From the NCBI RefSeq assembly GCF_010727605.1, contig NZ_AP022568.1, positions 620,001 to 684,000 on the forward strand: a stretch of 64,000 nt of DNA, written 5' to 3'. This document shows positions 1 to 64,000 of the stretch, piece after piece. The notes under the pieces are model-generated. The model worked only from the letters and a program-made list of their open reading frames with translations, had not been told where the DNA came from and made no database searches. Position numbers and translations under genes: made by a program. This DNA comes from Mycobacterium simiae (GTDB taxonomy: Bacteria; Actinomycetota; Actinomycetes; Mycobacteriales; Mycobacteriaceae). Every line of letters begins with the position of its first letter. Position 1 is the stretch's first letter.

Positions 1-453
1 CATTACTTTCCGGGTGGCCGGGAGGACTTGTTGTTGGCAGTGGCTCAGCATGAAGCGGATTTCGTGCTGGCCGACCACCAGCCGTATCTGGACGAGCTGA
101 CCTCGTGGGCCGGGTGGCAACGGTGGCGTAACGCCGTTGTCGAGCGCTGCCGGGTCCAGGCACGAAGTCGCCCGAACGCGATCCTCATGTCCGATCTGGG
201 CCGTACGTCGCCGGACGCGCAGGATGTCATGGCGGCACTGATCCGGCAACTGCGCGTCCAGATCACCGCGGGCATTCGAAGTATGCAGCACCAGGACAAG
301 ATCGATCGCCGCGTCGATGCCGACCGCACCGCGGCCGCTCTGTTGGCCGGCATTCAGGGCGGCGCCGGAATCCTGCTGACGATCGGCGACGCGACCTTCC
401 TCGAAGCCGCCATCGACGGTGCGATCAACGCACTGCGAACGGCCGGTAAATAG
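1..453 (+). CDS. TetR/AcrR-family regulator, 5'-truncated by the window edge
   Basis: The frame is open from base 1 and begins HYFPGGREDLL, the usual end of a TetR helix-turn-helix domain (H-Y-F-x-G-K/R-x-x-L). The DNA-binding half therefore lies outside the window and about 150 residues of ligand/dimerisation domain are visible. The C-terminus holds AAALLAGIQGGAGILL, typical of the TetR C-terminal domain seen with YcdC/LmrA-like members. It presumably represses a nearby gene in response to a small molecule; the ligand is unknown. The next gene downstream carries a related C-terminal segment, so the two look like products of a partial duplication. Confidence 0.85.
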   Translation, partial: HYFPGGREDLLLAVAQHEADFVLADHQPYLDELTSWAGWQRWRNAVVERCRVQARSRPNAILMSDLGRTSPDAQDVMAALIRQLRVQITAGIRSMQHQDKIDRRVDADRTAAALLAGIQGGAGILLTIGDATFLEAAIDGAINALRTAGK

Positions 454-606
454 TCATCCTGGACCGGAATCGTTCGTAATAAGTACAGTCAACTGCCGAG
501 TCTGTCTCGGCAGCTAAGCAGCGACCGCAGCTGCCTGTAGCTTCAGCTGTTGATGAATGGTCATGCGCGGCACCCAGCGACGTCAGGGAAATGACGTGGA
601 CCCCTC

Positions 607-930
607 ATGAGCGACGAGCGTCCGGTGCCCGAACCGACGGATCCGCGGATTTGGGCATCGTTGCTCGAGGCGGCGGCGACGGTGTCGCAGGGTAGGCAGG
701 CCGTCACGCCGGCGCTGGTGCGGCGTTGGCACGATCAGATCGCCACGGCTATTCGCCGCTTACAGCGTGACGGCAGGGCACCCGACGACATCGACGCGGA
801 TCAAAGCGCGGCGGCGTTGCTGGCCGGCGTTCAGGGAGGAGCCGAAATACTGCTGGCCACCGGCGATCGGAGTTACCTGGAAGCCGCAATTGATGACGCC
901 ATCAGCATGCTCCGGCTCACTCGGGACTAG
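607..930 (+). CDS. Orphan TetR C-terminal domain protein, probable remnant
   Basis: This 107-residue protein has no helix-turn-helix. Its last ~45 residues (AAALLAGVQGGAEILL, then YLEAAIDDAISMLR) are close to the end of the TetR gene immediately upstream (FLEAAIDGAINALR). It most likely derives from a tandem TetR copy that lost its DNA-binding half. The first ~30 residues (ERPVPEPTDPRIWASLLEAA) are not recognisable. It may be a decaying pseudogene or a dimerisation-only modulator; sequence cannot decide. It converges on the DapB-fold gene with a gap of only 3 bp. Confidence 0.5.
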   Translation: MSDERPVPEPTDPRIWASLLEAAATVSQGRQAVTPALVRRWHDQIATAIRRLQRDGRAPDDIDADQSAAALLAGVQGGAEILLATGDRSYLEAAIDDAISMLRLTRD

Positions 931-933
931 CCG

Positions 934-2016
934 CTACTTCTTGAATCGGCCCGCAAACGCGCGCAGCGGAAGGTCACCGCTGGTAATCAGGCCTGGCGGC
1001 GCGGCCACGACCGACCTGATCGCCGCCAGCGCGGGCATACCCGTGACGGTCATGCCGATCGAGGCGAAGTTCTCGGGGTTGGACAGGTCCACGCCGGGCT
1101 TAGGGAAAATCATGTGTTTGTTGTAGATGCACGGGTCACCCTTGATCTGAGTGATGTAGCAACCCTTGATGTCCCAATGCGGATCGGTGTGCGGCGTCAT
1201 CTGCCATTCCAGGTGTGTCTCGACCCGCGGTACCCCGTTCACCATGCCTTGGTACTTGATGTAGTTGCCACCCAGCGATCCCTTCGGCAAGGTGTACCAG
1301 CCCAGGTCGACATCCTTCGTACAGGCGCCCAATTCGTAGCTGAACTTGACCTCGTCGAGTTGAAGATCGAAGCAGTCGGCCATCATCAGCACGCTGTCGG
1401 CGAACACCCGCGTGTATTTCTCCAGTTTCCCCGGGATCTCCGGATGATCCACCGGCAGGCCATAACCCACCTCGATCCAGGTGTCTCGGGAGTGGTGACA
1501 CGACACATCGACGGACTCAATGGTCGTGACGTTTTCGATCTCGGCGACGTCGGCCGAGCATACGACGCCGAGGATTTGGTTGAGTCCCGGGTTCATCCCG
1601 GTGCCGTAGAAGGTTGCGCCGCCCTTCTCGCACGCCTCGGCCAGGAGTTGGGTCACCAGTTTGCCGGACGGGTGCGGATGATTGGTGTCGCGGTGCCATC
1701 CGGTGATCCAGTCGGCGGTGGTGACGATGTCGATTCCCGCCTCGAGCACTTTGACGTAGAGGTCTTCGTCGGGAAAAACGCCGTGAAAGGTCAGCACATC
1801 GGGCTTCGCGGCGATGATCTCTTCGATGGTCCCGGTGAACTTCACCCCGTTGGCCGGTAAGCCGGCAAACTCGCCGGTGTCCTTACCTACCTTCTCCTGC
1901 GAATAGCAGTGCACGCCAATTAAGTCCAGATCGGGCTGGGCCGCGATCCGCCTGATCATCTCCGAGCCGACGTTGCCGCTTCCGACCTGGAAGACGCGAA
2001 TCGGTGCTGTACTCAT
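934..2016 (-). CDS. DapB-fold NAD(P)-dependent oxidoreductase (dihydrodipicolinate reductase-like)
   Basis: The 360-residue protein starts with a Rossmann segment, VFQVGSGNVGSEMIRRIA (residues 9-26, GxGxxG). The whole resembles the mycobacterial proteins annotated as dihydrodipicolinate-reductase N-terminus or amine dehydrogenase family. These are not the lysine-pathway DapB, which is about 245 residues. The true substrate is unknown. The ATG at 2016 is chosen because it overlaps the TGA of the upstream Rieske oxygenase gene (ATGA, 2013-2016), implying translational coupling; a longer in-frame start at 2070 would lie inside that gene. The coupling suggests it acts on the oxygenase product or in the same pathway. 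Confidence 0.75.
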   Translation of the reverse strand: MSTAPIRVFQVGSGNVGSEMIRRIAAQPDLDLIGVHCYSQEKVGKDTGEFAGLPANGVKFTGTIEEIIAAKPDVLTFHGVFPDEDLYVKVLEAGIDIVTTADWITGWHRDTNHPHPSGKLVTQLLAEACEKGGATFYGTGMNPGLNQILGVVCSADVAEIENVTTIESVDVSCHHSRDTWIEVGYGLPVDHPEIPGKLEKYTRVFADSVLMMADCFDLQLDEVKFSYELGACTKDVDLGWYTLPKGSLGGNYIKYQGMVNGVPRVETHLEWQMTPHTDPHWDIKGCYITQIKGDPCIYNKHMIFPKPGVDLSNPENFASIGMTVTGMPALAAIRSVVAAPPGLITSGDLPLRAFAGRFKK

Positions 2017-3029
2017 TGCCTCAAGCCTTCCTGCGATATGAATGCCTCGGGATAAAACTGCTTGGCCCACTTGCGAATTGCGGTGAAGCCCGCATACTCG
2101 TCGGTCGCCAATGCGGGCGGGTCGGAGTAACGCTGGTGCTGCCAGATTTCGATGTCCTGCTCGAACTGCCGAATGACCTCACGCCCGAACTCCGCCGCCT
2201 TGCGTTCGGCGCGGTCCGGGTCTTTGCCCGGCGCCCGGCCGATGTAGACCATGAACCGGACGTCGGAGGTGAACTCGTCGACCGGCGTGACCGCCGAAAT
2301 TGTGCGGTTGTCGATCATGCCCCAGCTCTTGGTCACGGCGATGCCCAGCCCGCCGTTGATCGCCTCCACACCGCTGTTGACGTCCTCTATCTTCTGACCG
2401 TCGTCGCCCTCGAAGGTGATGGTGAAGTCGACGAAGGACACCGGGCCGGCGAAGTCGTGGCGGGTGAATACCGGAACGATGGGTGTGTTGTGCACGAACT
2501 TGAAGTGCGCGAAGTCGACCCCGTTCTCGAGCACGTACTGCGGATGCAATTCCAGCCCCGCGCGGTACAACCGTTGCTGCGGATGGTAGCCGTCCGCACT
2601 GCTGCCGTCGGGAAAGGCGGCGAACACGTCCGGGGGATCGAAGAACGGCGCCCGCCGCTCGACGTCGTGCCAGATGTAGACCGAGTCGTTGCGCTCCACC
2701 ACGGGATAGGTGCGTATCCGCCGGCCGCGGTTGGGGCGGTCCTGGTACGGGATACAAACATTGCGTCCCTCACTGCTCCACTGCCACCCGTGAAATGGGC
2801 ATTGCAACACCTCGCCGACGACCTTGCCGCCGTATCCCAGATGTGCCCCCAGATGCTCGCAGTAGGCATTCATGACGGTGAGTTGGCCGGACTCCGCCCG
2901 CCACGCGACCATTTCCTGGTCGAAATACTTCATCTTGTGGACGTCGGCGACACCGATCTCGTCGGACCAGGCGACCTGGAACCATCCGGTCGGTTTCATC
3001 GACAACGGCGGCTTAGCCACCGAACTCAC
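2013..3029 (-). CDS. Rieske [2Fe-2S] non-haem iron oxygenase, KshA-like
   Basis: The 338-residue protein is an oxygenase component of a ring-hydroxylating or steroid 9-alpha-hydroxylase (KshA) type system. The Rieske cluster ligands are C57-x-H59 (CEHLGAH) and C77-P-F-H80 (CPFHGWQW). The mononuclear iron site is D172-x-x-H175-x4-H180 (NGVDFAHFKFVH). It needs electrons from a reductase, and a KshB/VanB-type ferredoxin reductase lies at 3824-4897. The GTG at 3029 is preferred because GAGGAGGA lies about 12 bp upstream; a longer frame to 3125 runs into the divergent promoter region. The substrate is not predictable. It is divergent from the TetR gene at 3151, its likely regulator. Confidence 0.85.
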   Translation of the reverse strand: MSSVAKPPLSMKPTGWFQVAWSDEIGVADVHKMKYFDQEMVAWRAESGQLTVMNAYCEHLGAHLGYGGKVVGEVLQCPFHGWQWSSEGRNVCIPYQDRPNRGRRIRTYPVVERNDSVYIWHDVERRAPFFDPPDVFAAFPDGSSADGYHPQQRLYRAGLELHPQYVLENGVDFAHFKFVHNTPIVPVFTRHDFAGPVSFVDFTITFEGDDGQKIEDVNSGVEAINGGLGIAVTKSWGMIDNRTISAVTPVDEFTSDVRFMVYIGRAPGKDPDRAERKAAEFGREVIRQFEQDIEIWQHQRYSDPPALATDEYAGFTAIRKWAKQFYPEAFISQEGLRQ

Positions 3030-3150
3030 CCATCTGCGCTGTCCTCCTCGCGTACGAGTGATCGCCCCCGCCGCCCAATAATCAACGTACCCTCTATGAA
3101 AAGATAATCGGTCCCCCCGCCCCACGCAAGAAATCGATTACGATCGGCCG

Positions 3151-3816
3151 ATGGCGCAGCGGGCTACCCAGCACATTTCGAAGGCGGGCATCGTCGGCCG
3201 CCGTCCCAACCGGCGCGGCAGCGCGACCCGGGAGAACATGCTCGAGGCCGCATTGCGATCGCTCGCCTCGGGCGAACCGGGATCGGTGTCGGCCAACCGC
3301 ATCGCCAAGGAGATCGGCGCCACGTGGGGCGCGGTGCAGTACCAGTTCGGCGACACCGACGGTTTCTGGGCCGCGGTGCTGCATCGCACCGCCGAGCGGC
3401 GTCAAGGCACATTCTCGGCGCTGTCGACTCCGGTGTCTCCCGACACCCCGCTGCGTGAGCGCGTCAGCGGCATCATCGAGACGCTCTACCGCGGCCTGGC
3501 ATCGGCGGATTCTCGCGCGATCGAAAATCTGCGTGCGGCCCTGCCGCGCAACCCCGACGAGCTCGAGCGGCTGTACCCGCGCACCGCCGCCGAGTTGTTT
3601 TCCTGGGGCAAGAGCTGGCTGGAAACCTGCCAGAACGCCTTCGCCGGTCTCGATGTCGATCCGGATCGGGTGCGCGAGGTGGCGGCGCTCATTCCTGGCG
3701 CGATGCGCGGCCTGGTCTCAGAGCGCCAACTGGGTTCTTACGTCGATCTGGATGTGGCCCGCCGCGGCTTGGTCAACGCCCTGGTCACCTACCTCGAGCA
3801 GTCGCCGCGGCGTTAA
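3151..3816 (+). CDS. TetR/AcrR-family transcriptional regulator
   Basis: The 221-residue protein has an N-terminal TetR helix-turn-helix (residues ~25-75: RENMLEAALRSLAS, then SANRIAKEIGATWGAVQYQFGDTDGF, where QYQFG corresponds to the usual HYF-x-G). The C-terminal ligand domain is divergent. It is transcribed divergently from the Rieske oxygenase gene across about 120 bp, the common arrangement for a local repressor of a catabolic oxygenase operon. Its 3' end converges on the ferredoxin reductase gene with a 7-bp gap. Confidence 0.85.
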   Translation: MAQRATQHISKAGIVGRRPNRRGSATRENMLEAALRSLASGEPGSVSANRIAKEIGATWGAVQYQFGDTDGFWAAVLHRTAERRQGTFSALSTPVSPDTPLRERVSGIIETLYRGLASADSRAIENLRAALPRNPDELERLYPRTAAELFSWGKSWLETCQNAFAGLDVDPDRVREVAALIPGAMRGLVSERQLGSYVDLDVARRGLVNALVTYLEQSPRR

Positions 3817-3823
3817 GGCGTTC

Positions 3824-4897
3824 TCAGGCGTCGATGACGAGCCGGCCGCGTTCGGCCCGCGACACGCACACCAGCATTTCGTCGCCATCGACTGCCATTC
3901 GGCCGCGGTGATCGACTTGTCCGGCAAGCACTTTCACCTTGCATGTCCCGCAGAAGCCCTGCTGGCAAGAGTACGGGGTGCTCGAATCGTGGTCACGCAT
4001 CACGTCCAGCGCGGAGCGGTTGGCGGGTACCTGTAGCACACATTGCGACCGCGCCAGCTCGAGTTCGAAGGGCGCCCCGTCAACGGGCGGCGGGCTGAAC
4101 CGCTCGTAATGCAGCGGCGCGTTGGCGTGTTCGTTACGGGCAGTCCGTACCGCCTCGAGCATGCCGGACGGGCCGCACACATAAACGGCCGTCGCCGGCC
4201 CGGCGCCGGCCAAGAGCTCGTCGACCGCGGCGCACCGGCCGTGTTCGTCGTCGGCCCACACTCGCACCCGCTGCGGGGCCACCGACAACACCTCGTCCAG
4301 CAACGGCATGTACTTCCGGCTGCGCCCGGCATAGACTGCGCGCCAATCGATTCCCCGTCGCTGGGCTACCTGCATCATCGGCAGGATCGGCGTGACGCCG
4401 ATGCCGCCGATCACGAACAGCACCTCGCGCTCCGCCGTGCCGAGATAGAACGCGTTGCGCGGACCTTCGAACGCCAGTCGGTCGCCCACCCGGAACCCAT
4501 CATGCATTTCGATCGAACCGCCGCCGCCGTCGGCGATCCGGCGGATGGCGATTCGGTAGTCGGTGCGCCGCTCGGGCGGACCGCACAACGAATATTGCCG
4601 TCGCCGCCCGGAGGGCAGCACCACGTCGATATGCCCGCCGGGCGTCCAGGACGGCAATAGCCCACCGTCCGGGTCGGCCAGTGTCAGGGCGACCACGTCG
4701 GGCGCGACGAATTCCCGTCTGGCGACGACTGCGGACCGGGTGCGCCGCACCGGAGCGATTCGGGACGGCTCCCATCGTGACACGGAGTTGAATCCGTCGA
4801 ACACCTTACGGACGCCGCACAACACCGAGCCCAGCCTGTCGTGGGCGCGACGCCCATAGAGGTCGACGGGCCTGCTGTCCCAAAGGCTTTCCCGCAC
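3824..4897 (-). CDS. Ferredoxin reductase with C-terminal plant-type [2Fe-2S] domain (VanB/KshB-like)
   Basis: The 357-residue protein has an FAD/FMN-binding barrel (RQYSLCG, the RxYSL flavin motif), an NAD-binding domain (FVIGGIGVTPILPM, then YVCGPSGMLEAV) and a C-terminal [2Fe-2S] ferredoxin domain with CQQGFCGTC and a distal LVCVS cysteine. This order is that of phthalate dioxygenase reductase/VanB enzymes, which carry electrons from NAD(P)H to Rieske oxygenases. The start is GTG with a GGGGAGGTAGGGGA-like purine tract upstream. It lies 28 bp downstream of the EphD-like gene on the same strand. The likely partner is the Rieske oxygenase at 2013-3029. Confidence 0.88.
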   Translation of the reverse strand: MRESLWDSRPVDLYGRRAHDRLGSVLCGVRKVFDGFNSVSRWEPSRIAPVRRTRSAVVARREFVAPDVVALTLADPDGGLLPSWTPGGHIDVVLPSGRRRQYSLCGPPERRTDYRIAIRRIADGGGGSIEMHDGFRVGDRLAFEGPRNAFYLGTAEREVLFVIGGIGVTPILPMMQVAQRRGIDWRAVYAGRSRKYMPLLDEVLSVAPQRVRVWADDEHGRCAAVDELLAGAGPATAVYVCGPSGMLEAVRTARNEHANAPLHYERFSPPPVDGAPFELELARSQCVLQVPANRSALDVMRDHDSSTPYSCQQGFCGTCKVKVLAGQVDHRGRMAVDGDEMLVCVSRAERGRLVIDA

Positions 4898-4925
4898 AGT
4901 CAGTCCCCTACCTCCCCAACTTCCC

Positions 4926-6673
4926 CTACTTCGGACGAATATCCACCCGCGCGAGCAGCCGGATCAGCGACGGGCTGATCCGGCGCATCGCGTAGCCGAT
5001 CCTGGCCTCGGCGGCGATCGGCACCACCGCGGGACCGGTCTTGATGGCCTTGACGATTGCGGCGGCGGTGGCTTCCGGTGTGTAGTTTCGCCGGCGGTAG
5101 CTGGCTGCGGCCTTGGCCCGGGCGCGCTCCTGTTCGTCGCCCGACATCCCGGCGTAGATGGTGTTCTTGGCGATGTCGGAGTTGACAAAGCCGGGGCAGA
5201 CCGCGGTGACGCTGATCCCCTCGTCGGCGAAGTCGGCGCGCAACGATTCGCTGAACGCGAGCACTGCTGCCTTGGTGGTGCTGTAGGCGACCATGGATTT
5301 CGACGGCAGGTACGCCGACGCGGACGACACGTTGACGATCGTCCCACCCGCGCCGCGCTCCACCATCTGCGCACCGAATGCCCTGCTGCCGGCGATGACG
5401 CCACGCAGGTTGACCCCGATGATGTCTTCCCAGTTCTGCGGACTGGTCTCCAGGAATCGCCCGGCCATCCCGATCCCCGCGTTGTTCACCAGGATGTCCA
5501 CCACACCGTGGTCGTTGAGTACTTGTGCGGCAAGAATATTCATCGTCTCTTCGTCGCTGACATCGGCCTGGTAAACCGCCGCCTCGGCGCACGCGGCGCG
5601 GACGGCATCGGCGGTCTCGTTGGCGGCGGCCATGTTTCGGTCGACGATGATCACCTTGCGCGCACCGTGGCGGGCCAACTCCACCGCGGTGGCCCGGCCG
5701 ATGCCGGCGCCCGCCCCGGTGACCAGCGCGAGCTGCCCCGCTATTTCGCCGGGACCACCATGCCCCATGACCATCCCGGCGTCTCGATCAATCCATTCAC
5801 TGGTCAACCGGGCGATGACGTCGGGCCGCGACGTCACCACCCAATGCCCGCCTTCGATCGAAACAACCCGGCTGTCAGCCGGAATCGCGCCGGTGAACCG
5901 TTGCAGCGCCGGGGTGACGAACAGGTCTCGGCGGGGCACCAGTACCTGGACCGGGACGTCGGTCTTCGGCAAATCACGGCCGGGCGCCAACATGGGCGCG
6001 GGCATGTTGGCGCGGTACAGATTGAGCCCGTTGATGTAGTCGGCCATCGACCGCGGCGTTACACGCCGTTGACTGCGCGTACTCGATCGCCCGATACGTT
6101 CGATGGCCTCAACGACTTTCACCCCTATCCGGGAGCGAAACACCAGCTCCGGCAGACCAGGGCACAAGAACAGACCGATGTAGGCCGAACCCAGCAGCTG
6201 CCCGGCGACCTGGGCCAGTGTCCGCGGCGTACGCGCCGAACGCAGAAAGGCACCGGCGTATTGCAAATGTGTCCCGAAATCGAAGTCAACGAGGCGATTT
6301 TGCTCATCACCGATTGGTCGGTGATCGCCGCCCAGGCCTGAATTGAGCCCCAGTCGTGCGCCAGCAGGTGGACGCGCTCGACGCCCAAGTCGTCGATCAC
6401 CGCGGCTAGGTCCGAGATTAGATGGGCGAAGGCGTACCCGGAACGTTTTGCCGGACTTGATGATTCGCCTGCGCCACGCACATCGTAGGCGACCACGTTG
6501 TAGCGGCCGGGGTAATTGCCGACGAATTCCTCGGCGACCGGATCCCAGACATGGTGGTTGTCGGGCCAGCCGTGGATGGCCACGATGGTCGGCCGCCGCG
6601 GGTCGATGTCCGTGTAACGATGGACGGCCAGCACCACGCCGTCGGACGTCATGAATTCGGAGTCGCTCGCCAT
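4926..6673 (-). pseudogene. EphD-like alpha/beta-hydrolase + short-chain dehydrogenase fusion, split by a frameshift
   Basis: The N-terminal half (from ATG 6673) is an alpha/beta hydrolase with HGWPDNHHVWDPVAEE and LLAHDWGS (nucleophile D in HDWG, as in epoxide hydrolases). The C-terminal half is an SDR with TGAGAGIG, NNAGIG, a catalytic Ser (VNVSSASAY) and YSTTK. Together they would give about 582 residues, the layout of mycobacterial EphD (~590 aa). The reading frame breaks near 6267-6269. Upstream it reads SLTSISGH; the homologous continuation (LQYAGAFLRSARTPRT) is in another frame. The total of 1,748 nt is one base short of a multiple of three, so a single missing base restores the fusion. 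It is either a real recent inactivation or a sequencing error. It is 3 bp downstream of the PF10118 gene. Confidence 0.8.
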
Positions 6674-6676
6674 GGG

Positions 6677-7597
6677 TCAGCGCGACGCCCGTGCCGCCGG
6701 CGACACGGCCAGATAATCGACCGCCAACCCGACTCCACCCAGTTGGGACGGATGGAACCCCGGCCGGTAGTAGTTCGTGATACCCCGCACGAAGCGCAGC
6801 GGCCCCGGCAACAGGCCCCGGCGGGCGGCCCGGAAGTAGTCCCGCCAGCGCGGCTTGGTGCCCGGCGTCAACTGTGGGTCCACCGAGTACAGGTAGCGCA
6901 CACCGCGAATCCACAACAGCAACATGGCCGGCGACACGACCAACTGGGCCCGCACCCGACGCCAGTAGCCGGCCTGCAGGTGTTGCATCGTGTCGAAGGC
7001 GACCGCCTTGTGCTCGACCTCCTCGGCACCGTGCCAGCGCAGCATGTCCAGCATCACCGGGTCCGTACCGATCGCGTCGTGCGCCGGGGTGTTCAGAATC
7101 CATTCGCCGAGGATGGCGGTGTAGTGCTCGATCGCCGAGATGAACGACACCTGCTCGACCAGCCAGCTGTGCTGGCGCCGCGCACTCCATCCGGGGCGAT
7201 CTCCGAGCACCTTCTCGAACATCCACCGAATCTGGTCGGTGTAGGGCGTCACGTCGATACCTTGGGCGTCGAAACGGTCCAGCACCCCCGAGTGGGCCTG
7301 TGAGTGCACCGACTCCTGGCCGATGAAGCCCTGCACATCCAGGCGCAACTGGTCGTCCTTGAGCAACGGCAACGCCTTCTTGAACACCTCGACGAAGAAC
7401 TCTTCGCCCGCGGGCAGTAGCAAATGCAGGACGTTGAGCATGTGGGTGGTGAATGGTTCATTCGGCACGTAGTGGACCGGGAGTCGGGCCCAGTCGAACG
7501 CGACATCGCGCGCCTCGAGCATCAGACGTTCGTGGTCCAGGGATGTACCCGACCTGCCTGAGTGCGGCCCCACGGCCCGGTCGTCGACAGTGAACAT
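6677..7597 (-). CDS. Predicted metal-dependent hydrolase, PF10118 family
   Basis: This 306-residue protein matches the family annotated as predicted metal-dependent hydrolase. Conserved acidic/histidine segments appear in order: FIGQESVHSQAH (about residues 90-101), ISAIEHYTAILGEW (about 151-164) and WHGAEEVEHKAVAFD (about 188-202). Their E-x-x-H/E-H-K layout resembles a helical di-metal site, so an oxygenase-like rather than hydrolytic activity is also possible. It starts an apparent operon with the EphD-like gene and the ferredoxin reductase. Mycobacterial copies are often beside such reductases, which fits electron supply to a metal oxidase. The substrate is unknown. Confidence 0.75.
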   Translation of the reverse strand: MFTVDDRAVGPHSGRSGTSLDHERLMLEARDVAFDWARLPVHYVPNEPFTTHMLNVLHLLLPAGEEFFVEVFKKALPLLKDDQLRLDVQGFIGQESVHSQAHSGVLDRFDAQGIDVTPYTDQIRWMFEKVLGDRPGWSARRQHSWLVEQVSFISAIEHYTAILGEWILNTPAHDAIGTDPVMLDMLRWHGAEEVEHKAVAFDTMQHLQAGYWRRVRAQLVVSPAMLLLWIRGVRYLYSVDPQLTPGTKPRWRDYFRAARRGLLPGPLRFVRGITNYYRPGFHPSQLGGVGLAVDYLAVSPAARASR

Positions 7598-7707
7598 ACG
7601 CCCCCTACCTCAGCGTTTACCCGGACTTGAAGGTCGTCAGCGAACATCGGGCATGGCAAGTATAAGTTCGTGGGCGAATATGCGAAACCGCCGGTACCGG
7701 GTTTTGC

Positions 7708-9201
7708 TCAGCGGGCCGACACGTTACGGCGCAGGTCGTACTGGCCGGTGTCGGGGTGGGAGAGCATCCTGCGATGTTCGGCTGGCGTCAGCGGCCACAC
7801 CTCCGGCACGCCGTTCTTGTTGAGGTACCAACTGTTGCAGCCGGTCGTCCACACTGTGTCCGGCATCGCGGCCCGCAGCTTGGCATTGAACCGCTCGGTC
7901 GCCGCCGCGGTGGGTTCGATCGTGTCGAATTCACCGCGACGCCAGCGCTCAATCCAGCCCAGGATGTGGTTGGCCTGCGATTCGGCGACGGTGGTCAGAG
8001 CAAGGTTGCCCACCGGGCTGTGCGGTCCCAGCATCATGAAGAAGTTGGGAAACCCGGACAACGCCACGGTTTGGTAAGCGTGTGGACCGTCGCGCCAGAC
8101 GTCATTCGCGGCGATGCCATCGCGACCGATCAGCTCCAGCGGCCGGAAGAACGCGTGGGTGTCGAATCCCGTTGCCAACACGATGATGTCGGCCTCGTGC
8201 AGCATGCCGTCGTCGGTCACGATGCCACGCCGCTCCACATGATCGATACCGGTGGTGACCAGCTCGACGTCGTCGCGCTGGATGGCACGGTAAAAGCCAT
8301 TCGACATCACCAGCCGCTTGCAGGCCGGTGTGTAGTCGGGGGTCAGGGCCCGGCGCAGCTGCCGATCGCGCACCTCCCAAAGGCTGGCGCGGCACAACGC
8401 CGCCATGATCCACCGTCGAAATCCGGGTTTGGTCAGCCCCACCGCGAAGAAGTCGTAGCCGCGGCTGTAGGTGCGGTACGCCGCCCGATCGAGCCACGGA
8501 AGCCGTCGCCGGATCATCGTGGTGACCCTGCTATAGCGCGGATTCGCCAGCCGCAGCACCCATTGCGGCGTGCGCTGGAACGTCAACACCTTGCCCGCCA
8601 CGCCGGCCAAGCCGCACACCAGCTGGACACCGGTGGATCCGTTGCCGATCACGGCGATACGGCGGCCCCGCACCGCCACGTCGTGATCCCAGCGCGCGGA
8701 ATGGAAAACGTGTCCATCAAACTTACCCAGACCCGCGATCGACGGGATCCGCGGATGGTGGAGTACACCGGTGGCCGAGATCAAAAAGTCGACCCTCGAT
8801 TCCGTTCCGGCATCGGTGCGCAGCAGCCATCGGCCGTCCTCGAAACGGGCGTGGGTGATCTCGGTGTCGAACCGGATCCGGTCTCGCAGCCCAAATTGGT
8901 CCGCAATGGCGCAAAAGTAAGCCTGGATTTCGTCTCCGGGCGAAAACAGGTGGGACCAATTCGGATTCCTGGCGAAGCTGTACTGGTAAACCCTCGAGGG
9001 GATGTCGCAGACCAGACCCGGATAGGTGTTCTCCCGCCAGGTGCCGCCCACCTCGTGCGCTTTTTCGTAGATGATGACGTCATCAATACCGCTGCGCAGC
9101 AAGGCGATTGCGACACACATCCCGGACATACCCGCTCCGACGACGGCTACGGCGGGGTCGCGTCTCGCCGTCGGCGTGGCCGCTACGCACGGGTCGCCCA
9201 T
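7708..9201 (-). CDS. FAD-containing monooxygenase, Baeyer-Villiger type (EthA/HapE-like)
   Basis: The 497-residue protein has an N-terminal FAD motif VVGAGMSGMCVAIAL (GxGxxG), a central NADPH motif AVIGNGSTGVQL, and the Baeyer-Villiger fingerprint F-x-G-x-x-x-H-x-x-x-W between them (FDGHVFHSARWDHD). These enzymes oxidise ketones to esters or lactones, or oxygenate sulfur. Mycobacteria carry many paralogues, including the ethionamide activator EthA, and this copy cannot be assigned to one. It is on the same strand as aldR but separated by 30 bp and looks functionally tied to the oxidative genes to its left. Confidence 0.88.
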   Translation of the reverse strand: MGDPCVAATPTARRDPAVAVVGAGMSGMCVAIALLRSGIDDVIIYEKAHEVGGTWRENTYPGLVCDIPSRVYQYSFARNPNWSHLFSPGDEIQAYFCAIADQFGLRDRIRFDTEITHARFEDGRWLLRTDAGTESRVDFLISATGVLHHPRIPSIAGLGKFDGHVFHSARWDHDVAVRGRRIAVIGNGSTGVQLVCGLAGVAGKVLTFQRTPQWVLRLANPRYSRVTTMIRRRLPWLDRAAYRTYSRGYDFFAVGLTKPGFRRWIMAALCRASLWEVRDRQLRRALTPDYTPACKRLVMSNGFYRAIQRDDVELVTTGIDHVERRGIVTDDGMLHEADIIVLATGFDTHAFFRPLELIGRDGIAANDVWRDGPHAYQTVALSGFPNFFMMLGPHSPVGNLALTTVAESQANHILGWIERWRRGEFDTIEPTAAATERFNAKLRAAMPDTVWTTGCNSWYLNKNGVPEVWPLTPAEHRRMLSHPDTGQYDLRRNVSAR

Positions 9202-9231
9202 TCGTGGATCATAGCCACAGCAAACCGCCCG

Positions 9232-9771
9232 TTAAATAGGTGCGGCGCCGCGGAGATGTTCGAAGATGAGCGAGGTTTGGGTGCCGGCCACGTCGGCGTC
9301 GGCGTTGAGGTTTTCCACCACGAACGACCGCAGGTCCTCGGTGTCGCGCGCCGCGACGTGGAGCAGGAAATCGTCCGCACCGGCGAGGAAATACACATCG
9401 ATCACCTGTCGCCTGGTCCGGATCTGGCGGATGAAGCTGCTGATCTTGCCGCGCGCATTGGAGTGCAGGTTCACCGAAATCATGGCCTGTAACGGCATGC
9501 CCACCGCCACCGGGTCGATGTCGGTGTAGAAACCGCGAATGACACCGAGGTCCACCAGGCGCCGCACCCGGCCGTGGCACGTCGACGGGGCGATCCCGAC
9601 GGCCTCGGCAAGTGCGTTGTTGGTGATGCGTGCGTCGGCGTGCAGCAGGCTCAGAATCTTGCGGTCGACGGTGTCGAGGTCGGCGGGCCGAACATTCTTC
9701 GACGAACCGCCCGGAGTATCGGCGATATCCGTGCGGTTATCGGTCACGAAGGCATCATATAGAATTAACAT
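9232..9771 (-). CDS. aldR: Lrp/AsnC-family regulator AldR
   Basis: The 179-residue regulator has an AsnC-type helix-turn-helix (LDTVDRKILSLLHADARI, then AEAVGIAPSTCHGRVRRL) and a C-terminal RAM/ligand domain with the G-A-D-D-F-L-L-H-V segment typical of Lrp effector pockets. It is divergent from ald with 43 bp between the genes, the same arrangement as Rv2779c/Rv2780 in M. tuberculosis, where AldR represses ald and amino acids relieve binding. A shorter GTG start at 9747 (VTDNRTD) is possible. Confidence 0.93.
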   Translation of the reverse strand: MLILYDAFVTDNRTDIADTPGGSSKNVRPADLDTVDRKILSLLHADARITNNALAEAVGIAPSTCHGRVRRLVDLGVIRGFYTDIDPVAVGMPLQAMISVNLHSNARGKISSFIRQIRTRRQVIDVYFLAGADDFLLHVAARDTEDLRSFVVENLNADADVAGTQTSLIFEHLRGAAPI

Positions 9772-9814
9772 CAGCTTGTTTGCCGCTTCGTCGAAGTTTC
9801 TTCACACTAGAAGC
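9772..9814. promoter_or_regulatory. aldR-ald divergent control region
   Basis: This 43-bp gap separates the two start codons and is AT-richer than its surroundings (CATCATATAGAATTAACATC spans its left edge). In M. tuberculosis AldR binds several sites between these genes. I can support the location but not the exact operator boundaries. Confidence 0.5.
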
Positions 9815-10930
9815 ATGCGAGTCGGCATTCCTACCGAGACCAAGAACAACGAATTCAGGGTGGCCATTACGCCGGCGGGGGTCGCCGAACTGACCCGGCT
9901 CGGCCACGACGTGCTGGTTCAGGCCGGCGCCGGAGACGGATCGGCGATCGCCGACATGGAGTTCAAGGCGGCGGGTGCCCAGCTGCTCAGCACCGCCGAG
10001 CAAGTCTGGGCCAACGCCGACCTGCTGCTCAAGGTGAAGGAGCCCATGCCATCCGAATACGGCTTGCTCCGACAGGGGCAGGTGCTGTTCACCTATCTGC
10101 ACCTGGCCGCGTCGCGTGCCGGGACGGAGGCGCTGATGGCGTCCGGCGCAACATCCATCGCCTACGAGACGGTGCAAACCGCCGACGGTGGACTGCCCCT
10201 GCTGGCGCCGATGAGCGAAGTGGCCGGCCGGCTGGCCGCCCAGATCGGGGCGTACCACCTGATGCGCACAGGCGGTGGCCGCGGCGTGCTGATGGGCGGC
10301 GTGCCGGGTGTCAAACCCGCCGATGTGGTGGTCATCGGCGCCGGAACCGCCGGCTACAACGCCGCCCGGGTGGCCAGCGGTATGGGGGCCAGCGTGCGGG
10401 TCCTCGACCTCGACGTCAACAAGCTGCGGCTGCTCGACGCCGAGTTCACCGGCCGCGTCCAGACCCGCTACTCATCGGCCTATGAGCTCGAGGGCGCGGT
10501 CAAACTAGCTGACCTGGTGATCGGCGCGGTCTTGGTGCCCGGTGCCAAGGCGCCCAAACTAATCACGAATTCCCTTGTGGCGCAGATGAAACCCGGCGCC
10601 GTGCTGGTCGACATTTCCATCGATCAGGGCGGTTGCTTCGAGGACTCGCGACCCACCACCTACGACGACCCGACGTTCGCGGTGCATGACACAGTGTTTT
10701 ACTGCGTGGCGAACATGCCCAGCGCTGTTCCGAAGACCTCGACCTACGCGCTGACGAACGCCACCATGCCGTACGTGCTCAAGATCGCCGAGCAGGGTTG
10801 GCGAGGGGCATGCCGCTCGGATCCCGCTCTGGCGAAGGGACTTTCCACGCATGGGGGCGCGCTGTTGTCCGAGCGGGTGGCCGCCGACCTGGATTTGCCG
10901 TTCACCGAGCCGGCCGGCGTGCTGGGCTGA
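9815..10930 (+). CDS. ald: L-alanine dehydrogenase
   Basis: The enzyme interconverts L-alanine with pyruvate, ammonia and NADH; in mycobacteria it also reduces glyoxylate to glycine, which matters given the glyoxylate genes elsewhere here. Starting at ATG 9815 gives 371 residues, the family length. Catalytic residues fall where expected: K75 (LLKVKEP), H96 (TYLHLAA) and D270 (DISIDQGG). The NAD motif is VVIGAGTAGYNAARVA (residues 172-187). An upstream in-frame extension to 9539 overlaps aldR and is rejected. Its 3' end converges on the beta-lactamase gene with a 3-bp gap. Confidence 0.97.
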   Translation: MRVGIPTETKNNEFRVAITPAGVAELTRLGHDVLVQAGAGDGSAIADMEFKAAGAQLLSTAEQVWANADLLLKVKEPMPSEYGLLRQGQVLFTYLHLAASRAGTEALMASGATSIAYETVQTADGGLPLLAPMSEVAGRLAAQIGAYHLMRTGGGRGVLMGGVPGVKPADVVVIGAGTAGYNAARVASGMGASVRVLDLDVNKLRLLDAEFTGRVQTRYSSAYELEGAVKLADLVIGAVLVPGAKAPKLITNSLVAQMKPGAVLVDISIDQGGCFEDSRPTTYDDPTFAVHDTVFYCVANMPSAVPKTSTYALTNATMPYVLKIAEQGWRGACRSDPALAKGLSTHGGALLSERVAADLDLPFTEPAGVLG

Positions 10931-10933
10931 CGC

Positions 10934-11818
10934 TCAGCCCGGACCGGCCAGGCAGCCCAGCACCGATTTCGTCACCTCGGCGATCAGCGGCCGCAGCCCA
11001 TCGGCGTCGACGTTCGCCGACTGCGAGCGCGTCATCAGCGACAGCGACACGCGTTGCCCGCTCGGCCCGTAGACCATTCCTACGTCGTTGGTGCTGCCGT
11101 AATTTCCGCTGCCGGTCTTGTCGGCGGTAATCCATCCCGGCGGCAGGCCGGCCCGCATGCTCGAGGTCACATTGTCACGCAGCCACCGTTCTAGCTGGCT
11201 GCGCTGCGCCTCGCCGAGAACCGTTCCGGTCAGCAGCCTTTGGATTCCGGTGCCCAGGGCCCGCGGGGTGCTGGTATCGCGCGGGTCGCCCGGGATAGCG
11301 GTGTTCAAGTCGATCTCCCACCGGTCGAGCCGCGTGCGCTGGTCGCCGATGGAGCGGGCGAAGTCGGTGATGGCCGGCGGTCCGCCGATCTGCGCCAGCA
11401 GCAGGTTGGCTGCCGCGTTGTCGCTGTGCTGCAATGCGGCCGCGCACAGCTGCGCAAGCGGCATGGCGTTGCCGGCCTGTGGCGCGGTGACCGGCGAGTT
11501 GGGTAACAGTGCGGCCGGATCGACGAAAATTCGTTGCTGCAAATCCAACTCGCCGCGTTGCGCCTGCTGCAGCACTCGCGCCGCGGCGTAGGCCTTGAAC
11601 GTCGAGCACATCGCGAACGGGTCGTCGTCGCGATGCGCCAAGGTGCGGCCCGAGCCCACATTCGTCGCGAAAAGCCCTATGTACGCGTTGTATTGGCGCT
11701 CGAGCTCGGCCAGGCGGTCGTAGAACTGCGGCGGGTCGGAGCGTGCGGTGGCGCAGGCGCTCAGCGCCGGAACCGTCGAGGCGGCCAGCAATAACCGCCG
11801 GCGGGACAGTCCTGGCAC
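10934..11818 (-). CDS. Class A beta-lactamase, exported
   Basis: The 294-residue protein has all class A elements: S72-T-F-K75 (SxxK), S132-D-N134 (SDN loop), the omega-loop R-W-E168-I-D-L-N, and K234-T-G236. It begins with [18 protein letters not shown], a twin-arginine-like signal followed by a lipobox-like LSAC, so Tat export and lipid anchoring are both plausible. It should hydrolyse penicillins and possibly other beta-lactams. The GTG start at 11818 directly abuts the TAA of the upstream nitronate monooxygenase gene. The chromosomal BlaC of M. tuberculosis (Rv2068c) is at another locus, so this is either a relocated or an additional enzyme. Confidence 0.92.
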
Positions 11819-12847
11819 TTAGTCGTTGGGTGTGAGGCTCGCGACAATATCGGCCACCGGCCCCGGCCGCGCCTCGCGGAAAGACGTTCCCGCCCAAAGG
11901 TTCATACCGTTCGGATCTTCCCGCTCGGCGGCGGCTTCGCGGATCGGCAGCGTCATCTGGTTGACCTCGGGGTAGCCCAGCGGTGCGATGTTGTCGAAAT
12001 GGCGGATGAATTCGTTCTCCAGGCTGCGGGCATAGCGGCCCGAGAAGGCGCGGGTAACGATGGTCCTGGCGAACAGCTGGTTCTTCATCGCGCCGCGATG
12101 GGCCGGGCTGGTGGCGGCCTCGTCGCTGAGCAGCAGCGCGGTCCCCACCTGCGCGGCCACCGCTCCCCTGCGCAACACCCCGGCGACATCCTCGGCGGTG
12201 CCCAACCCGCCGGCGGCGATGATCGGGACGTCGCGATGCGCCCGGTGGATGCGGTCGATCAGTTGATGCAGCGATTCGTTCCCTGGCTCCATGTCGGGCG
12301 CGAAGGTCGCGCGGTTCCCCCCCGCCTCGGGGCCTTGGACCACCAGGCTGTCCGCGCCCGCGGCGACCGCCACCCCAGCCTCGTACTGCGAGGTCACGGT
12401 AACCATCACCAGCAATCCCAGCGCGCCGAACCGGCGGATCACGTCTGGTGAGGGCACGCCGTAGGTGAAGGACACCAGCTCTGGGCGCAGGTCGGCAACC
12501 ACCTCGAGCTTGCGCGCCCAGTCGTCGTCGTGGCCGTATTCGGGCCGGCCGACGTGTACCTGGTAGTGCTCGGCGACGCCTTCGAGTTCGTCCGCGTAGA
12601 AGTCCAGCGCTACCCAGTCGGCAACGCTGGGTTGCGGCACGAGCAGGTTCACGCCGATCGGGCCGGTAGTCGCGGCACGTGCCGCGGCGACATCGGCGGC
12701 GAACTGTTCGGCGCTCAGGTAGCCGGCGGGCACGAAACCGAGGCCGCCGGCATTGGACACCGCCGCCGCCAATGCCGGACTGCCGGGCCCGCCGGCCATC
12801 GGTGCACCCACGATCGGGACCGGGATGTCCCAAAAACCCAGCACCAT
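11819..12847 (-). CDS. Nitronate monooxygenase (2-nitropropane dioxygenase family)
   Basis: The 342-residue FMN-dependent TIM-barrel enzyme corresponds in position to Rv2781c. It begins with PIVGAPMAGGPGSPALAAAV, the family's N-terminal flavin/substrate motif. It contains VVQGPEAGGNRAT (the QG-x-E-A-GGH-like phosphate-binding segment, here with N) and PIIAAGGLGTAEDVAGVLRRGA (second flavin-phosphate loop). It oxidises alkyl nitronates such as propionate-3-nitronate. The beta-lactamase gene follows without any gap. Confidence 0.9.
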   Translation of the reverse strand: MVLGFWDIPVPIVGAPMAGGPGSPALAAAVSNAGGLGFVPAGYLSAEQFAADVAAARAATTGPIGVNLLVPQPSVADWVALDFYADELEGVAEHYQVHVGRPEYGHDDDWARKLEVVADLRPELVSFTYGVPSPDVIRRFGALGLLVMVTVTSQYEAGVAVAAGADSLVVQGPEAGGNRATFAPDMEPGNESLHQLIDRIHRAHRDVPIIAAGGLGTAEDVAGVLRRGAVAAQVGTALLLSDEAATSPAHRGAMKNQLFARTIVTRAFSGRYARSLENEFIRHFDNIAPLGYPEVNQMTLPIREAAAEREDPNGMNLWAGTSFREARPGPVADIVASLTPND

Positions 12848-12906
12848 CTGGCTAGTCCGGCGACGGCGAGCGCCGGCACGGCGCGAGTGAGGAGACGAAC
12901 ATTGAG

Positions 12907-14292
12907 CTACCGTACCATCGCCCGAAGTTGTTGCGGCAGTGATCGTTTGGACGCATACGGTCCCATGACAGCCGCACCGTAAGGCTTGGTCAACAATCGG
13001 CTCGCCACGGTGTTGACCTCGTCGACGGTGACGGCGTCGATCTTGCGAAGGCTGTCCTCGATACTGCGATGCTTGCCATAGTTCAACTCGCTACGCCCGA
13101 TGCGGCTCATACGAGAACTGGAGTCTTCCAGCCCCAGGACCATCCCGCCACGCAACGAGCCCTTGGCGATACGACACTCCGCCTCGGTGATGCCGTCGCG
13201 CGCGACCGATTCGAGCACCGCGCTGGTGATCCGCACGACGTCGGTGAACCGCTCGGGCAGGCACGCGGCGTACACCGACAGCGCGCCGCTGTCGGAGAAG
13301 GTGTCGACCGACGAGAAGACGGAGTAGGCCAGCCCGCGCAGCTCCCGAACTTCTTGGAACAGCCGCGAGCTCAGCCCGCCACCGAGGGCGGTGTTGAGCA
13401 CCGACAACGCCCAACGATGCTCCCAACCGCGCCCGGGCGTGCGCACACCCAGCGACACGTGAGTCTGCTCGGCCTCGCGCTTTGCCAACGCCAATCCCGG
13501 CCGGCCGGCGATCCGTCCGGCACCCGAGCGCGGCGATATGGGTGGGCGCCCGCGCACCAGGCGCGACCCAAAGTGCTCGCGAACCAACCCCACCACCTCG
13601 TCGTGGTCGACGTTGCCGGCCACCGCCACGACCATCCGTTCCGGTGTGTAGCGCCGCACGTGGAACGAGTGCAGCTGGGCGCGCGACATCGCCGACACCG
13701 ATTGCGCGGTACCGATGACCGGCCGCCCGACCGGATGATCCCCGAACAGCGCCGAAAGGAACATGTCTCCGAGAGCGTCCTCCGGGTCGTCGTCGCGCAT
13801 CGCGATCTCTTCCAGCACGACGTCGCGTTCCAGCTCGACGTCTTCGACGGCGCAGCGGCCGTTGAGGACGACGTCGGCCACCAGGTCGACGGCCAGCGCC
13901 AGGTCACTGTCGAGCACGTGCGCGTAGTAGCAGGTGTGCTCCTTGGCGGTAAACGCGTTCAGCTCGCCGCCGACGGCGTCCATCGCCTGAGCGATGTCGA
14001 CCGCGGTGCGGGTAGGCGTCGACTTGAACAGTAGATGTTCGAGGAAGTGCGCCGCACCGGCAACGGTGGCGCCTTCGTCCCGCGAGCCGACGCCCACCCA
14101 CACCCCGACCGACGCGGAACGGACCGCGGGCAGGTATTCGGTGACCACCCGCAAACCGCCCGGCAATGTGGTGCGCCGCAACGTTTCTTGCGGCGCAGGC
14201 TGGGCCTTGACGGCCTGTTTACCTCGCCGCAGCGCCCCCGCCCGGCCGGAGCGCGCCCCGGCCGCGTCGTCAGCTGCTGGCGGTCGCGGCAT
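12907..14292 (-). CDS. pepR: M16-family zinc protease PepR
   Basis: The protein resembles mitochondrial processing peptidase-like M16B proteases. The inverted zinc motif H-x-x-E-H is HFLEH (H82, E85, H86), followed by the distal [20 protein letters not shown] region with the third zinc ligand glutamate. A C-terminal M16 domain carries [18 protein letters not shown] 14292 (MPRPPAAD) is chosen because it gives 461 residues, closer to the M. tuberculosis PepR (~438 aa) than the frame to 14328. It overlaps the 3' end of gpsI by 23 bp, so the two are co-transcribed. Confidence 0.92.
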
Positions 14293-16546
14293 CGGCTGGC
14301 GCGGCCTCCTCGGGAACTCCGGCGTCAACGGGTGCGGCGCTGTCCTCTTCCACCAGGACCAGCGAGATCTTGCCCCGCTTGTCGATGTCGGCGATCTCCA
14401 CCCGCAGCTTGTCGCCGACGTTGACCACGTCCTCGACCTTGGCGATGCGCTTGCCCTTGCCGAGCTTGGAGATGTGCACCAGACCGTCGCGGCCGGGCAG
14501 CAGCGACACGAAAGCGCCGAAATCCGTTGTCTTGACGACGGTCCCGAGGAATCGCTCGCCGACCGTCGGCAGCTGCGGGTTGGCGATGGCGTTGATCTTG
14601 TCGATCGCGGCCTGGGCCGAGGGGCCGTCGGTCGCGCCGACGAACACGGTGCCGTCGTCCTCGATGGAGATCTGCGCGCCGGTCTCCTCGGTGATCGCGT
14701 TGATCACCTTGCCCTTGGGCCCGATGACCTCACCGATCTTGTCGACCGGGACCTTGATGGTGGTCACGCGTGGGGCGTACGGGCTCATCTCGTCGGGCGC
14801 ATCGATGGCCTCGGCCATCACCTCGAGGATGGTCAGACGCGCATCCTTGGCCTGGGCCAGCGCACCGGCGAGCACCTGCGACGGGATGCCGTCGAGCTTG
14901 GTGTCCAACTGCAGGGCGGTCACGAAGTCCTTGGTGCCCGCGCACTTGAAGTCCATGTCGCCGAACGCGTCCTCGGCGCCCAGGATGTCGGTCAGCGTGA
15001 CGAAGCGACGCTCTGACTTGCCATTCACGTCGACGTCGTCGGAGACCAGGCCCATCGCGATGCCGGCCACCGGAGCCTTCAGCGGCACACCGGCATTCAG
15101 CAACGCCAGCGTGGACGCGCAGACCGACCCCATCGAGGTCGAACCGTTGGAGCCCAGCGCTTCCGACACCTGGCGGATGGCGTAGGGGAATTCGTCGACG
15201 CTGGGCAGCACCGGGATCAGCGCCCGCTCGGCGAGCGCGCCATGCCCGATCTCGCGGCGCTTGGGTGAGCCCACGCGGCCAGTCTCACCCGTCGAGTAGG
15301 GGGGGAAGTTGTAGTGGTGCATGTACCGCTTGGTGGTCTCGGGTCCCAGCGAGTCGACCTGCTGAGCCATTTTCATCATGTCCAGCGTGGTGATGCCCAG
15401 AATCTGGGTTTCACCGCGTTCGAACAGCGCGCTGCCATGCGCCCGGGGGACGACGGCGACCTCGGCCGACAGGGCCCGGATGTCGGTGATGCCACGGCCG
15501 TCAATACGGAAGTGGTCGGTCAGGATGCGTTGGCGCACCAGCTTTTTGGTGAGCGAACGGAAAGCCGCCGAGATCTCTTTTTCCCGGCCCTCATGGGTGT
15601 CGGCGAGCCGCGCCAGCACTTCCGCTTTGAGCTCGTCGGTGCGCGCGTCGCGTTCGGCCTTGCTCCCGATGGTCAGCGCCTTGGCCAGCTCGTCGGTGGC
15701 CACCGAGGCGACGGAGTAGTAGACGTCCTCGGCGTAATCGGGGAATGTGGGGTACTCGCCGGTCGGCTTGGCGGCGGCGCCGGCCAACTCCTCCTGTGCG
15801 GTGCACAATGCGGCGATGAATGGCTTGGCAGCCTCAAGTCCTTCGGCCACAACGGTTTCCGTCGGCGCCTGGGCGCCACCTTCGACGAGTTCGATGACGT
15901 TCTCGGTGGCCTCCGCCTCGACCATCATGATCGCGACGTCTTTGTTGTCACCCTCGCCGACCTTGCGTCCGGCGACGACCATGTCGAACACGGCGCGGTC
16001 GAGCTGCTCGACCGTCGGGAACGCGACCCAGGTGCCGTCGATCAGCGCGACCCGCACCCCACCGATCGGTCCCGAGAACGGCAGGCCGCTCAGCTGGGTG
16101 GAGGCCGACGCGGCGTTGATCGCCAGCACGTCGTACAGGTCGTTGGGGTCCAGACTCAGGACCGTCACGACGATCTGGATTTCGTTGCGCAGGCCGTCGA
16201 CGAAGGACGGGCGCAGCGGCCGGTCGATCAACCGGCAGGTCAGGATCGCGTCGGTGGAGGGACGTCCCTCGCGACGGAAGAAGGAGCCGGGAATGCGGCC
16301 CGCGGCGTACATCCGCTCCTCGACGTCGACCGTGAGCGGGAAGAAGTCGAAGTGTTCCTTGGGCGACTTGCTTGCCGTCGTCGCGGACAGCAGCATGTTT
16401 TCGTCGTCGAGGTAGGCGGCGACGGAACCGGCGGCCTGCAGGGCCAGCCGGCCGGTCTCGAAACGAATGGTCCGGGTACCGAAGCTCCCGTTGTCGATCG
16501 TGGCGGTCGATTCGAACACGCCCTCATCAATTTCAGCTACAGACAT
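14270..16546 (-). CDS. gpsI: Polynucleotide phosphorylase / guanosine pentaphosphate synthetase
   Basis: This 758-residue protein degrades RNA 3' to 5' phosphorolytically and takes part in (p)ppGpp metabolism in actinobacteria. It has two RNase PH-like domains separated by an all-alpha linker. A KH domain is centred on [14 protein letters not shown] (about residues 600-615) and an S1 domain spans about 667-730 ([21 protein letters not shown]). The tail is Ala/Pro/Glu-rich. Length matches mycobacterial GpsI (~752). It is the first gene of the gpsI-pepR pair. Confidence 0.97.
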
Positions 16547-16862
16547 GGGTGTCCGTACAGCCTCTCTGGGTTATTCAGCTATTTCGCGTCGTCATGCGCG
16601 AGTACCTCGAGAGCTACCCGAGAGGAGAGTCTGAATGCGGCTACGGCCGTCGATCGAAGCAGCCGACCTGCCCCAGATCCGGAGAGCCCGGCTGCCACTA
16701 CCGAAGACCGCCCGATGCAGACTGGGCTGCTCTGACGAACATGCGTAGTGACACGCTGGAACGGAACACGCGGATCTGCGCGGACCGCACCGTTTGCTCG
16801 GGCCAGACGGCCCAGAACGCTCTTACTCTACACGGGCGAACGTCACCCGACGGAACCGTGCG
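16547..16862. other. 316-bp gene-free interval between rpsO and gpsI
   Basis: No convincing gene is visible. In M. tuberculosis the lipoprotein gene lppU (Rv2784c) lies between rpsO and gpsI; no lipobox or matching frame is present here. It probably contains the gpsI leader and promoter; gpsI mRNA leaders are often autoregulated, but I see no defined hairpin with a U tract. Confidence 0.6.
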
Positions 16863-17132
16863 TCAGCGACGCAAGCCCAGGCGATCGATCAGCGAGCGGT
16901 AACGCTCGACGTCGATCTGCGAGATGTACTTGATCAGCCGGCGCCGGCGTCCAACCAGCAGCAACAGGCCACGCCGGGAGTGGTGATCGTGCTTGTGCAC
17001 CTTGAGGTGCTCCGTCAAGTCGGCGATCCGCTTGGTTAGCAGCGCGATCTGCGCCTCCGGCGAGCCGGTATCGGTGTCATGCAGCCCGTATTGGCTCAGA
17101 ATTTCTTTCTTCTGCTCGGCAGTAAGCGCCAC
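16863..17132 (-). CDS. rpsO: 30S ribosomal protein S15
   Basis: The 89-residue protein has the S15 signature: [22 protein letters not shown], then [22 protein letters not shown]. It binds 16S rRNA and organises the platform of the small subunit. GTG 17132 is the start because GGAGAT lies 7 bp upstream and the length matches the family; the longer frame to 17201 is not supported. Confidence 0.97.
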
Positions 17133-17267
17133 GAAAATATCTCCATCAATTGGTGCCGCGAAAAAATCTCGTGCATCGCCGCCGCGGACTGCAGCGCACA
17201 CCGTTATCGGCTGGCGAGTCTATCAGCGGCGGCGACGTCTACCGAAATCGCAGGACGCGCGACACCC

Positions 17268-17304
17268 TTGACAACCTACAACCAATTGGTTGTAGGTTAC
17301 TGGG
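17268..17304 (+). promoter_or_regulatory. Promoter with a perfect 26-bp palindromic operator for the ArsR-family gene
   Basis: Bases 17273-17298 form a perfect palindrome (left arm AACCTACAACCAA, right arm TTGGTTGTAGGTT). A TTGACA -35-like hexamer at 17268-17273 overlaps its left end, and a plausible -10 (GGTTAC, 17295-17300) its right end. The GTG at 17305 is about 5 bp after that -10, so the mRNA may be leaderless. A repressor dimer here would block the core promoter, fitting autoregulation by the ArsR protein. Confidence 0.7.
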
Positions 17305-17646
17305 GTGACCGTAGACCAAGAAGACCGGGTGGACGCCTTGTTCCACGCGCTCGCCGACCGAACCCGGCGCGACATCATGCGCCGGACACTCGCCGGCGAG
17401 CACTCGGTTTCCGCACTGGCACTCAAGTACGACATGAGCTTCGCCGCGGTGCAGAAGCACGTCGTCGTGCTGGAAAAGGCCGGCCTGCTCACCAAACGAC
17501 GAAGCGGTCGCCAGCAGCTGGCCAGCGGTGACGTGGCGGCCGTGCGGTCGGTGGCCGCCATGCTCACCGAGCTCGAATCGCTCTGGCGGGATCGCATCGC
17601 CCGCGTCGACGAACTCATCGCATCCGACTCAAACCAGGAGGACTGA
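17305..17646 (+). CDS. ArsR/SmtB-family winged-helix regulator
   Basis: The 113-residue protein has the pattern of the subgroup that precedes SRPBCC genes: FHALADRTRRDIMRRTLAGEHSVSALA, then DMSFAAVQKHVVVLEKAGLLTKRRSGRQQ. No CxC metal motif is present, so metal sensing of the ArsR/SmtB alpha-3 type is unlikely. It precedes an SRPBCC protein by 3 bp and has a large palindrome at its own promoter. The pair sits between rpsO and ribF, where M. tuberculosis has no such genes, so it looks inserted. Confidence 0.88.
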   Translation: MTVDQEDRVDALFHALADRTRRDIMRRTLAGEHSVSALALKYDMSFAAVQKHVVVLEKAGLLTKRRSGRQQLASGDVAAVRSVAAMLTELESLWRDRIARVDELIASDSNQED

Positions 17647-17649
17647 ACC

Positions 17650-18135
17650 ATGCCCGTGATCGATGTCCAGCACGACCCGGACAACCTGACGCTGACCATC
17701 ACGGCGGACTTCGCCGCGCCGGTGGCCCGAATCTGGCAGGTGTATGCCGACCCGCGTCAGTTGGAGAAGGTGTGGGGACCGCCGTCCCACCCGGCGACCG
17801 TCGTCGACCACAGCCTCACCCCCGGAAGTCGCACGACATATTTCATGACCGGCCCGGACGGCGAGAAGTACGCCGGGTATTGGGAGATCACGGCCGTGGA
17901 CGAGCCGACCAGCTTCTCCTTCCTCGACGGCTTCGCCGACCTGGACTTCAACCCGAACACCGACCTCCCAGTCTCGAGGAATGTGTATACGTTCGCCGCG
18001 CACCACGGCGGCACTCGCGCGACCTACGTGAGCACCTACTCCTCCGCCGAGGCGCTTCAGCAGGTACTCGACATGGGCGTCGTCGAGGGCGCCTCGTCGG
18101 CCATCAACCAGATCGACGACCTGGTCGCCGCCTGA
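17650..18135 (+). CDS. SRPBCC/AHSA1-domain protein
   Basis: The 161-residue protein has the START-like AHSA1 fold: ITADFAAPVARIWQVYADPRQLEKVWGPP at the N-terminus, TGPDGEKYAGYWEI in the middle, and a final helix VLDMGVVEGASSAINQIDDLV. These domains bind hydrophobic small molecules in a deep cavity. It is co-transcribed with the ArsR regulator (3-bp gap, GGAGG at the end of that gene serving as its ribosome-binding site). The ligand is unknown; the pair probably responds to and handles a xenobiotic or lipid. Confidence 0.85.
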   Translation: MPVIDVQHDPDNLTLTITADFAAPVARIWQVYADPRQLEKVWGPPSHPATVVDHSLTPGSRTTYFMTGPDGEKYAGYWEITAVDEPTSFSFLDGFADLDFNPNTDLPVSRNVYTFAAHHGGTRATYVSTYSSAEALQQVLDMGVVEGASSAINQIDDLVAA

Positions 18136-18148
18136 CGCCTCCCGCGCA

Positions 18149-19126
18149 TCAGTCCTGGGCCGAGAGGGTGCTGCGGGCCCGTTCGGTGTCGGTGCCCATC
18201 GCCTCGACGAGATCCTTCACCGAGTCGAACTTGCGCTGCCCGCGGATGCGCGCGACGAAGTCCAACGCCACGTACTGGCCATAGAGATCGGCCGTCGTGT
18301 CCAGGACAAAAGCCTCGACGGTGCGGGTCCGCCCGGAGAAGGTCGGGTTGGTGCCGACCGACACCGCGGCCTGGTAACGCTCGCCCGGGACGACGGTACC
18401 GGTCACCGGCCCGTGCCCGAGCAGGGTGAACCACGCGGCGTACACGCCGTCGGCCGGGATCGCCGAATACATCGGCGGCGCGACGTTGGCGGTCGGGAAT
18501 CCCAGCTCCATGCCCCGCCCCTCGCCCCGCACGACGACGCCCTCGACGCGGTGCGGACGGCCCAGTGCCTCCATGGCCGCCACCACATCGCCGGCGTCGA
18601 CGCAGGACCGGATGTAGGTGGACGAGAACGTCACCGTCTCGTTGCTGTGGTGCTCCGAGAGTAGCGACATGGCTTCGACCGCGAACCCGAACCGATCACC
18701 GGCCTTGCGCAGGGTGTCGACGGTGCCGGTCGCCTTCTTGCCGAAGGTGAAGTTCTCTCCCACCACGACCTCGACGACGTGCAGATTCTCCACCAGCAGC
18801 TCGTGCACGTAGCGCTCCGGGGTGAGCTTCATGAAATCCGTCGTGAACGGCATCACCAGGAAGACATCGATACCAAGCTCCTCGACCAACTCGGCGCGGC
18901 GAGTCAGGGTGGTCAGCTGGGCAGGATGGCTGCCCGGATAAACCACCTCCATCGGATGCGGATCGAAAGTCATCAGCACGGACGGCACGTTGCGTGCCCG
19001 GGCGGACTTCACCGCATGGGCGATCAATTCGGCATGACCGCGGTGCACACCGTCGAACACCCCGATCGTCAGAACACACCTGCCCCAGTCAGTGGGGATC
19101 TCGTCTTGGCCGCGCCACCGCTGCAC
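18149..19126 (-). CDS. ribF: Bifunctional riboflavin kinase / FMN adenylyltransferase
   Basis: The 325-residue enzyme converts riboflavin to FMN and FAD. The N-terminal adenylyltransferase has TIGVFDGVHRGHAELI (nucleotidyltransferase HxGH-type motif) and SSTYIRS. The C-terminal kinase has GRGMELGFPTANV (PTAN metal/ATP motif). GTG 19126 (VQRWRGQDEIP) matches the start used for M. tuberculosis RibF; the longer frame to 19204 has no ribosome-binding site. It is convergent with the SRPBCC gene. Confidence 0.95.
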   Translation of the reverse strand: MQRWRGQDEIPTDWGRCVLTIGVFDGVHRGHAELIAHAVKSARARNVPSVLMTFDPHPMEVVYPGSHPAQLTTLTRRAELVEELGIDVFLVMPFTTDFMKLTPERYVHELLVENLHVVEVVVGENFTFGKKATGTVDTLRKAGDRFGFAVEAMSLLSEHHSNETVTFSSTYIRSCVDAGDVVAAMEALGRPHRVEGVVVRGEGRGMELGFPTANVAPPMYSAIPADGVYAAWFTLLGHGPVTGTVVPGERYQAAVSVGTNPTFSGRTRTVEAFVLDTTADLYGQYVALDFVARIRGQRKFDSVKDLVEAMGTDTERARSTLSAQD

Positions 19127-19216
19127 GATCGCAAGCCTACGGTGCACAGCCGCCCGGCGCGCCGATGGATGCCGATTCCCGCCAATCTGATGCCGGTCCG
19201 CCACCGGATCAGAGAT

Positions 19217-19230
19217 AGTTTGCCTAAACT
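19217..19230 (+). promoter_or_regulatory. Inverted repeat before sirR
   Basis: AGTTT-GCCT-AAACT is a 5-4-5 inverted repeat ending 8 bp before the sirR GTG. Its position and TTTGCCTAAA core resemble DtxR/MntR-family boxes, so it may be an autoregulatory or metal-responsive site. There is no independent copy in the window to compare it with. Confidence 0.4.
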
Positions 19231-19238
19231 TTGCGGTT

Positions 19239-19943
19239 GTGAGTGCTGACGACGAGGCTGGCGGTCTTACCGCGGTCGGCCAGGACTACCTCAAGGTCAT
19301 CTGGAATGCCCAGGAGTGGTCCCCTGACGGCACGCCGCAGAAAGTGAGCACCAAGATGCTGGCCGACCGGATCGGCGTATCGGCCAGCACCGCATCGGAG
19401 TCGATCCGCAAACTCGCCGAGCAAGGGCTTGTCGACCACGCGAAGTACGGCGCGGTGAGCCTGACCGAAGCCGGTCGACGGGCGGCGCTGGCGGTGGTCC
19501 GCCGGCACCGGTTGCTGGAGACCTTCCTGGTCAACGAGCTGGGTTACGGATGGGACGAGGTTCACGACGAGGCCGAGGTGCTCGAGCACGCGGTGTCGGA
19601 GCGGCTGGTGGCGCGCATCGACGCCAAGCTCGGATACCCCCAACGCGACCCGCACGGCGACCCCATCCCGGCCTCCGACGGCCAGATACCCACACCTCCG
19701 GCGCGGCAGCTGTGGGTGTGCGACGACGGCGAGAGCGCGACGGTGGCGCGGATTTCCGACGCCGACCCCGAAATGCTGCGCTACTTCTCCAGCGTTGGGA
19801 TCAACCTCGACTCACGGCTGCGGGTGCTGACCCGGCGGGAATTTGCCGGGATGATCTCGGTCGCGATCGAATCGTCCGACGGCGCCGAGACCACGGTCGA
19901 TCTGGGCAGTCCGGCCGCCCGGGCGGTGTGGGTGGTGGCCTAA
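19239..19943 (+). CDS. sirR: DtxR-family metal-dependent regulator SirR/MntR
   Basis: The 234-residue protein has an N-terminal winged helix (VGQDYLKVIWNAQEW, then KMLADRIGVSASTASESIRKLAEQGLV), a metal-binding dimerisation domain (HRLLETFLVNELGYGWDEVHDEAEVLEHAVSERL with typical E/H ligands, quoted here in pieces) and a C-terminal SH3-like FeoA domain (about residues 165-234). The orthologue Rv2788 is reported as a manganese-responsive repressor. It starts at GTG 19239, divergent from ribF. Confidence 0.93.
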   Translation: MSADDEAGGLTAVGQDYLKVIWNAQEWSPDGTPQKVSTKMLADRIGVSASTASESIRKLAEQGLVDHAKYGAVSLTEAGRRAALAVVRRHRLLETFLVNELGYGWDEVHDEAEVLEHAVSERLVARIDAKLGYPQRDPHGDPIPASDGQIPTPPARQLWVCDDGESATVARISDADPEMLRYFSSVGINLDSRLRVLTRREFAGMISVAIESSDGAETTVDLGSPAARAVWVVA

Positions 19944-19968
19944 CCGACGCGGTGTCGGCCAGACGAAC

Positions 19969-21231
19969 TCATCCGGCCAGCAGACCCTTGGCGATGTGGG
20001 TGACCTGTACCTCGTTGCTGCCGGCGTAGATCATCAATGATTTTGCATCCCGCGCCAGCTGCTCCACCCGGTATTCGGCCATATAGCCGTTGCCGCCGAA
20101 CAACTGCACGGCCTCCATCGCCACCTCGGTGGCGGCCTCCGAGGCGTACAGCTTGACCGCCGACGCCTCGGCCAGGGTCAGGGACTTACCGGCCTGCTGA
20201 CGCTCGATCGTCATGAATACCATGTTCTGCACATTCATCCGGGCGATCTCCATCTTCGCCAGCTTCAGCTGAATCAGCTGGAATTGCCCGATGTTCTTGC
20301 CCCACAATGTGCGGTTCTTGGCGTAATCCACGCACAACCGATGACACTCGTCGATGATGCCCAGCGCCATCATCGCGATCCCGATCCGCTCAGCGGCGAA
20401 ATTGTCGCGGGCGCTTTCGCGGCCGTCACCGCCGGCATGCTGCTCGCTCTCGCCGAGCAACCGGTCCCGGCTTAGCCGAACGTTGTCGAAGAACAGTTCC
20501 CCGGTGGGCGAAGACATCATGCCCATCTTTTTGAACGGTTTACCCTGAGTCAGGCCTTCCATGCCGGCGTCGAGCACGAACACCAGCACTGGGCGGTTGC
20601 GCTTGTCTTCCGCATCCAGCGTCGTATCGCCGTTGTCCAGCTTCGCGTAGACAACCAGGACGTCCGCGTAGGGACCGTTGGTGATGAACGTCTTCTGCCC
20701 GTTCAAAATGTAGTCGTCGCCGTCGCGCTTGACGTAGGTCTTCATGCCGCCGAACGCGTCCGACCCGGAGTCGGGCTCGGTAATCGCCCACGCCGCAATC
20801 TTTTCCAACGTCATCAACTCGGGCAGCCAGCGTTCCTGCTGCGCAAGCGTGCCGCGGCTCATGATGGTCGCCGCGCCCAAACCGAGGCTGACTGACGCGG
20901 TGCTCAGCAACCCGATGCTGACTCGGGCGATTTCGGAGACCAGCACCGCAATCATCGAGCCCTGGACACCCATGCCCCCGGAATCGCCTGCCCGCTCTGC
21001 TTTTTCGCCTGCGCTGTCCCCGTTCAACCTGGCTCGCTCGCGGTCCAGCATCTTCTTGACCGCCTCGGCGGCCATGGCGTCCAAGCCGAACTGGCTGAAG
21101 AACTTTCGGGCGATCGGATATGGCGACAGCGCTCCGGTTTCCAGCTCATCCAGGTACGGGCGGATCTCCTTGTCCACGAACTGCCGAACGGCGTCGCGCA
21201 TCATCAGGTCGGTTTCGGACCACTCGATCAC
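19969..21231 (-). CDS. fadE21: Acyl-CoA dehydrogenase FadE21
   Basis: The 420-residue FAD enzyme oxidises acyl-CoA to trans-2-enoyl-CoA. Signatures include AWAITEPDSGSDAFGGMKT (flavin/substrate loop, ACAD signature 1) and QLFGGNGYMAEYRVEQLARDAK (signature 2, C-terminal). The gene is in the same place as Rv2789c and precedes ltp1 in the reading direction's downstream neighbour order, forming an ltp1-fadE21 lipid catabolism pair with a 37-bp gap. It starts with GTG. Confidence 0.93.
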   Translation of the reverse strand: MIEWSETDLMMRDAVRQFVDKEIRPYLDELETGALSPYPIARKFFSQFGLDAMAAEAVKKMLDRERARLNGDSAGEKAERAGDSGGMGVQGSMIAVLVSEIARVSIGLLSTASVSLGLGAATIMSRGTLAQQERWLPELMTLEKIAAWAITEPDSGSDAFGGMKTYVKRDGDDYILNGQKTFITNGPYADVLVVYAKLDNGDTTLDAEDKRNRPVLVFVLDAGMEGLTQGKPFKKMGMMSSPTGELFFDNVRLSRDRLLGESEQHAGGDGRESARDNFAAERIGIAMMALGIIDECHRLCVDYAKNRTLWGKNIGQFQLIQLKLAKMEIARMNVQNMVFMTIERQQAGKSLTLAEASAVKLYASEAATEVAMEAVQLFGGNGYMAEYRVEQLARDAKSLMIYAGSNEVQVTHIAKGLLAG

Positions 21232-21268
21232 GGCTTATGCCCCTGGGCCAGCCCGCCCGCCGCGCCGC

Positions 21269-22459
21269 TCAGCGTTCGGCCCTTTGGTACGCGGTCACGA
21301 CGGCGGCACCGCCCAGCCCGATGTTGTGTTGCAGTGCGGCGGTGACGTTGTCGACCTGACGCCGGTCGGCCTGGCCGCGCAACTGCCAGTTCAGCTCGGC
21401 ACACTGCGCCAGTCCGGTCGCGCCCAGCGGGTGCCCCTTGGAGATCAATCCACCGGACGGGTTGACCACCCAGCGTCCGCCGTAGGTGGTGTCGCCGTTG
21501 TCGATCAGCTTGGGCGCCTCACCCTCGCCGCACAGTCCGAGAGCCTCGTAGAGCAGTAGCTCGTTGGCCGAGAAGCAGTCGTGCAGCTCGATCACCTGAA
21601 AGTCCTCGGGGCCGAGCCCGGATTGATCGTAAACCCGTTGCGCGGCTTGGACATTCATGTCGTAGCCGATTAGCGCCTTCGCGCTGCCATCGAAGGTGGA
21701 TTTGAAGTCGGTGGTCATCGCCTGCCCGACGATCTCCACCGCCTGACCCGCGAGTCCATGGCGGTCGACGAATCCTTCCGAGGCCAGGATCGCGGCGCCG
21801 GACCCGTCCGATGTCGGCGAGCACTGCAGCTTGGTCAGCGGGTCGTAGATCATCTTCGCCGCCAGGATGTCGTCGAGGGTGTATTCGTCCTGAAATTGCG
21901 CGAACGGGTTATTCACCGAATGCTTGTGATTCTTGTAGCCGATCTTGGCGAAGTGTTCGGCGCTGGTTCCGAACTGTTTCATGTGCTCGCGGCCGGCCGC
22001 GCCGAACATCCAGGGTGCCGCCGGGAAGGCGAACTCACTGATTTCGGCCATCGCCTTGACGTGCTTGTCCATCGGGTTGGTGCGGTCTTCGTAGGTCGTC
22101 GCCAGCGATCCGGGCTTCATCTTCTCGAAACCCAGCGCAATGGTGCAGTCGGCCAACCCGCCCCGAATCGCCTGGGCCGCCAGAAACAGCGCGGTGGAGC
22201 CGGTCGAACAGTTGTTGTTGACGTTGACGATCGGGATGCCGGTCAAGCCCAGTTCGTAGAGGGCACGCTGCCCGGCGGTGGACTCGCCGTACACGTAGCC
22301 GACGTAACCCTGCTCGATTTCGCTGTAGTCGATGCCGGCATCGGTCAGCGCGTTGGTCCCCGACTCGCGGGCCATGTCCGGGTAGTCCCACCCCTCGCGG
22401 CGGCCCGGCTTCTCGAACTTCGTCATGCCGACGCCGATGACGTAAACCTTGTTGGACAT
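21269..22459 (-). CDS. ltp1: Lipid-transfer protein / thiolase-fold enzyme Ltp1
   Basis: The 396-residue thiolase-like protein is of the SCP-x type. It has [18 protein letters not shown] with the nucleophilic cysteine position, [17 protein letters not shown], and [17 protein letters not shown] (C-terminal thiolase signature with catalytic His). Proteins of this group act as aldolases or thiolases on steroid or branched side chains. ATG 22459 (MSNKVYVIG) is chosen for its GGAGGTG ribosome-binding site; the frame to 22492 adds 11 residues without support. It corresponds to Rv2790c. Confidence 0.92.
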
Positions 22460-22621
22460 TGCGCACACCTCCGGGCCATGGGGTTTTGACACCCGTCTAG
22501 TCGGCAGCTTAGCCGTGCCGCATTGGTTGCTGGAACCCCCGCTGGCGACGCCGCAGTGCGGTGCTTATTGTTCGCCGTTTGCGTAGGCTCGAATTAATAC
22601 CGACGACGAAGGATGCACGAC

Positions 22622-23437
22622 ATGAAGGCAACGGTGACTCCCGAAGCCGCCACCGCTATCGCCGACGTCGCCGCGCGCCACGGCCTCTCGCAGGATGCCG
22701 TCCTGGCCATGCTGGTTGCCCTCCGCGCCGGCGGCGGCACCATGGCCCAGTTCTCCATCCCGGAGCTCGGCGGGAACGGGCAATGGATGCGCGGCGGAAT
22801 GACGATGGTCGGCAACATGTTCGACAACGCGCTCAAGGCACGGGTCGACGCGCTGTGCAACGAGTTGGCCCAGCTGCTGTCCACCACCGAGGTGTTTCCG
22901 CCTGCGGCCGCGCCAGCCCTGGGCGGACTCGGCTCGAACAACTGGTGGCCGGCCGAACTCGGGGCGCCCAGTGCGGTCGGCGGGCAGAACGACGTGCGCT
23001 ACGCATTCTTTCCCGGCACCAGACGTCTGGTGATCGAGATCAACGGCGTCGCAAAGGTTTTCGACACCGGCGAGCACCGGATTGCCGGTGTGCAACAGCA
23101 GCAGGGCGGCGGGTACAGCTCGGTGACCTTCACCAGTCAGCTCGGCAGCTTCGGCGTTTCCAGCTTGCGTGAGGTCAGCGGGCAGCAGTCGGCCGAAACG
23201 CCATCCACTGCATACCAGCCGCACGTTCAGTCGCAGTACCAGTCCGGCCCGCCGCCGCAGCCGGCACCCGAGCCACCGGCAGCCGAGCCGCCGGCACCCA
23301 GGCCGGCTTCCGGCGGCGCCGAGGATCCTGCCGCGATCGTCGCGGCCATCGAATCACTAGCCGGCCTGCATCAGCGCGGCATCCTCTCCGACGAGGAGTT
23401 CGCCACCAAGAAGGCCGAACTGCTCGGGCGGCTCTGA
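22622..23437 (+). CDS. SHOCT-domain protein of unknown function
   Basis: The 271-residue protein starts with a helical segment (AATAIADVAARHGLSQDAVLAMLVALR), has a central beta-rich region (FFPGTRRLVIEING) and a Pro-rich linker (about residues 205-235). It ends in a SHOCT domain (IESLAGLHQRGILSDEEFATKKAELLGRL, cited in part: LHQRGILSDEEFATKKAELL). SHOCT domains are short C-terminal oligomerisation or interaction modules. ATG 22622 has GAAGG at 9-bp spacing; the ATG at 22613 abuts that sequence and is less likely. It is divergent from ltp1. No function can be assigned. Confidence 0.8.
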   Translation: MKATVTPEAATAIADVAARHGLSQDAVLAMLVALRAGGGTMAQFSIPELGGNGQWMRGGMTMVGNMFDNALKARVDALCNELAQLLSTTEVFPPAAAPALGGLGSNNWWPAELGAPSAVGGQNDVRYAFFPGTRRLVIEINGVAKVFDTGEHRIAGVQQQQGGGYSSVTFTSQLGSFGVSSLREVSGQQSAETPSTAYQPHVQSQYQSGPPPQPAPEPPAAEPPAPRPASGGAEDPAAIVAAIESLAGLHQRGILSDEEFATKKAELLGRL

Positions 23438-23451
23438 GCGCGAGAGCGTCG

Positions 23452-23606
23452 CCCCACTCCTCACCAGGACTTCCACTCCTGCATCGTCGCGGGGCCCAAT
23501 CCCAACACCCCACTCCTCACCAGGACCTCCACTCCTGCATCGTCGCGGGGCCCAATCCCAACACCCCACTCCTCACCAGGACTTCCAGTCCTGCATCGTC
23601 GCGGGG
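23452..23606. repeat. Tandem 56-bp repeat (VNTR/MIRU-like) overlapping the 3' end of truB
   Basis: Three copies lie at 23452-23507, 23508-23563 and 23564-23606 (the last is partial, 43 bp). Each begins CCCCACTCCTCACCAGGAC and contains TCCTGCATCGTCGCGGGG. They differ by single bases (ACTTCC/ACCTCC, CACTCC/CAGTCC). On the minus strand each unit encodes PATMQ-x-W-x-SW-stop, and the third copy is the actual end of truB, so the array grew by duplicating the truB terminus. Confidence 0.92.
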
Positions 23607-24493
23607 CGGAGGACCACCGCGGGCTTTGTCCGCGCGCCCTCGTCGCGCAGCAACGCAATCACCCTGCCGGCCGGATCGGCGGCCGCATAGACACCGTCGA
23701 TCCCCGCCGGCGACAGGGGCCGGCCGTGTTGGGTGGCCTCGGCCTCTTCGAAGGTGAGGACCCGCCGCGGGAACACCAGCAGGCACGCTTCGTCCAGCGT
23801 CCAGCTCAGCTGCGGCCGTTCCGCCAATTCGTCGAGTGACCGGGCCCGGTCCAGCTCGAACCGCCCCACGCGGGTGCGCCGCAGCGCCCTCAGGTGCCCG
23901 CCCACGCCGAGCGCGGTGCCGAGGTCACGGGCCAGTGCCCGGATGTAGGTTCCCGCCGAACAGTCGACCTCGACGTCGAGGTCTATCAGTGCGGCATCGC
24001 GGCGGGTCGACAAAATCTCGAACCGGTCAATCCGCACCGGACGGGCCTTGAGTTCGACCTCCTGGCCGTCGCGGACCAATTGATAGGCGCGACGGCCCCC
24101 GACCTTGATCGCGCTGACCGCCGACGGCACCTGTTCGATGTCGCCGCGAAGTCCGGCGACCGCGGCGGCGATCTGTTCGTCCGTCAGATGCGCGGCCGAA
24201 ATGGTTTGCCGGACTTCACCTTCGGCATCCTCGGTGGCGGTGGTTTGCCCCAGCCGGATGGTGGCCGCATACGACTTGGCCGAGGCCGTCAACAGGCCGA
24301 GGATCTTGGTGGCGCGGTCGATCCCGATCACCAGCACACCGGTGGCCATTGGATCCAGCGTCCCCGCATGGCCAACTCGCCGGGTGGCGAAGATACGGCG
24401 GCAACGGCCCACGACGTCGTGACTGGTCATTCCGGCCGGCTTGTCCACGACGACCAACCCGGGGCCGCTGGGCCCGCCGGAGCCTTCGCTCAT
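23573..24493 (-). CDS. truB: tRNA pseudouridine-55 synthase
   Basis: The 306-residue enzyme makes psi-55 in the T loop of tRNA. It has [13 protein letters not shown] (N-terminal motif), [16 protein letters not shown] (motif II with catalytic D in GTLDP) and [14 protein letters not shown] (motif III). ATG 24493 overlaps the stop of pptT (ATGA, 24490-24493), so a longer frame to 24670 is rejected. The last residues MQDWKSW come from the 56-bp repeat and extend past the end of the M. tuberculosis protein (which ends near RPATL, from memory). Confidence 0.95.
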
Positions 24494-25170
24494 AGCACGA
24501 TCGCGGTGAGCACTAGCCCGCGCTCGACCGACCAACGCCCGCGCAGCTCGTTTAGCGGCGGCCCCGACAATGCCTCCGGGTCGATCAGGATCTGGGAGAC
24601 GAACTGACCGGTCGTCGCATCGGTGCCATCGACCTCGAAGGTGATGTGGGCGTCTTCGAAACCCAACCACCGCTTAGTCAGCGGAAACCACGCCTTGTAC
24701 GTTGCTTCCTTGGCGCAGAATAAGATTCGATCCCAATGCAAGCCCGTCGGCATGGCCTGCGGGATCTCGCTGCGCTCCGCGGGGAGGCTGACCGCGTCCA
24801 GCACACCGTGCGGCAACACATCGTGCGGCTCGGCGTCGATGCCCACCGAACGCACGGCGGGGCTGCGCCCCACCACCGCACCACGGTAGCCGGTGCAGTG
24901 CGTCAGGCTGCCGACCACCCCGTCGGGCCAGCACGGCTCGCCCTTGTCGCCCTTGAGGATCGGTACCGCCGGCACGCCCAGCTCACCGAGAGCGATCCGG
25001 GCACAGTGCCGAACGGTGATGAACTCGTTGCGCCGCTTGGCCACCGACTTGGCGATCAGCGGCTCTTCTTCGGGCAACGGGGTCAGGCCGGGCGGGTCCG
25101 AGTACACCTCCGAATACGCCATGTCCTGCGTCGCCGGCAGCACCGACGACATCAACATGTCGGCGGTCAT
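24490..25170 (-). CDS. pptT: Phosphopantetheinyl transferase PptT
   Basis: The 226-residue Sfp-type enzyme transfers 4'-phosphopantetheine from CoA to carrier proteins of mycolic acid, lipid and siderophore synthesis; it is essential in M. tuberculosis. Signatures are VGIDAEPHD (Mg-binding D and E) and [12 protein letters not shown] (catalytic KE-x-x-x-K). The [16 protein letters not shown] segment contacts CoA. ATG 25170 overlaps the TGA of the upstream phosphohydrolase gene (ATGA), giving the standard length; the frame to 25332 is rejected. Confidence 0.95.
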
Positions 25171-26144
25171 CGGGACTGCCGTTGCTGCAACCGCTCCCGG
25201 AATTTCGCGGACTGTTCCCGCATCTCTTGGGTGATGGTGAAATGTCCCCCGAATTCGTTGAGGTAGCCCGGCGCATATCTCGGATCGGGCAGCACCTGGC
25301 GCAGCCAGCTGAATGGCTTGCGACGCCGCCATTCTCGGGGGTAGCCCACCGAAACTTCCTCGAAGCGCACCTCGTCATACCAGGTGGTACGGGGGATGTG
25401 CAGATGACCGTAGACCGAGCAGACCGCGTTGTAACGGGTGTGCCAGTCGGCGGTCTTGGTGGTGCCGCACCACAGCGAGAACTCCGGGTAGAACAGCGCG
25501 TCGCAGGGCTCACGCACCAGCGGGAAATGATTCACCAACACAGTCGGCGTCATCCAGTCGAGTTGCTCGAGGCGGGCGCGGGTGATGTCCACGCGCTCCC
25601 GACACCATGCGTCGCGGGTCGGATAGGGCTCCGGAGACAGCAGAAATTCGTCGGTGGCGACCACGTTGCGCTCGCGTGCGATCTCCAGACCCTGGGCTTT
25701 ACTCAGCGCCCCGTCCGGCAAGAAGGTGTAGTCGTAGAGCAGAAACATCGGCACGATCGTCGCCGGGCCACCGCGCTCGGTCCACACCGGAAAGGGATGT
25801 TCCGGCGTGACGATGCCCATCTCGTCGCACATGTTCACCAGGTAGTCATAGCGAGCCTTACCGAAAACCTGGTTGGGATCCCGATTGGTCGTCCACAGCT
25901 CATGGTTGCCTGGCACCCAGATCACCTTGGCGAACCGCCGTCTCAGCAGGTCAAGCGCCCAGCGAATCTCGTCGGTGCGCTCGGCAACGTCACCGGCGAC
26001 GATCAGCCAGTCGTCGGGAGAGGACGGATACAAAGATTCGGTGACCGGCTTGTTGCCCAAGTGACCCGTGTGCAGATCCGAGACCGCCCACAGTGTCGGT
26101 TGGGAGGTCTGTTGGCCTCCGTTGGTCGAGTCCGGTGTCACCAC
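25167..26144 (-). CDS. pptH: Calcineurin-like phosphohydrolase PptH
   Basis: The 325-residue metallophosphoesterase has all five motifs: DLHTGH, GDVAE, GNHE, VNHF and GHLH. The orthologue Rv2795c was reported to remove phosphopantetheine from carrier proteins, opposing PptT. The two genes are translationally coupled here by an ATGA overlap, as in M. tuberculosis, placing the attaching and removing activities under one control. Start is GTG 26144. Confidence 0.92.
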   Translation of the reverse strand: MVTPDSTNGGQQTSQPTLWAVSDLHTGHLGNKPVTESLYPSSPDDWLIVAGDVAERTDEIRWALDLLRRRFAKVIWVPGNHELWTTNRDPNQVFGKARYDYLVNMCDEMGIVTPEHPFPVWTERGGPATIVPMFLLYDYTFLPDGALSKAQGLEIARERNVVATDEFLLSPEPYPTRDAWCRERVDITRARLEQLDWMTPTVLVNHFPLVREPCDALFYPEFSLWCGTTKTADWHTRYNAVCSVYGHLHIPRTTWYDEVRFEEVSVGYPREWRRRKPFSWLRQVLPDPRYAPGYLNEFGGHFTITQEMREQSAKFRERLQQRQSR

Positions 26145-26302
26145 GACTAACCAGCCTAACGACTCGGCGCGCCGCGGCCGGTCCCGCTAGGCCGTTCACC
26201 GCCGCGACGGCCATGCCGACCACCCCGGTTCGGGTTTAGCTGTGGCCTCCGCTCAGGTGACTTGTACACTCCCGGCAAGGACCGCCGAGGGTAGGGGGTG
26301 TC

Positions 26303-26881
26303 ATGTTCACCAAGGTGCGCCTGATCGGGGCGCTCGGCGCGGTGATGACAGCGGTCGTGCTGGGTTGGCACAGTTCGCCGCCGGCATCGACTGCCGGTGG
26401 CAATACCTTCCAGCTGCGGTCCACCGCGCTGCCGCTGGAAACCACGATGAAGAGTCCGATCATCGCCACCACCGACCCGCGGCCGTTCGACGCGTGCGAA
26501 GACATCCCCTTTGACGTCCTGCAGCGGCTGGGCCTGGCCTTCACGCCGCCCGAACACGAGGACGGTCTGCGCTGCCACCTGGATGCGGGCAACTACCAGC
26601 TGGCCGTCGAGCCGATCATCTGGCGCACCTACGAACAATCGCTGCCACCCGACGCGCTCGAAACGACGATCCAGGGACACCGCGCCGCGACATACTGGGT
26701 GCTCAAGCCGACCTACCACAACAGCTACTGGTACTTCTCCTGCATGGTGGCGTTCAAAACCAGCTACGGTGTGCTGCAGCAGGCCCTGTATTTCTCCACG
26801 GTCTACTCCAACCCCGAAGTCGACTGCCCGTCCACCAATCTGCAACGGGCCAACGACCTCACCCCGTACTACAAGTTCTGA
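26303..26881 (+). CDS. Secreted DUF3558-like protein
   Basis: The 192-residue protein has an N-terminal signal-like hydrophobic segment (VRLIGALGAVMTAVVLGW) without a lipobox cysteine. The mature part shows the DUF3558 pattern: FDACEDIPFDVLQRLGL, EDGLRCHL, and a late YSNPEVDCPSTN. These features are shared with mycobacterial lipoproteins of this family, several with unknown roles. In M. tuberculosis the corresponding place holds lppV on the opposite strand; this is not clearly its orthologue. Confidence 0.75.
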   Translation: MFTKVRLIGALGAVMTAVVLGWHSSPPASTAGGNTFQLRSTALPLETTMKSPIIATTDPRPFDACEDIPFDVLQRLGLAFTPPEHEDGLRCHLDAGNYQLAVEPIIWRTYEQSLPPDALETTIQGHRAATYWVLKPTYHNSYWYFSCMVAFKTSYGVLQQALYFSTVYSNPEVDCPSTNLQRANDLTPYYKF

Positions 26882-26929
26882 CCCTCCCGGAACAGCAAAC
26901 GCCTCGGCCTTAACCTGGTGGGCGTGTGC

Positions 26930-28627
26930 ATGACATCGACGCGTCCCGGCGAACCGGCGCTGCGCAGCCTGCGCCAATTCGGGGGCAACGCGCTGGGGCG
27001 CGTGTTGGGTCTGCGGCCGGCCAGCACGGGGTACACGGTGAACCGGGTCGAAGTACCGATGCGCGACGGGGCGCGCCTGGTGGCCGACCACTACGCGCCC
27101 ACCACCTCCAGTCCTGTCGGCACCGTGCTGGTGCGTGGGCCGTACGGGCGCGGGTTTCCGTTCTCGCTGTTGTTCGCCCAGCCGTATGCGTCGCGTGGCT
27201 ATCACGTCGTGTTGCAAAGTGCGCGTGGAACTTTCGGCTCCGCGGGCGAATTCGAGCCGATGATTCACGAGGCCGAGGACGGGGCGGACACCGTCGCATG
27301 GCTCATCGAGCAGCCCTGGTTCACCGGCCGATTCGCTACCCTTGGACCGTCGTATCTGGGCTTCACGCAGTGGGCGATCTTGCAGGACCCGCCGCCGCAG
27401 TTGGCCGCGGCCGTCATTGTGGCAGGCCCCCACGATTTCGCCGCATCGGTGTGGGACACCGGATCCTTTGCGGCGGGGGACTTTTTGGGCTGGAGCGACA
27501 TGATGGCCCATCAGGAAGATTCAGTGCGCCTCAAGGCGGGGCTGCGTCAGCTGCGGGCGCCGCAGCGGGTGGCGGCCGCGGTGGCCGAGGCCCCCTTCGG
27601 CGCGGCGGCCCGTCGGATGCTCGGCGCCGGGGCGCCATGGTTCGAGTCGTGGGTACAGAACACCGACTTAGAACTTCCGTTCTGGGAGCGGTTGCGGTTC
27701 GGCACATCGTTGGACCGCGTCGACGTACCGGTGCTGTTGCTGGGCGGCTGGCAGGACATCTTTTTGCGGCAGACCGTCGAGCAGTACCGCCACCTGCGCG
27801 GGCGCGGCGTCGACGTGGCGATGACCATTGGCCCGTGGACGCACAGCGAGTTGCTCACCAAGGGACTGTCCACCGGCGCGCGCGAATCGCTGGACTGGCT
27901 GGACACCCATCTGGCCGGAATTTCGGCGTTGCGACGGCCGAGCCGGGTTCGGGTCTGCGTGACCGGACAGGGCTGGCGTAACTTGCCGGATTGGCCGCCC
28001 GTCACCACCCAGCGCGCGTTGTATCTATGGCCCGGCCGCTACCTGCACGACACACCCCCCGAAGCCAAGGGGCTGGCACCGGTGACGTTCCGCTACGACC
28101 CCGCCAACCCCACACCGACTACCGGCGGTGCGCTGCTGGCCCCGGTCGGCGGCTACCGCGACGACAGCCCGCTGGCACGGCGCGACGACGTGTTGACATT
28201 CGACAGCGCAACGCTTTTGGACGATCTGGGCGTATACGGCAACCCGGTGATCGAGCTGGAGCACAGCTCGGATAACCCCAACGTCGACTTGTTCGTGCGA
28301 GTCAGCGAGGTCGACGCGAAGGGCAGGTCGCGCAATGTCAGCGATGCCTACCGCCGGTTGAGCGCCCCGGCGCAGCTGGTCACCATCGAACTCGACCCGA
28401 TCGCGCACCGCTTCCGCGCCGGCTGCCGCATCCGGGTGCTGGTCACCGGCAGCTGGTCGCCGCGCTATGCCCCGAACTCGGGCACCGACGAGCCGATGCT
28501 TACCGCCCGCCAGACGAAGCCGGCCACCCATGCCATTGTCTACGGGCGGTCCCGCCTGCTGCTTCCGGTCGGCCCGACTGACCTGTCAGCCCACGGCGTC
28601 GCGGACCCGGGCCGCGACGCCGGCTAA
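26930..28627 (+). CDS. CocE/NonD-family alpha/beta hydrolase (Rv2800-like)
   Basis: The ~565-residue protein has an alpha/beta-hydrolase domain with the nucleophile motif G-P-S-Y-L-G and GPWTHSE carrying the catalytic His. A C-terminal jelly-roll domain follows (X-Pro dipeptidyl-peptidase C-terminal type, from about residue 370). Family members hydrolyse acyl esters such as cocaine or X-Pro peptides; the natural substrate here is unknown. ATG 26930 is preferred, with in-frame GTG starts at 26918 and 26924 as alternatives. It matches the position of Rv2800 and marks the left border of the accessory island. Confidence 0.88.
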   Translation: MTSTRPGEPALRSLRQFGGNALGRVLGLRPASTGYTVNRVEVPMRDGARLVADHYAPTTSSPVGTVLVRGPYGRGFPFSLLFAQPYASRGYHVVLQSARGTFGSAGEFEPMIHEAEDGADTVAWLIEQPWFTGRFATLGPSYLGFTQWAILQDPPPQLAAAVIVAGPHDFAASVWDTGSFAAGDFLGWSDMMAHQEDSVRLKAGLRQLRAPQRVAAAVAEAPFGAAARRMLGAGAPWFESWVQNTDLELPFWERLRFGTSLDRVDVPVLLLGGWQDIFLRQTVEQYRHLRGRGVDVAMTIGPWTHSELLTKGLSTGARESLDWLDTHLAGISALRRPSRVRVCVTGQGWRNLPDWPPVTTQRALYLWPGRYLHDTPPEAKGLAPVTFRYDPANPTPTTGGALLAPVGGYRDDSPLARRDDVLTFDSATLLDDLGVYGNPVIELEHSSDNPNVDLFVRVSEVDAKGRSRNVSDAYRRLSAPAQLVTIELDPIAHRFRAGCRIRVLVTGSWSPRYAPNSGTDEPMLTARQTKPATHAIVYGRSRLLLPVGPTDLSAHGVADPGRDAG

Positions 28628-29146
28628 CACCGCGTCGTCGTGGATCGGCGCCCCCAGCGCCGGCCGCGCGGGCAGCTGGACCCAGCTTGTGCAACCCCCG
28701 TACTGGGGGATGCGGGTCAGGGCAAGGGGCTCGAGCAGCGGAGTCACCGACACCACCAGCGCCGCGAGTTTGTGCTTGGGCCGGAAGTCGAGCCGGTCAG
28801 CGCGCACCGATTCCGCCGTCCAGATATGCAAGTCCTCGATCTCCTCGAGCCGTTCCGGTCGGTTAACAGCCAGCGCGGCAACCACTTTCGCGGCGGCACG
28901 GATCACCAGCCGGTCTTCGGCGCTGTCGGCCGCCGCCGGCGCCAACAGATCGCGATGTTCAGTCCGCACGCGCTCTTCGTGGCTGTGCGCAACAGTGGGG
29001 AACAACAAGAACTCCGGCGCGGCCACTTCGAACCGCTTCTCCTTGATCCCACCCTTGCGCAGCAGCACATATTGCCGGCCGTCCAGCAGCGCATGCACAG
29101 CCGCGCTCCACTCCTTGAGCGCGGCAGTCGTTGCGGTGAGCGTCAT
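28586..29146 (-). CDS. DUF1802-family protein
   Basis: The 186-residue protein begins LKEWSAAVHALLDGRQYVLLRKGGIKE and has FLLFPTVAHSHEERV, as in DUF1802 proteins, whose function is unknown. Its 3' end overlaps the CocE gene by 42 bp in convergent orientation. Its ATG overlaps the stop of the upstream DUF2277 gene (ATGA, 29143-29146), so the two are translated together. Confidence 0.8.
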   Translation of the reverse strand: MTLTATTAALKEWSAAVHALLDGRQYVLLRKGGIKEKRFEVAAPEFLLFPTVAHSHEERVRTEHRDLLAPAAADSAEDRLVIRAAAKVVAALAVNRPERLEEIEDLHIWTAESVRADRLDFRPKHKLAALVVSVTPLLEPLALTRIPQYGGCTSWVQLPARPALGAPIHDDAVLAGVAARVRDAVG

Positions 29147-29412
29147 TCGGCCACGGCCAGCCGCGCCCGGACCTCGGGCCGGCGCAATGGCGGGACAGTC
29201 TTGGGCGGTTGCCGGCGCGGCGGTAGCGCCTCCAGCAACCGCGTCGTGGTCTGCGTGACCTCGGCGACCGCCGCCTCGAACGCCTCGACGTTCGCCGCGG
29301 ACGGGTGAACGATGCCGCTGACTTTACGCACATACTGACGCGCCGCAGCCGCGATCTCTTCCGCGGTGGCAGCTGGCTGCAAACCGCGTAGTTCGGTGAT
29401 GTTCCGGCACAT
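29143..29412 (-). CDS. DUF2277-family small protein
   Basis: The 89-residue protein starts MCRNITELRGLQPAATAEE and continues AAARQYVRKVSGIVHPS, a close match to the DUF2277 pattern. Function is unknown. ATG 29412 is chosen over 29508 because the family begins exactly MCRNI. It forms a coupled pair with the DUF1802 gene. Confidence 0.85.
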   Translation of the reverse strand: MCRNITELRGLQPAATAEEIAAAARQYVRKVSGIVHPSAANVEAFEAAVAEVTQTTTRLLEALPPRRQPPKTVPPLRRPEVRARLAVAE

Positions 29413-29526
29413 GGCTCCACGATAGGCCGGGTTTTCCCGCTTAGCCGTCCCAGTCCGCACCCGAGCTAGGGGACATATGAGTTTCATATGAGTGGGCTTC
29501 GAAACCACCGAGCAAACCTGCTAACT

Positions 29527-29539
29527 GAATACTGTATAC
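29527..29539 (+). promoter_or_regulatory. GntR-type box upstream of the PPE gene
   Basis: GAATAC-T-GTATAC, 62 bp before the PPE start codon, matches the island-wide near-palindrome G-N-ATAC-N-GTAT-R-C in 10 of 13 positions of the best copy (40943-40955). Confidence 0.5.
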
Positions 29540-29600
29540 AACACGCGCTCGAGGCGCGATGAGATCAGCGACACATCGCATGACCACAAGCGAGGCAAAC

Positions 29601-30893
29601 ATGGACTTCGGAGCGCTACCACCGGAAGTGAACTCCGGCCGGATGTACTCGGGCCCCGGTCCTGGGACTCTGCTGACCGCGTCCGCCGAGTGGGAGGAGC
29701 TGGCCGCGGAGATGTACGTTGCGGCCGGCCGATGCGAGTCGGTGGTCGCCGAATTGATCGGTGAATCCTGGACGGGGCCGTCCTCGATAGCGATGACAGC
29801 CGCGGTACTGCCCTACACCGGATGGGTGCGGGCCACCGCAGCCCAGTGCGAAGACGTCGCGATGAAGGCCACCGCCGCGGCCCGCGCCTACGAAACGGCT
29901 TTTGCGATGACGGTGCCCCCGACGCTGATCGCCGCCAACCGGGCACGCCTAGCCGCGCTCATTGCCAGCAACCTGATTGGCCAGAACACGCCGGCCATTA
30001 TGGCCACCGAGGCCGAGTACGCCGACATGTGGGCAATCGACGCGGCGGCGATGTACGGCTACGCGGCTAACGCGGTTGCCGCGTCCGGACTTTCGGCATT
30101 TACAGCTCCCCCACGAACGGCCGATGCGAGCGGGCCCGACAGCAGCGCCCAGGGCATGTCGGCCAAGTTGCTGCAGTCGGCGGCAACCACGTTGCAAGGC
30201 CTGGCCGGACCGGGTTCCGGCGCGTCGACGACGCTGGGCACGGGCGCGCCGCTGGCCTCCTCCGGGCTCTCCGGACTCTCCGCGCTCAGCATGCTGTCGC
30301 GGGTGGCCAAGACCTCCGGCAAAGCGGTCCCTACCACCGCCAATGCCGGAATCCAGAGCGCGTCGCAACTCGCCCTAGCGATGCACAGCCTCGTCGACAT
30401 CAGTGGCAGCAGCGCTCCCGAGATCGGTACTAGCGCATTGGGCTTCGGTTCAGACGGCTTCGGGCTGAGTACCGACATCAGTGGATTTGCCCTCGATCTG
30501 GCCGGCTCTGGTCTCGAATTGGTGGGCGGCGACTCACTTTTAGGTGTCGAAGAAGCCCTCCCCGAATTGGGCGCGGTCGGGCCGCTGGGTGCGTTGGATC
30601 AGCTCGTCGATCCCTGGTCGGCAGGATTGGGCGGCGACCCCGCGGCGGGTCTCGGTCAAGCCTCCCATTTGGGAACCTTGTCCGTACCACCCGGTTGGCT
30701 CAACGCGGTGTCTGGGCCCTCCGGTTCGCACGCAGCCGCCCCGGACGGGCATCATGGATCGGCGCCCGGGGCGCCGCACAAGCACCACGCCAAACTTCCG
30801 GCCGGTGGCATGGTGACTCACGCCTCCGGTAGCGCAGCTCACCGGGTCGGCGTACCGGCCACTCTCATTCCGCGTTCGCCGATCGGCGGTTGA
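29601..30893 (+). CDS. PPE-family protein, SVP subgroup
   Basis: The 430-residue protein begins MDFGALPPEVNSGRMYSGPG, the canonical PPE N-terminus. The PPE domain covers about residues 1-165. The C-terminal part is Gly/Ala/Ser-rich with no long repeats and includes G-T-L-SVP-P-G-W, the Gx2SVPx2W signature. PPE proteins are exported by ESX type VII systems, usually as a heterodimer with a PE protein; some form small-molecule channels in the mycobacterial outer membrane. No PE gene is adjacent, but one lies at 38314-38613. An in-frame start at 29559 is rejected because the conserved start is MDFG. Confidence 0.95.
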   Translation: MDFGALPPEVNSGRMYSGPGPGTLLTASAEWEELAAEMYVAAGRCESVVAELIGESWTGPSSIAMTAAVLPYTGWVRATAAQCEDVAMKATAAARAYETAFAMTVPPTLIAANRARLAALIASNLIGQNTPAIMATEAEYADMWAIDAAAMYGYAANAVAASGLSAFTAPPRTADASGPDSSAQGMSAKLLQSAATTLQGLAGPGSGASTTLGTGAPLASSGLSGLSALSMLSRVAKTSGKAVPTTANAGIQSASQLALAMHSLVDISGSSAPEIGTSALGFGSDGFGLSTDISGFALDLAGSGLELVGGDSLLGVEEALPELGAVGPLGALDQLVDPWSAGLGGDPAAGLGQASHLGTLSVPPGWLNAVSGPSGSHAAAPDGHHGSAPGAPHKHHAKLPAGGMVTHASGSAAHRVGVPATLIPRSPIGG

Positions 30894-31008
30894 GGTGAAC
30901 GCCTATTCGCTATCGTGATGGATGGCTTCACTTTTCGTCATATCAGCCAGCTTCAACAGGCCAGGGCGGCCGGTACATTGGAAAAACATCGCGACGGGAG
31001 GAGATTTG

Positions 31009-31413
31009 GTGATCCGACCATCGTTCGGTGATGCGCTACGCGAGTTGCTGTTTTGCTCCCATCGCAGTGTGGCGGACGTGATGGATGCGTTCTTCGCCCA
31101 GGAGTACGAGCATCGGGACAACGGAAAAACCTACAGCAGAGACGAGTTCGCCAACTTTTGCGCCCTGGAGCGGGCGCAGATCGCGCACGGAAATGTGGTC
31201 ACGGTCGAGGAGTTCCGGTTCTGGAATCGCTACGCCACACGTCTCGTCCTGGAAGCCAACAAGACTGACGGCTCTGAGCACCACGTCGAGATCAATGCCA
31301 TCGGGCAGTACGCGATCGACGGGCGGCTGCTCAAGCTGAGCCAGGCTCGATTCCGGGTGCCCAGTGCCGAATACAGCATGGCAGTCAAACTCAGATCGCA
31401 GCCCGTAGCGTAA
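31009..31413 (+). CDS. NTF2/SnoaL-like small protein
   Basis: The 134-residue protein reads like a SnoaL/NTF2-fold protein: VMDAFFAQEYEHRDNGKTYSRDEFANF in the helical part (quoted in pieces: DAFFAQEYEHRDNGKTYSRD), then alternating strands such as VVTVEEFRFWNRYATRLVLE. GTG 31009 is chosen because GGGAGGAG lies 5 bp upstream; the longer frame to 30922 has no such site. Such folds act as isomerases, hydratases or binding proteins. No function can be assigned. It converges on the deacetylase gene. Confidence 0.65.
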   Translation: MIRPSFGDALRELLFCSHRSVADVMDAFFAQEYEHRDNGKTYSRDEFANFCALERAQIAHGNVVTVEEFRFWNRYATRLVLEANKTDGSEHHVEINAIGQYAIDGRLLKLSQARFRVPSAEYSMAVKLRSQPVA

Positions 31414-31422
31414 CGGCGTCGG

Positions 31423-32352
31423 TTACCCCTTGATGAGTTCGCCGACATGCGCGACGACGGAATCCGCTAGACCCCTCAAGTCGTAACCCCCCTCGAGAAT
31501 TGCGACGAGCCTGCCGTCGCAATGCTTTTCGGCGGCATTCAGCAACTCGCGAGTAACCCAACCGAAGTCGTCGGCGGTCATCGTCAGCGAGCCGAGCGGG
31601 TCCCGCTCGTGCGCGTCGAACCCCGCGGACACCAGGATCAGCTCCGGAGCAAAGCTGTCGAGCGCGGGCAGGACTCGTTGCTGGAATGCCGCCCGCAATT
31701 CCACGCCACCGTCACCGGGACGCAGCGGTGAGTTGAAGATATTGCCGACCCCGGTCTCGCCGACGGCACCCGTGCCTGGGAACAGTGGCATCTGGTGGGT
31801 GGACGCGTACAGCACATCGGGATCCGAGTAGAAAATTTGCTGCGTGCCATTGCCGTGATGCACGTCGAAGTCGACGATCGCAACCCGTTGCACGCCGTGC
31901 TCCTGCTGCGCGTGCCGCGCGCCGATGCTGATGTTGTTGAACAAGCAAAAGCCCATGGCGCGTTCGGTTTCGGCGTGATGCCCCGGTGGCCGGCAAGCCA
32001 CGAAAGCGTTTTGTACGCGGCGACTCAACACGCCGTCGATCGCCTGTAGCGTGCCGCCGACCCCGCGCAGCACCACCTCCCAGGTCGACGGCTCCATCAT
32101 GGTGTCGCCGCCATCGAGGTATACATAGCCTTCCGCCGGACGGGCGGCTTCAAGCTCGTCGACGTAGCGGTTGGAATGCACATAGCGGGTCGCCGCGAGA
32201 TCGGCGATCTCGGCACGCTCGCGAATCAGGGTGTCGAATTGCGGCTGACGCAGCGCCGCTTCCACCACGCGGTAGCGGTCCGGCCGTTCCGGATGACCGC
32301 CCGCGGTCCGATGCTGCGCGAAGCTCGGGTGATCCAGCAAAAGGGTTGGCAT
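31423..32352 (-). CDS. Histone deacetylase-family (AcuC/HDAH-like) zinc amidohydrolase
   Basis: The 309-residue protein has PPGHHAE (charge-relay histidines), VDFDVHHGNGTQ (zinc ligands D-x-H), SAGFDAHERDPLG (third zinc ligand D) and EGGYDLRGLA. Bacterial members deacetylate acetyl-CoA synthetase, polyamines or other small acetylated compounds. A strong ribosome-binding site (AAGGAGGT) lies 7 bp before the ATG. It follows the glycerate kinase gene on the same strand after 112 bp. Its link to oxalate metabolism is uncertain; control of acyl-CoA enzyme acetylation is one possibility. Confidence 0.9.
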   Translation of the reverse strand: MPTLLLDHPSFAQHRTAGGHPERPDRYRVVEAALRQPQFDTLIRERAEIADLAATRYVHSNRYVDELEAARPAEGYVYLDGGDTMMEPSTWEVVLRGVGGTLQAIDGVLSRRVQNAFVACRPPGHHAETERAMGFCLFNNISIGARHAQQEHGVQRVAIVDFDVHHGNGTQQIFYSDPDVLYASTHQMPLFPGTGAVGETGVGNIFNSPLRPGDGGVELRAAFQQRVLPALDSFAPELILVSAGFDAHERDPLGSLTMTADDFGWVTRELLNAAEKHCDGRLVAILEGGYDLRGLADSVVAHVGELIKG

Positions 32353-32464
32353 AGGGCGGACCTCCTTCGGTCACGAACTGCCGACAGCCCAGCGGTGTGC
32401 GGTCCAGATCCGGTATGCAGCAGATGCTAGCGCGCGGTTTCCGGACACCCCAGTGTGATTGATT

Positions 32465-33643
32465 TTAGATATCAACCGACCGACCGCGCTCCGCGAAAGA
32501 ATGGGGCTGCGACTGCCCGGATTGGGTGCTGTCCCGGACCAGCTGCTCGGTCACCCTGATCAGCAGTTCCGCAGCGTTGGCCGTGCAACGGGTCAGATCC
32601 GGCTCGACTTCGTTGAGGGTGCGCACCGCGCGGAAACCCGCGGTGCGGGCCTGGGCGCCCGTCAGGCTCGATATGCCGGCCACAGCGAAGGTGGGTATGC
32701 CGTGTGCGCGCGCATGCCGGGAAACACCCACCGGCGCCTTGCCGCGCAAGGACTGCTGATCGAGGGACCCCTCCCCCGTGATGACCATGATGGCATCCAA
32801 CAACTTTCGATCGAGCTCGACGAGCTCGAGGATCATGTCGATGCCGGGTTTCATCTGGGCGCCCAGCACGGCCAGCGCGCCAAACCCCACCCCACCCGCG
32901 GCACCGGCGCCGGGCGCATTACGGCGATCCTCGCCGGTCACCCGTGCCACCAGGTCCGCCCAGTGAGTCAGACCGCAATCCAATTCGCCGACTTGATCGG
33001 CGCTGACCCCTTTTTGCGGTCCGTAAACGGCCGCGGCACCGAGCGGCCCGCACAGTGGGCTGTCTACGTCGGCGGCCAGGGTGACGGTGGCCGTGCTCAG
33101 ACCCGGATGCAACCGGCTCAGCTCTAGACGGGCGGCATCGGCCAAGCCCTGTCCGCCGGGCGCAATCGCGGCTCCATGGCGATCCTGGACCTCGGCGCCC
33201 AGCGCCAACAGCATCCCCACACCGCCGTCAGTACTCGCGCTTCCGCCCACCGTGATCACCAGATCACGGCATCCGTCGTCGAGTGCTTGGGCGATTACCT
33301 GCCCCAGCCCGTAGCTCGTCGCCGTCATCGGCGCTAGCGTTTCTCCCGGAAGTCGTTGCAGGCCACAGATATCGGCCATTTCGATGACCGCACGCCCGTC
33401 CTTGCTGGCATAGCCGGTGCGCACCGGTGCACCGGTCGGACCACACGCCGCGGCGTCGACCGGCTCGAATCCGGCCGCCACGACCGCGCTCAAAGTCCCC
33501 TCGCCCCCATCGGCGACCGGACAGACGATCGGGGTCAGTTCCGGGTCAGCCCGATTGACCCCTTGGGCCATCGCCCACGCCGCCTGCTCGGCCGTCAACG
33601 AGCCCTTGAACTTGTCCGGCGCCAGCACGATGTTGCCCCGCAT
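32465..33643 (-). CDS. glxK: Glycerate kinase (GarK/GlxK type)
   Basis: The 392-residue protein begins IVLAPDKFKGSLTAEQAAWAM, the PF02595 N-terminus, and has VADGGEGTL, GGSASTDGGVGML and ITGEGSLDQQS. Type-II members form 2-phosphoglycerate from D-glycerate and ATP, which would feed enolase and pyruvate kinase. It is transcribed divergently from hyi-glxR-gcl across a 331-bp control region, so all four glyoxylate-to-phosphoglycerate steps share one regulatory region. Confidence 0.93.
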   Translation of the reverse strand: MRGNIVLAPDKFKGSLTAEQAAWAMAQGVNRADPELTPIVCPVADGGEGTLSAVVAAGFEPVDAAACGPTGAPVRTGYASKDGRAVIEMADICGLQRLPGETLAPMTATSYGLGQVIAQALDDGCRDLVITVGGSASTDGGVGMLLALGAEVQDRHGAAIAPGGQGLADAARLELSRLHPGLSTATVTLAADVDSPLCGPLGAAAVYGPQKGVSADQVGELDCGLTHWADLVARVTGEDRRNAPGAGAAGGVGFGALAVLGAQMKPGIDMILELVELDRKLLDAIMVITGEGSLDQQSLRGKAPVGVSRHARAHGIPTFAVAGISSLTGAQARTAGFRAVRTLNEVEPDLTRCTANAAELLIRVTEQLVRDSTQSGQSQPHSFAERGRSVDI

Positions 33644-33974
33644 CAGGAGACCATCCCATCAAGGTTGAGCCGCAAGCGAAACATTCCGTCAGACGGAATC
33701 TGACTTCCATCTGGACAACCTGACATACGCGCGGAATTCATGTCAAAAGTTTCCTACCCGACACCCTGCCACCGATCCAAACTGCCTATCAAAGGCGACA
33801 ATTGGCGTTGTCCCCGGCGCCGGCGGAGTTGACACCATAGTTGGTATCGCCTTGACTTATTCCGTATTCCGATGCGGATATTCCGCAATACGAAACCATG
33901 CTCTTTCGTGACGTGCAGCGGGCCCGCTTCGATGGGCACGCCGACTTTGTGCGGTCTAAGCAGGAAGGACAACT
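33644..33974. promoter_or_regulatory. glxK-hyi divergent control region with IclR-like operators
   Basis: This 331-bp gap has no gene. It contains ATTCCGT-CAG-ACGGAAT, a perfect 17-bp inverted repeat at 33683-33699. It also has overlapping elements at 33868-33886: TCCG-ATG-CGGA (33868-33878) and GCGGA-TAT-TCCGC (33874-33886), flanked by CGTATT/AATACG arms. All share the TCCG/CGGA half-site with 3-bp spacing, like IclR-family operators. A further inverted repeat, TGACAT and ATGTCA, lies at 33721-33745. The first set flanks glxK and the second lies about 90 bp before hyi. Confidence 0.6.
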
Positions 33975-34832
33975 ATGGCTACTGCGACCTATACAGTGAA
34001 CTGCTCGATACTCTTCACCGACCTACCCGTACTGGAACGGCCGGCCGCCGCGCGGGCGGCGGGCTTCGAGGCAGTGGAATTTTGGTGGCCTTTCATCGAA
34101 GCCACACCCCCGGAGGCCGACGTTACGGCCTTCATTCGCGCCATCGAGCAGGGCGGGGTGCAGTTGTCCGGCCTGAACTTCTTCGCCGGATACATGGCCG
34201 GCGGCGACCGGGGTATTCTCTCTGACCCCGCCCTGACCACCGAATTCCGCGACAACGTGCGCGTCGCCGTCAGCATCGCCGAGGCCTTGGGCACCAAGGC
34301 TTTCAATGCCTTGTACGGCAACCGGATTGAGGGTGTGGCCCCCGACGTTCAAGACGATGTGGCGGCCAAGAACATCGCCTACGCCGCGCAAGCCGCGCAG
34401 CAAATCGGTGCGACGGTACTCATCGAGCCGGTCAGCGGCGCACCGCTCTACCCGCTCAAGACCGCTGCCGACGCCGTTGGCGTCATCGACCGCGTGAACG
34501 CGGAGGCCGGTACCACCAACCTGCGTCTCTTGGCGGACTTCTACCACCTGTATGTCAACAACGACGATGTGGTCGCGGCCGTGCAAGCCCACCGGGGCCT
34601 GATCGGACACATCCAAATCGCCGATGCCCCCGGCCGCGGCGAGCCCGGCACCGGCGAGGTTCCGCTCGGCGAGTACTTCGGCGTTCTGGGATCGGAGTAC
34701 GGCGGTTATATCGGCTTGGAATACAAGCCCTCTCGGGCCGACACCTTCGACTGGTTGCCGGCGTCCGAGCGGGGCCGCGGCGGCTTCAACGTCGAATCAC
34801 TGAACACACTGACAGGAACGAGGAATCGGTGA
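33975..34832 (+). CDS. hyi: Hydroxypyruvate isomerase
   Basis: The 285-residue TIM-barrel enzyme interconverts hydroxypyruvate and tartronate semialdehyde. It has GFEAVEFWWPF (residues ~30-40), VLIEPVSG (metal/catalytic E151), LADFYHLYVN and GLEYKPS (second catalytic glutamate), as in Hyi/OtnI proteins. The ribosome-binding site is GGAAGGA. Its stop overlaps the GTG start of glxR (GTGA), so it is the first gene of the coupled hyi-glxR-gcl operon. Confidence 0.93.
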   Translation: MATATYTVNCSILFTDLPVLERPAAARAAGFEAVEFWWPFIEATPPEADVTAFIRAIEQGGVQLSGLNFFAGYMAGGDRGILSDPALTTEFRDNVRVAVSIAEALGTKAFNALYGNRIEGVAPDVQDDVAAKNIAYAAQAAQQIGATVLIEPVSGAPLYPLKTAADAVGVIDRVNAEAGTTNLRLLADFYHLYVNNDDVVAAVQAHRGLIGHIQIADAPGRGEPGTGEVPLGEYFGVLGSEYGGYIGLEYKPSRADTFDWLPASERGRGGFNVESLNTLTGTRNR

Positions 34833-35722
34833 GCACGATCGCATTTATCGGGCTGGGCATCATGGGCAATCCGATGGCCTGCCATTTCGCCCGCGCCGGA
34901 CACACGGTTATCGGCTACAACCGCTCGCCCGGCCGAGCCGCGGCACTGATCGAGGCCGGCGGGACGGAAGCGGACTCCATCGCCGACGCGGTCAAGGATG
35001 CCGATGTGGTGGCCGTCATGGTGCCCGACTCCCCCGATGTCCAAACCGTATTGCTCTCTGAGGGCGGTGTTTTCGCCAACGCCCGACCCGAGACGCTGGT
35101 GATCGACTTTTCTTCGATCCGGCCAGACATCACTGCACAGCTGGCGAAGGAAGCCACCGAGCGCGGGTTGCGTCTCATCGACGCCCCGGTGTCCGGCGGC
35201 GAGGCCGGGGCCAAGAACGCGACACTGTCGATCATGGTCGGCGGCACCGACGAGGATTTCGCCGCCGCCAAACCGTTTCTCGAGATTGTCGGCAAAACGG
35301 TCGTGCATGTCGGCCCCAACGGGGCGGGTCAGACCGTCAAGGCCGCCAACCAACTGATCGTCGCAGGCAACATCGAGCTCCTCGCCGAGGCGATCAACTT
35401 CCTCCGCGCCTACGGAGTCGACCTGGACGCGGCGGTCAAGGTGCTCGGTGGCGGGCTGGCCGGCTCCGCAGTGCTCGACCAAAAGGCGTCAAAGATGTTA
35501 TCCCGCAACTTCGATCCCGGTTTCCGGATCGAGCTGCACCATAAGGACATGGGCATCGTCACCAGCGCGGCCCGCGAAGCCGGCGCGGCCATCCCGCTCG
35601 GCGCCGTCGTCGCCCAACTGATGGCGTCGGCCCTGGCCAACGGAGACGGGTCCCTCGACCACTCCGGCTTGCTGCGCGGTGTCGAGCGTCTGTCAGGACA
35701 CACGGAAGGTGGCACCCAATGA
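34829..35722 (+). CDS. glxR: Tartronate semialdehyde reductase (2-hydroxy-3-oxopropionate reductase)
   Basis: The 297-residue beta-hydroxyacid dehydrogenase reduces tartronate semialdehyde to D-glycerate. The Rossmann motif is [12 protein letters not shown] (residues 6-17). The substrate motif is [16 protein letters not shown] and the catalytic lysine lies in QTVKAANQL. Both ends are coupled: GTGA overlap with hyi and ATGA overlap with gcl. Confidence 0.93.
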
Positions 35723-37512
35723 CACGAATGCGCACTGTCGACGCGGCGGTGAAGATCCTCGAAATCGAGGGTGCGACCAAACTGTTCGGGCTGCCCGGCG
35801 CGGCGATAAACCCGTTCTACTCGGCGATGCGTGCGCACGGCGGAATTCAGCATGTGCTGGCGCGCCACGTCGAAGGCGCCAGTCACATGGCCGAGGGGTA
35901 CACCCGCGCAGCACCGGGCAACATCGGTGTGTGCATCGGCACCTCAGGCCCGGCGGGCACCGACATGATCACCGGCTTGTATTCGGCCAGCGCCGATTCC
36001 ATCCCGATCCTGGCCATTACCGGCCAGGCCCCGGTGAACAAGTTGCACAAAGAGGACTTCCAGGCGGTCGATATTGCCTCGATCGCAGCGCCCGTCACTA
36101 AGATGGCGATGACGGTTCTCGAGCCCGGGCAGGTTCCCGGGGCCTTCGCCCAGGCGTTCCACCTGATGCGCTCGGGTCGGCCCGGTCCGGTGCTGATCGA
36201 CCTGCCGATCGACGTTCAGCTGGCCGAAATCGATTTCGACCCAGAGGCTTACGCTCCCCTGCCGGTCTACAAGCCCTCGGCCACCGCGGCACAGATCAGC
36301 AAAGCTCTCGATATGCTGTGCAGTGCGCAACGCCCGCTCATCATCGCCGGCGGCGGCATCATCAACGCCGACGCCTCGGCACTGCTGATCGAGTTGGCCG
36401 AAGTGCTCAACGTCCCGGTGGTGCCGACGCTGATGGGTTGGGGAACGATTCCCGACGATCATCGGCTGGCCGCCGGCATGGTCGGGCTGCAGACCGCACA
36501 CCGGTACGGCAACGCCACGTTGCTGGAATCGGATTTCGTCATGGGTATCGGCAACAGGTGGGCCAATCGCCACACCGGCGGGCTCGACACCTACCGGCGG
36601 GGTCGCCGGTTTGTCCACATCGACATCGAACCCACCCAGATCGGCCGCGTGTTCTCCCCGGACCTTGGGATTGTCTCCGATGCCAAGGCGGCGCTGGAAC
36701 TGCTGGTGGCCGCGGCGTCCGAACGCCGCACCGCCGGAGCCCTGCCGGACTTCACGGACTGGGTGAGCGGTTGCCAAGAACGCAAGCGGACGATGCACCG
36801 CAAGACCCACTTCAACGACATCCCGATCAAACCGCAGCGCGTGTACGAAGAGATGAATCGGGCGTTCGGCCGGGACGCACGCTACGTCACGGCCATCGGC
36901 CTCTCCCAGATCGCGGGCGGCCAATTCCTGCAGGTGTTCAAGCCGCGGCATTGGATCAACTGCGGCCAGGCCGGCCCCCTGGGTTGGACAGTGCCCGCCG
37001 CGCTCGGCGTGGTCGCCGCCGACCCCTCCGCCACGGTGGTCGGGCTGTCGGGCGACTACGACTTCCAGTTCCTCATCGAAGAGCTCGCCGTCGGCGCACA
37101 GTTCAACCTGCCCTACGTCCATGTCGTGGTGAACAACTCTTACCTCGGGTTGATCCGGCAGGCTCAGCTCAACTTCGACATGAACTACTTCGTCTCGCTG
37201 GCGTTCGATAACATCAACGCCCAGGAGTCGGAAGACACCGACCTACCGAAGGGCTACGGAGTCGACCATCGTCGGGTGGCGGAAGGGTTGGGCTGCAAGG
37301 CGATTCAGGTCTCAGACCCCGAGCAGATCGCACCAGCCCTGGCTCGTGCCCAGCAACTTGCGCGCGAGCACAAAGTTCCGGTGGTGGTCGAGATCTTCCT
37401 GGAGCGCATCACGAACATCGCGATGGGCACCGACATCGACAAGATCACCGAACACAATGAACTGGCGGCCACAATCGATGATTCGCCCACTGCTGCAATG
37501 CTGTTCGACTAG
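35719..37512 (+). CDS. gcl: Glyoxylate carboligase (tartronate semialdehyde synthase)
   Basis: The 597-residue ThDP enzyme condenses two glyoxylates to tartronate semialdehyde and CO2. Its hallmark is visible: residue 51 is valine ([14 protein letters not shown]) where almost all ThDP enzymes have glutamate, exactly as in E. coli Gcl. The ThDP/Mg motif runs from [12 protein letters not shown] to VVVNN (about residues 449-477). FAD is expected structurally. Length agrees with E. coli Gcl (593). It is the last gene of the hyi-glxR-gcl operon and is followed by an IclR regulator 26 bp later. Confidence 0.96.
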
Positions 37513-37538
37513 CTCATCACCCGCTAGACCGTGACCCG

Positions 37539-38306
37539 ATGAGCGAAGACGACCGCCGGAGCGGGGTTCAGTCAGTAGAGCGGGCTTTCGGCGTGCTGGA
37601 GATTCTGGCCGCCATGGGCGGGACGGGAGCACTGGGTGAACTTGCGGCACGCGCTCATCTGCCGCAACCCACCATGCACCGATTAGTGCGAACGCTGCTG
37701 AGTATGGGATATCTACGGCAGCTGCCCAACCGGCACTATTCGTTGGGGCCGAAGCTGATCCGGCTGGGCGAGAGCGCCGGTGAGCTGGTCGGCATGTGGT
37801 CCCGGCCGCATCTTGGTGAGCTGGTAGAACGTACCGGCGAGACGGCAAACATGGCGGTGATGGATAACGACATGGCGGTTTACGTCGCTCAGGTCCCGTC
37901 CCCCCATTCCATGCGAATGTTCACCGAGGTCGGCCGGCGCGTCTATCTGCATTGCACGGGCGTAGGTAAGGCGCTGCTGATGCAGCTGCCCGACGAGGCG
38001 TTGCGTGCTTTGGTGACGCGCACCGGAATGCCGGCGGCGACCGAGAATTCGCATACGACGCCCGACGGGCTGCTGCAGGACATCACATTGTGCCGGGCCC
38101 GTGGCTACGCGGTCGACGAGGGCGAGCAGGAAATCGGGGTGCGTTGTTTTGCCGTGCCGGTGCCCGACGCGCCGTCACTTACCGCGATATCGATTTCGGG
38201 TCCCGCGGTACGGGTCACCCTGACGTCCGCGCCAACAATCACTCCGTTGTTGAAGCGCGTGGCACACGATATCTCGTCGACGTTCCACAACGGCGCCGCC
38301 TGCTAA
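37539..38306 (+). CDS. IclR-family transcriptional regulator
   Basis: The 255-residue protein has an N-terminal winged helix (VQSVERAFGVLEILAAMGGTG, then PQPTMHRLVRTLLSMGYLRQ, quoted in pieces) and a C-terminal IclR effector domain (HLGELVERTGETANMAVMD, then RVYLHCTGVGKALL and AIRARGYAVDEGE-like RARGYAVDEGEQEIGV). IclR members near gcl genes (AllR, for example) sense glyoxylate or allantoin products. The position just after gcl and the TCCG-N3-CGGA palindromes upstream of hyi and glxK suggest it controls the glyoxylate arm. Confidence 0.9.
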   Translation: MSEDDRRSGVQSVERAFGVLEILAAMGGTGALGELAARAHLPQPTMHRLVRTLLSMGYLRQLPNRHYSLGPKLIRLGESAGELVGMWSRPHLGELVERTGETANMAVMDNDMAVYVAQVPSPHSMRMFTEVGRRVYLHCTGVGKALLMQLPDEALRALVTRTGMPAATENSHTTPDGLLQDITLCRARGYAVDEGEQEIGVRCFAVPVPDAPSLTAISISGPAVRVTLTSAPTITPLLKRVAHDISSTFHNGAAC

Positions 38307-38313
38307 ACGCGGC

Positions 38314-38613
38314 TCACTCGGTAGCGGCCGCGTTGGCGGCCTCGGTCGCGGCATACGAATCCGCGTTCGCCGCCATGGTTTTGACCAGGCTGTCGTGTAC
38401 GGCTGAGGCTTGCGCGCTGACCGACTGATACATGCGAGCCTGCATGGTGAACTGTGCCGCGATCAGTTCCGACACTTCGTCCGCGGCGGCGGGAACCACT
38501 CCTGACGTGGGTCCCGCCGCCGCCGCGTTCTGGGCGTCCATTGCCGCCCCGACGGCGCCCAGCTGCGAAGCCGCTCCTGCCAAGGCTTCAGGATCGACGT
38601 TGACGAATGACAT
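38314..38613 (-). CDS. PE-family protein, PE domain only
   Basis: The 99-residue protein begins MSFVNVDPEALAGAASQLGA, the PE N-terminus, and ends with a Y87-A-A-T-E91 type VII secretion motif (YxxxD/E). There is no C-terminal extension, the form usually paired with a PPE protein. It is the last gene of an apparent panE-pyk-PE operon (44 bp after pyk). Its ribosome-binding region (GGAG) lies within a 16-bp tandem duplication at 38615-38646. A PE gene inside a metabolic operon is unusual. Confidence 0.93.
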   Translation of the reverse strand: MSFVNVDPEALAGAASQLGAVGAAMDAQNAAAAGPTSGVVPAAADEVSELIAAQFTMQARMYQSVSAQASAVHDSLVKTMAANADSYAATEAANAAATE

Positions 38614-38614
38614 G

Positions 38615-38646
38615 TGCTGTTCTCCTTGGGTGCTGTTCTCCTTGGG
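38615..38646 (-). repeat. Tandem 16-bp duplication carrying the PE gene's ribosome-binding site
   Basis: TGCTGTTCTCCTTGGG occurs twice without a gap (38615-38630 and 38631-38646). On the minus strand each copy contains AAGGAGAA, so the PE start codon has two potential Shine-Dalgarno sequences; the nearer one has suitable spacing. Confidence 0.9.
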
Positions 38647-38656
38647 CTTGAGCCGC

Positions 38657-39832
38657 TCAGCCGTAGACCCGGCTGGCGGCAGCGGTTCCACCCAGGTGGG
38701 CGTAGCGCTCGGCAACCGCCCGGAGTCGCCGCCGCACCACCCGGGCCGCCGCCAGGATCACATCGCTGGGGAAATCGCGGCGTTGTTCGCTGCGCCCGGG
38801 CCAATACGGCGCTTCGCCGCGGTGGATCGCGGCTTCGGCCTCTTCGACGATGCGTGCCATCGTGGCCACGGTGTGGGCCGGATAGGCGCCGACGCTGGTT
38901 TCCGCGGACAACATGACGGCGTCCGCGCCGTCGAGCACCGCATTGGCCACGTCGGAGACCTCGGCCCGGGTCGGCCGGCGGTCAGAAACCATCGAGTCCA
39001 GCATGTGCGTGGCGACGATCACCGGCTTGTCCGCCTCGCGGCACAGCCGTATCACTCGCTTTTGGACCAGCGGAATCTGTTCCAATGGCATCTCCACACC
39101 CAGATCACCGCGGGCCACCATGACGCCGTCGAACGCGCCGACGATCGCCGGCAAACACGAAACGGCCTCCGGCTTCTCCAGCTTCGCGATCACGGGCACC
39201 CGCCTGCCGACCTCAGTCATGACGCTGTGGGCCAGTTCGACCTCTTCGGGAGCGCGCACAAATGACATGGCGACCATATCGACACCGAGTTCCAATGCGA
39301 ACTTCAGATCGGCGATGTCTTTGTCGGACAACGTCGGAGCGCTCACAGCGATCCCGGGGAGCGAGATGCCCTTGTTGTCGCTCACCGGTCCGCCGTAGAT
39401 GACCTCGCACCCGATGTCGGCGCCGATGACTTCCACCACCGCCAGGTCGATGCGGCCGTCGTCGACGAGCAGCCGGTCGCCGGTTTTCACATCTGCCGAA
39501 AGACCACCGTAGGTGGTAGAGACCCGGTCGTGATCACCCGGGCAAGTGTCGGTGGTGATCGACACTTTCTCACCGGCACTCCAGACCACCGGTCCATGGG
39601 CGAATCGGCCCAACCGGATCTTGGGTCCCTGCAGGTCTGCGAGTACTTGCACCGCGCGGCCACGGCTGGCCGCGATCTCGCGGACGAGATCGTATAGGGC
39701 CGAATGCTCAGCGTGGGTGGCGTGGCTGAAATTCAAACGGGCAACATCCATTCCGGCGTCGATGAGTTCAGCCAGACGGGGAGCTGTTGCGGTGGCGGGT
39801 CCCAGCGTGCAGACGATCTTGGTTGTGCGCAT
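38657..39832 (-). CDS. pyk: Pyruvate kinase paralogue lacking the C-terminal domain
   Basis: The 391-residue protein keeps the catalytic core: KIVCTLGPAT at the start, ADLQGPKIRLGRF, IAKLEKPEA (catalytic lysine), FDGVMVARGDLGVE (Mg-binding E/D) and the active-site ATHMLDSM region. After SAETSVGAYPAHTVATMARI the family's ~130-residue C domain, which carries the allosteric site and tetramer contacts, is missing. It is replaced by about 50 unrelated residues. Mycobacterial PykA is 472 residues. It would make pyruvate and ATP from PEP without usual allosteric control. It is 17 bp downstream of the PanE-like gene. Confidence 0.9.
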   Translation of the reverse strand: MRTTKIVCTLGPATATAPRLAELIDAGMDVARLNFSHATHAEHSALYDLVREIAASRGRAVQVLADLQGPKIRLGRFAHGPVVWSAGEKVSITTDTCPGDHDRVSTTYGGLSADVKTGDRLLVDDGRIDLAVVEVIGADIGCEVIYGGPVSDNKGISLPGIAVSAPTLSDKDIADLKFALELGVDMVAMSFVRAPEEVELAHSVMTEVGRRVPVIAKLEKPEAVSCLPAIVGAFDGVMVARGDLGVEMPLEQIPLVQKRVIRLCREADKPVIVATHMLDSMVSDRRPTRAEVSDVANAVLDGADAVMLSAETSVGAYPAHTVATMARIVEEAEAAIHRGEAPYWPGRSEQRRDFPSDVILAAARVVRRRLRAVAERYAHLGGTAAASRVYG

Positions 39833-39849
39833 CCCAGGTGTCCTTTCCC

Positions 39850-40875
39850 TTAGCGCAGAGCCGCTTGAGGTTGTTGTTGCACTATCCCGTTACCGTGTGA
39901 CGGCGCCACCCCGCACGTGCGCGCGAGGAGACCGGTGGCCGCGTGGACCGTGCGCAACGTGGGGGCGGGCGCCTTGGTCAGGTCGGCGAGTTCCACCACC
40001 GCGGAGACAATCGCGTCGAGCTCGAGCTGCTTGCCCGCTTCCAGGTCTTGCAGCATGGAGGTCTTGTGATGGCCGACGTTCTCAGCGCCACGCAGCCGCT
40101 TGTCGATCGAGATATCGGGCGTGCAGCCCAATCTGGCCGCAATGTCCAGGGTCTCCTCCATCAGTTGGATCACCACCTGCCGCGTGTGCGGGTCCTGGCA
40201 CATCTCGACCATCGTCGCTCTGGTCAACGCGCTGAGGGGATTGAAGGCCACGTTGCCCATCAACTTGATCCAGATGTCGTCGCGCAAGTTCTCTTCCACC
40301 GGGCATTTGAGCCCGCCGGCGATCATCGCCTCGCTCAACGCCTTGCATCGCTCGGACAGCTCGCCGGACGGTTCACCGATGGAAAAGCGCGTCCCCTCGA
40401 GATGGCGGACCACGCCGGGCTCATCCAGAACCGTCGCCGGGTACACCACACAGCCGATCGCCCGTTCGGGAGCCAACACCGCGCTGGTCGCGCCGCCCGG
40501 ATCAACCGCCTCGATCCGATGTCCCTCGAACGGACCCGCCAACCGGTAGAAGTACCACCATGGAATGCCGTTCTGCGCGGCGACAACCGCTGTATTCGGT
40601 CCCATCAGCGGCTCCACCAGCGGACCGCAGGTGGGATAGCTGTGCGCTTTGAGCCCTAAGAACACATAGTCGACCGGCCCCACCTCGGCCGGGGAGTCAG
40701 TCACGTGAGGATGTGCCACGAAGTCGCCGCGAGGGCTCAGTACGCGTACTCCGTTTTTCTGCATGGCTCGCAGGTTGTCGTTTCGCGCGATCAGGTGAAC
40801 GTCAGCACCACCGCGGTGCAACGCGGCGCCCCAATACGCCCCGATCGCTCCGGCTCCAACGACTGCAATCCTCAT
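39850..40875 (-). CDS. PanE/ApbA-family reductase, candidate oxalyl-CoA reductase
   Basis: The 341-residue protein has a Rossmann motif VVGAGAIGAYWG (residues 5-16), AQNGIPWWYFY (ketopantoate reductase N102 position) and IWIKLMGNVAFNPLSALT with a candidate catalytic lysine K204. By family it would be an NADPH-dependent 2-ketopantoate reductase. In Methylobacterium extorquens a PanE paralogue (PanE2) is the oxalyl-CoA reductase that makes glyoxylate from oxalyl-CoA. The neighbours here supply oxalyl-CoA (Frc, Oxc), use glyoxylate (Gcl) and supply NADPH (Pnt), so that role is favoured; it remains inferred. ATG 40875 has GAGGAG 7 bp upstream. Confidence 0.8.
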   Translation of the reverse strand: MRIAVVGAGAIGAYWGAALHRGGADVHLIARNDNLRAMQKNGVRVLSPRGDFVAHPHVTDSPAEVGPVDYVFLGLKAHSYPTCGPLVEPLMGPNTAVVAAQNGIPWWYFYRLAGPFEGHRIEAVDPGGATSAVLAPERAIGCVVYPATVLDEPGVVRHLEGTRFSIGEPSGELSERCKALSEAMIAGGLKCPVEENLRDDIWIKLMGNVAFNPLSALTRATMVEMCQDPHTRQVVIQLMEETLDIAARLGCTPDISIDKRLRGAENVGHHKTSMLQDLEAGKQLELDAIVSAVVELADLTKAPAPTLRTVHAATGLLARTCGVAPSHGNGIVQQQPQAALR

Positions 40876-40942
40876 GAATTCTCCTCTGCATCCGGCGTAC
40901 ACTCAGTCGCTCTAGGACCATGGCCAGGCTTCGATCATTATT

Positions 40943-40955
40943 GCATACAGTATGC
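40943..40955. promoter_or_regulatory. GntR-type box between panE-like and pntAa (best copy)
   Basis: GCATAC-A-GTATGC is a perfect 6-1-6 inverted repeat located 68 bp before the PanE-like start and 103 bp before pntAa, so one site could govern both divergent operons. Confidence 0.65.
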
Positions 40956-41057
40956 GATCCTTGTATGTTGTAGCCATCGCGCTCTCGGCGGGAGGCCGGC
41001 ATGGCACCGGACCCGGGCGCGTCATGTGTGCCTTTCGGCCAATCAAGGAAGAGGAAT

Positions 41058-42149
41058 ATGCCTGCGATAGGAGTGCCTCGCGAAATCACCGACGGCGAAA
41101 GCCGAGTCGCCCTGGTACCCGCCGTTGTCGAACGCTTGCGGGGTGCCGGCCACGAACTCATCGTCGAGACGGGCGCAGGTGAGGGAGCGTTATTCCACGA
41201 CGAGGACTACAAGAAGGCCGGCGCCGTCATCGGCGACCCGTGGTCGGCGGATGTAGTAGTGAAAGTGAATCCACCGACCGAGACCGAGATCAGCCGGATG
41301 AAGCAGGGCGCCTACCTGATTGGGTTCCTGGCGCCCCGCACCCGGCCCGAGGTCGGCGAGCAACTCCGACGCGCCGGCGTCACGGGGTTCGCCATGGAGG
41401 CCGTCCCGCGAATCTCACGCGCACAGACGATGGATGCGCTGTCTTCCCAAGCTAACGTCGCGGGATACAAGGCGGTTTTGTGTGCCGCGCAGTGTTCCAC
41501 CCGCTTCTTCCCCATGATGACCACGGCAGCCGGAACAGTAAAGCCGGCAACTGCTTTGGTTCTCGGCGTCGGGGTGGCCGGGCTTCAGGCCCTGGCCACG
41601 GCGAAACGGCTCGGCGCCCGCACCACCGGGTTCGATGTGCGCCCGGAGGTTGCCGACCAAGTCCGCTCCTTGGGCGCCAAGTGGCTGGACCTCGGTGTTA
41701 CCGCGGCGGGCGAGGGCGGGTACGCTCGCGCCCTGACGCCGGAAGAACAAGCCGAGCAGCAGCGCCGGCTCACCGAGGCGATCCCCGGCTTCGACGTGGT
41801 CATCACCACGGCCCTGGTCCCCGGCCGCCCGGCACCGCGGCTGGTCACCGCCGACGCGGTACGCCAAATGCGCAGCGGCAGTGTCGTCGTCGACCTGGCC
41901 GGCGAGGCCGGCGGCAACTGTGAACTCACCGTGCCGGGCGAAACGGTACGGCGACACGACGTCACGATCTGCGCGCCGCTGAACCTTCCGGCGACCATGC
42001 CCGAACACGCCAGTGAGCTCTACGCGCGCAACATCCAGGCCCTGCTGGAGCACATGCTCAGTGGCACGGGTACCCCCGACCTTTCTGACGAAATCCTGGA
42101 CGCCTGCTGCGTCACCAAGTCCGACAACGAACTGACGGAGATCCGATGA
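41058..42149 (+). CDS. pntAa: Proton-translocating NAD(P) transhydrogenase subunit alpha 1
   Basis: The 363-residue soluble domain I binds NAD(H). It begins IGVPREITDGESRVALVP, like alanine dehydrogenases and PntA, and has VLGVGVAGLQALATAKRLGA (NAD-binding GxGxxG) and GARTTGFDVRPEVADQVRSLGA, quoted in part. ATG 41058 has GGAAGAGGAA upstream. Its stop overlaps pntAb (ATGA). M. tuberculosis has its pnt operon at Rv0155-Rv0157, so this is probably a second, pathway-specific set. Confidence 0.93.
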   Translation: MPAIGVPREITDGESRVALVPAVVERLRGAGHELIVETGAGEGALFHDEDYKKAGAVIGDPWSADVVVKVNPPTETEISRMKQGAYLIGFLAPRTRPEVGEQLRRAGVTGFAMEAVPRISRAQTMDALSSQANVAGYKAVLCAAQCSTRFFPMMTTAAGTVKPATALVLGVGVAGLQALATAKRLGARTTGFDVRPEVADQVRSLGAKWLDLGVTAAGEGGYARALTPEEQAEQQRRLTEAIPGFDVVITTALVPGRPAPRLVTADAVRQMRSGSVVVDLAGEAGGNCELTVPGETVRRHDVTICAPLNLPATMPEHASELYARNIQALLEHMLSGTGTPDLSDEILDACCVTKSDNELTEIR

Positions 42150-42457
42150 CACTCGTGGCCAACCTCGCGATCCTGACGCTGGCAGGCTTTGTCGGCTTCG
42201 CGGTGATCTCGAAGGTTCCCAACACCCTGCACACCCCACTGATGTCTGGTACCAACGCAATTCACGGAATCGTGCTGCTTGCCGGCCTGGTATTGCTGGG
42301 CCAGTCAGCCACCGATGCCTTCGACCGAGTGTTGCTGGTCATCGCAATCGCCTTCGGTGCGATCAACGTCGTAGGTGGCTTCCTCGTTACCGATCGCATG
42401 CTCAGCATGTTCAAGAAGAAGCCCACCGCCCAAACTGGAAAGGTTGCGTCTTCGTGA
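42146..42457 (+). CDS. pntAb: Transhydrogenase subunit alpha 2 (membrane)
   Basis: The 103-residue protein has about three hydrophobic segments: LAILTLAGFVGFAVISKV, then IHGIVLLAGLVLLGQS, then VLLVIAIAFGAINVVGGFLV. VPNTLHTPLMSGTNAIHGI is the conserved PntAb loop (S/T-N-A-I-x-G). It forms part of the proton channel. It overlaps pntAa (ATGA) and pntB (GTGA), so the three subunits are translationally coupled. Confidence 0.94.
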   Translation: MTLVANLAILTLAGFVGFAVISKVPNTLHTPLMSGTNAIHGIVLLAGLVLLGQSATDAFDRVLLVIAIAFGAINVVGGFLVTDRMLSMFKKKPTAQTGKVASS

Positions 42458-43842
42458 ATGACGTTATCGCCATTCTCTATATCGTCGCGTTCGCCCTATT
42501 CATCCTGGGCCTCTCGGGCCTGACCGGTCCACGGACCGCCGCGCGCGGCAACCTCATCGCCGCCGTAGGCATGGCGATCGCGATCGTGGCGACCTTGCTG
42601 ACCCCGGGCACCAGCAACTGGTTGCTCATCGCCCTCGGGCTGGTCCTCGGGACGCTGGTCGGTGTCCCCGCGGCCAAGCGGGTCAAGATGACCGCGATGC
42701 CTCAGATGGTGGCGCTGTTCAACGGTGTCGGCGGCGGCGCGGTCGCCCTGGTCTCGTGGGTGGAATTCCGCGACAGTCAGGGCTACGGCACCGTACCGGC
42801 CTACGTCGCGACCGCGTCGCTGTTTGCCGCGATTGTCGGCTCGCTGTCCTTCTGGGGATCACTGATCGCCTTCGGCAAGCTGCAGGAAGTGTTGCCGGGC
42901 AGACCGATTGGCGTGGGTCGGGCGCAGCAGCCGCTCAACCTGCTGCTGCTGATCGCCGCCGTGGGATGCGCCGCGGCGATCGGATTCGGTCAGCGAGGAC
43001 AGCTGTTGTTCATCGGTGTGCTCGTCTTCGCGGCGGTGCTCGGCTTCATGGTGGTGCTGCCGATCGGCGGCGCTGATATGCCGGTGGTGATCTCGTTGCT
43101 CAACGCGCTCACCGGGCTCTCGGCGGCGGCAACCGGGCTCGCCCTGGACAACACCGCGCTGATCGTGGCGGGAATGATCGTCGGTGCCTCGGGCACCATC
43201 TTGACCAACCTGATGGCCAAGGCGATGAACCGCTCGATTCCTGCCATCGTCGCGGGCGGATTCGGCGCCTCAGGCGCGGGCGCGGCTGCCGGGGAGGCAA
43301 GCGGCGACCAGACCGTGCGCCAGACCAGCGCCGCCGACGCCGCATTGCAGATGGGCTATGCCAGCCAGGTAATCATCGTGCCCGGTTACGGAATGGCGGT
43401 GGCTCAGGCCCAGCACGCGGTGCGCGAAATGGCCGGGCTACTCGAGGAACGCGGCGTGGAGGTCCGGCACGCCATCCATCCCGTGGCGGGCCGGATGCCC
43501 GGGCACATGAATGTACTGCTCGCCGAGGCCGACGTGCCGTACGAGCACCTCAAGGAAATGGACGAGATCAACGGCGAGTTCAGCCGCGCCGACGTCGCTC
43601 TGGTCATCGGGGCCAACGACGTGACAAACCCCGCGGCACGGTCGAATCCGGCCTCGCCGATCTACGGCATGCCGATTCTGGACGTCGATCAGGCCAAGTC
43701 CGTCATCGTATTGAAGCGATCCATGAATCCTGGATTCGCCGGCATCGAGAACGAGCTGTATTTCAACGAGAAAACATCGATGCTGTTCGGCGACGCCAAG
43801 TCCTCAGTTGCCGAAATCTCCGAGGAGCTAAAGGTTTTGTGA
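42454..43842 (+). CDS. pntB: Transhydrogenase subunit beta
   Basis: The 462-residue protein has eight or nine hydrophobic segments in its first ~270 residues. The NADP(H)-binding domain III follows, with VPGYGMAVAQAQHAV (GYGMAVAQAQ signature), VRHAIHPVAGRMPGHMNVLLAE and VIGANDVTNPAA (conserved NDVVNPA-like). With PntAa/Ab it uses the proton gradient to reduce NADP+ with NADH. GTG 42454 overlaps the pntAb stop. Confidence 0.95.
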   Translation: MNDVIAILYIVAFALFILGLSGLTGPRTAARGNLIAAVGMAIAIVATLLTPGTSNWLLIALGLVLGTLVGVPAAKRVKMTAMPQMVALFNGVGGGAVALVSWVEFRDSQGYGTVPAYVATASLFAAIVGSLSFWGSLIAFGKLQEVLPGRPIGVGRAQQPLNLLLLIAAVGCAAAIGFGQRGQLLFIGVLVFAAVLGFMVVLPIGGADMPVVISLLNALTGLSAAATGLALDNTALIVAGMIVGASGTILTNLMAKAMNRSIPAIVAGGFGASGAGAAAGEASGDQTVRQTSAADAALQMGYASQVIIVPGYGMAVAQAQHAVREMAGLLEERGVEVRHAIHPVAGRMPGHMNVLLAEADVPYEHLKEMDEINGEFSRADVALVIGANDVTNPAARSNPASPIYGMPILDVDQAKSVIVLKRSMNPGFAGIENELYFNEKTSMLFGDAKSSVAEISEELKVL

Positions 43843-43873
43843 ATCAACGGCACGCACAGCCGAACATACTTGA

Positions 43874-43893
43874 CCGCCACGTCAGCGTGGCGG
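43874..43893 (+). other. Hairpin between pntB and fdh
   Basis: CCGCCACG-TCAG-CGTGGCGG is a perfect 8-bp stem with a 4-nt loop. No U tract follows, so it is more likely an mRNA-stability or processing element between pntB and fdh than a terminator. Confidence 0.55.
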
Positions 43894-43938
43894 CAAGAAG
43901 AGAGCCGAGCATCGGCGGATGAAAGGAATCGAATTTCT

Positions 43939-45114
43939 ATGTCAAAAGTGGTGTGCGTCCTTTACGACGACCCAGTAACCGGATATCCCAGCGAGTATCC
44001 GCGCGACGGCCTGCCCGCTCTACAGCGTTACCCCGATGGGCAAACGCTGCCCACCCCGGAGGCCATCGACTTCACCCCGGGCACGTTGCTGGGCAGCGTC
44101 TCCGGCGAGCTGGGGCTGCGCCCCTACCTGGAGAGCCTCGGTCACGAGCTGATCGTGACCTCGGACAAGGATGGCGAAAACTCCGAGTTCGACAAGCACC
44201 TCGCGGACGCCGAAATCGTTATTTCGCAACCGTTTTGGCCGGCCTATCTGACCGCCGAGCGGATCGCGCGCGCGCCCAAGCTGAAACTTGCGGTCACTGC
44301 GGGTATCGGTTCGGATCACACCGACCTTGATGCGGCCATCGAGAACGGCATCACCGTCGCCGAGGTCACGTTCTGCAACAGCATCAGCGTTGCCGAGCAC
44401 GTCGTGATGATGATCCTGTCGCAGGTCCGCAATTACTTGCCGTCCTACAAGTGGGTCATCGACGGCGGCTGGAACATCGCCGACTGCGTGCAACGGTCTT
44501 ACGACCTCGAGGGAATGCACGTCGGCACCATTGCGGCCGGCCGGATCGGGCTGGCGGTACTGCGGCGGCTGGCGCCGTTCGACGTGCACCTGCACTACAC
44601 CGACAAGCACCGGCTGCCCGCCGAGGTGGAGAAGGAACTGAACCTGACCTTCCACCCCAGCGTGCAGGACATGGTCCCGCACCTCGACGTGGTGACCATC
44701 AACGCGCCGCTGCACCCCGAAACCCGCGGGCTGTTCAACGAAGAGCTGATCGGCACCATGAAGCGGGGCGCCTACCTCATCAACACGGCGCGCGCGCTGA
44801 TCTGCGACCGGGATGCCATCAAGCGGGCGCTGGAAAGCGGCCAACTGGCCGGGTACGCCGGGGATGTCTGGTTCCCCCAGCCGGCACCGGCTGACCACCC
44901 GTGGCGCACCATGCCCCACCACGGCATGACGCCGCACATCTCGGGTTCCACGTTGTCGGCGCAGGCTCGGTACGCGGCCGGCACCCGGGAAATCCTGGAA
45001 TGCTACTTCAACGGCAAGCCGATCCGCGACGAGTACCTCATCGTCGACGGTGGTGCACTGGCCGGCGTCGGGGCACGCTCCTACACCGCGACCGCCAAGT
45101 CCGGCGCGGCCTAG
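43939..45114 (+). CDS. fdh: NAD-dependent formate dehydrogenase
   Basis: The 391-residue enzyme belongs to the D-2-hydroxyacid dehydrogenase superfamily and closely follows the Pseudomonas sp. 101 FDH pattern. It has QTLPTPEAIDFTPG-like N-terminal residues, CNSISVAEH (N147), AAGRIG (199-204), and D222 after HYT, which selects NAD+. R285 (NTAR), Q314 and H333 (TPHISG) complete the active site. It oxidises formate to CO2 with NADH formed. ATG 43939 has AAAGGAA upstream. It follows pntB by 96 bp and ends at a strong terminator, so pntAa-Ab-B-fdh is probably one unit. Confidence 0.95.
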   Translation: MSKVVCVLYDDPVTGYPSEYPRDGLPALQRYPDGQTLPTPEAIDFTPGTLLGSVSGELGLRPYLESLGHELIVTSDKDGENSEFDKHLADAEIVISQPFWPAYLTAERIARAPKLKLAVTAGIGSDHTDLDAAIENGITVAEVTFCNSISVAEHVVMMILSQVRNYLPSYKWVIDGGWNIADCVQRSYDLEGMHVGTIAAGRIGLAVLRRLAPFDVHLHYTDKHRLPAEVEKELNLTFHPSVQDMVPHLDVVTINAPLHPETRGLFNEELIGTMKRGAYLINTARALICDRDAIKRALESGQLAGYAGDVWFPQPAPADHPWRTMPHHGMTPHISGSTLSAQARYAAGTREILECYFNGKPIRDEYLIVDGGALAGVGARSYTATAKSGAA

Positions 45115-45177
45115 GACAAATTGTCCTCCGGCATCCAGCTAATGCCGACGGCACCGATTGAGCCGGTGCCGATCTTC

Positions 45178-45222
45178 ACGGGGTTGGCGAGCAGATCGAT
45201 GGCTCGCCAACCCCGTTCTTTT
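45178..45222 (+). terminator. Intrinsic terminator after fdh
   Basis: ACGGGGTTGGCGAGC (45178-45192) and GCTCGCCAACCCCGT (45202-45216) form a perfect 15-bp stem with a 9-nt loop, followed by TCTTTT. A second, smaller hairpin (GGCACCG/CGGTGCC) precedes it at about 45150-45170. It closes the pnt-fdh operon. Confidence 0.9.
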
Positions 45223-45420
45223 GCCGCGCCGCAGGTATACCCATACCCGCGGCACCAGACTTCGCCGCACGCCGCCCCAATTCGGAGACATCCAGCAAAC
45301 CCCGGCTACCTAGGCCGGTTTTTTGCATCCCGTATGCACTCTGGGCGCCACCAGCGTTTTTGGTGGGAAACTGCTGCGCATTTCACAATGTCGAAGGCCC
45401 ACAATTGAAGGGCCCGGATT

Positions 45421-45433
45421 GTATGCTGTCTAC
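45421..45433 (+). promoter_or_regulatory. GntR-type box upstream of gntR
   Basis: GTATGC-T-GTCTAC lies 32 bp before the gntR start. It is the weakest of the six boxes but its position suits autoregulation. Confidence 0.4.
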
Positions 45434-45464
45434 GAAAAACATCGAATGGGGAGTGGGATAATTC

Positions 45465-46175
45465 ATGGTCACCACCGGCGCGCGAAATGGGGCGGGATCG
45501 CGAATGAGGCTGGAACGTCCGGCGCCGTTGCGGGAGGCCGCCTACGAGGCGCTGATGGAGCTGATCATCACACGTGAGCTGCGCCCCGGACAGCATCTGG
45601 TCGAGAACGAGCTGGCCGCTCAACTGGGTGTAAGCCGGCAACCCATTCGAGAGGCATTGCAGCGCTTGCAAAGCGAGGGATGGGTCGATCTTCGCCCGGC
45701 CCTAGGCGCGTTCGTACACGTACCCACCGACGCGGAGGCGGACGAACTGCTGAGCGTACGCACTCTGCTGGAAGCCGAGTCGGCTCGATTGGCCGCGCGT
45801 GGTGCGAAACCGGCCGAGGTGGAGCGGCTGTGGGAGCTGCACCAAACCGGCGAAAAGGCACTCGCCGGCGGTGACAAGGAAGCCCTTGTCACCGCCAACG
45901 ATGCCTTTCACTCCCATATCGTTGCGATGTCGGCCAACAGCGTCCTGGCCAACCTCATCGGCCAGGTCGGGCGCCGGGTGCGGTGGTACTACCAGCCCAT
46001 CGCGCTATCCCGCGGCAAAGACGCGTGGGACGAACACGCCGAGCTGATCGAGGCGATCTCCGCACGCAGCGGCAAGCGCGCCGCGGACCTCATGCGGCGC
46101 CACACCGAACGCACCCGGGAGATCTACCATCAGCGGCGTCAGGAGGCCGCTGATGGCGCCGAAGGCGTGGCCTGA
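45465..46175 (+). CDS. GntR-family regulator, FCD (FadR-C-terminal) type
   Basis: The 236-residue protein has a winged helix (AAYEALMELIITRELRPGQ, then VENELAAQLGVSRQPIREAL) and an all-helical FCD domain (about residues 90-220). The metal-binding residues D (NDAFHSHIV), H and H (HAELIEAI and MRRHTERTREI) are in typical places. FCD regulators bind short carboxylates. It lies between fdh and the transporter; its 3' end overlaps the transporter's by 37 bp. The repeated box found at six island promoters has the TNGTnnnACNA-like symmetry expected for this class, so it is the leading candidate for the island's pathway-wide repressor. Confidence 0.9.
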   Translation: MVTTGARNGAGSRMRLERPAPLREAAYEALMELIITRELRPGQHLVENELAAQLGVSRQPIREALQRLQSEGWVDLRPALGAFVHVPTDAEADELLSVRTLLEAESARLAARGAKPAEVERLWELHQTGEKALAGGDKEALVTANDAFHSHIVAMSANSVLANLIGQVGRRVRWYYQPIALSRGKDAWDEHAELIEAISARSGKRAADLMRRHTERTREIYHQRRQEAADGAEGVA

Positions 46176-47539
46176 CCGACGATCTCGGAGACCGAGACTT
46201 CCTTCGCCCGACGTCCGGGCTGCCGCAACAACGCCGCGGTGGCAGCCGACAGCAGCGCGCTCGCCGCGGCCACCCAGTAGGCCCCCGTGTAGCCCCAAGC
46301 GTCGATGACGCTGGCGCCCACGCCAATTCCCAGGATTGAACCGACGAGCTTGGCGCTGTAGACGATTCCGTAGTTGCTGGCGTTGTTGTTCTCGCCGAAG
46401 TAGTCGGTCGTCAACGTGGCGAACAGCGGGTAGAAAGCACCGCCGCCGAATCCGACCAGCACGGCGAAGAAGATGAAGGCGACCTCGTTTCTGGCAAGCC
46501 CGGTGTACAGCAGGCCGATCAGGGCGACGACCGACACCAGCAGCACGACCAGCAGCGTCTGCTTACGGCCGATCCGGTCCGAGATGGCCCCGGTCGCTGC
46601 GCGACCCACACCGTTGATGATCGAGAGCGCGCCGGCCGACGAAGCCACGATCATCGCCCCGAAGCCGAGGTGCTTGGCGAACGGCACCATGTAGCTGATG
46701 CCGAACAGCGAGACCCCGGTGGTGATGCCCAACGACAGCCACATCAACGGCAGCATGCCGGTCTTGATCGCCTCCACTGGACCGTATTGCCGGACGGCAG
46801 GCGGGTTCTTCTGCAGGCTCTTGAGACTGGACGTAGCGGCGGCGGCGGCGTGCTGCAACGGGTCGACATCTGCGGGCCACCAGTTCTTCGGGGGGTCCTG
46901 GAAGTAGTAGCCGCATATCCCCACAACCACCAGCATGAAGGCCCCAACCAGATCGAGCACCCATACGTAGGTGTTGGGGTGCAGCGCGTAGCTGAAGATG
47001 AAGATGAAAGGCACCGCACCGTAGGCGAATCCACCGCATACGAATCCGGTCTTCGCACCGCGCTTCTCCGGATACCACTTGCCGACGATGGTGATACCTG
47101 TCGAATACACCAATCCGACTCCGCAGCCGCCACACAGGGCGAACCCCAGGTAAGCCACCACCAAGTTGCTGCTGTGAGCCACGGTGATGAATCCCAGCGC
47201 CGACAACACGGCGGCGGCGATCATGGTTGACCTGGCCGAGGTGACGCCCTTCTCCCTCAGCCGGCCGGCGGGATAGGCGACGGCCGCCTGGAAGACAGCC
47301 CAAACCGAGAGCAGCCAAAAGGTTTCGGACAGGCTCCAGTGATGGGCGTGACGCAGTGTATCGGCCGCGGCACCGTAACCGTACTCGAAGACGCTGACCG
47401 CCATCATCGCAATCCATGGCAGCCACACCATGGTTACCCGCGATCTGCCGAGCAGTTCGCGGTCGGTTTCGCCGATGCGATAGACGCGACCGTTGTCATC
47501 GACTACCTCGCGATACGTTGCGAGAGTTGAAGACATCAT
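46139..47539 (-). CDS. OxlT-type oxalate/formate antiporter (MFS), copy 1
   Basis: The 466-residue membrane protein has twelve predicted hydrophobic segments. Family-specific motifs include VSVFEYGYGAAADTL in helix 1, FWLLSVWAVFQAAVAYPAGRLREKG (quoted in part) near helix 2, and GCGVGLVYSTGITIVGKWYPEKRG, typical of the oxalate:formate antiporter family. The loop FQDPPKNWWPADVDP is shared with copy 2. Paired ATGs at 47539/47536 are possible starts; a longer frame to 47680 has no supporting signal. It likely imports oxalate in exchange for formate or protons. Confidence 0.88.
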   Translation of the reverse strand: MMSSTLATYREVVDDNGRVYRIGETDRELLGRSRVTMVWLPWIAMMAVSVFEYGYGAAADTLRHAHHWSLSETFWLLSVWAVFQAAVAYPAGRLREKGVTSARSTMIAAAVLSALGFITVAHSSNLVVAYLGFALCGGCGVGLVYSTGITIVGKWYPEKRGAKTGFVCGGFAYGAVPFIFIFSYALHPNTYVWVLDLVGAFMLVVVGICGYYFQDPPKNWWPADVDPLQHAAAAATSSLKSLQKNPPAVRQYGPVEAIKTGMLPLMWLSLGITTGVSLFGISYMVPFAKHLGFGAMIVASSAGALSIINGVGRAATGAISDRIGRKQTLLVVLLVSVVALIGLLYTGLARNEVAFIFFAVLVGFGGGAFYPLFATLTTDYFGENNNASNYGIVYSAKLVGSILGIGVGASVIDAWGYTGAYWVAAASALLSAATAALLRQPGRRAKEVSVSEIVGQATPSAPSAAS

Positions 47540-47845
47540 TGACTCACTTTCGGAGAATAAAGAAGAGGGGATGGCTCGGCGGCCGCATGCATCGAACGGC
47601 GGGCCGCCGAATTGCTGGCGTTCGGTGGTTACGTGGATACGTGACCTATGGCGGTGCGCGGCCGGTGGTTTCGTGCGCACTTCGCACTCGGTGCGCCGCG
47701 CGGAGCGCCCACAACCGCGACCGGCCAGCGATGAGCCACCTCGGTGTCACACCGAGTCGCACGCGGTCAATTCCCACAACCGGGTCCTTCTCCGCCGAGC
47801 CAGTGGATCTCTAGATGCGTCTCGCGTCCGCGTCAGCTCGCGCGC
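47540..47845. other. 306-bp interval between frc1 and transporter 1
   Basis: No gene is convincing. It contains CTCGGTGT-C-ACACCGAG (47740-47756), an 8-1-8 inverted repeat that could be an operator or a weak terminator stem for frc1; no U tract follows on the minus strand. The purine-rich stretch next to the transporter start serves as its leader. Confidence 0.5.
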
Positions 47846-49075
47846 TCAGACCACTCCCGCGCTTCTGAACTGCTCTACTTCCTCCGGTGAATAGCCGAGC
47901 TCCATACAGATCTGTTGGGTGTGCTCCCCCAACAGCGGCGGTCGCTCGACCTCCACGGGCGAGTCAGACAGCCGCAGCGGGCTGCCGACGGTCTTGAAGG
48001 TTCCACGCTCGGGGTGCTCGACGCTGACAATCGCACCGAGGTCGGCAAGGCTTTGGTCCTCGATCAGCTCCTTGGTGCCCAACACCGGACCGCACGGAAC
48101 GTTGATCGAGTTCAGCGCCTCCATCGCATCGAACTTGCTGTGACGTTGGCTCCAGTCCTCGATCAGGGCAAAAACCTTGTCCAACTTGGGTAGTCGGTCC
48201 TCGGGGGAATCCCAATCCGGATGCTCGGCGAGGTCGGGCCGCCCGATGAGACGGGCCAGCGGCGCCCACACCGCAGGCTGGATGATCACGTAGAGGTAGT
48301 CATTAGGTCCATCGCCCTTGGTACGCACGGCCCACCCCGGCTGCCCCCCGCCGGACGCGTTGCCCGCGCGCGGCACCTCGTCGCCGAAGTGCTCGTTGGG
48401 ATATTCGTGCAGCGGGCCGTGCGCGAGGCGCTGTTGGTCGCGCAGTTTGACCCGACACAGGTTGAGTACGGCGGCTTGCATCGCAACCTCGACGCGTTGT
48501 CCACGACCGGTATTGGTGCGCTGCAGCAGCGCAGCCAGAATCGCGGCGACAAGGTGCACTCCTGTGCCCGAGTCGCCAATCTGCGCACCCGTAGCAGTGG
48601 GCGGACCGTCCTCGAAACCCGTTGTGGCCATGGCGCCACCCATGGCCTGAGCAATGATTTCGTAGGCCTTGAAATCGAAGTACTTGCCCGGCCCGAAGCC
48701 TTTGATCGATGCATAGATCAAGCCCGGGTTGATTTCTTGCAGCCGCTCCCAACTGAACCCGAAGCGGTCGACGACGCCCGGTCCGAAGTTTTCCACCAAA
48801 ACATCGGAGCGAGCTACCAATCTGCTGAAAATTTCCTGACCGTCTTCACTTTTCATGTTCACGGTCACGCTGCGTTTGTTGCAGTTGAGCATCGTGAAGT
48901 AGAGGCTGTCGACGTCAGGGATGTCGCGGAGCTGGCTGCGGGTGATGTCCCCACCCCTGGGCGTTTCGAGCTTGATGACGTCGGCGCCGAGCCAGGCAAG
49001 CATCTGCGTCGCAGACGGGCCCGACTGAACATGAGTCATGTCCAAGACCCGGACGCCGTCTAATGCCTTACCCAT
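47846..49075 (-). CDS. Family III CoA-transferase, Frc-like, copy 1
   Basis: The 409-residue protein starts LDGVRVLDMTHVQSGPSATQ and has the catalytic aspartate D168 (GAQIGDSGTG, equivalent to D169 of Oxalobacter Frc). The glycine loop reads SGGGQPGW rather than GGGGQPGW. It should transfer CoA to oxalate, but the changed loop and middle region leave the donor open: formyl-CoA, acetyl-CoA or succinyl-CoA are all plausible. An acetyl-CoA:oxalate type enzyme would prime the cycle. ATG 49075 has GGGAGA upstream. A GntR-type box lies 226 bp upstream at 49301. Confidence 0.85.
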   Translation of the reverse strand: MGKALDGVRVLDMTHVQSGPSATQMLAWLGADVIKLETPRGGDITRSQLRDIPDVDSLYFTMLNCNKRSVTVNMKSEDGQEIFSRLVARSDVLVENFGPGVVDRFGFSWERLQEINPGLIYASIKGFGPGKYFDFKAYEIIAQAMGGAMATTGFEDGPPTATGAQIGDSGTGVHLVAAILAALLQRTNTGRGQRVEVAMQAAVLNLCRVKLRDQQRLAHGPLHEYPNEHFGDEVPRAGNASGGGQPGWAVRTKGDGPNDYLYVIIQPAVWAPLARLIGRPDLAEHPDWDSPEDRLPKLDKVFALIEDWSQRHSKFDAMEALNSINVPCGPVLGTKELIEDQSLADLGAIVSVEHPERGTFKTVGSPLRLSDSPVEVERPPLLGEHTQQICMELGYSPEEVEQFRSAGVV

Positions 49076-49300
49076 GAGATCTCCCTGAGAATTGTCGTGA
49101 TGGACGCGGAATGCGTAGCCCTCCACGCCGATTAAGCGGCCGCCCGTTGTGGTTCCGGGTGTCGCACGACAGGGATGCAGTGCCCACCATTACCTCAACT
49201 TTCCGGGGCTTTTCGCCCGGTCGATCCCCCGCGCACCGCAAGACTCCGAAGCAGTGGCTGCGCTGCAACGGCCGGGATTCGATTGTGCCTACTGCAGACT

Positions 49301-49313
49301 GTATACCGTATAC
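49301..49313. promoter_or_regulatory. GntR-type box upstream of frc1
   Basis: GTATAC-C-GTATAC is a perfect 6-1-6 inverted repeat in the 492-bp divergent interval between frc1 and transporter 2 (49076-49567). The rest of the interval shows no gene. Confidence 0.6.
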
Positions 49314-49539
49314 GACAAGTGTCACTAAAACTCACTCAATTGTCTAGGCCTAGCAACCACTGCCGTCCGGCCGCGACTTCCCCGCTGCCGATTGAATGGC
49401 CGCGGCCGGCGCGGAATTAGTCGGGCAAACTTCTTTGCCGAATAGCGTTGCGCCCAGCGCTCACAACTCCCGGCGGCCCTGCTGACGCCGGCGCACCCAT
49501 CTCCCCCTAGACACACATGGGTTAACCGGGTAGAAAAGT

Positions 49540-49552
49540 GTATACAGTATGC
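49540..49552 (+). promoter_or_regulatory. GntR-type box just upstream of transporter 2
   Basis: GTATAC-A-GTATGC ends 15 bp before the ATG at 49568, overlapping where RNA polymerase or the 30S subunit would load. Repression by steric block is expected. Confidence 0.6.
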
Positions 49553-49567
49553 ACAAGGGAGACCACC

Positions 49568-50911
49568 ATGACCGCTGGAGATGGACTGTCGGTCCTACAG
49601 ATCAGAGCACACGGGTGCTCGTACCGCATCGGCGAGCGACCGCACGACATCATGGCCCGCTCCCGGAGCTGGATGCTGTGGTTGCCGTGGACGGCGATGG
49701 CCGGCATCAGCGTGCTCCAGTTCGGCTACGGAGTCGCCGTGGTAGCCATGCAGCAGCCACCTCATGCGGTCACCCCCGGCGCCTTCTGGGTGTTGGCGTT
49801 ATGGGTCGTTTTTCAGGCGGCCGCCTCCGCGGCCACTCCACCGCTACGGCGGCGCTTGGGCATTGGGCCGTCGACGGCGATGCTGATCGGTGCCGATTTG
49901 GCAGCCATGGGCCCATTGACACTGTCGTGGACGGGCGATCTCGGGTTCACCATGCTCGGCTACTCGGTGCTGTGTGGTACCGGTGCCGGAATCGTTTATG
50001 CCACTTGCCTTTCCACCGTCGCGAGGTGGTATCCCGAGCACCGCGGCGCAAAGGTCTCGTTGGTGTCGGGCGCCTTCGGGGCCGGCGCGGTGCCGTTCGT
50101 CATGTTGTTCGCACTGGTCCTCCGCCCGGACAACCTGGACGCGGTCTTCACGGCAGTCGGCCTGTGCGTGCTGGTCGTCGTGACGGTGTGCGGCGCCTTT
50201 TTCCAGGACCCGCCGCCCGACTGGTGGCCGATCGAGGTCGACCCGAGACGATGGGTAGTCGACAAGCAGGTAAACCGCAGCCTGTTGGGCAACGCCCCGG
50301 CGATTCGCCAGTACTCGCCGCCCGAGACGGCACGGACCCGTGCCTTCGTGCTCACCTACCTCATCGCGGTGGTGGCCTCGTCGGCGGCGCTGCTGACCAT
50401 CGTCTACATCCCCAGCATCGCCAGCGCGCACGGCCTGCCGCTTTCCGTCGGCGCCGCTGCCGTCGCGGTGCTGGCACTGGTCAACGGCGGCGGTCGGGGC
50501 ATCGCCAGCCGCTACTCGGACCGATTTGGCCGGCGTCAGACGTTGAGTCTGGCGTTGCTCGGCGGGGGAATCGCCTTGTTGGGGCTGGCGTACTCGGCAT
50601 CGACGGGCTCGTCCGTCGGGCTGATTGCATTCGCCGCACTCGGCGGCTTGGCCGGCGGAGCCTTCTATTCGCTGTTCATCAACCTGGTTGCCGACTACTT
50701 CGGCGAGCACAGCGCGGTTGCGAACTTCGGGCTCGTTTACAGCGCCAAGATATTCGGCGGCCTACTCGGGGTGGGACTGCCCGCGCTGTTGATTCCGTCC
50801 AGACGTTTGGACCTGGCCCTGGTGGTCGGCGGCCTAATCTGCCTTTGCACGGCCATCGCACCGCGCCGGCTGCAGCGGCCCGGCTACCCGGTGTGCCGGC
50901 TGCCGAACTAG
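49568..50911 (+). CDS. OxlT-type MFS transporter, copy 2
   Basis: The 447-residue protein shares with copy 1 the N-terminal YRIGERPHDIMARSRSWMLWLPW region, ISVLQFGYGVAVVAM (helix 1), CGTGAGIVYATCLSTVARWYPEHRG and FQDPPPDWWPIEVDP, but is clearly divergent. Twelve hydrophobic segments fit the OFA family. ATG 49568 has GGGAGA upstream; the frame to 49538 would begin inside the operator. It may carry a different exchange (for example formate export or proton symport) or act at a different oxalate concentration. Confidence 0.87.
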   Translation: MTAGDGLSVLQIRAHGCSYRIGERPHDIMARSRSWMLWLPWTAMAGISVLQFGYGVAVVAMQQPPHAVTPGAFWVLALWVVFQAAASAATPPLRRRLGIGPSTAMLIGADLAAMGPLTLSWTGDLGFTMLGYSVLCGTGAGIVYATCLSTVARWYPEHRGAKVSLVSGAFGAGAVPFVMLFALVLRPDNLDAVFTAVGLCVLVVVTVCGAFFQDPPPDWWPIEVDPRRWVVDKQVNRSLLGNAPAIRQYSPPETARTRAFVLTYLIAVVASSAALLTIVYIPSIASAHGLPLSVGAAAVAVLALVNGGGRGIASRYSDRFGRRQTLSLALLGGGIALLGLAYSASTGSSVGLIAFAALGGLAGGAFYSLFINLVADYFGEHSAVANFGLVYSAKIFGGLLGVGLPALLIPSRRLDLALVVGGLICLCTAIAPRRLQRPGYPVCRLPN

Positions 50912-50982
50912 CTCTGCCGGGAGTGCGCAAAGCCGCCGGAATACGAAGCGCTGCAGCGTCGCTCACAGATTTCCGCGAATGA

Positions 50983-51025
50983 CGAGACCAGGCCCCAGGT
51001 AGCCAAGCCCTGGGGCCTGGTCTCG
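50983..51025. terminator. Strong hairpin after transporter 2
   Basis: CGAGACCAGGCCCCAGG (50983-50999) pairs perfectly with CCTGGGGCCTGGTCTCG (51009-51025), a 17-bp stem with a 9-nt loop. It lies between convergent genes. No U tract is present, which is common for mycobacterial terminators. Confidence 0.75.
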
Positions 51026-51151
51026 TCCGCGGGTCTGGTTCGCGGGTCTGGTCTCCGGGTCTCGTCTGCGGCCCGCCGATTCGGGCAACACACCAAGCCC
51101 ATGGCGCCGGAATCCCATCGGGTGTCGGCCACTAATGCATCACTAATGAGA

Positions 51152-51184
51152 GATGGCCCCAGGGAACAGATCCCTGGGGCCATC
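51152..51184. terminator. Strong hairpin after frc2
   Basis: GATGGCCCCAGGGA (51152-51165) pairs perfectly with TCCCTGGGGCCATC (51171-51184), a 14-bp stem with a 5-nt loop, 54 bp past the frc2 stop on the minus strand. It shares the GGCCCCAGG/CCTGGGGCC core with the hairpin at 50983, so the two appear to be duplicates. Confidence 0.75.
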
Positions 51185-51237
51185 CCCGCCGCGACCCGGC
51201 GATTTGGGGAGCGCACCAAGCGCACGGCGGTATTTTT

Positions 51238-52494
51238 TTAGACCACGATCTCGTTCTTGCGCCACTCGGCGATGGTGTCGGCGTCGTAACCCAACTCGGC
51301 CAGCACGTCGTCGGTGTGCTCACCCAGCAGCGGCGCACCCTTGATCTCAGGCTTGAACGAGGAGAACTTGATCGGGCTGCCGACCGTGAGGTATGTCCCA
51401 CGGCCCTTCTGCTCGACCTCGACGACACTGCCGCTCTTGCGCAGATCGGGATCCACGGCGATCTCTTTCATCGAAAGGACCGGCGCGCAAGGGACTTCCC
51501 ACTTACGCAGGATGTCGACGGCCTCGTACTTCGTCTTGTCGGCGAGCCACTTCTCGATCTCGGCGAAGATGTCGAAGATCTTGTCCTGGCGAGCAAGCGC
51601 CGTGTTGTAGCCCGGGTCCTCGGCCCACTCCGGGCGCCCGATCGCCTCGGCCGTCCGCTTCCAGTTCTGTTCCTGGATGGTGAAGTAGATGTAGGCGTTG
51701 GGGTCGGACTCCCAGCCCTTGCACTTGAGCACCCAGCCCGGCTGACCGCCGCCGCCGGCGTTTCCGCCACGGGGCACCGCGTCGCTGAACGTGCCGTTGG
51801 GGTACTGCGGGTACTCCTCCAGGTATCCGACCCGTTCGAGGCGCTGCTGGTCGCGCAGCTTGACCCGGCATAGGTTCAACACGGAGTCCTGCATCGAGGC
51901 CGAGACCTTCTGCCCCTTGCCGGTCTTCTCCCGCTGGATCAGCGCCGTGAGAATGCCGATCAACAGGTGCATTCCGGTGTTCGAGTCACCCAGCGCCGCA
52001 CCGCTGACGGTCGGCGGGCCGTCCCAGAACCCCGTGGTCGAAGCGGCACCGCCGGCACATTGCGCCACGTTCTCGTAGACCTTGAGGTCGTTCCACGACG
52101 AGTCGTCATTGAAGCCCTTGACCGAACCGAAGATCAATCGCGGGTTCCATGACTGCAACTTGTCCCAGGACAGGCCCATGCGGTCCATTGCGCCAGGAGC
52201 GAAGTTCTCCACCAGCACGTCGGCCTGGCGGATCAGCTTCTCCATGACCTCGACGCCCTCAGGTGACTTCGTGTTGATCGCCAGCGAGCGCTTGTTGCTG
52301 TTGAGCATGGTGAAGTACAGAGCGTCGACTTCTGGTATGTCCCGCAGCTGATTACGCGTGACATCACCGCCAGTGGTCCGCTCGACCTTGAGGACGTCTG
52401 CTCCAAACCACGCGAGCATCTGGGTGCAAGCTGGCCCCGCCTGGACGCCGGTGAAGTCGATGACCTTGATCCCAGACAAAGGCAGTTCGGCCAT
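51238..52494 (-). CDS. frc: Formyl-CoA:oxalate CoA-transferase, copy 2
   Basis: The 418-residue enzyme exchanges CoA between formyl-CoA and oxalate. It follows the bona fide Frc/YfdW pattern closely: [20 protein letters not shown], catalytic D170 in [12 protein letters not shown], the glycine loop [10 protein letters not shown] (residues 245-254), and [20 protein letters not shown]. Length is close to Oxalobacter Frc (428). ATG 52494 has AAAGGAAA upstream. It follows oxc by 79 bp on the same strand, forming the classical oxc-frc pair. Confidence 0.95.
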
Positions 52495-52573
52495 ATCGGA
52501 TTTCCTTTCTTTCTGTGCTTTCCAGTTACCTTGTGTCGACGACCTGATTGTTAGGCCGACATGCCAACGGATT

Positions 52574-54304
52574 TCAGCCCTTGTTGGTGATCCCTTTCGG
52601 GTTGAGGTGAGCGATGTTGCCGCTCTCGGTTCCATCGGACGGGTCGATCAAGCAGTCGATCAGCGCCGGCCGACCGGAGGCCAACGCCTCCCGAAGCGCC
52701 GCGGCGACTTCGTCGGGCGTTTCGGCGCGGTAACCGGTTCCGCCGAAGGCCTTGATCATGAATTCGTGATGCGCCTGCAGTGACGTGGGAGCCGGGTCGT
52801 CATCGGACCCCGATGCCTCATCGCCGCGGTATACGCCACTGTTGTTGAGGATGACCGTGACGATGGGCAGGTTGTAGCGGCAGATGGTCTCCAGTTCCAT
52901 TCCGCTGAAGCCGAAGGCGCTGTCTCCCTCGATCGCGACCACCGGCTCACCGGTCTCCGCTGCCGCCGCGATGGCGTACCCCATCCCGATGCCCATCACG
53001 CCCCAGGTACCGCTGTCCAGACGGCGCCGCGGCCGGTACATACCGATCGTGTTGCGCGCCAGGTCCAGCGCGTTGGCCCCTTCATTGACCAGGCAGACCT
53101 GCGGGTTGTCTTGCAGCACATCACGTATGGCCTGCAGCGCACCCAGGAACTTCATCGGGTGGGCTTCCCGTGCGGCCGCAAGGCGGTCGGTCATCTTGGC
53201 GATGTTTTGCTTCGCCTTGCCGGACAACTCCTCCCGCCACTGGGCCGACGTGCTGATCTGACCGGGCTTGGAGCGCTCCAGCAGAGCCTGCATCACCGAG
53301 CCGATGTCACCGACCAGCGGAGCGGCAATCGGCTGGTTGCTGTCCATCTCGGTGGCCTCGATGTCGATCTGGATGAACTTGGCGTCGGGGTTCCACTGCG
53401 GCGCATCGCCGTGTCCGAGCAGCCAGTTCAACCGCGCACCGACCAGCAAGACCACGTCGGCACGGCGCAGCGCCAAAGACCGCGAAGTCGCCACCGACTG
53501 CGGGTGGTCATCAGGCAGCAGTCCCTTGGCCATCGACATGGGCAGGTACGGCGCTCCGGTGCTCTCCACGAATTCTTTGATCTGCTCGTCGGCCTGGGCG
53601 TATGCGGCGCCCTTACCGAGGACAATCAGCGGGCGCTCGGCGCCGGCGAGCAGCTCGATTGCCGCGTCCACCGACTCCACGTTCGGCAGTTGCTTCGGAG
53701 CTAGATCGACTACGCGCCACAACGTTTGGGCCGCGAACTTCGCGTCGATCACCTCGCCCAGCACGGCGGCCGGGATGTCGAGGTAGACGCCGCCGGGCCG
53801 CCCGGATGCCGCGGTCCGCAACGCCCGGGCGATGCCGCGGCCGATGTCCTGGGCGCGAGATACTCGGTACGCCGCCTTCACGAAGGGACGGGCTGCCGCC
53901 AGCTGGTCCATCTCTTCGTAGTCACCGCGCTGCAGGTCGACGAGATGGCGCTCACTCGAACCCGAGATCTGCACCATGGGAAAGCAGTTCGTGGTGGCGT
54001 TCGCCAGTGCGACGAGTCCATTGAGAAAGCCGGGCGCCGAAACCGTCAGGCAGATGCCGGGCTTCTGGGTCAGGAAGCCGGCCGCGGCCGCGGCGTGTCC
54101 GGCAGCGCTCTCATGACGGAAGCCAATGTAGCGGATACCCGATGCCTGTGCCGTCCGCGCCAAGTCGGTGATAGGAATACCGACGAGCCCATAGATCGTA
54201 TGAACGTCGTTGAGCCGAAGCGCGTCGACCACCAAATGAATTCCATCGGTGAGACCTCCGGCATCCTCAGCGTCGGTGTCTTCGATGGTAGCCGCCGTCG
54301 TCAC
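52574..54304 (-). CDS. oxc: Oxalyl-CoA decarboxylase
   Basis: The 576-residue ThDP enzyme converts oxalyl-CoA to formyl-CoA and CO2. The ThDP-activating glutamate is E65 ([15 protein letters not shown]). The ThDP/Mg motif runs from [14 protein letters not shown] to VILNN (about residues 456-485). [12 protein letters not shown] and [11 protein letters not shown] are typical Oxc segments. GTG 54304 is chosen because GGAAAGG lies 6 bp upstream; a TTG at 54310 abuts that site. M. tuberculosis has an orthologous OxcA (Rv0118c) beside the LysR gene oxyS, an arrangement echoed here. Confidence 0.95.
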
Positions 54305-54405
54305 GAGCAACCTTTCCGGCAGTACATGCCTTTTTCGTATTGTGTTACTGCTCTTTACTTTTCCCTAGCCTGGACCACGCGTCCAAGACCTAGTGGTATT
54401 CAAGC

Positions 54406-54422
54406 GATAAGCGAGAGTTATC
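54406..54422. promoter_or_regulatory. LysR-type inverted repeat upstream of oxc
   Basis: GATAA-GCGAGAG-TTATC lies about 100 bp before the oxc start in the lysR-oxc gap. Its size and dyad symmetry fit a LysR recognition box, so it is the likely site for the upstream LysR protein. Confidence 0.5.
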
Positions 54423-54468
54423 ACGGCCGCATCGGTCCGGGCGGGTCGGAGCACCCACCACGGCGTGA

Positions 54469-55461
54469 TCACGCCACATAGGATTCCCTCGCCGGTGCGC
54501 TCGCTGGCACCACATCCAGATTCGGATCGAATTCACCGCCTACCTCACGACCACCGAAACTGAATTCTTCAGGCCCAAGCGGTGATCCGACCGCGACGTT
54601 CAAGAACGCCCGGGCAGCACACGAACCCGGCGCCGAAGCATGGATGGCTATCGAAATCTCGGTCCGCTGTTCGGGTTCGACCAAACGCAATCCCCGCAAT
54701 GCGCCGGTCACCGGCATTGCCCGAAACCAGGTGTGCGGCACGATGCTTGCCCAAGCGCCCGTGGCGACGTGAGCGTACAGCGACGCCATCGAGTCGGTCT
54801 CGATCTGCGGCACGACCGTCGTGCCCACGTTCGCAAACGCGTCGTCGATGAATTGCCGGAAGCCAACCTCCGGTGCGGGCAGCGCAAGTGGAACCTGAGC
54901 CGCCTCAGCCCACGTGATGGTTCCGGATGCCGGCGCAAGCTGCTTTCCCGAGACCAGTAACACGCACTGTTCCTCGTAGAGCGGGATCAGCTCGAGACCG
55001 GAATGGTCCCGTTCATCGAAATGTCCGATCGCCACGTCGAGTTCGAAATTGCGAAGCTGTCGTACCAATTCCGTTGTTGGCAAATGCGATCGGACTTTCA
55101 CCCGAGCCAGCGGGTGCAAGGAACAGAAGGTGGCGATCGGCAGCGCCGCGGTCGTCAATACCGTCGCACCCGCCCCCAATCGCAACACGCCCGAAATCCC
55201 GGATCGCAACGCGGCCGCCTCAGCCACCAGGCCGTCGTGTACAGCGAGCACCCTTTTGGCCCAGACGACCAGACGTTCGCCCTCCACGGTCAGGCCCTCG
55301 AAATTGCGTCCACGATTAATCAGCGTGACGTTGAGCTCGCGTTCAAGCTTCGCGATGGATGCCGACAACGCGGGCTGGGAGACGTAGCAAGCCTCGGCGG
55401 CCCGGGCGAAGTGTCGCTCTCTTGCGACCGCGACGAAGTACTCCAATTGACGTAGCAGCAC
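54469..55461 (-). CDS. LysR-family regulator, OxyS-like
   Basis: The 330-residue protein begins LRQLEYFVAVARERHFARAAEACYVSQPALSASIAKLE (quoted in pieces: LRQLEYFVAVARERHF), a LysR winged helix. The substrate-binding domain follows from about residue 90. From memory it resembles M. tuberculosis OxyS (Rv0117), which neighbours oxcA. It is upstream of and codirectional with oxc-frc2 and divergent from the PAS gene. It probably activates oxc-frc2 in response to oxalate or oxalyl-CoA, or to oxidative state. Confidence 0.9.
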   Translation of the reverse strand: MLLRQLEYFVAVARERHFARAAEACYVSQPALSASIAKLERELNVTLINRGRNFEGLTVEGERLVVWAKRVLAVHDGLVAEAAALRSGISGVLRLGAGATVLTTAALPIATFCSLHPLARVKVRSHLPTTELVRQLRNFELDVAIGHFDERDHSGLELIPLYEEQCVLLVSGKQLAPASGTITWAEAAQVPLALPAPEVGFRQFIDDAFANVGTTVVPQIETDSMASLYAHVATGAWASIVPHTWFRAMPVTGALRGLRLVEPEQRTEISIAIHASAPGSCAARAFLNVAVGSPLGPEEFSFGGREVGGEFDPNLDVVPASAPARESYVA

Positions 55462-55518
55462 CGGGCCTCCTCCTTGCCTGCCAACCGCGCCGAAAGCCCA
55501 ACTGAATTAGTTGGGACT

Positions 55519-55531
55519 GTATGCAGTATGC
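55519..55531. promoter_or_regulatory. GntR-type box between lysR and the PAS gene
   Basis: GTATGC-A-GTATGC retains one full half-site and symmetry-related residues in the other. It lies 58 bp before the lysR start. A separate inverted repeat, ACTACC-AGTC-GGTAGT at 55544-55559, is closer to the PAS gene and may be a second regulator's site. Confidence 0.45.
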
Positions 55532-55614
55532 ATTATGCAGTAGACTACCAGTCGGTAGTGCCTCATTCACGTCGGCCCGGGACCAACGTCGGCAGGATCA
55601 CAGAAAGGAAGAAA

Positions 55615-56112
55615 GTGAACAGCCCAGACGCAGGCCGCGCAGCAGAAAAGGCTCGCATCGCCGACATCACCGAGGAGTGGATCGCCGCGGCGGTGGTGAG
55701 CGCCACGCCCGAGGCTATCGTCGTGTGTGACGCCGGGGGTGTGATTCGACTGTGGAACGACGGAGCCCAGCGCATGTTCGGCTACTCGACGGACGAAGCG
55801 CTCGGCCAAAACCTGGACATCATCATCCCGGAAAAGCTGCGCAAGCGGCACTGGGACGGCTACCACAAGACCATGGCCACCGGACAAACCCGCTACGGCG
55901 ACCAGCTGCTGAGCGTGCCGGCCACTCACCAAGACGGCCACCGGCTATCGATCGAGTTCAGTGTTGCCCTCTTGCAGCACGACGGCCGCATCGTGGGCAT
56001 TTCCGCGATCATGCGCGAGGTGACCGAACGCCGGAACGAAGAGCGGGCGCTGCGCGCGCGGCTCGCCGAAGTCGAGGCTCGGCTCGGCGAGCTGGAGAGC
56101 GCCGTCAGCTGA
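55615..56112 (+). CDS. PAS-domain sensor protein
   Basis: The 165-residue protein is a single PAS domain (about residues 22-135) with AIVVCDAGGVIRLWNDGAQRMFGYS, quoted in part, DIIIPEKLRKRHWDGYHK and a PAC segment GISAIMREVTERRNEE. A coiled-coil tail follows (RALRARLAEVEARLGELES). There is no kinase or output domain. RHWDGYH resembles the FixL/Dos helix that supplies the haem-binding histidine, so a redox or gas sensor is possible. GTG 55615 has AAAGGAAGA upstream; an in-frame ATG at 55474 lies in the lysR promoter. Confidence 0.8.
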   Translation: MNSPDAGRAAEKARIADITEEWIAAAVVSATPEAIVVCDAGGVIRLWNDGAQRMFGYSTDEALGQNLDIIIPEKLRKRHWDGYHKTMATGQTRYGDQLLSVPATHQDGHRLSIEFSVALLQHDGRIVGISAIMREVTERRNEERALRARLAEVEARLGELESAVS

Positions 56113-56189
56113 GACGGGCACCCGCCACGGCGATCCCGTAGACCCGGCCGACCGTACTGGGGGCTCACGTCACCCTCTACGGTGATGCC

Positions 56190-56939
56190 ATGAGCGACGA
56201 TATCCTGCTGATCGACACCGAAGAGCGGGTGCGCACCCTGACGCTGAACCGGCCGCAGTCGCGCAACGCCTTGTCCTCGGCACTACGGGACCGGTTCTTC
56301 ACGGCACTGGCCGATGCCGAGACCGATGACGACGTCGACGTCGTCATCGTGACCGGTGCGGACCCGGTATTCTGCGCGGGCCTGGATCTCAAAGAGCTCG
56401 GCGGCCAGGAGGTGCTGCCGGACATCTCGCCACGCTGGCCGTCGATGACCAAGCCGGTGATCGGCGCGATCAACGGCGCCGCGGTCACCGGCGGGCTGGA
56501 GCTGGTCCTGTACTGCGACATCGTCATCGCCTCCGAGCAGGCCCGCTTCGCCGACACCCACGCCCGGGTCGGCCTGCTGCCCACCTGGGGCCTCAGCGTG
56601 CGGCTGCCGCAGAAGGTGGGCGTCGGGCTGGCCCGGCGGATGAGCATGACCGGCGATTACCTCTCGGCCGCCGATGCGCTGCGGGCGGGCCTGGTGACCG
56701 AGGTGGTGGAGCACGACCATCTGCTGCCCACCGCACGCCAGGTGGCGGCCGCCATCGTCGGCAACAACCAAGGCGCGGTTCGTGCCCTGCTGGCCTCCTA
56801 CCACCGCATCGACGAGTCGCAGACCAACGAGGGGTTATGGCTGGAGGCGATGGCGGCCCGGCAATTCCGCACCACGGGCGACGACATCGCCGCGAATCGG
56901 GAAGCGGTATTGCAACGCGGGCGTGCTCAAGTCCGTTAG
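56190..56939 (+). CDS. echA16: Enoyl-CoA hydratase EchA16
   Basis: The 249-residue crotonase-fold enzyme has ADPVFCAGLDLKEL (oxyanion hole 1) and GAINGAAVTGGLELVLYCDI (oxyanion hole 2), and ADTHARVGLLPTWG where the catalytic glutamates often sit; the second catalytic glutamate position is not obvious, so activity may not be a simple hydratase. Length and sequence match M. tuberculosis EchA16 (Rv2831), so it marks the return to the conserved backbone and the right border of the island. Confidence 0.92.
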   Translation: MSDDILLIDTEERVRTLTLNRPQSRNALSSALRDRFFTALADAETDDDVDVVIVTGADPVFCAGLDLKELGGQEVLPDISPRWPSMTKPVIGAINGAAVTGGLELVLYCDIVIASEQARFADTHARVGLLPTWGLSVRLPQKVGVGLARRMSMTGDYLSAADALRAGLVTEVVEHDHLLPTARQVAAAIVGNNQGAVRALLASYHRIDESQTNEGLWLEAMAARQFRTTGDDIAANREAVLQRGRAQVR

Positions 56940-57086
56940 CCGCGGTTCGGTGATGACGCAATTCATTCGTCCATGAGCTGGCCATGCGCAAATGGCCGGG
57001 CCCGCAACTTTTTATCGCCAGTAAAGGCGATAACCAATACGATCCCCCTAACGAGCCGAAACCATTTGCGCACGGCAGGAGGAACG

Positions 57087-57668
57087 ATGTGGGGTGTCGT
57101 CGGCCTCAGCATGCGAGTAGTCGGCGTCCTGACCCTGGTCATGGCCGTTTCGATCGCCGTCGGGCAGCACGCGGGCGCGCAACCGCCACCACGATTTCCC
57201 AATCTCGACGCGTTCACCACAGTCGCGGTGGACGGCTATATCACGACCTCGCTTCCCGGCAACTCGCCGCGAATTAATTTCTCGACCCCGAACTCAGTGG
57301 TGTGTGACTTCTACGGTGGGCCAGCGCCCGCGCCACGGCCGTCGCAAGACATTAAGTGCAATGGCGAAGTTCCGGGAATGGACGACATTCCCTTTCCCGG
57401 CGGCGCTCACCCGAGACCCGGCGACTGCGTGGAGGGGTCGGTGACTTTCAAGGGACCCGGCTATGAACTGAGCCGAATGACCTACAGCGGGTGCGGCGGC
57501 AATCCGGCCGCGTTGCCCTACACCGCCAAGACGCTGAACGTGGGCCAGAAACTGTCCTATCTCAACGTGACTTGCGCGGTGGGCGCGGACAATCTGCTCG
57601 CTTGTCTGGACACCACCAGCGGGGACCACGGATTCGTCCTGCAATCCGACGGAAGTTGGGCGTTCTAG
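57087..57668 (+). CDS. Secreted protein of unknown function
   Basis: The 193-residue protein has a signal peptide (MRVVGVLTLVMAVSIAVGQ, cleavage likely near AGAQ). Cysteines suited to disulfides lie at VVCDFYG, IKCNGEV, GDCVEGS, YSGCGGN, VTCAVG and ACLDT. ATG 57087 is chosen for its GGAGGA site; the frame to 56973 has no signal. It resembles small secreted mycobacterial proteins of unknown role. In M. tuberculosis this place, between echA16 and Rv2837c, holds the ugp operon and dinF, which are absent here. Confidence 0.8.
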   Translation: MWGVVGLSMRVVGVLTLVMAVSIAVGQHAGAQPPPRFPNLDAFTTVAVDGYITTSLPGNSPRINFSTPNSVVCDFYGGPAPAPRPSQDIKCNGEVPGMDDIPFPGGAHPRPGDCVEGSVTFKGPGYELSRMTYSGCGGNPAALPYTAKTLNVGQKLSYLNVTCAVGADNLLACLDTTSGDHGFVLQSDGSWAF

Positions 57669-57687
57669 CGAGCCCTTTTGGTCAGCT

Positions 57688-59176
<1,489 letters not shown>

Positions 59177-59243
59177 CCCGAATCACCGCCTTCCTCATCG
59201 CTTCGTCCCCCACCCGGGTGGTGCGTCACTGCAATGTCGGCCG

Positions 59244-62060
59244 TCAGGTGCGCGCTTTCTCGACCAGCTCGAACGACTCGATGATGTCGCCCTCCTTGAT
59301 GTCGGAATAGGTCAGCGTCATACCGCATTCGTAGCCCTCGCGGACCTCGGTGACGTCGTCCTTCTCCCGGCGTAGCGAGGAAATCGTCAGGTTGTCGGCA
59401 ACCACGATGTTGTCCCGCAGCAGCCGAGCCTTGGCGTTGCGGCGCACGATGCCGGAAGTGATCAGGCAGCCGGCGATGATGCCCACCTTCGAGGACCGGA
59501 AGATCGCCCGAATCTCGGCGCGGCCCAGCTGGTTCTCCTCGTAGATCGGCTTGAGCATGCCGCGCAGGGCCTTCTCGATCTCGTCGATCGCCTGGTAGAT
59601 CACCGAGTAGTACCGGATGTCCACGCCTTCGCGGTTGGCCAGCTCCGTCGCCTTGCCCTCGGCACGCACGTTGAAGCCGATGATCACCGCGTCCGACGCC
59701 GACGCCAGGTTCACGTTGGTCTCGGTGATGCCACCGACGCCGCGGTCGATGACACGCAGCTGCACCTCGTCGTCGATCTCGATGCCCATCAAGGCCTCTT
59801 CCAGGGCCTCGACCGTACCGGCGTTGTCGCCCTTGAGGATCAGGTTCAGCTGACTGGTTTCCTTCAGCGCCGAGTCCAGGTCCTCCAGGCTGATCCGCTT
59901 ACGCGACCGCGCGGCCAAGGCGTTGCGCTTGCGGGCACTGCGCCGGTCTGCGATCTGCCGGGCGATGCGATCCTCGTCGACCACCAGCAGGTTGTCACCG
60001 GCTCCGGGCACCGAGGTGAAACCGATGACCTGCACCGGCCGCGACGGCAGCGCCTCGTGCACGTCCTCGCCGTGCTCGTCGACCATGCGGCGTACCCGGC
60101 CGTAGGCATCGCCGGCCACGATCGAGTCGCCGACCCGCAGGGTGCCGCGCTGGATCAGCACGGTAGCCACCGGTCCGCGACCGCGGTCCAGGTGTGCCTC
60201 GATCGCCACACCCTGAGCCTCCATGTCGGGGTTGGCTCGCAGGTCCAGCGCAGCGTCGGCGGTCAGCAGCACCGCCTCCTCCAGCGCCTCGATGTTGGTG
60301 CCCTGCTTGGCCGAGATGTCGACGAACATCGTGTCGCCGCCGAATTCCTCAGGGATCAAACCGAATTCGGTGAGCTGCCCGCGGATCTTCTGCGGGTCGG
60401 CGCCCTCCTTGTCGATCTTGTTGACCGCCACCACGATCGGCACGTCGGCCGCCTGGGCGTGGTTGATCGCCTCCACCGTCTGCGGCATCACGCCGTCGTC
60501 GGCGGCGACCACCAGGATCGCGATGTCGGTGGCCTTGGCACCGCGGGCACGCATGGCGGTGAACGCCTCGTGGCCGGGGGTGTCGATGAAGGTGATCAGC
60601 CGCTCGCTGCCCTCGAAATCAACGCCGACCTGGTAGGCACCGATGTGCTGGGTGATGCCACCGGCTTCGCCCTCGCGGACGCTGGCGTTGCGAATCGTGT
60701 CCAGCAAGCGGGTCTTACCGTGGTCGACGTGACCCATCACGGTCACCACCGGCGGCCGGGTCTGCAAGTCTTCCTCGCCGCCCTCGTCCTCGCCGTAGGT
60801 CAGGTCGAAGGACTCCAACAGCTCGCGGTCCTCATCCTCCGGGCTGACGACCTGGACGACGTAATTCATCTCGCTGCCCAGCAGTTCTAGTGTCTCGTCG
60901 CCCACCGACTGGGTGGCGGTCACCATCTCGCCGAGGTTGAACAGCGCCTGCACCAACGAGGCCGGGTTGGCGTTGATCTTGTCGGCGAAGTCGGACAGCG
61001 ACGCGCCGCGGGCCAGCCGGATGGTCTCGCCGTTGCCGTGCGGCAACCGCACCCCACCGACGACGGGCGCCTGCATGTTCTCGTACTCGGCACGCTTCGC
61101 CCGCTTCGACTTGCGGCCGCGCCGCGGGGCACCGCCGGGGCGGCCGAACGCGCCGGCAGCACCGCCGCGCTGACCGGGACGGCCACCGCCACCACCGCCA
61201 CCCCCGGGCCGGCCGTGGAAACCACCACCGCCGCCGCCGGGCGCAGCACCGACGCCGCCGCCACCACGGTAGTTACCGCCGCCACCGCCGCCGGGACCGC
61301 CGGGACGGCCACCACCGGGACGGCCACCACCACCGCCACCACCGGGGCGGGCGGGGCGGAACTGGCCCCCGGCACCACCGGGGCGCGGCGGCATGTTGCC
61401 GGGCGACGCACCGCCCGGGCGCGGTGCCCCCGGCCGGGGCGCACCGGGACGCGGCGCTTGTGGCCGCGGGATGGGCCGGTCGACGGGCTGCGCCGACGAG
61501 AATGGGTTGTTGCCGACACGCGGGGTCCGCGCCGCGGGCCGCGGGATCGGGCCGGGTCGCGGGCCGGGCGTGGCACCGGGCTGCGGAGGCTGCTGGCTGG
61601 GGGCCTGACCGGGGGTGGCCGGCTTCGCCTGGCCCGGCGCCGGCGCGGCCGGGCGCCCGGGCGATGGGGCCGGCCGGCGCGGAGCGGGCGTCGGCACCGC
61701 GGGTGTCTGAGTGCCGGCGGCCGGGGACGCCGGCGCGGGCGCGGCAGCAGCACTACCACTGACGGCGTTGTCGGCGGGCTTCGCGGGGGCGCTGACCGCC
61801 TCGCCGTTACCGGAGGGCTTCTGAATCGCCTTGTCCAGGGCCCTGTCGAGAGATTTGTCGGGGCTCTTCGCGGCGCCCTTGCCGGCGGCCGCGGGCTTAC
61901 CACCGCCGAACGACTCGCGCAGCCGGCGAGCCACCGGCGCTTCTACGGTCGAGGATGCTGATTTGACGAATTCGCCCTGTTCATTCAGCCGGGCGAGAAC
62001 TTCCTTGCTGGTGACACCGAGTTCCTTGGCTAACTCGTGTACGCGGGCCTTACCTGCCAC
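59244..62060 (-). CDS. infB: Translation initiation factor IF-2
   Basis: The 938-residue GTPase has an IF2N helical domain at the N-terminus ([21 protein letters not shown], in part). A long Ala/Pro then Gly/Arg-rich disordered region follows (about residues 60-330), then G1 GHVDHGKT (about 440-447), DTPGHEAF and NKIDKEGA, and the IF2 C-terminal domains. The length exceeds M. tuberculosis IF-2 (about 900), mostly in the low-complexity region. It starts at GTG 62060 with GGAGATGTA upstream. Confidence 0.97.
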
Positions 62061-62134
62061 TACATCTCCTGTCTAAGAGGCGACAGTCGTGGGGCCGCGC
62101 CTCGGGTGCTAGCTGTAACGCATAGAGGTGGGAG

Positions 62135-62518
62135 TCATCGGGACTTCACGGTGTGCTCATGTTCTTTGCTACCTGTTCTGTTGCCGAGCGAGTCGAGCGC
62201 TTCCACGTGGTCGAGCAACGCGGACGTGTCCGGAGGACGGTCGATGCGCAACGCTTTGGTGAAAGCCCGCCGCCGAATCGCCTCGTGTACACACCGCGGC
62301 ACGGGGTGCAACCAGGCACCCCGCCCCGGCAGGCTAGTCGCTGTGTCAACGATTACGGCGTAATCGCCGTTCCCACTTGGCACAGCTATCACTCGGAGCA
62401 ATTCGGCGGCCAACTCTCGCTTTCGGCACCCGACACACGTCCGCACAGGTCCACGGGGTTCATCCGGGTGACCGTGCGCCCGTGTGGCCCGGGGGGCCGA
62501 AGGCTCGCGCTGGATCAC
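62135..62518 (-). CDS. YlxR-family RNA-binding protein
   Basis: The 127-residue protein has the YlxR core: RTCVGCRKRELAAELLRVI, then PGRGAWLHPVPRCVHEAI and RRRAFTKALR. It lies between nusA and infB as in most bacteria (Rv2840c). It is thought to act in rRNA transcription or RNase P modulation. The GTG start at 62518 is uncertain; a later start would give about 100 residues. Confidence 0.92.
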   Translation of the reverse strand: MIQREPSAPRATRAHGHPDEPRGPVRTCVGCRKRELAAELLRVIAVPSGNGDYAVIVDTATSLPGRGAWLHPVPRCVHEAIRRRAFTKALRIDRPPDTSALLDHVEALDSLGNRTGSKEHEHTVKSR

Positions 62519-62670
62519 GGCTCAGTCTAGCGTCACCGAATCGATCGTCAGAACCACCCGCGGGTGCACAGTCGCGCCGGGACCCGATCGCGCACGCCGC
62601 CCGCGATGCCGTCTCGCCGGTTGCCACCCGAATCCGCGCGCCAAAGTCGAACGCGCGCCGACGATGTGGG

Positions 62671-63726
62671 TCAGTGGTCGTGCGCCATCGGCTGGCTGGC
62701 ACCGTGCTCCGGACGGCCGTGTGGCTGTTCGCCGGCCGTGGCGGGCGAATCACCGCGGATGTCGATGCGCCACCCGGTGAGCCGGGCCGCCAGCCGCGCA
62801 TTCTGCCCCTCCTTGCCGATCGCCAGCGACAATTGGAAGTCGGGCACCACCACCCGGGCCGCGCGGGCGGTCTGGTCGATCACCGACACCGACACCACCT
62901 TCGCCGGCGACAAGGCGTTGGCGACGAAACGGGCCGGGTCCTCGTCGTAATCGATGATGTCGATCTTCTCCCCGGACAGCTCGCTCATCACGTTGCGGAC
63001 CCGTTGTCCCATCGGGCCGATGCAGGCGCCCTTGGCGTTGAGTCCCGGTACCCGCGACGTCACGGCGATCTTGGAGCGGTGACCGGCCTCCCTGGCCACC
63101 GCGACGATCTCGACCGACCCGTCGGCGATCTCGGGCACCTCCAGCGAGAACAGCTTGCGGACCAGGTTGGGGTGGGTGCGCGACAGCGTGATCACGGGCT
63201 CGCGCGCGCCGCGGGTCACGCCGACCACGTAGCAGCGCACCCGGTTGCCGTGCTCGTAGGTCTCGCCGGGTACCTGCTCGGCCACCGGGATGACGCCCTC
63301 CGACGCCTTGGTCTCGGTGCCCATCCGGACGACAACCAGGCCGCGGGCGTTCGCCCGGCTGTCCCGCTGGATCACGCCGGCGACGATCTCCCCCTCGCGG
63401 GTGGAGAACTCGCCGTAGGTCCGCTCGTTCTCCGCGTCACGGAAGCGCTGCAGCATCACCTGACGCGCGGTGGTCGCGGCGATGCGGCCGAAACCCTCGG
63501 GGGTGTCGTCCCATTCACTGATGACGTTGCCGTCCTCGTCGACCTCGCGGGCGATCACGGCCACGACGCCGGTCTTGCGGTCGATCTCGATGCGCGCGTC
63601 CGCCTGATGGCCTTCGGTATGCCGGTAGGCGGTCAGCAGAGCCGACTTGATGGTTTCGAGCAGTTCGTTGACCGAGATACCCCGATCGACCTCAATGGCG
63701 TGCAACGCGGCCATGTCGATATTCAT
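62671..63726 (-). CDS. nusA: Transcription termination/antitermination factor NusA
   Basis: The 351-residue protein begins [21 protein letters not shown] and has the N-terminal RNA polymerase-binding domain, an S1 domain (about residues 110-185) and two KH domains ([24 protein letters not shown], in part, then [19 protein letters not shown]). It lacks C-terminal acidic repeats, as in other actinobacteria. AAAGGAG lies 8 bp before the ATG. Confidence 0.97.
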
Positions 63727-63856
63727 CAGCGCCGCTCCTTTCCCCCACCAGCTGGAGGTGCCCCCACCTCGCTACGTCCCCCTCGCTGTCCCCCTCGCTG
63801 TTGCCCTCGCCGCTTCGCGGCCGGGGGCGCGCCCACTGCGTCGTCGCCGGCGTGGT
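63727..63856 (-). other. 130-bp rimP-nusA spacer
   Basis: No gene is seen. It carries short C-rich direct repeats (CCCCCTCGCTG twice and a related CCCTCGC) of slippage type. It provides the nusA leader. Confidence 0.5.
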
Positions 63857-64000
63857 TCATGTTCCGGCCTCCGTCCTGTCCGCCTCACCCACACCGGCAA
63901 GGTTCAACTCAGCTTGGGATGGCGACGAAAACTCAACTTGGACAACGGCTTTCGTGATTTCGGCGAGCGGAATATCGCGCACCGCCCAGTCGCGACCGTC
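63857..64000 (-). CDS. rimP: Ribosome maturation factor RimP, C-terminal part only
   Basis: The minus-strand frame open at the window edge reads [20 protein letters not shown], then [16 protein letters not shown], ending at TGA 63857-63859. This matches the C-terminus of mycobacterial RimP (Rv2842c), the next gene upstream of nusA. Only 47 residues are inside the window. Confidence 0.88.

Follow-up and report, generated by a model that had tools for sequence, protein, structure and literature searches.

Would the block of oxalate and glycerate genes found in Mycobacterium simiae allow a cell to draw both energy and carbon from oxalate? In a stretch of 64,000 nucleotides (the window) we find an island that, at a probability of roughly 85%, we read as an oxalate-growth regulon with an energy branch and an assimilation branch, operating in the step order proposed below. 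An earlier note on this DNA had put forward both branches, and the comparative evidence (co-occurrence, a common operator, Cupriavidus necator homologues and Mycobacterium smegmatis RNA-seq) fits them.

NCBIfam and Pfam scans of the window's open reading frames place the island at about 29.43-56.11 kb (~27 kb; Table 1). The bounds first proposed, 32465..56112, were too narrow; the true start lies near 29430, which adds a PPE gene, hyp31 and an HDAC-like gene. The scans recovered the families named earlier, namely oxc, two Frc genes, formate dehydrogenase, PntAaAbB, a PanE-like reductase, gcl, glxR and glycerate kinase, together with the GntR, IclR and LysR regulators and the PAS protein. Other assignments held at the level of family: the two transporters belong to the OxlT family but fall short of the OxlT antiporter model (TIGR04259, 131.1 and 116.1 bits against a cut-off of 335), the Hyi-like protein stays below its equivalog cut-off, and the pyruvate kinase is matched in Pfam by its barrel domain alone, the search for its C-terminal domain being negative.

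Table 1. Positions of the island's genes and operators in the window, with model scores
Feature	Position	Strand	Evidence or remark
Operator before PPE gene	29526..29540		TGAATACTGTATACA
PPE family protein (PPE-SVP)	29559..30893	+	PF00823 207.5 bits
Small ORF hyp31 (function unknown), following PPE gene	30922..31413	+	interrupted or mostly absent in certain relatives
HDAC-like amidohydrolase	31423..32352	-	PF00850 312.7 bits; frequent island accessory
Glycerate kinase	32465..33643	-	TIGR00045 366.4 bits, above cut-off 168.45
Hydroxypyruvate isomerase family (Hyi-like)	33975..34832	+	TIGR03234 242.6 bits, best of its matches, below cut-off 353.45
Tartronate semialdehyde reductase GlxR	34829..35722	+	TIGR01505 362.6 bits, above cut-off 340.75
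Glyoxylate carboligase Gcl	35719..37512	+	TIGR01504 1096 bits, above cut-off 711.2
IclR-family regulator	37539..38306	+	nearest model BhcR 187.9 bits, cut-off 350
Pyruvate kinase, 391 aa, without C-terminal domain	38657..39832	-	TIGR01064 461.9 bits, above cut-off 306.4
PanE/ApbA-like reductase	39850..40902	-	NF005089 463.9 bits, above cut-off 223
Operator between panE and pntAa	40942..40956		invariant TTGCATACAGTATGCG, 7 aligned sequences
PntAa, PntAb, PntB, extra NAD(P) transhydrogenase	41001..43842	+	
Single-subunit NAD-dependent formate dehydrogenase	43870..45114	+	NF005750 696.6 bits, above cut-off 329
Weaker operator-like copies before gntR	45420..45434 and at 45324		2 mismatches each to TGTATRCNGTATRCA
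GntR-family regulator	45465..46175	+	
MFS transporter 1, OxlT-like	46139..47680	-	TIGR00890 181.0 bits, below cut-off 374.85
Frc1, class III CoA-transferase	47846..49126	-	loop NASGGGQPG; TIGR03253 630.3 bits, above cut-off 504.2
Two overlapping operators before frc1	49293..49314		stronger one also in genome-wide site set
MFS transporter 2, OxlT-like	49538..50911	+	TIGR00890 137.5 bits, below cut-off 374.85
Operator before mfs2	49539..49553		0 mismatches
Frc2, formyl-CoA:oxalate CoA-transferase	51238..52635	-	loop NAGGGGQPG; TIGR03253 706.1 bits, above curated cut-off
Oxc, oxalyl-CoA decarboxylase	52574..54310	-	TIGR03254 994.9 bits, above cut-off 739.4
LysR-family regulator	54469..55461	-	conserved beside oxc
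PAS-domain protein	55474..56112	+	conserved beside lysR-oxc
Operators between lysR and pas	55518..55539		second copy weaker; first also in genome-wide site set

The earlier note had called for a comparison of neighbourhoods across Mycobacterium, and this shows the same gene order and content again in further genomes. For this reason, and because in alignments with six relatives the best stretches of 25 genes of the window have dN/dS values of 0.00-0.24 (0.06-0.11 for pyruvate kinase), the island is not a chance assembly. Neighbourhoods were fetched from 20 of the 32 genomes with the PanE-like gene, eight of window type and 12 of compact type, and the core frc2-oxc-lysR-pas-pyk-panE-pntAa is present in all 20. 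The formate dehydrogenase slot is filled by unrelated enzymes, an NAD-type in 8/8 window-type and a Mo-type in 12/12 compact-type neighbourhoods, and the pyruvate kinase measures 391-413 aa in 8/8 window-type genomes and 470-475 aa in 11/12 compact-type ones; in compact-type G124 its frame ends early. The NAD-type enzyme of the window is close to solved structures 2gsd and 2nac, its alignment falling into three pieces in G046, and the closest solved chain to Oxc is 7ayg. In G206 the island's pntAb, pntB and mfs2 are absent from the fetched neighbourhood.

The PanE-like gene occurs in 32 of 396 genomes of the genus. Gcl is encoded in 31 of these 32 and in 18 of the 364 genomes lacking it (Fisher 3e-32), and the divergent CoA-transferase Frc1 in 31/32 versus 1/364 (Fisher 8e-44), both with genomes counted without phylogenetic correction; the exceptions are G007 (PanE without Gcl) and G074 (PanE without Frc1). 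Absences refer to a first pass that scored the best 3-5 candidates per genome, in assemblies whose completeness is not known. Because Gcl is often encoded at a separate locus, its association with PanE is not one of mere adjacency. The mycobacterial PanE sequences form one group, so independent co-occurrence events may be few. Two or more copies of pntB (at least two) are found in 18/20 PanE-containing genomes tested, and a single copy in 5/5 tested without PanE.

From its homologues and this co-occurrence, we propose that the PanE-like protein is an oxalyl-CoA reductase. A C. metallidurans homologue, 46.7% identical and compared in place of C. necator ApbA2, falls in the same subfamily model (NF005089, 534.4 bits); the model is named for 2-dehydropantoate 2-reductase, and models of the PanE family do not tell an oxalyl-CoA reductase from a ketopantoate reductase. 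The gene is genomically associated with oxc, frc and gcl. In Actinacidiphila/Streptomyces loci L009, L018 and L020 its neighbours are pnt and oxc, and in Azospirillum (L155) panE, pnt and oxlT adjoin, with gcl ~6 kb further. By the title of a 2012 paper by Schneider, PanE2 of Methylobacterium extorquens is reportedly an oxalyl-CoA reductase, the activity proposed here. Work on PanE2 with oxalyl-CoA in vitro also appears in PMC8411744. An M. bullatum relative, taken as a stand-in for PanE2, is 45.4% identical to the window protein, and its 17-kb neighbourhood gave no oxc or frc match.

A palindrome, TGNATACNGTATNCA, precedes panE/pntAa, frc1, mfs2, lysR/pas and the PPE gene. The window holds 18 matches where 1.06 are expected, two of them (32694, 40888) intragenic. 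Across eight PanE-containing genomes, 45 of 54 genome-wide sites lie inside the island, at five to nine per genome and mostly in one metabolic island, and two relatives without the oxalate half have 0 sites genome-wide. In Streptomyces (L003) a site lies between gntR and panE. The GntR-family regulator is proposed as the candidate reader of this operator. Within the window hyi-glxR-gcl has no upstream copy; a conserved block precedes hyi in seven sequences, and the IclR protein is presumed to be the local regulator of these genes.

In the proposed mechanism, oxalate would pass the outer membrane, possibly via the PPE protein, and the two MFS carriers, OxlT-like by family, would move it across the inner membrane. 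Frc2 and Oxc, whose families are clear, would convert it to formate and CO2 via oxalyl-CoA and formyl-CoA; formate dehydrogenase would yield NADH, from which the extra transhydrogenase could supply NADPH. The PanE-like enzyme would reduce oxalyl-CoA to glyoxylate, to be carried by Gcl, Hyi and GlxR to glycerate and by glycerate kinase and pyruvate kinase into central metabolism. Because the PanE-like step frees CoA, the oxalyl-CoA consumed cannot be made good by formyl-CoA exchange on its own, and Frc1 may recharge oxalate from another acyl-CoA. The GntR-type regulator acting on TGNATACNGTATNCA would control panE/pnt, frc1, mfs2, lysR/pas and the PPE gene, and IclR the glycerate genes.

The E. 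coli yfdXWUVE system likewise pairs two class III CoA-transferases with Oxc, and the priming idea is found there too (PMC3720670). The Frc2 loop is identical to that of YfdW. In 28 of 29 Frc1 copies the variant with Ser is read, the remaining copy being unreadable; Frc1 retains a glycine-rich loop, whereas the acetyl-CoA:oxalate CoA-transferase YfdE has GNxH (PMC3720670). GNxH, the loop of acetyl-CoA:oxalate CoA-transferases, is absent from Frc1, and this weighs against naming a particular acyl donor for it. In our comparison the Frc1-type subfamily occurs in Actinomycetota and Pseudomonadota.

Gene context and the shared operator suggest that the PPE protein is a candidate outer-membrane oxalate channel. 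Its family membership follows from the PF00823 domain, and its dN/dS is 0.13-0.19 in six relatives. To our knowledge, substrates are not known for the majority of PPE proteins. The likeness to PPE51, for which nutrient uptake across the mycomembrane is proposed (PMC8826857, PMC12607722), is one of family only; unlike there, the oxalate substrate is suggested by context and operator alone. Since each window-type genome retains one MspA-family gene, the PPE protein is not the sole possible porin. An unlikely reading makes the PPE and HDAC-like genes chance bystanders at the island's edge: the HDAC-like gene was not found in the G001 block or in six compact-type second-cluster fetches (G279, G375, G124, G300, G305, G404), and the 12 compact-type neighbourhoods gave no PPE match. 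G206 has a PPE fragment of just 73 residues, and the best PPE match in G001 spans 228 columns. But the operator has few copies genome-wide and the PPE-gene site is one of them, an exact match to TGNATACNGTATNCA in G185, G372, G260, G147, G046 and G001 and one mismatch away in G228 and G206; the PPE gene accompanies the oxalate block where this sits at a different place in the genome (G001) and is missing beside the HDAC-like gene in genomes without the oxalate half (G177, G091); and in G206 and G159 the operator also occurs at the HDAC-like gene. The full combination, in which the PPE protein is a dedicated oxalate channel within a single GntR regulon with few other sites and Frc1 forms a separate CoA-transferase subfamily that draws on a donor other than formyl-CoA to charge oxalate for assimilation, is one that we offer tentatively, with the odds somewhat against it.

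The pathway chemistry is already known outside mycobacteria, in Cupriavidus and Methylobacterium. In C. necator, as described in PMC7486775, frc-oxc, apbA2 and gcl-hyi2-tsr likewise serve oxalyl-CoA decarboxylation for energy and a PanE2-type reductase with the glycerate route for carbon. These homologous genes are required for normal growth on oxalate: deleting apbA2 or glycerate enzymes slows it and deleting frc-oxc abolishes it. That account names a separate operon for the glycerate genes and has formate oxidised by the FdsABDG complex, whereas the island holds all parts, with an extra transhydrogenase, pyruvate kinase and PPE gene, in one block, most of it sharing one operator. The same account discusses ApbA2 in the direction of glyoxylate/glycolate metabolism, the oxalyl-CoA route being secondary in glycolate use, and urate/allantoin genes lie near the Azospirillum locus (L155). 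It is nonetheless improbable that the island is tied to glyoxylate/glycolate or allantoin metabolism with the PanE-like enzyme acting that way: glycolate and allantoin families are absent among the best matches of the scanned island ORFs, the island has two OxlT-like carriers, of which mfs2 carries the operator as panE/pnt does, and an extra proton-driven transhydrogenase would suit an NADPH-consuming reduction. It is very improbable indeed that the genes do no more than confer tolerance of oxalate or acid stress, a role proposed for yfdXWUVE, with the linked carbon genes separate in role; PanE, Frc1 and Gcl co-occur almost completely, and the block holds a formate dehydrogenase and an extra transhydrogenase.

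The oxalate-growth reading also bears on M. smegmatis, where MSMEG_0149-0168 rises as a unit in RNA-seq of an F6 sRNA deletion and contains 14 of the 15 genes passing the authors' threshold (PMC8583896). Its annotated order runs transhydrogenase beta, PntAB, alanine dehydrogenase (by our reading, PntAa), panE, pyk, lysR, oxc, frc and formate dehydrogenase subunits, and by these names and this order alone it matches the compact type. The formate dehydrogenase is multi-subunit, PPE and glycerate genes are not among the 15 listed, and nothing in the island scheme corresponds to MSMEG_0149, named ThiC. The authors' description covers formate metabolism, oxalate utilisation and a transhydrogenase (PMC8583896). 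New are the arrangement of these genes in mycobacteria, with a local regulon that includes a PPE gene, and an Frc subfamily with a constant Ser in the glycine-rich loop.

The island offers genetic access to how actinobacteria assimilate oxalate, a reading of the published M. smegmatis result (PMC8583896) and a testable role for the second Frc subfamily. As the operator before the PPE gene is largely confined to a single metabolic island, the substrate of the PPE protein is directly testable; if the full combination offered tentatively above is true, a PPE protein would gain a substrate read from operon logic, and a missing step of oxalate assimilation would be named.

An overlapping frame at 49549-50982, which matches neither NCBIfam nor Pfam models at E<=1e-3, was rejected as MFS2 in favour of the frame at 49538. 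Because the operator before mfs2 overlaps the called start, the true start probably lies downstream, as that of pas probably does relative to its operator. The real starts of the PanE-like and PPE genes are probably at 40875 and 29601.

The families that an earlier note had listed for this island were all found in the window by NCBIfam/Pfam family scans, with scores above the curated cut-offs for Oxc, Frc1, Frc2, Gcl, GlxR, glycerate kinase and the NAD-dependent formate dehydrogenase. Three assignments hold in a weaker form: both MFS proteins are of the OxlT family but score far under the OxlT cut-offs, hyi has a Hyi-like match but one under its equivalog cut-off, and the pyruvate kinase, at 391 aa, comprises the barrel domain only. 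The frame at 49549-50982 had no family match, and the second transporter gene (mfs2) is placed at 49538-50911. The earlier note had also proposed a comparison of neighbourhoods across Mycobacterium genomes, and here frc2, oxc, lysR, pas, pyk, panE and pntAa were matched in all 20 neighbourhoods fetched from the 32 genomes with a PanE-like protein, the proposed oxalyl-CoA reductase (PanE+ genomes; below, G-numbers denote genomes of the same genus and L-numbers fetched loci). Eight of these neighbourhoods are of the window type and 12 of a compact type, and the nearest genome, G185, has a DNA identity to the window of ~86-91% over aligned stretches. On the basis of comparison and precedent, a function of the island in growth on oxalate appears well supported.

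Presence was called in 396 genomes evenly drawn from the genus of G001 (Mycobacterium sp. 852002-51057, the genome of locus L001), scoring the best 3-5 candidates per genome (E<=1e-40 for PanE-like, E<=1e-200 for Gcl and E<=1e-180 for Frc1) in assemblies that may be incomplete. A PanE-like protein occurs in 32/396, once (G284) as a fragment at a contig edge. Gcl occurs in 49/396, comprising 31/32 PanE+ genomes (G007 is the exception) versus 18/364 genomes without PanE (PanE-), and Frc1 in 32/396, comprising 31/32 PanE+ genomes (G074 is the exception) versus 1/364, the latter being G104, whose frc1 holds an internal stop. Treating genomes as independent and ignoring shared ancestry, Fisher p values against PanE status are 3e-32 for Gcl and 8e-44 for Frc1. 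Gcl in PanE+ genomes lies within the island, ~20-40 kb off, far away or on another contig; it is thus often unlinked to panE, and the association is therefore not one of simple linkage. In the PanE tree all 24 rows from mycobacteria fall into a single group (97/83), which includes a nine-member window-type clade. For PanE2 of M. extorquens and ApbA2 of C. necator, the sequences compared were those of relatives from a plasmid collection.

The oxalate chemistry itself is already known. For C. necator growing on oxalate, the available text of one study gives a doubling time that lengthens from 6.5 to 10 h upon apbA2 deletion, a doubling time of 13 h upon deletion of the glycerate enzymes, and abolished growth upon frc-oxc deletion (PMC7486775); that of another gives conversion of oxalyl-CoA into glyoxylate by M. 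extorquens PanE2 in vitro (PMC8411744). Deletion of the F6 sRNA in M. smegmatis is reported, in the part of the source available, to move 15 genes past threshold, all of them up and 14 within MSMEG_0149-0168, a set that includes panE (MSMEG_0153), pyk, pnt, lysR, oxc (MSMEG_0157), two frc genes and formate dehydrogenase (PMC8583896). That this response is one oxalate regulon is our own reading, from annotated names and order. No combined oxalate growth cluster in mycobacteria was described in the titles and abstract openings searched, a scope outside which most subscription papers fall. What is new is a proposed mycobacterial regulon with a PPE gene and a distinct Frc1.

The island is a single block in the window, as the earlier note had it, but its left border lies at ~29430, further out than the 32465 given there. 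Up to ~29430 the left flank is collinear with G177, G091 and G001. In G001 that flank reaches to within 130 bases of the enoyl-CoA hydratase stretch (window 56177), an empty site, and the oxalate block (the PPE gene, the small ORF hyp31 behind it, and pyk to pas) lies elsewhere, between the positions that correspond to 19945 and 19968 of the window, without the HDAC-like amidohydrolase gene and without the glycerate genes (glycerate kinase, hyi, glxR and gcl). In G177 and G091 the HDAC-like and glycerate genes come right after this flank, and the PPE gene, hyp31 and the oxalate half are missing. The full window layout is found in G185, G372, G228, G260, G147 and G046, and in G206 this site carries the HDAC-like gene and the oxalate block but no glycerate genes. 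The displaced block of G001 and the layouts of G177 and G091 make the window island look like two modules, a glycerate module nested in an oxalate block to which the PPE gene would belong. An eroded island copy lies at the same site on contig C79 (L176, L177) of G104, a 3.2 Mb same-genus genome; mfs2, frc1, fdh and pntB are damaged, gntR is matched at full length with 96% identity, and oxc, frc2, lysR, pas and panE gave no separate match within the stretch that was fetched. Further left in the window, an Actino-pnp RNA motif lies at 16642-16712 on the minus strand.

A shared putative operator links several parts of the oxalate block. The pattern TGTATRCNGTATRC, scanned on both strands with <=2 mismatches and with palindromic sites counted once per strand, has 18 matches in the window versus 1.06 expected in shuffles; two of the 18 (32694 and 40888) fall inside genes. 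Sites lie upstream of PPE, panE/pntAa, gntR, frc1, mfs2 and lysR/pas, and the same positions recur in relatives, though single genomes may lack some of them. The panE/pntAa site is an unchanged block within a diverged spacer (7 sequences). Eight genomes, none of them of the compact type, were scanned whole with TGNATACNGTATNCA at <=1 mismatch, as were G177 and G091; a place counts once, and overlapping ones count separately. Of the 54 sites summed over the eight genomes, 45 fall within the island.

Matches to TGNATACNGTATNCA in whole genomes and in the island (for G001, in its displaced block)
Genome	Total sites	Sites in island
G185	5	5
G372	7	6
G228	8	6
G260	9	6
G147	7	6
G046	7	5
G001	5	5
G206	6	6

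The same whole-genome scan found 0 sites in G177 and G091, and a reversed control pattern gave 0-2 matches per genome. Since the window itself is the source of the pattern and its relatives have a common ancestry, the eight genomes do not amount to eight independent proofs. The likeliest candidate for the reader of the operator is GntR, since the Streptomyces locus L003 has a site with gntR on one side and panE on the other. No operator precedes hyi-glxR-gcl in the window; the spacer upstream of these genes carries its own conserved block, which we infer to belong to the adjacent IclR regulator.

The PPE gene is preceded by an operator with 0 mismatches in 6/8 genomes, accompanies the displaced oxalate block in G001, and shows purifying selection, with dN/dS of 0.13-0.19 in six relatives. 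In G206 it is a short fragment, and the 12 fetched compact-type neighbourhoods hold no PPE match. PPE proteins have been linked to nutrient uptake across the mycomembrane in the available parts of two sources (PMC8826857, PMC12607722), and together with operator, block context and selection this makes a candidate oxalate channel a natural reading. That PPE substitutes for absent MspA porins is weakened, every window-type genome keeping one MspA-family match: there is one match each in nine PanE+ genomes (the eight window-type and G074), and the other 23 range from 1 to 11, with fragments among the matches. A role of hyp31 as a required PPE partner is likewise weakened by damaged or partial copies: that of G147 contains three stops, that of G046 a single stop in one alignment but none in another, and G185 has only a 76-residue partial match, not found at 1e-15.

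Reduction of oxalyl-CoA frees CoA, and net assimilation therefore needs another way of charging oxalate, for which Frc1 is a candidate. Among the fetched loci examined for best match, NASGGGQPG is found in 28/29 copies best matching Frc1, which come from Actinobacteria, from Cupriavidus and from an alphaproteobacterial MAG, the remaining one, the G104 relic, being unreadable, and NAGGGGQPG in 30/31 copies best matching Frc2, the exception being an additional copy that Polynucleobacter (L064) has next to its Frc2. This glycine-rich loop is proposed, in the text available, to encode substrate specificity (PMC3720670). The loop test lends no support to a YfdE-like acetyl-CoA:oxalate CoA-transferase, Frc1 having no GNxH loop. 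Beside frc1 and near panE, Cupriavidus metallidurans (L156:12339-14261) and Nonomuraea (L154:7945-9678) encode a thiamine-diphosphate enzyme that is neither clearly Oxc nor clearly Gcl, falling under the cut-offs of its 25 best models (best PRK05858).

Around the conserved core, parts are moved or exchanged. In G279, G375, G159, G124 and likewise G404, gcl, frc1, the MFS genes and gntR or iclR lie ~20-30 kb from panE; G354 and G092 have frc1, the MFS genes and the HDAC-like gene at this distance, with gcl far off; and in G300 and G305 these genes are on a contig other than panE's. The single-subunit NAD formate dehydrogenase is found in 8/8 window-type neighbourhoods, G046 having it in three pieces, and in 2/12 compact-type ones; a Mo-type alpha subunit lies <= ~2 kb from frc2 in 12/12 compact-type neighbourhoods, with none in 40 kb of 8/8 window-type ones. 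Two unrelated formate dehydrogenases in one slot argue for a role in NADH supply from formate. At least two pntB genes occur in 18/20 PanE+ genomes tested, a single one in G206 (without the island copy) and G305, and one in 5/5 PanE- genomes tested. Pyruvate kinase is full length in 11/12 compact-type genomes, the G124 frame ending early, and shortened in 8/8 window-type genomes, yet what remains of it shows purifying selection (dN/dS 0.06-0.11). Outside mycobacteria, L009, L018 and L020 combine panE with pnt and oxc, and an Azospirillum plasmid combines it with pnt and oxlT, gcl lying ~6 kb further.

The HDAC-like amidohydrolase is found near oxalate genes both in mycobacteria (window 31423-32352) and in Azospirillum (L155:2296-3225), with 52% identity, and operator copies lie upstream of it in G206 and G159; one guess is that it clears lysines of acyl groups that reactive acyl-CoAs have attached. 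Relatives (48-55%) of the PAS-domain protein (window 55474-56112) lie beside oxc-frc in Polynucleobacter, another betaproteobacterium and Paraburkholderia (L055, L063, L064, L067-L069, L074, L077). A second mycobacterial oxc type, with 67-70% identity to that of the window and an adjoining lysR on the opposite strand, is found in L039-L043, L045-L049, L052, L053 and L057, and Mycobacterium sp. 852002-51057 holds both types (L001, L047).
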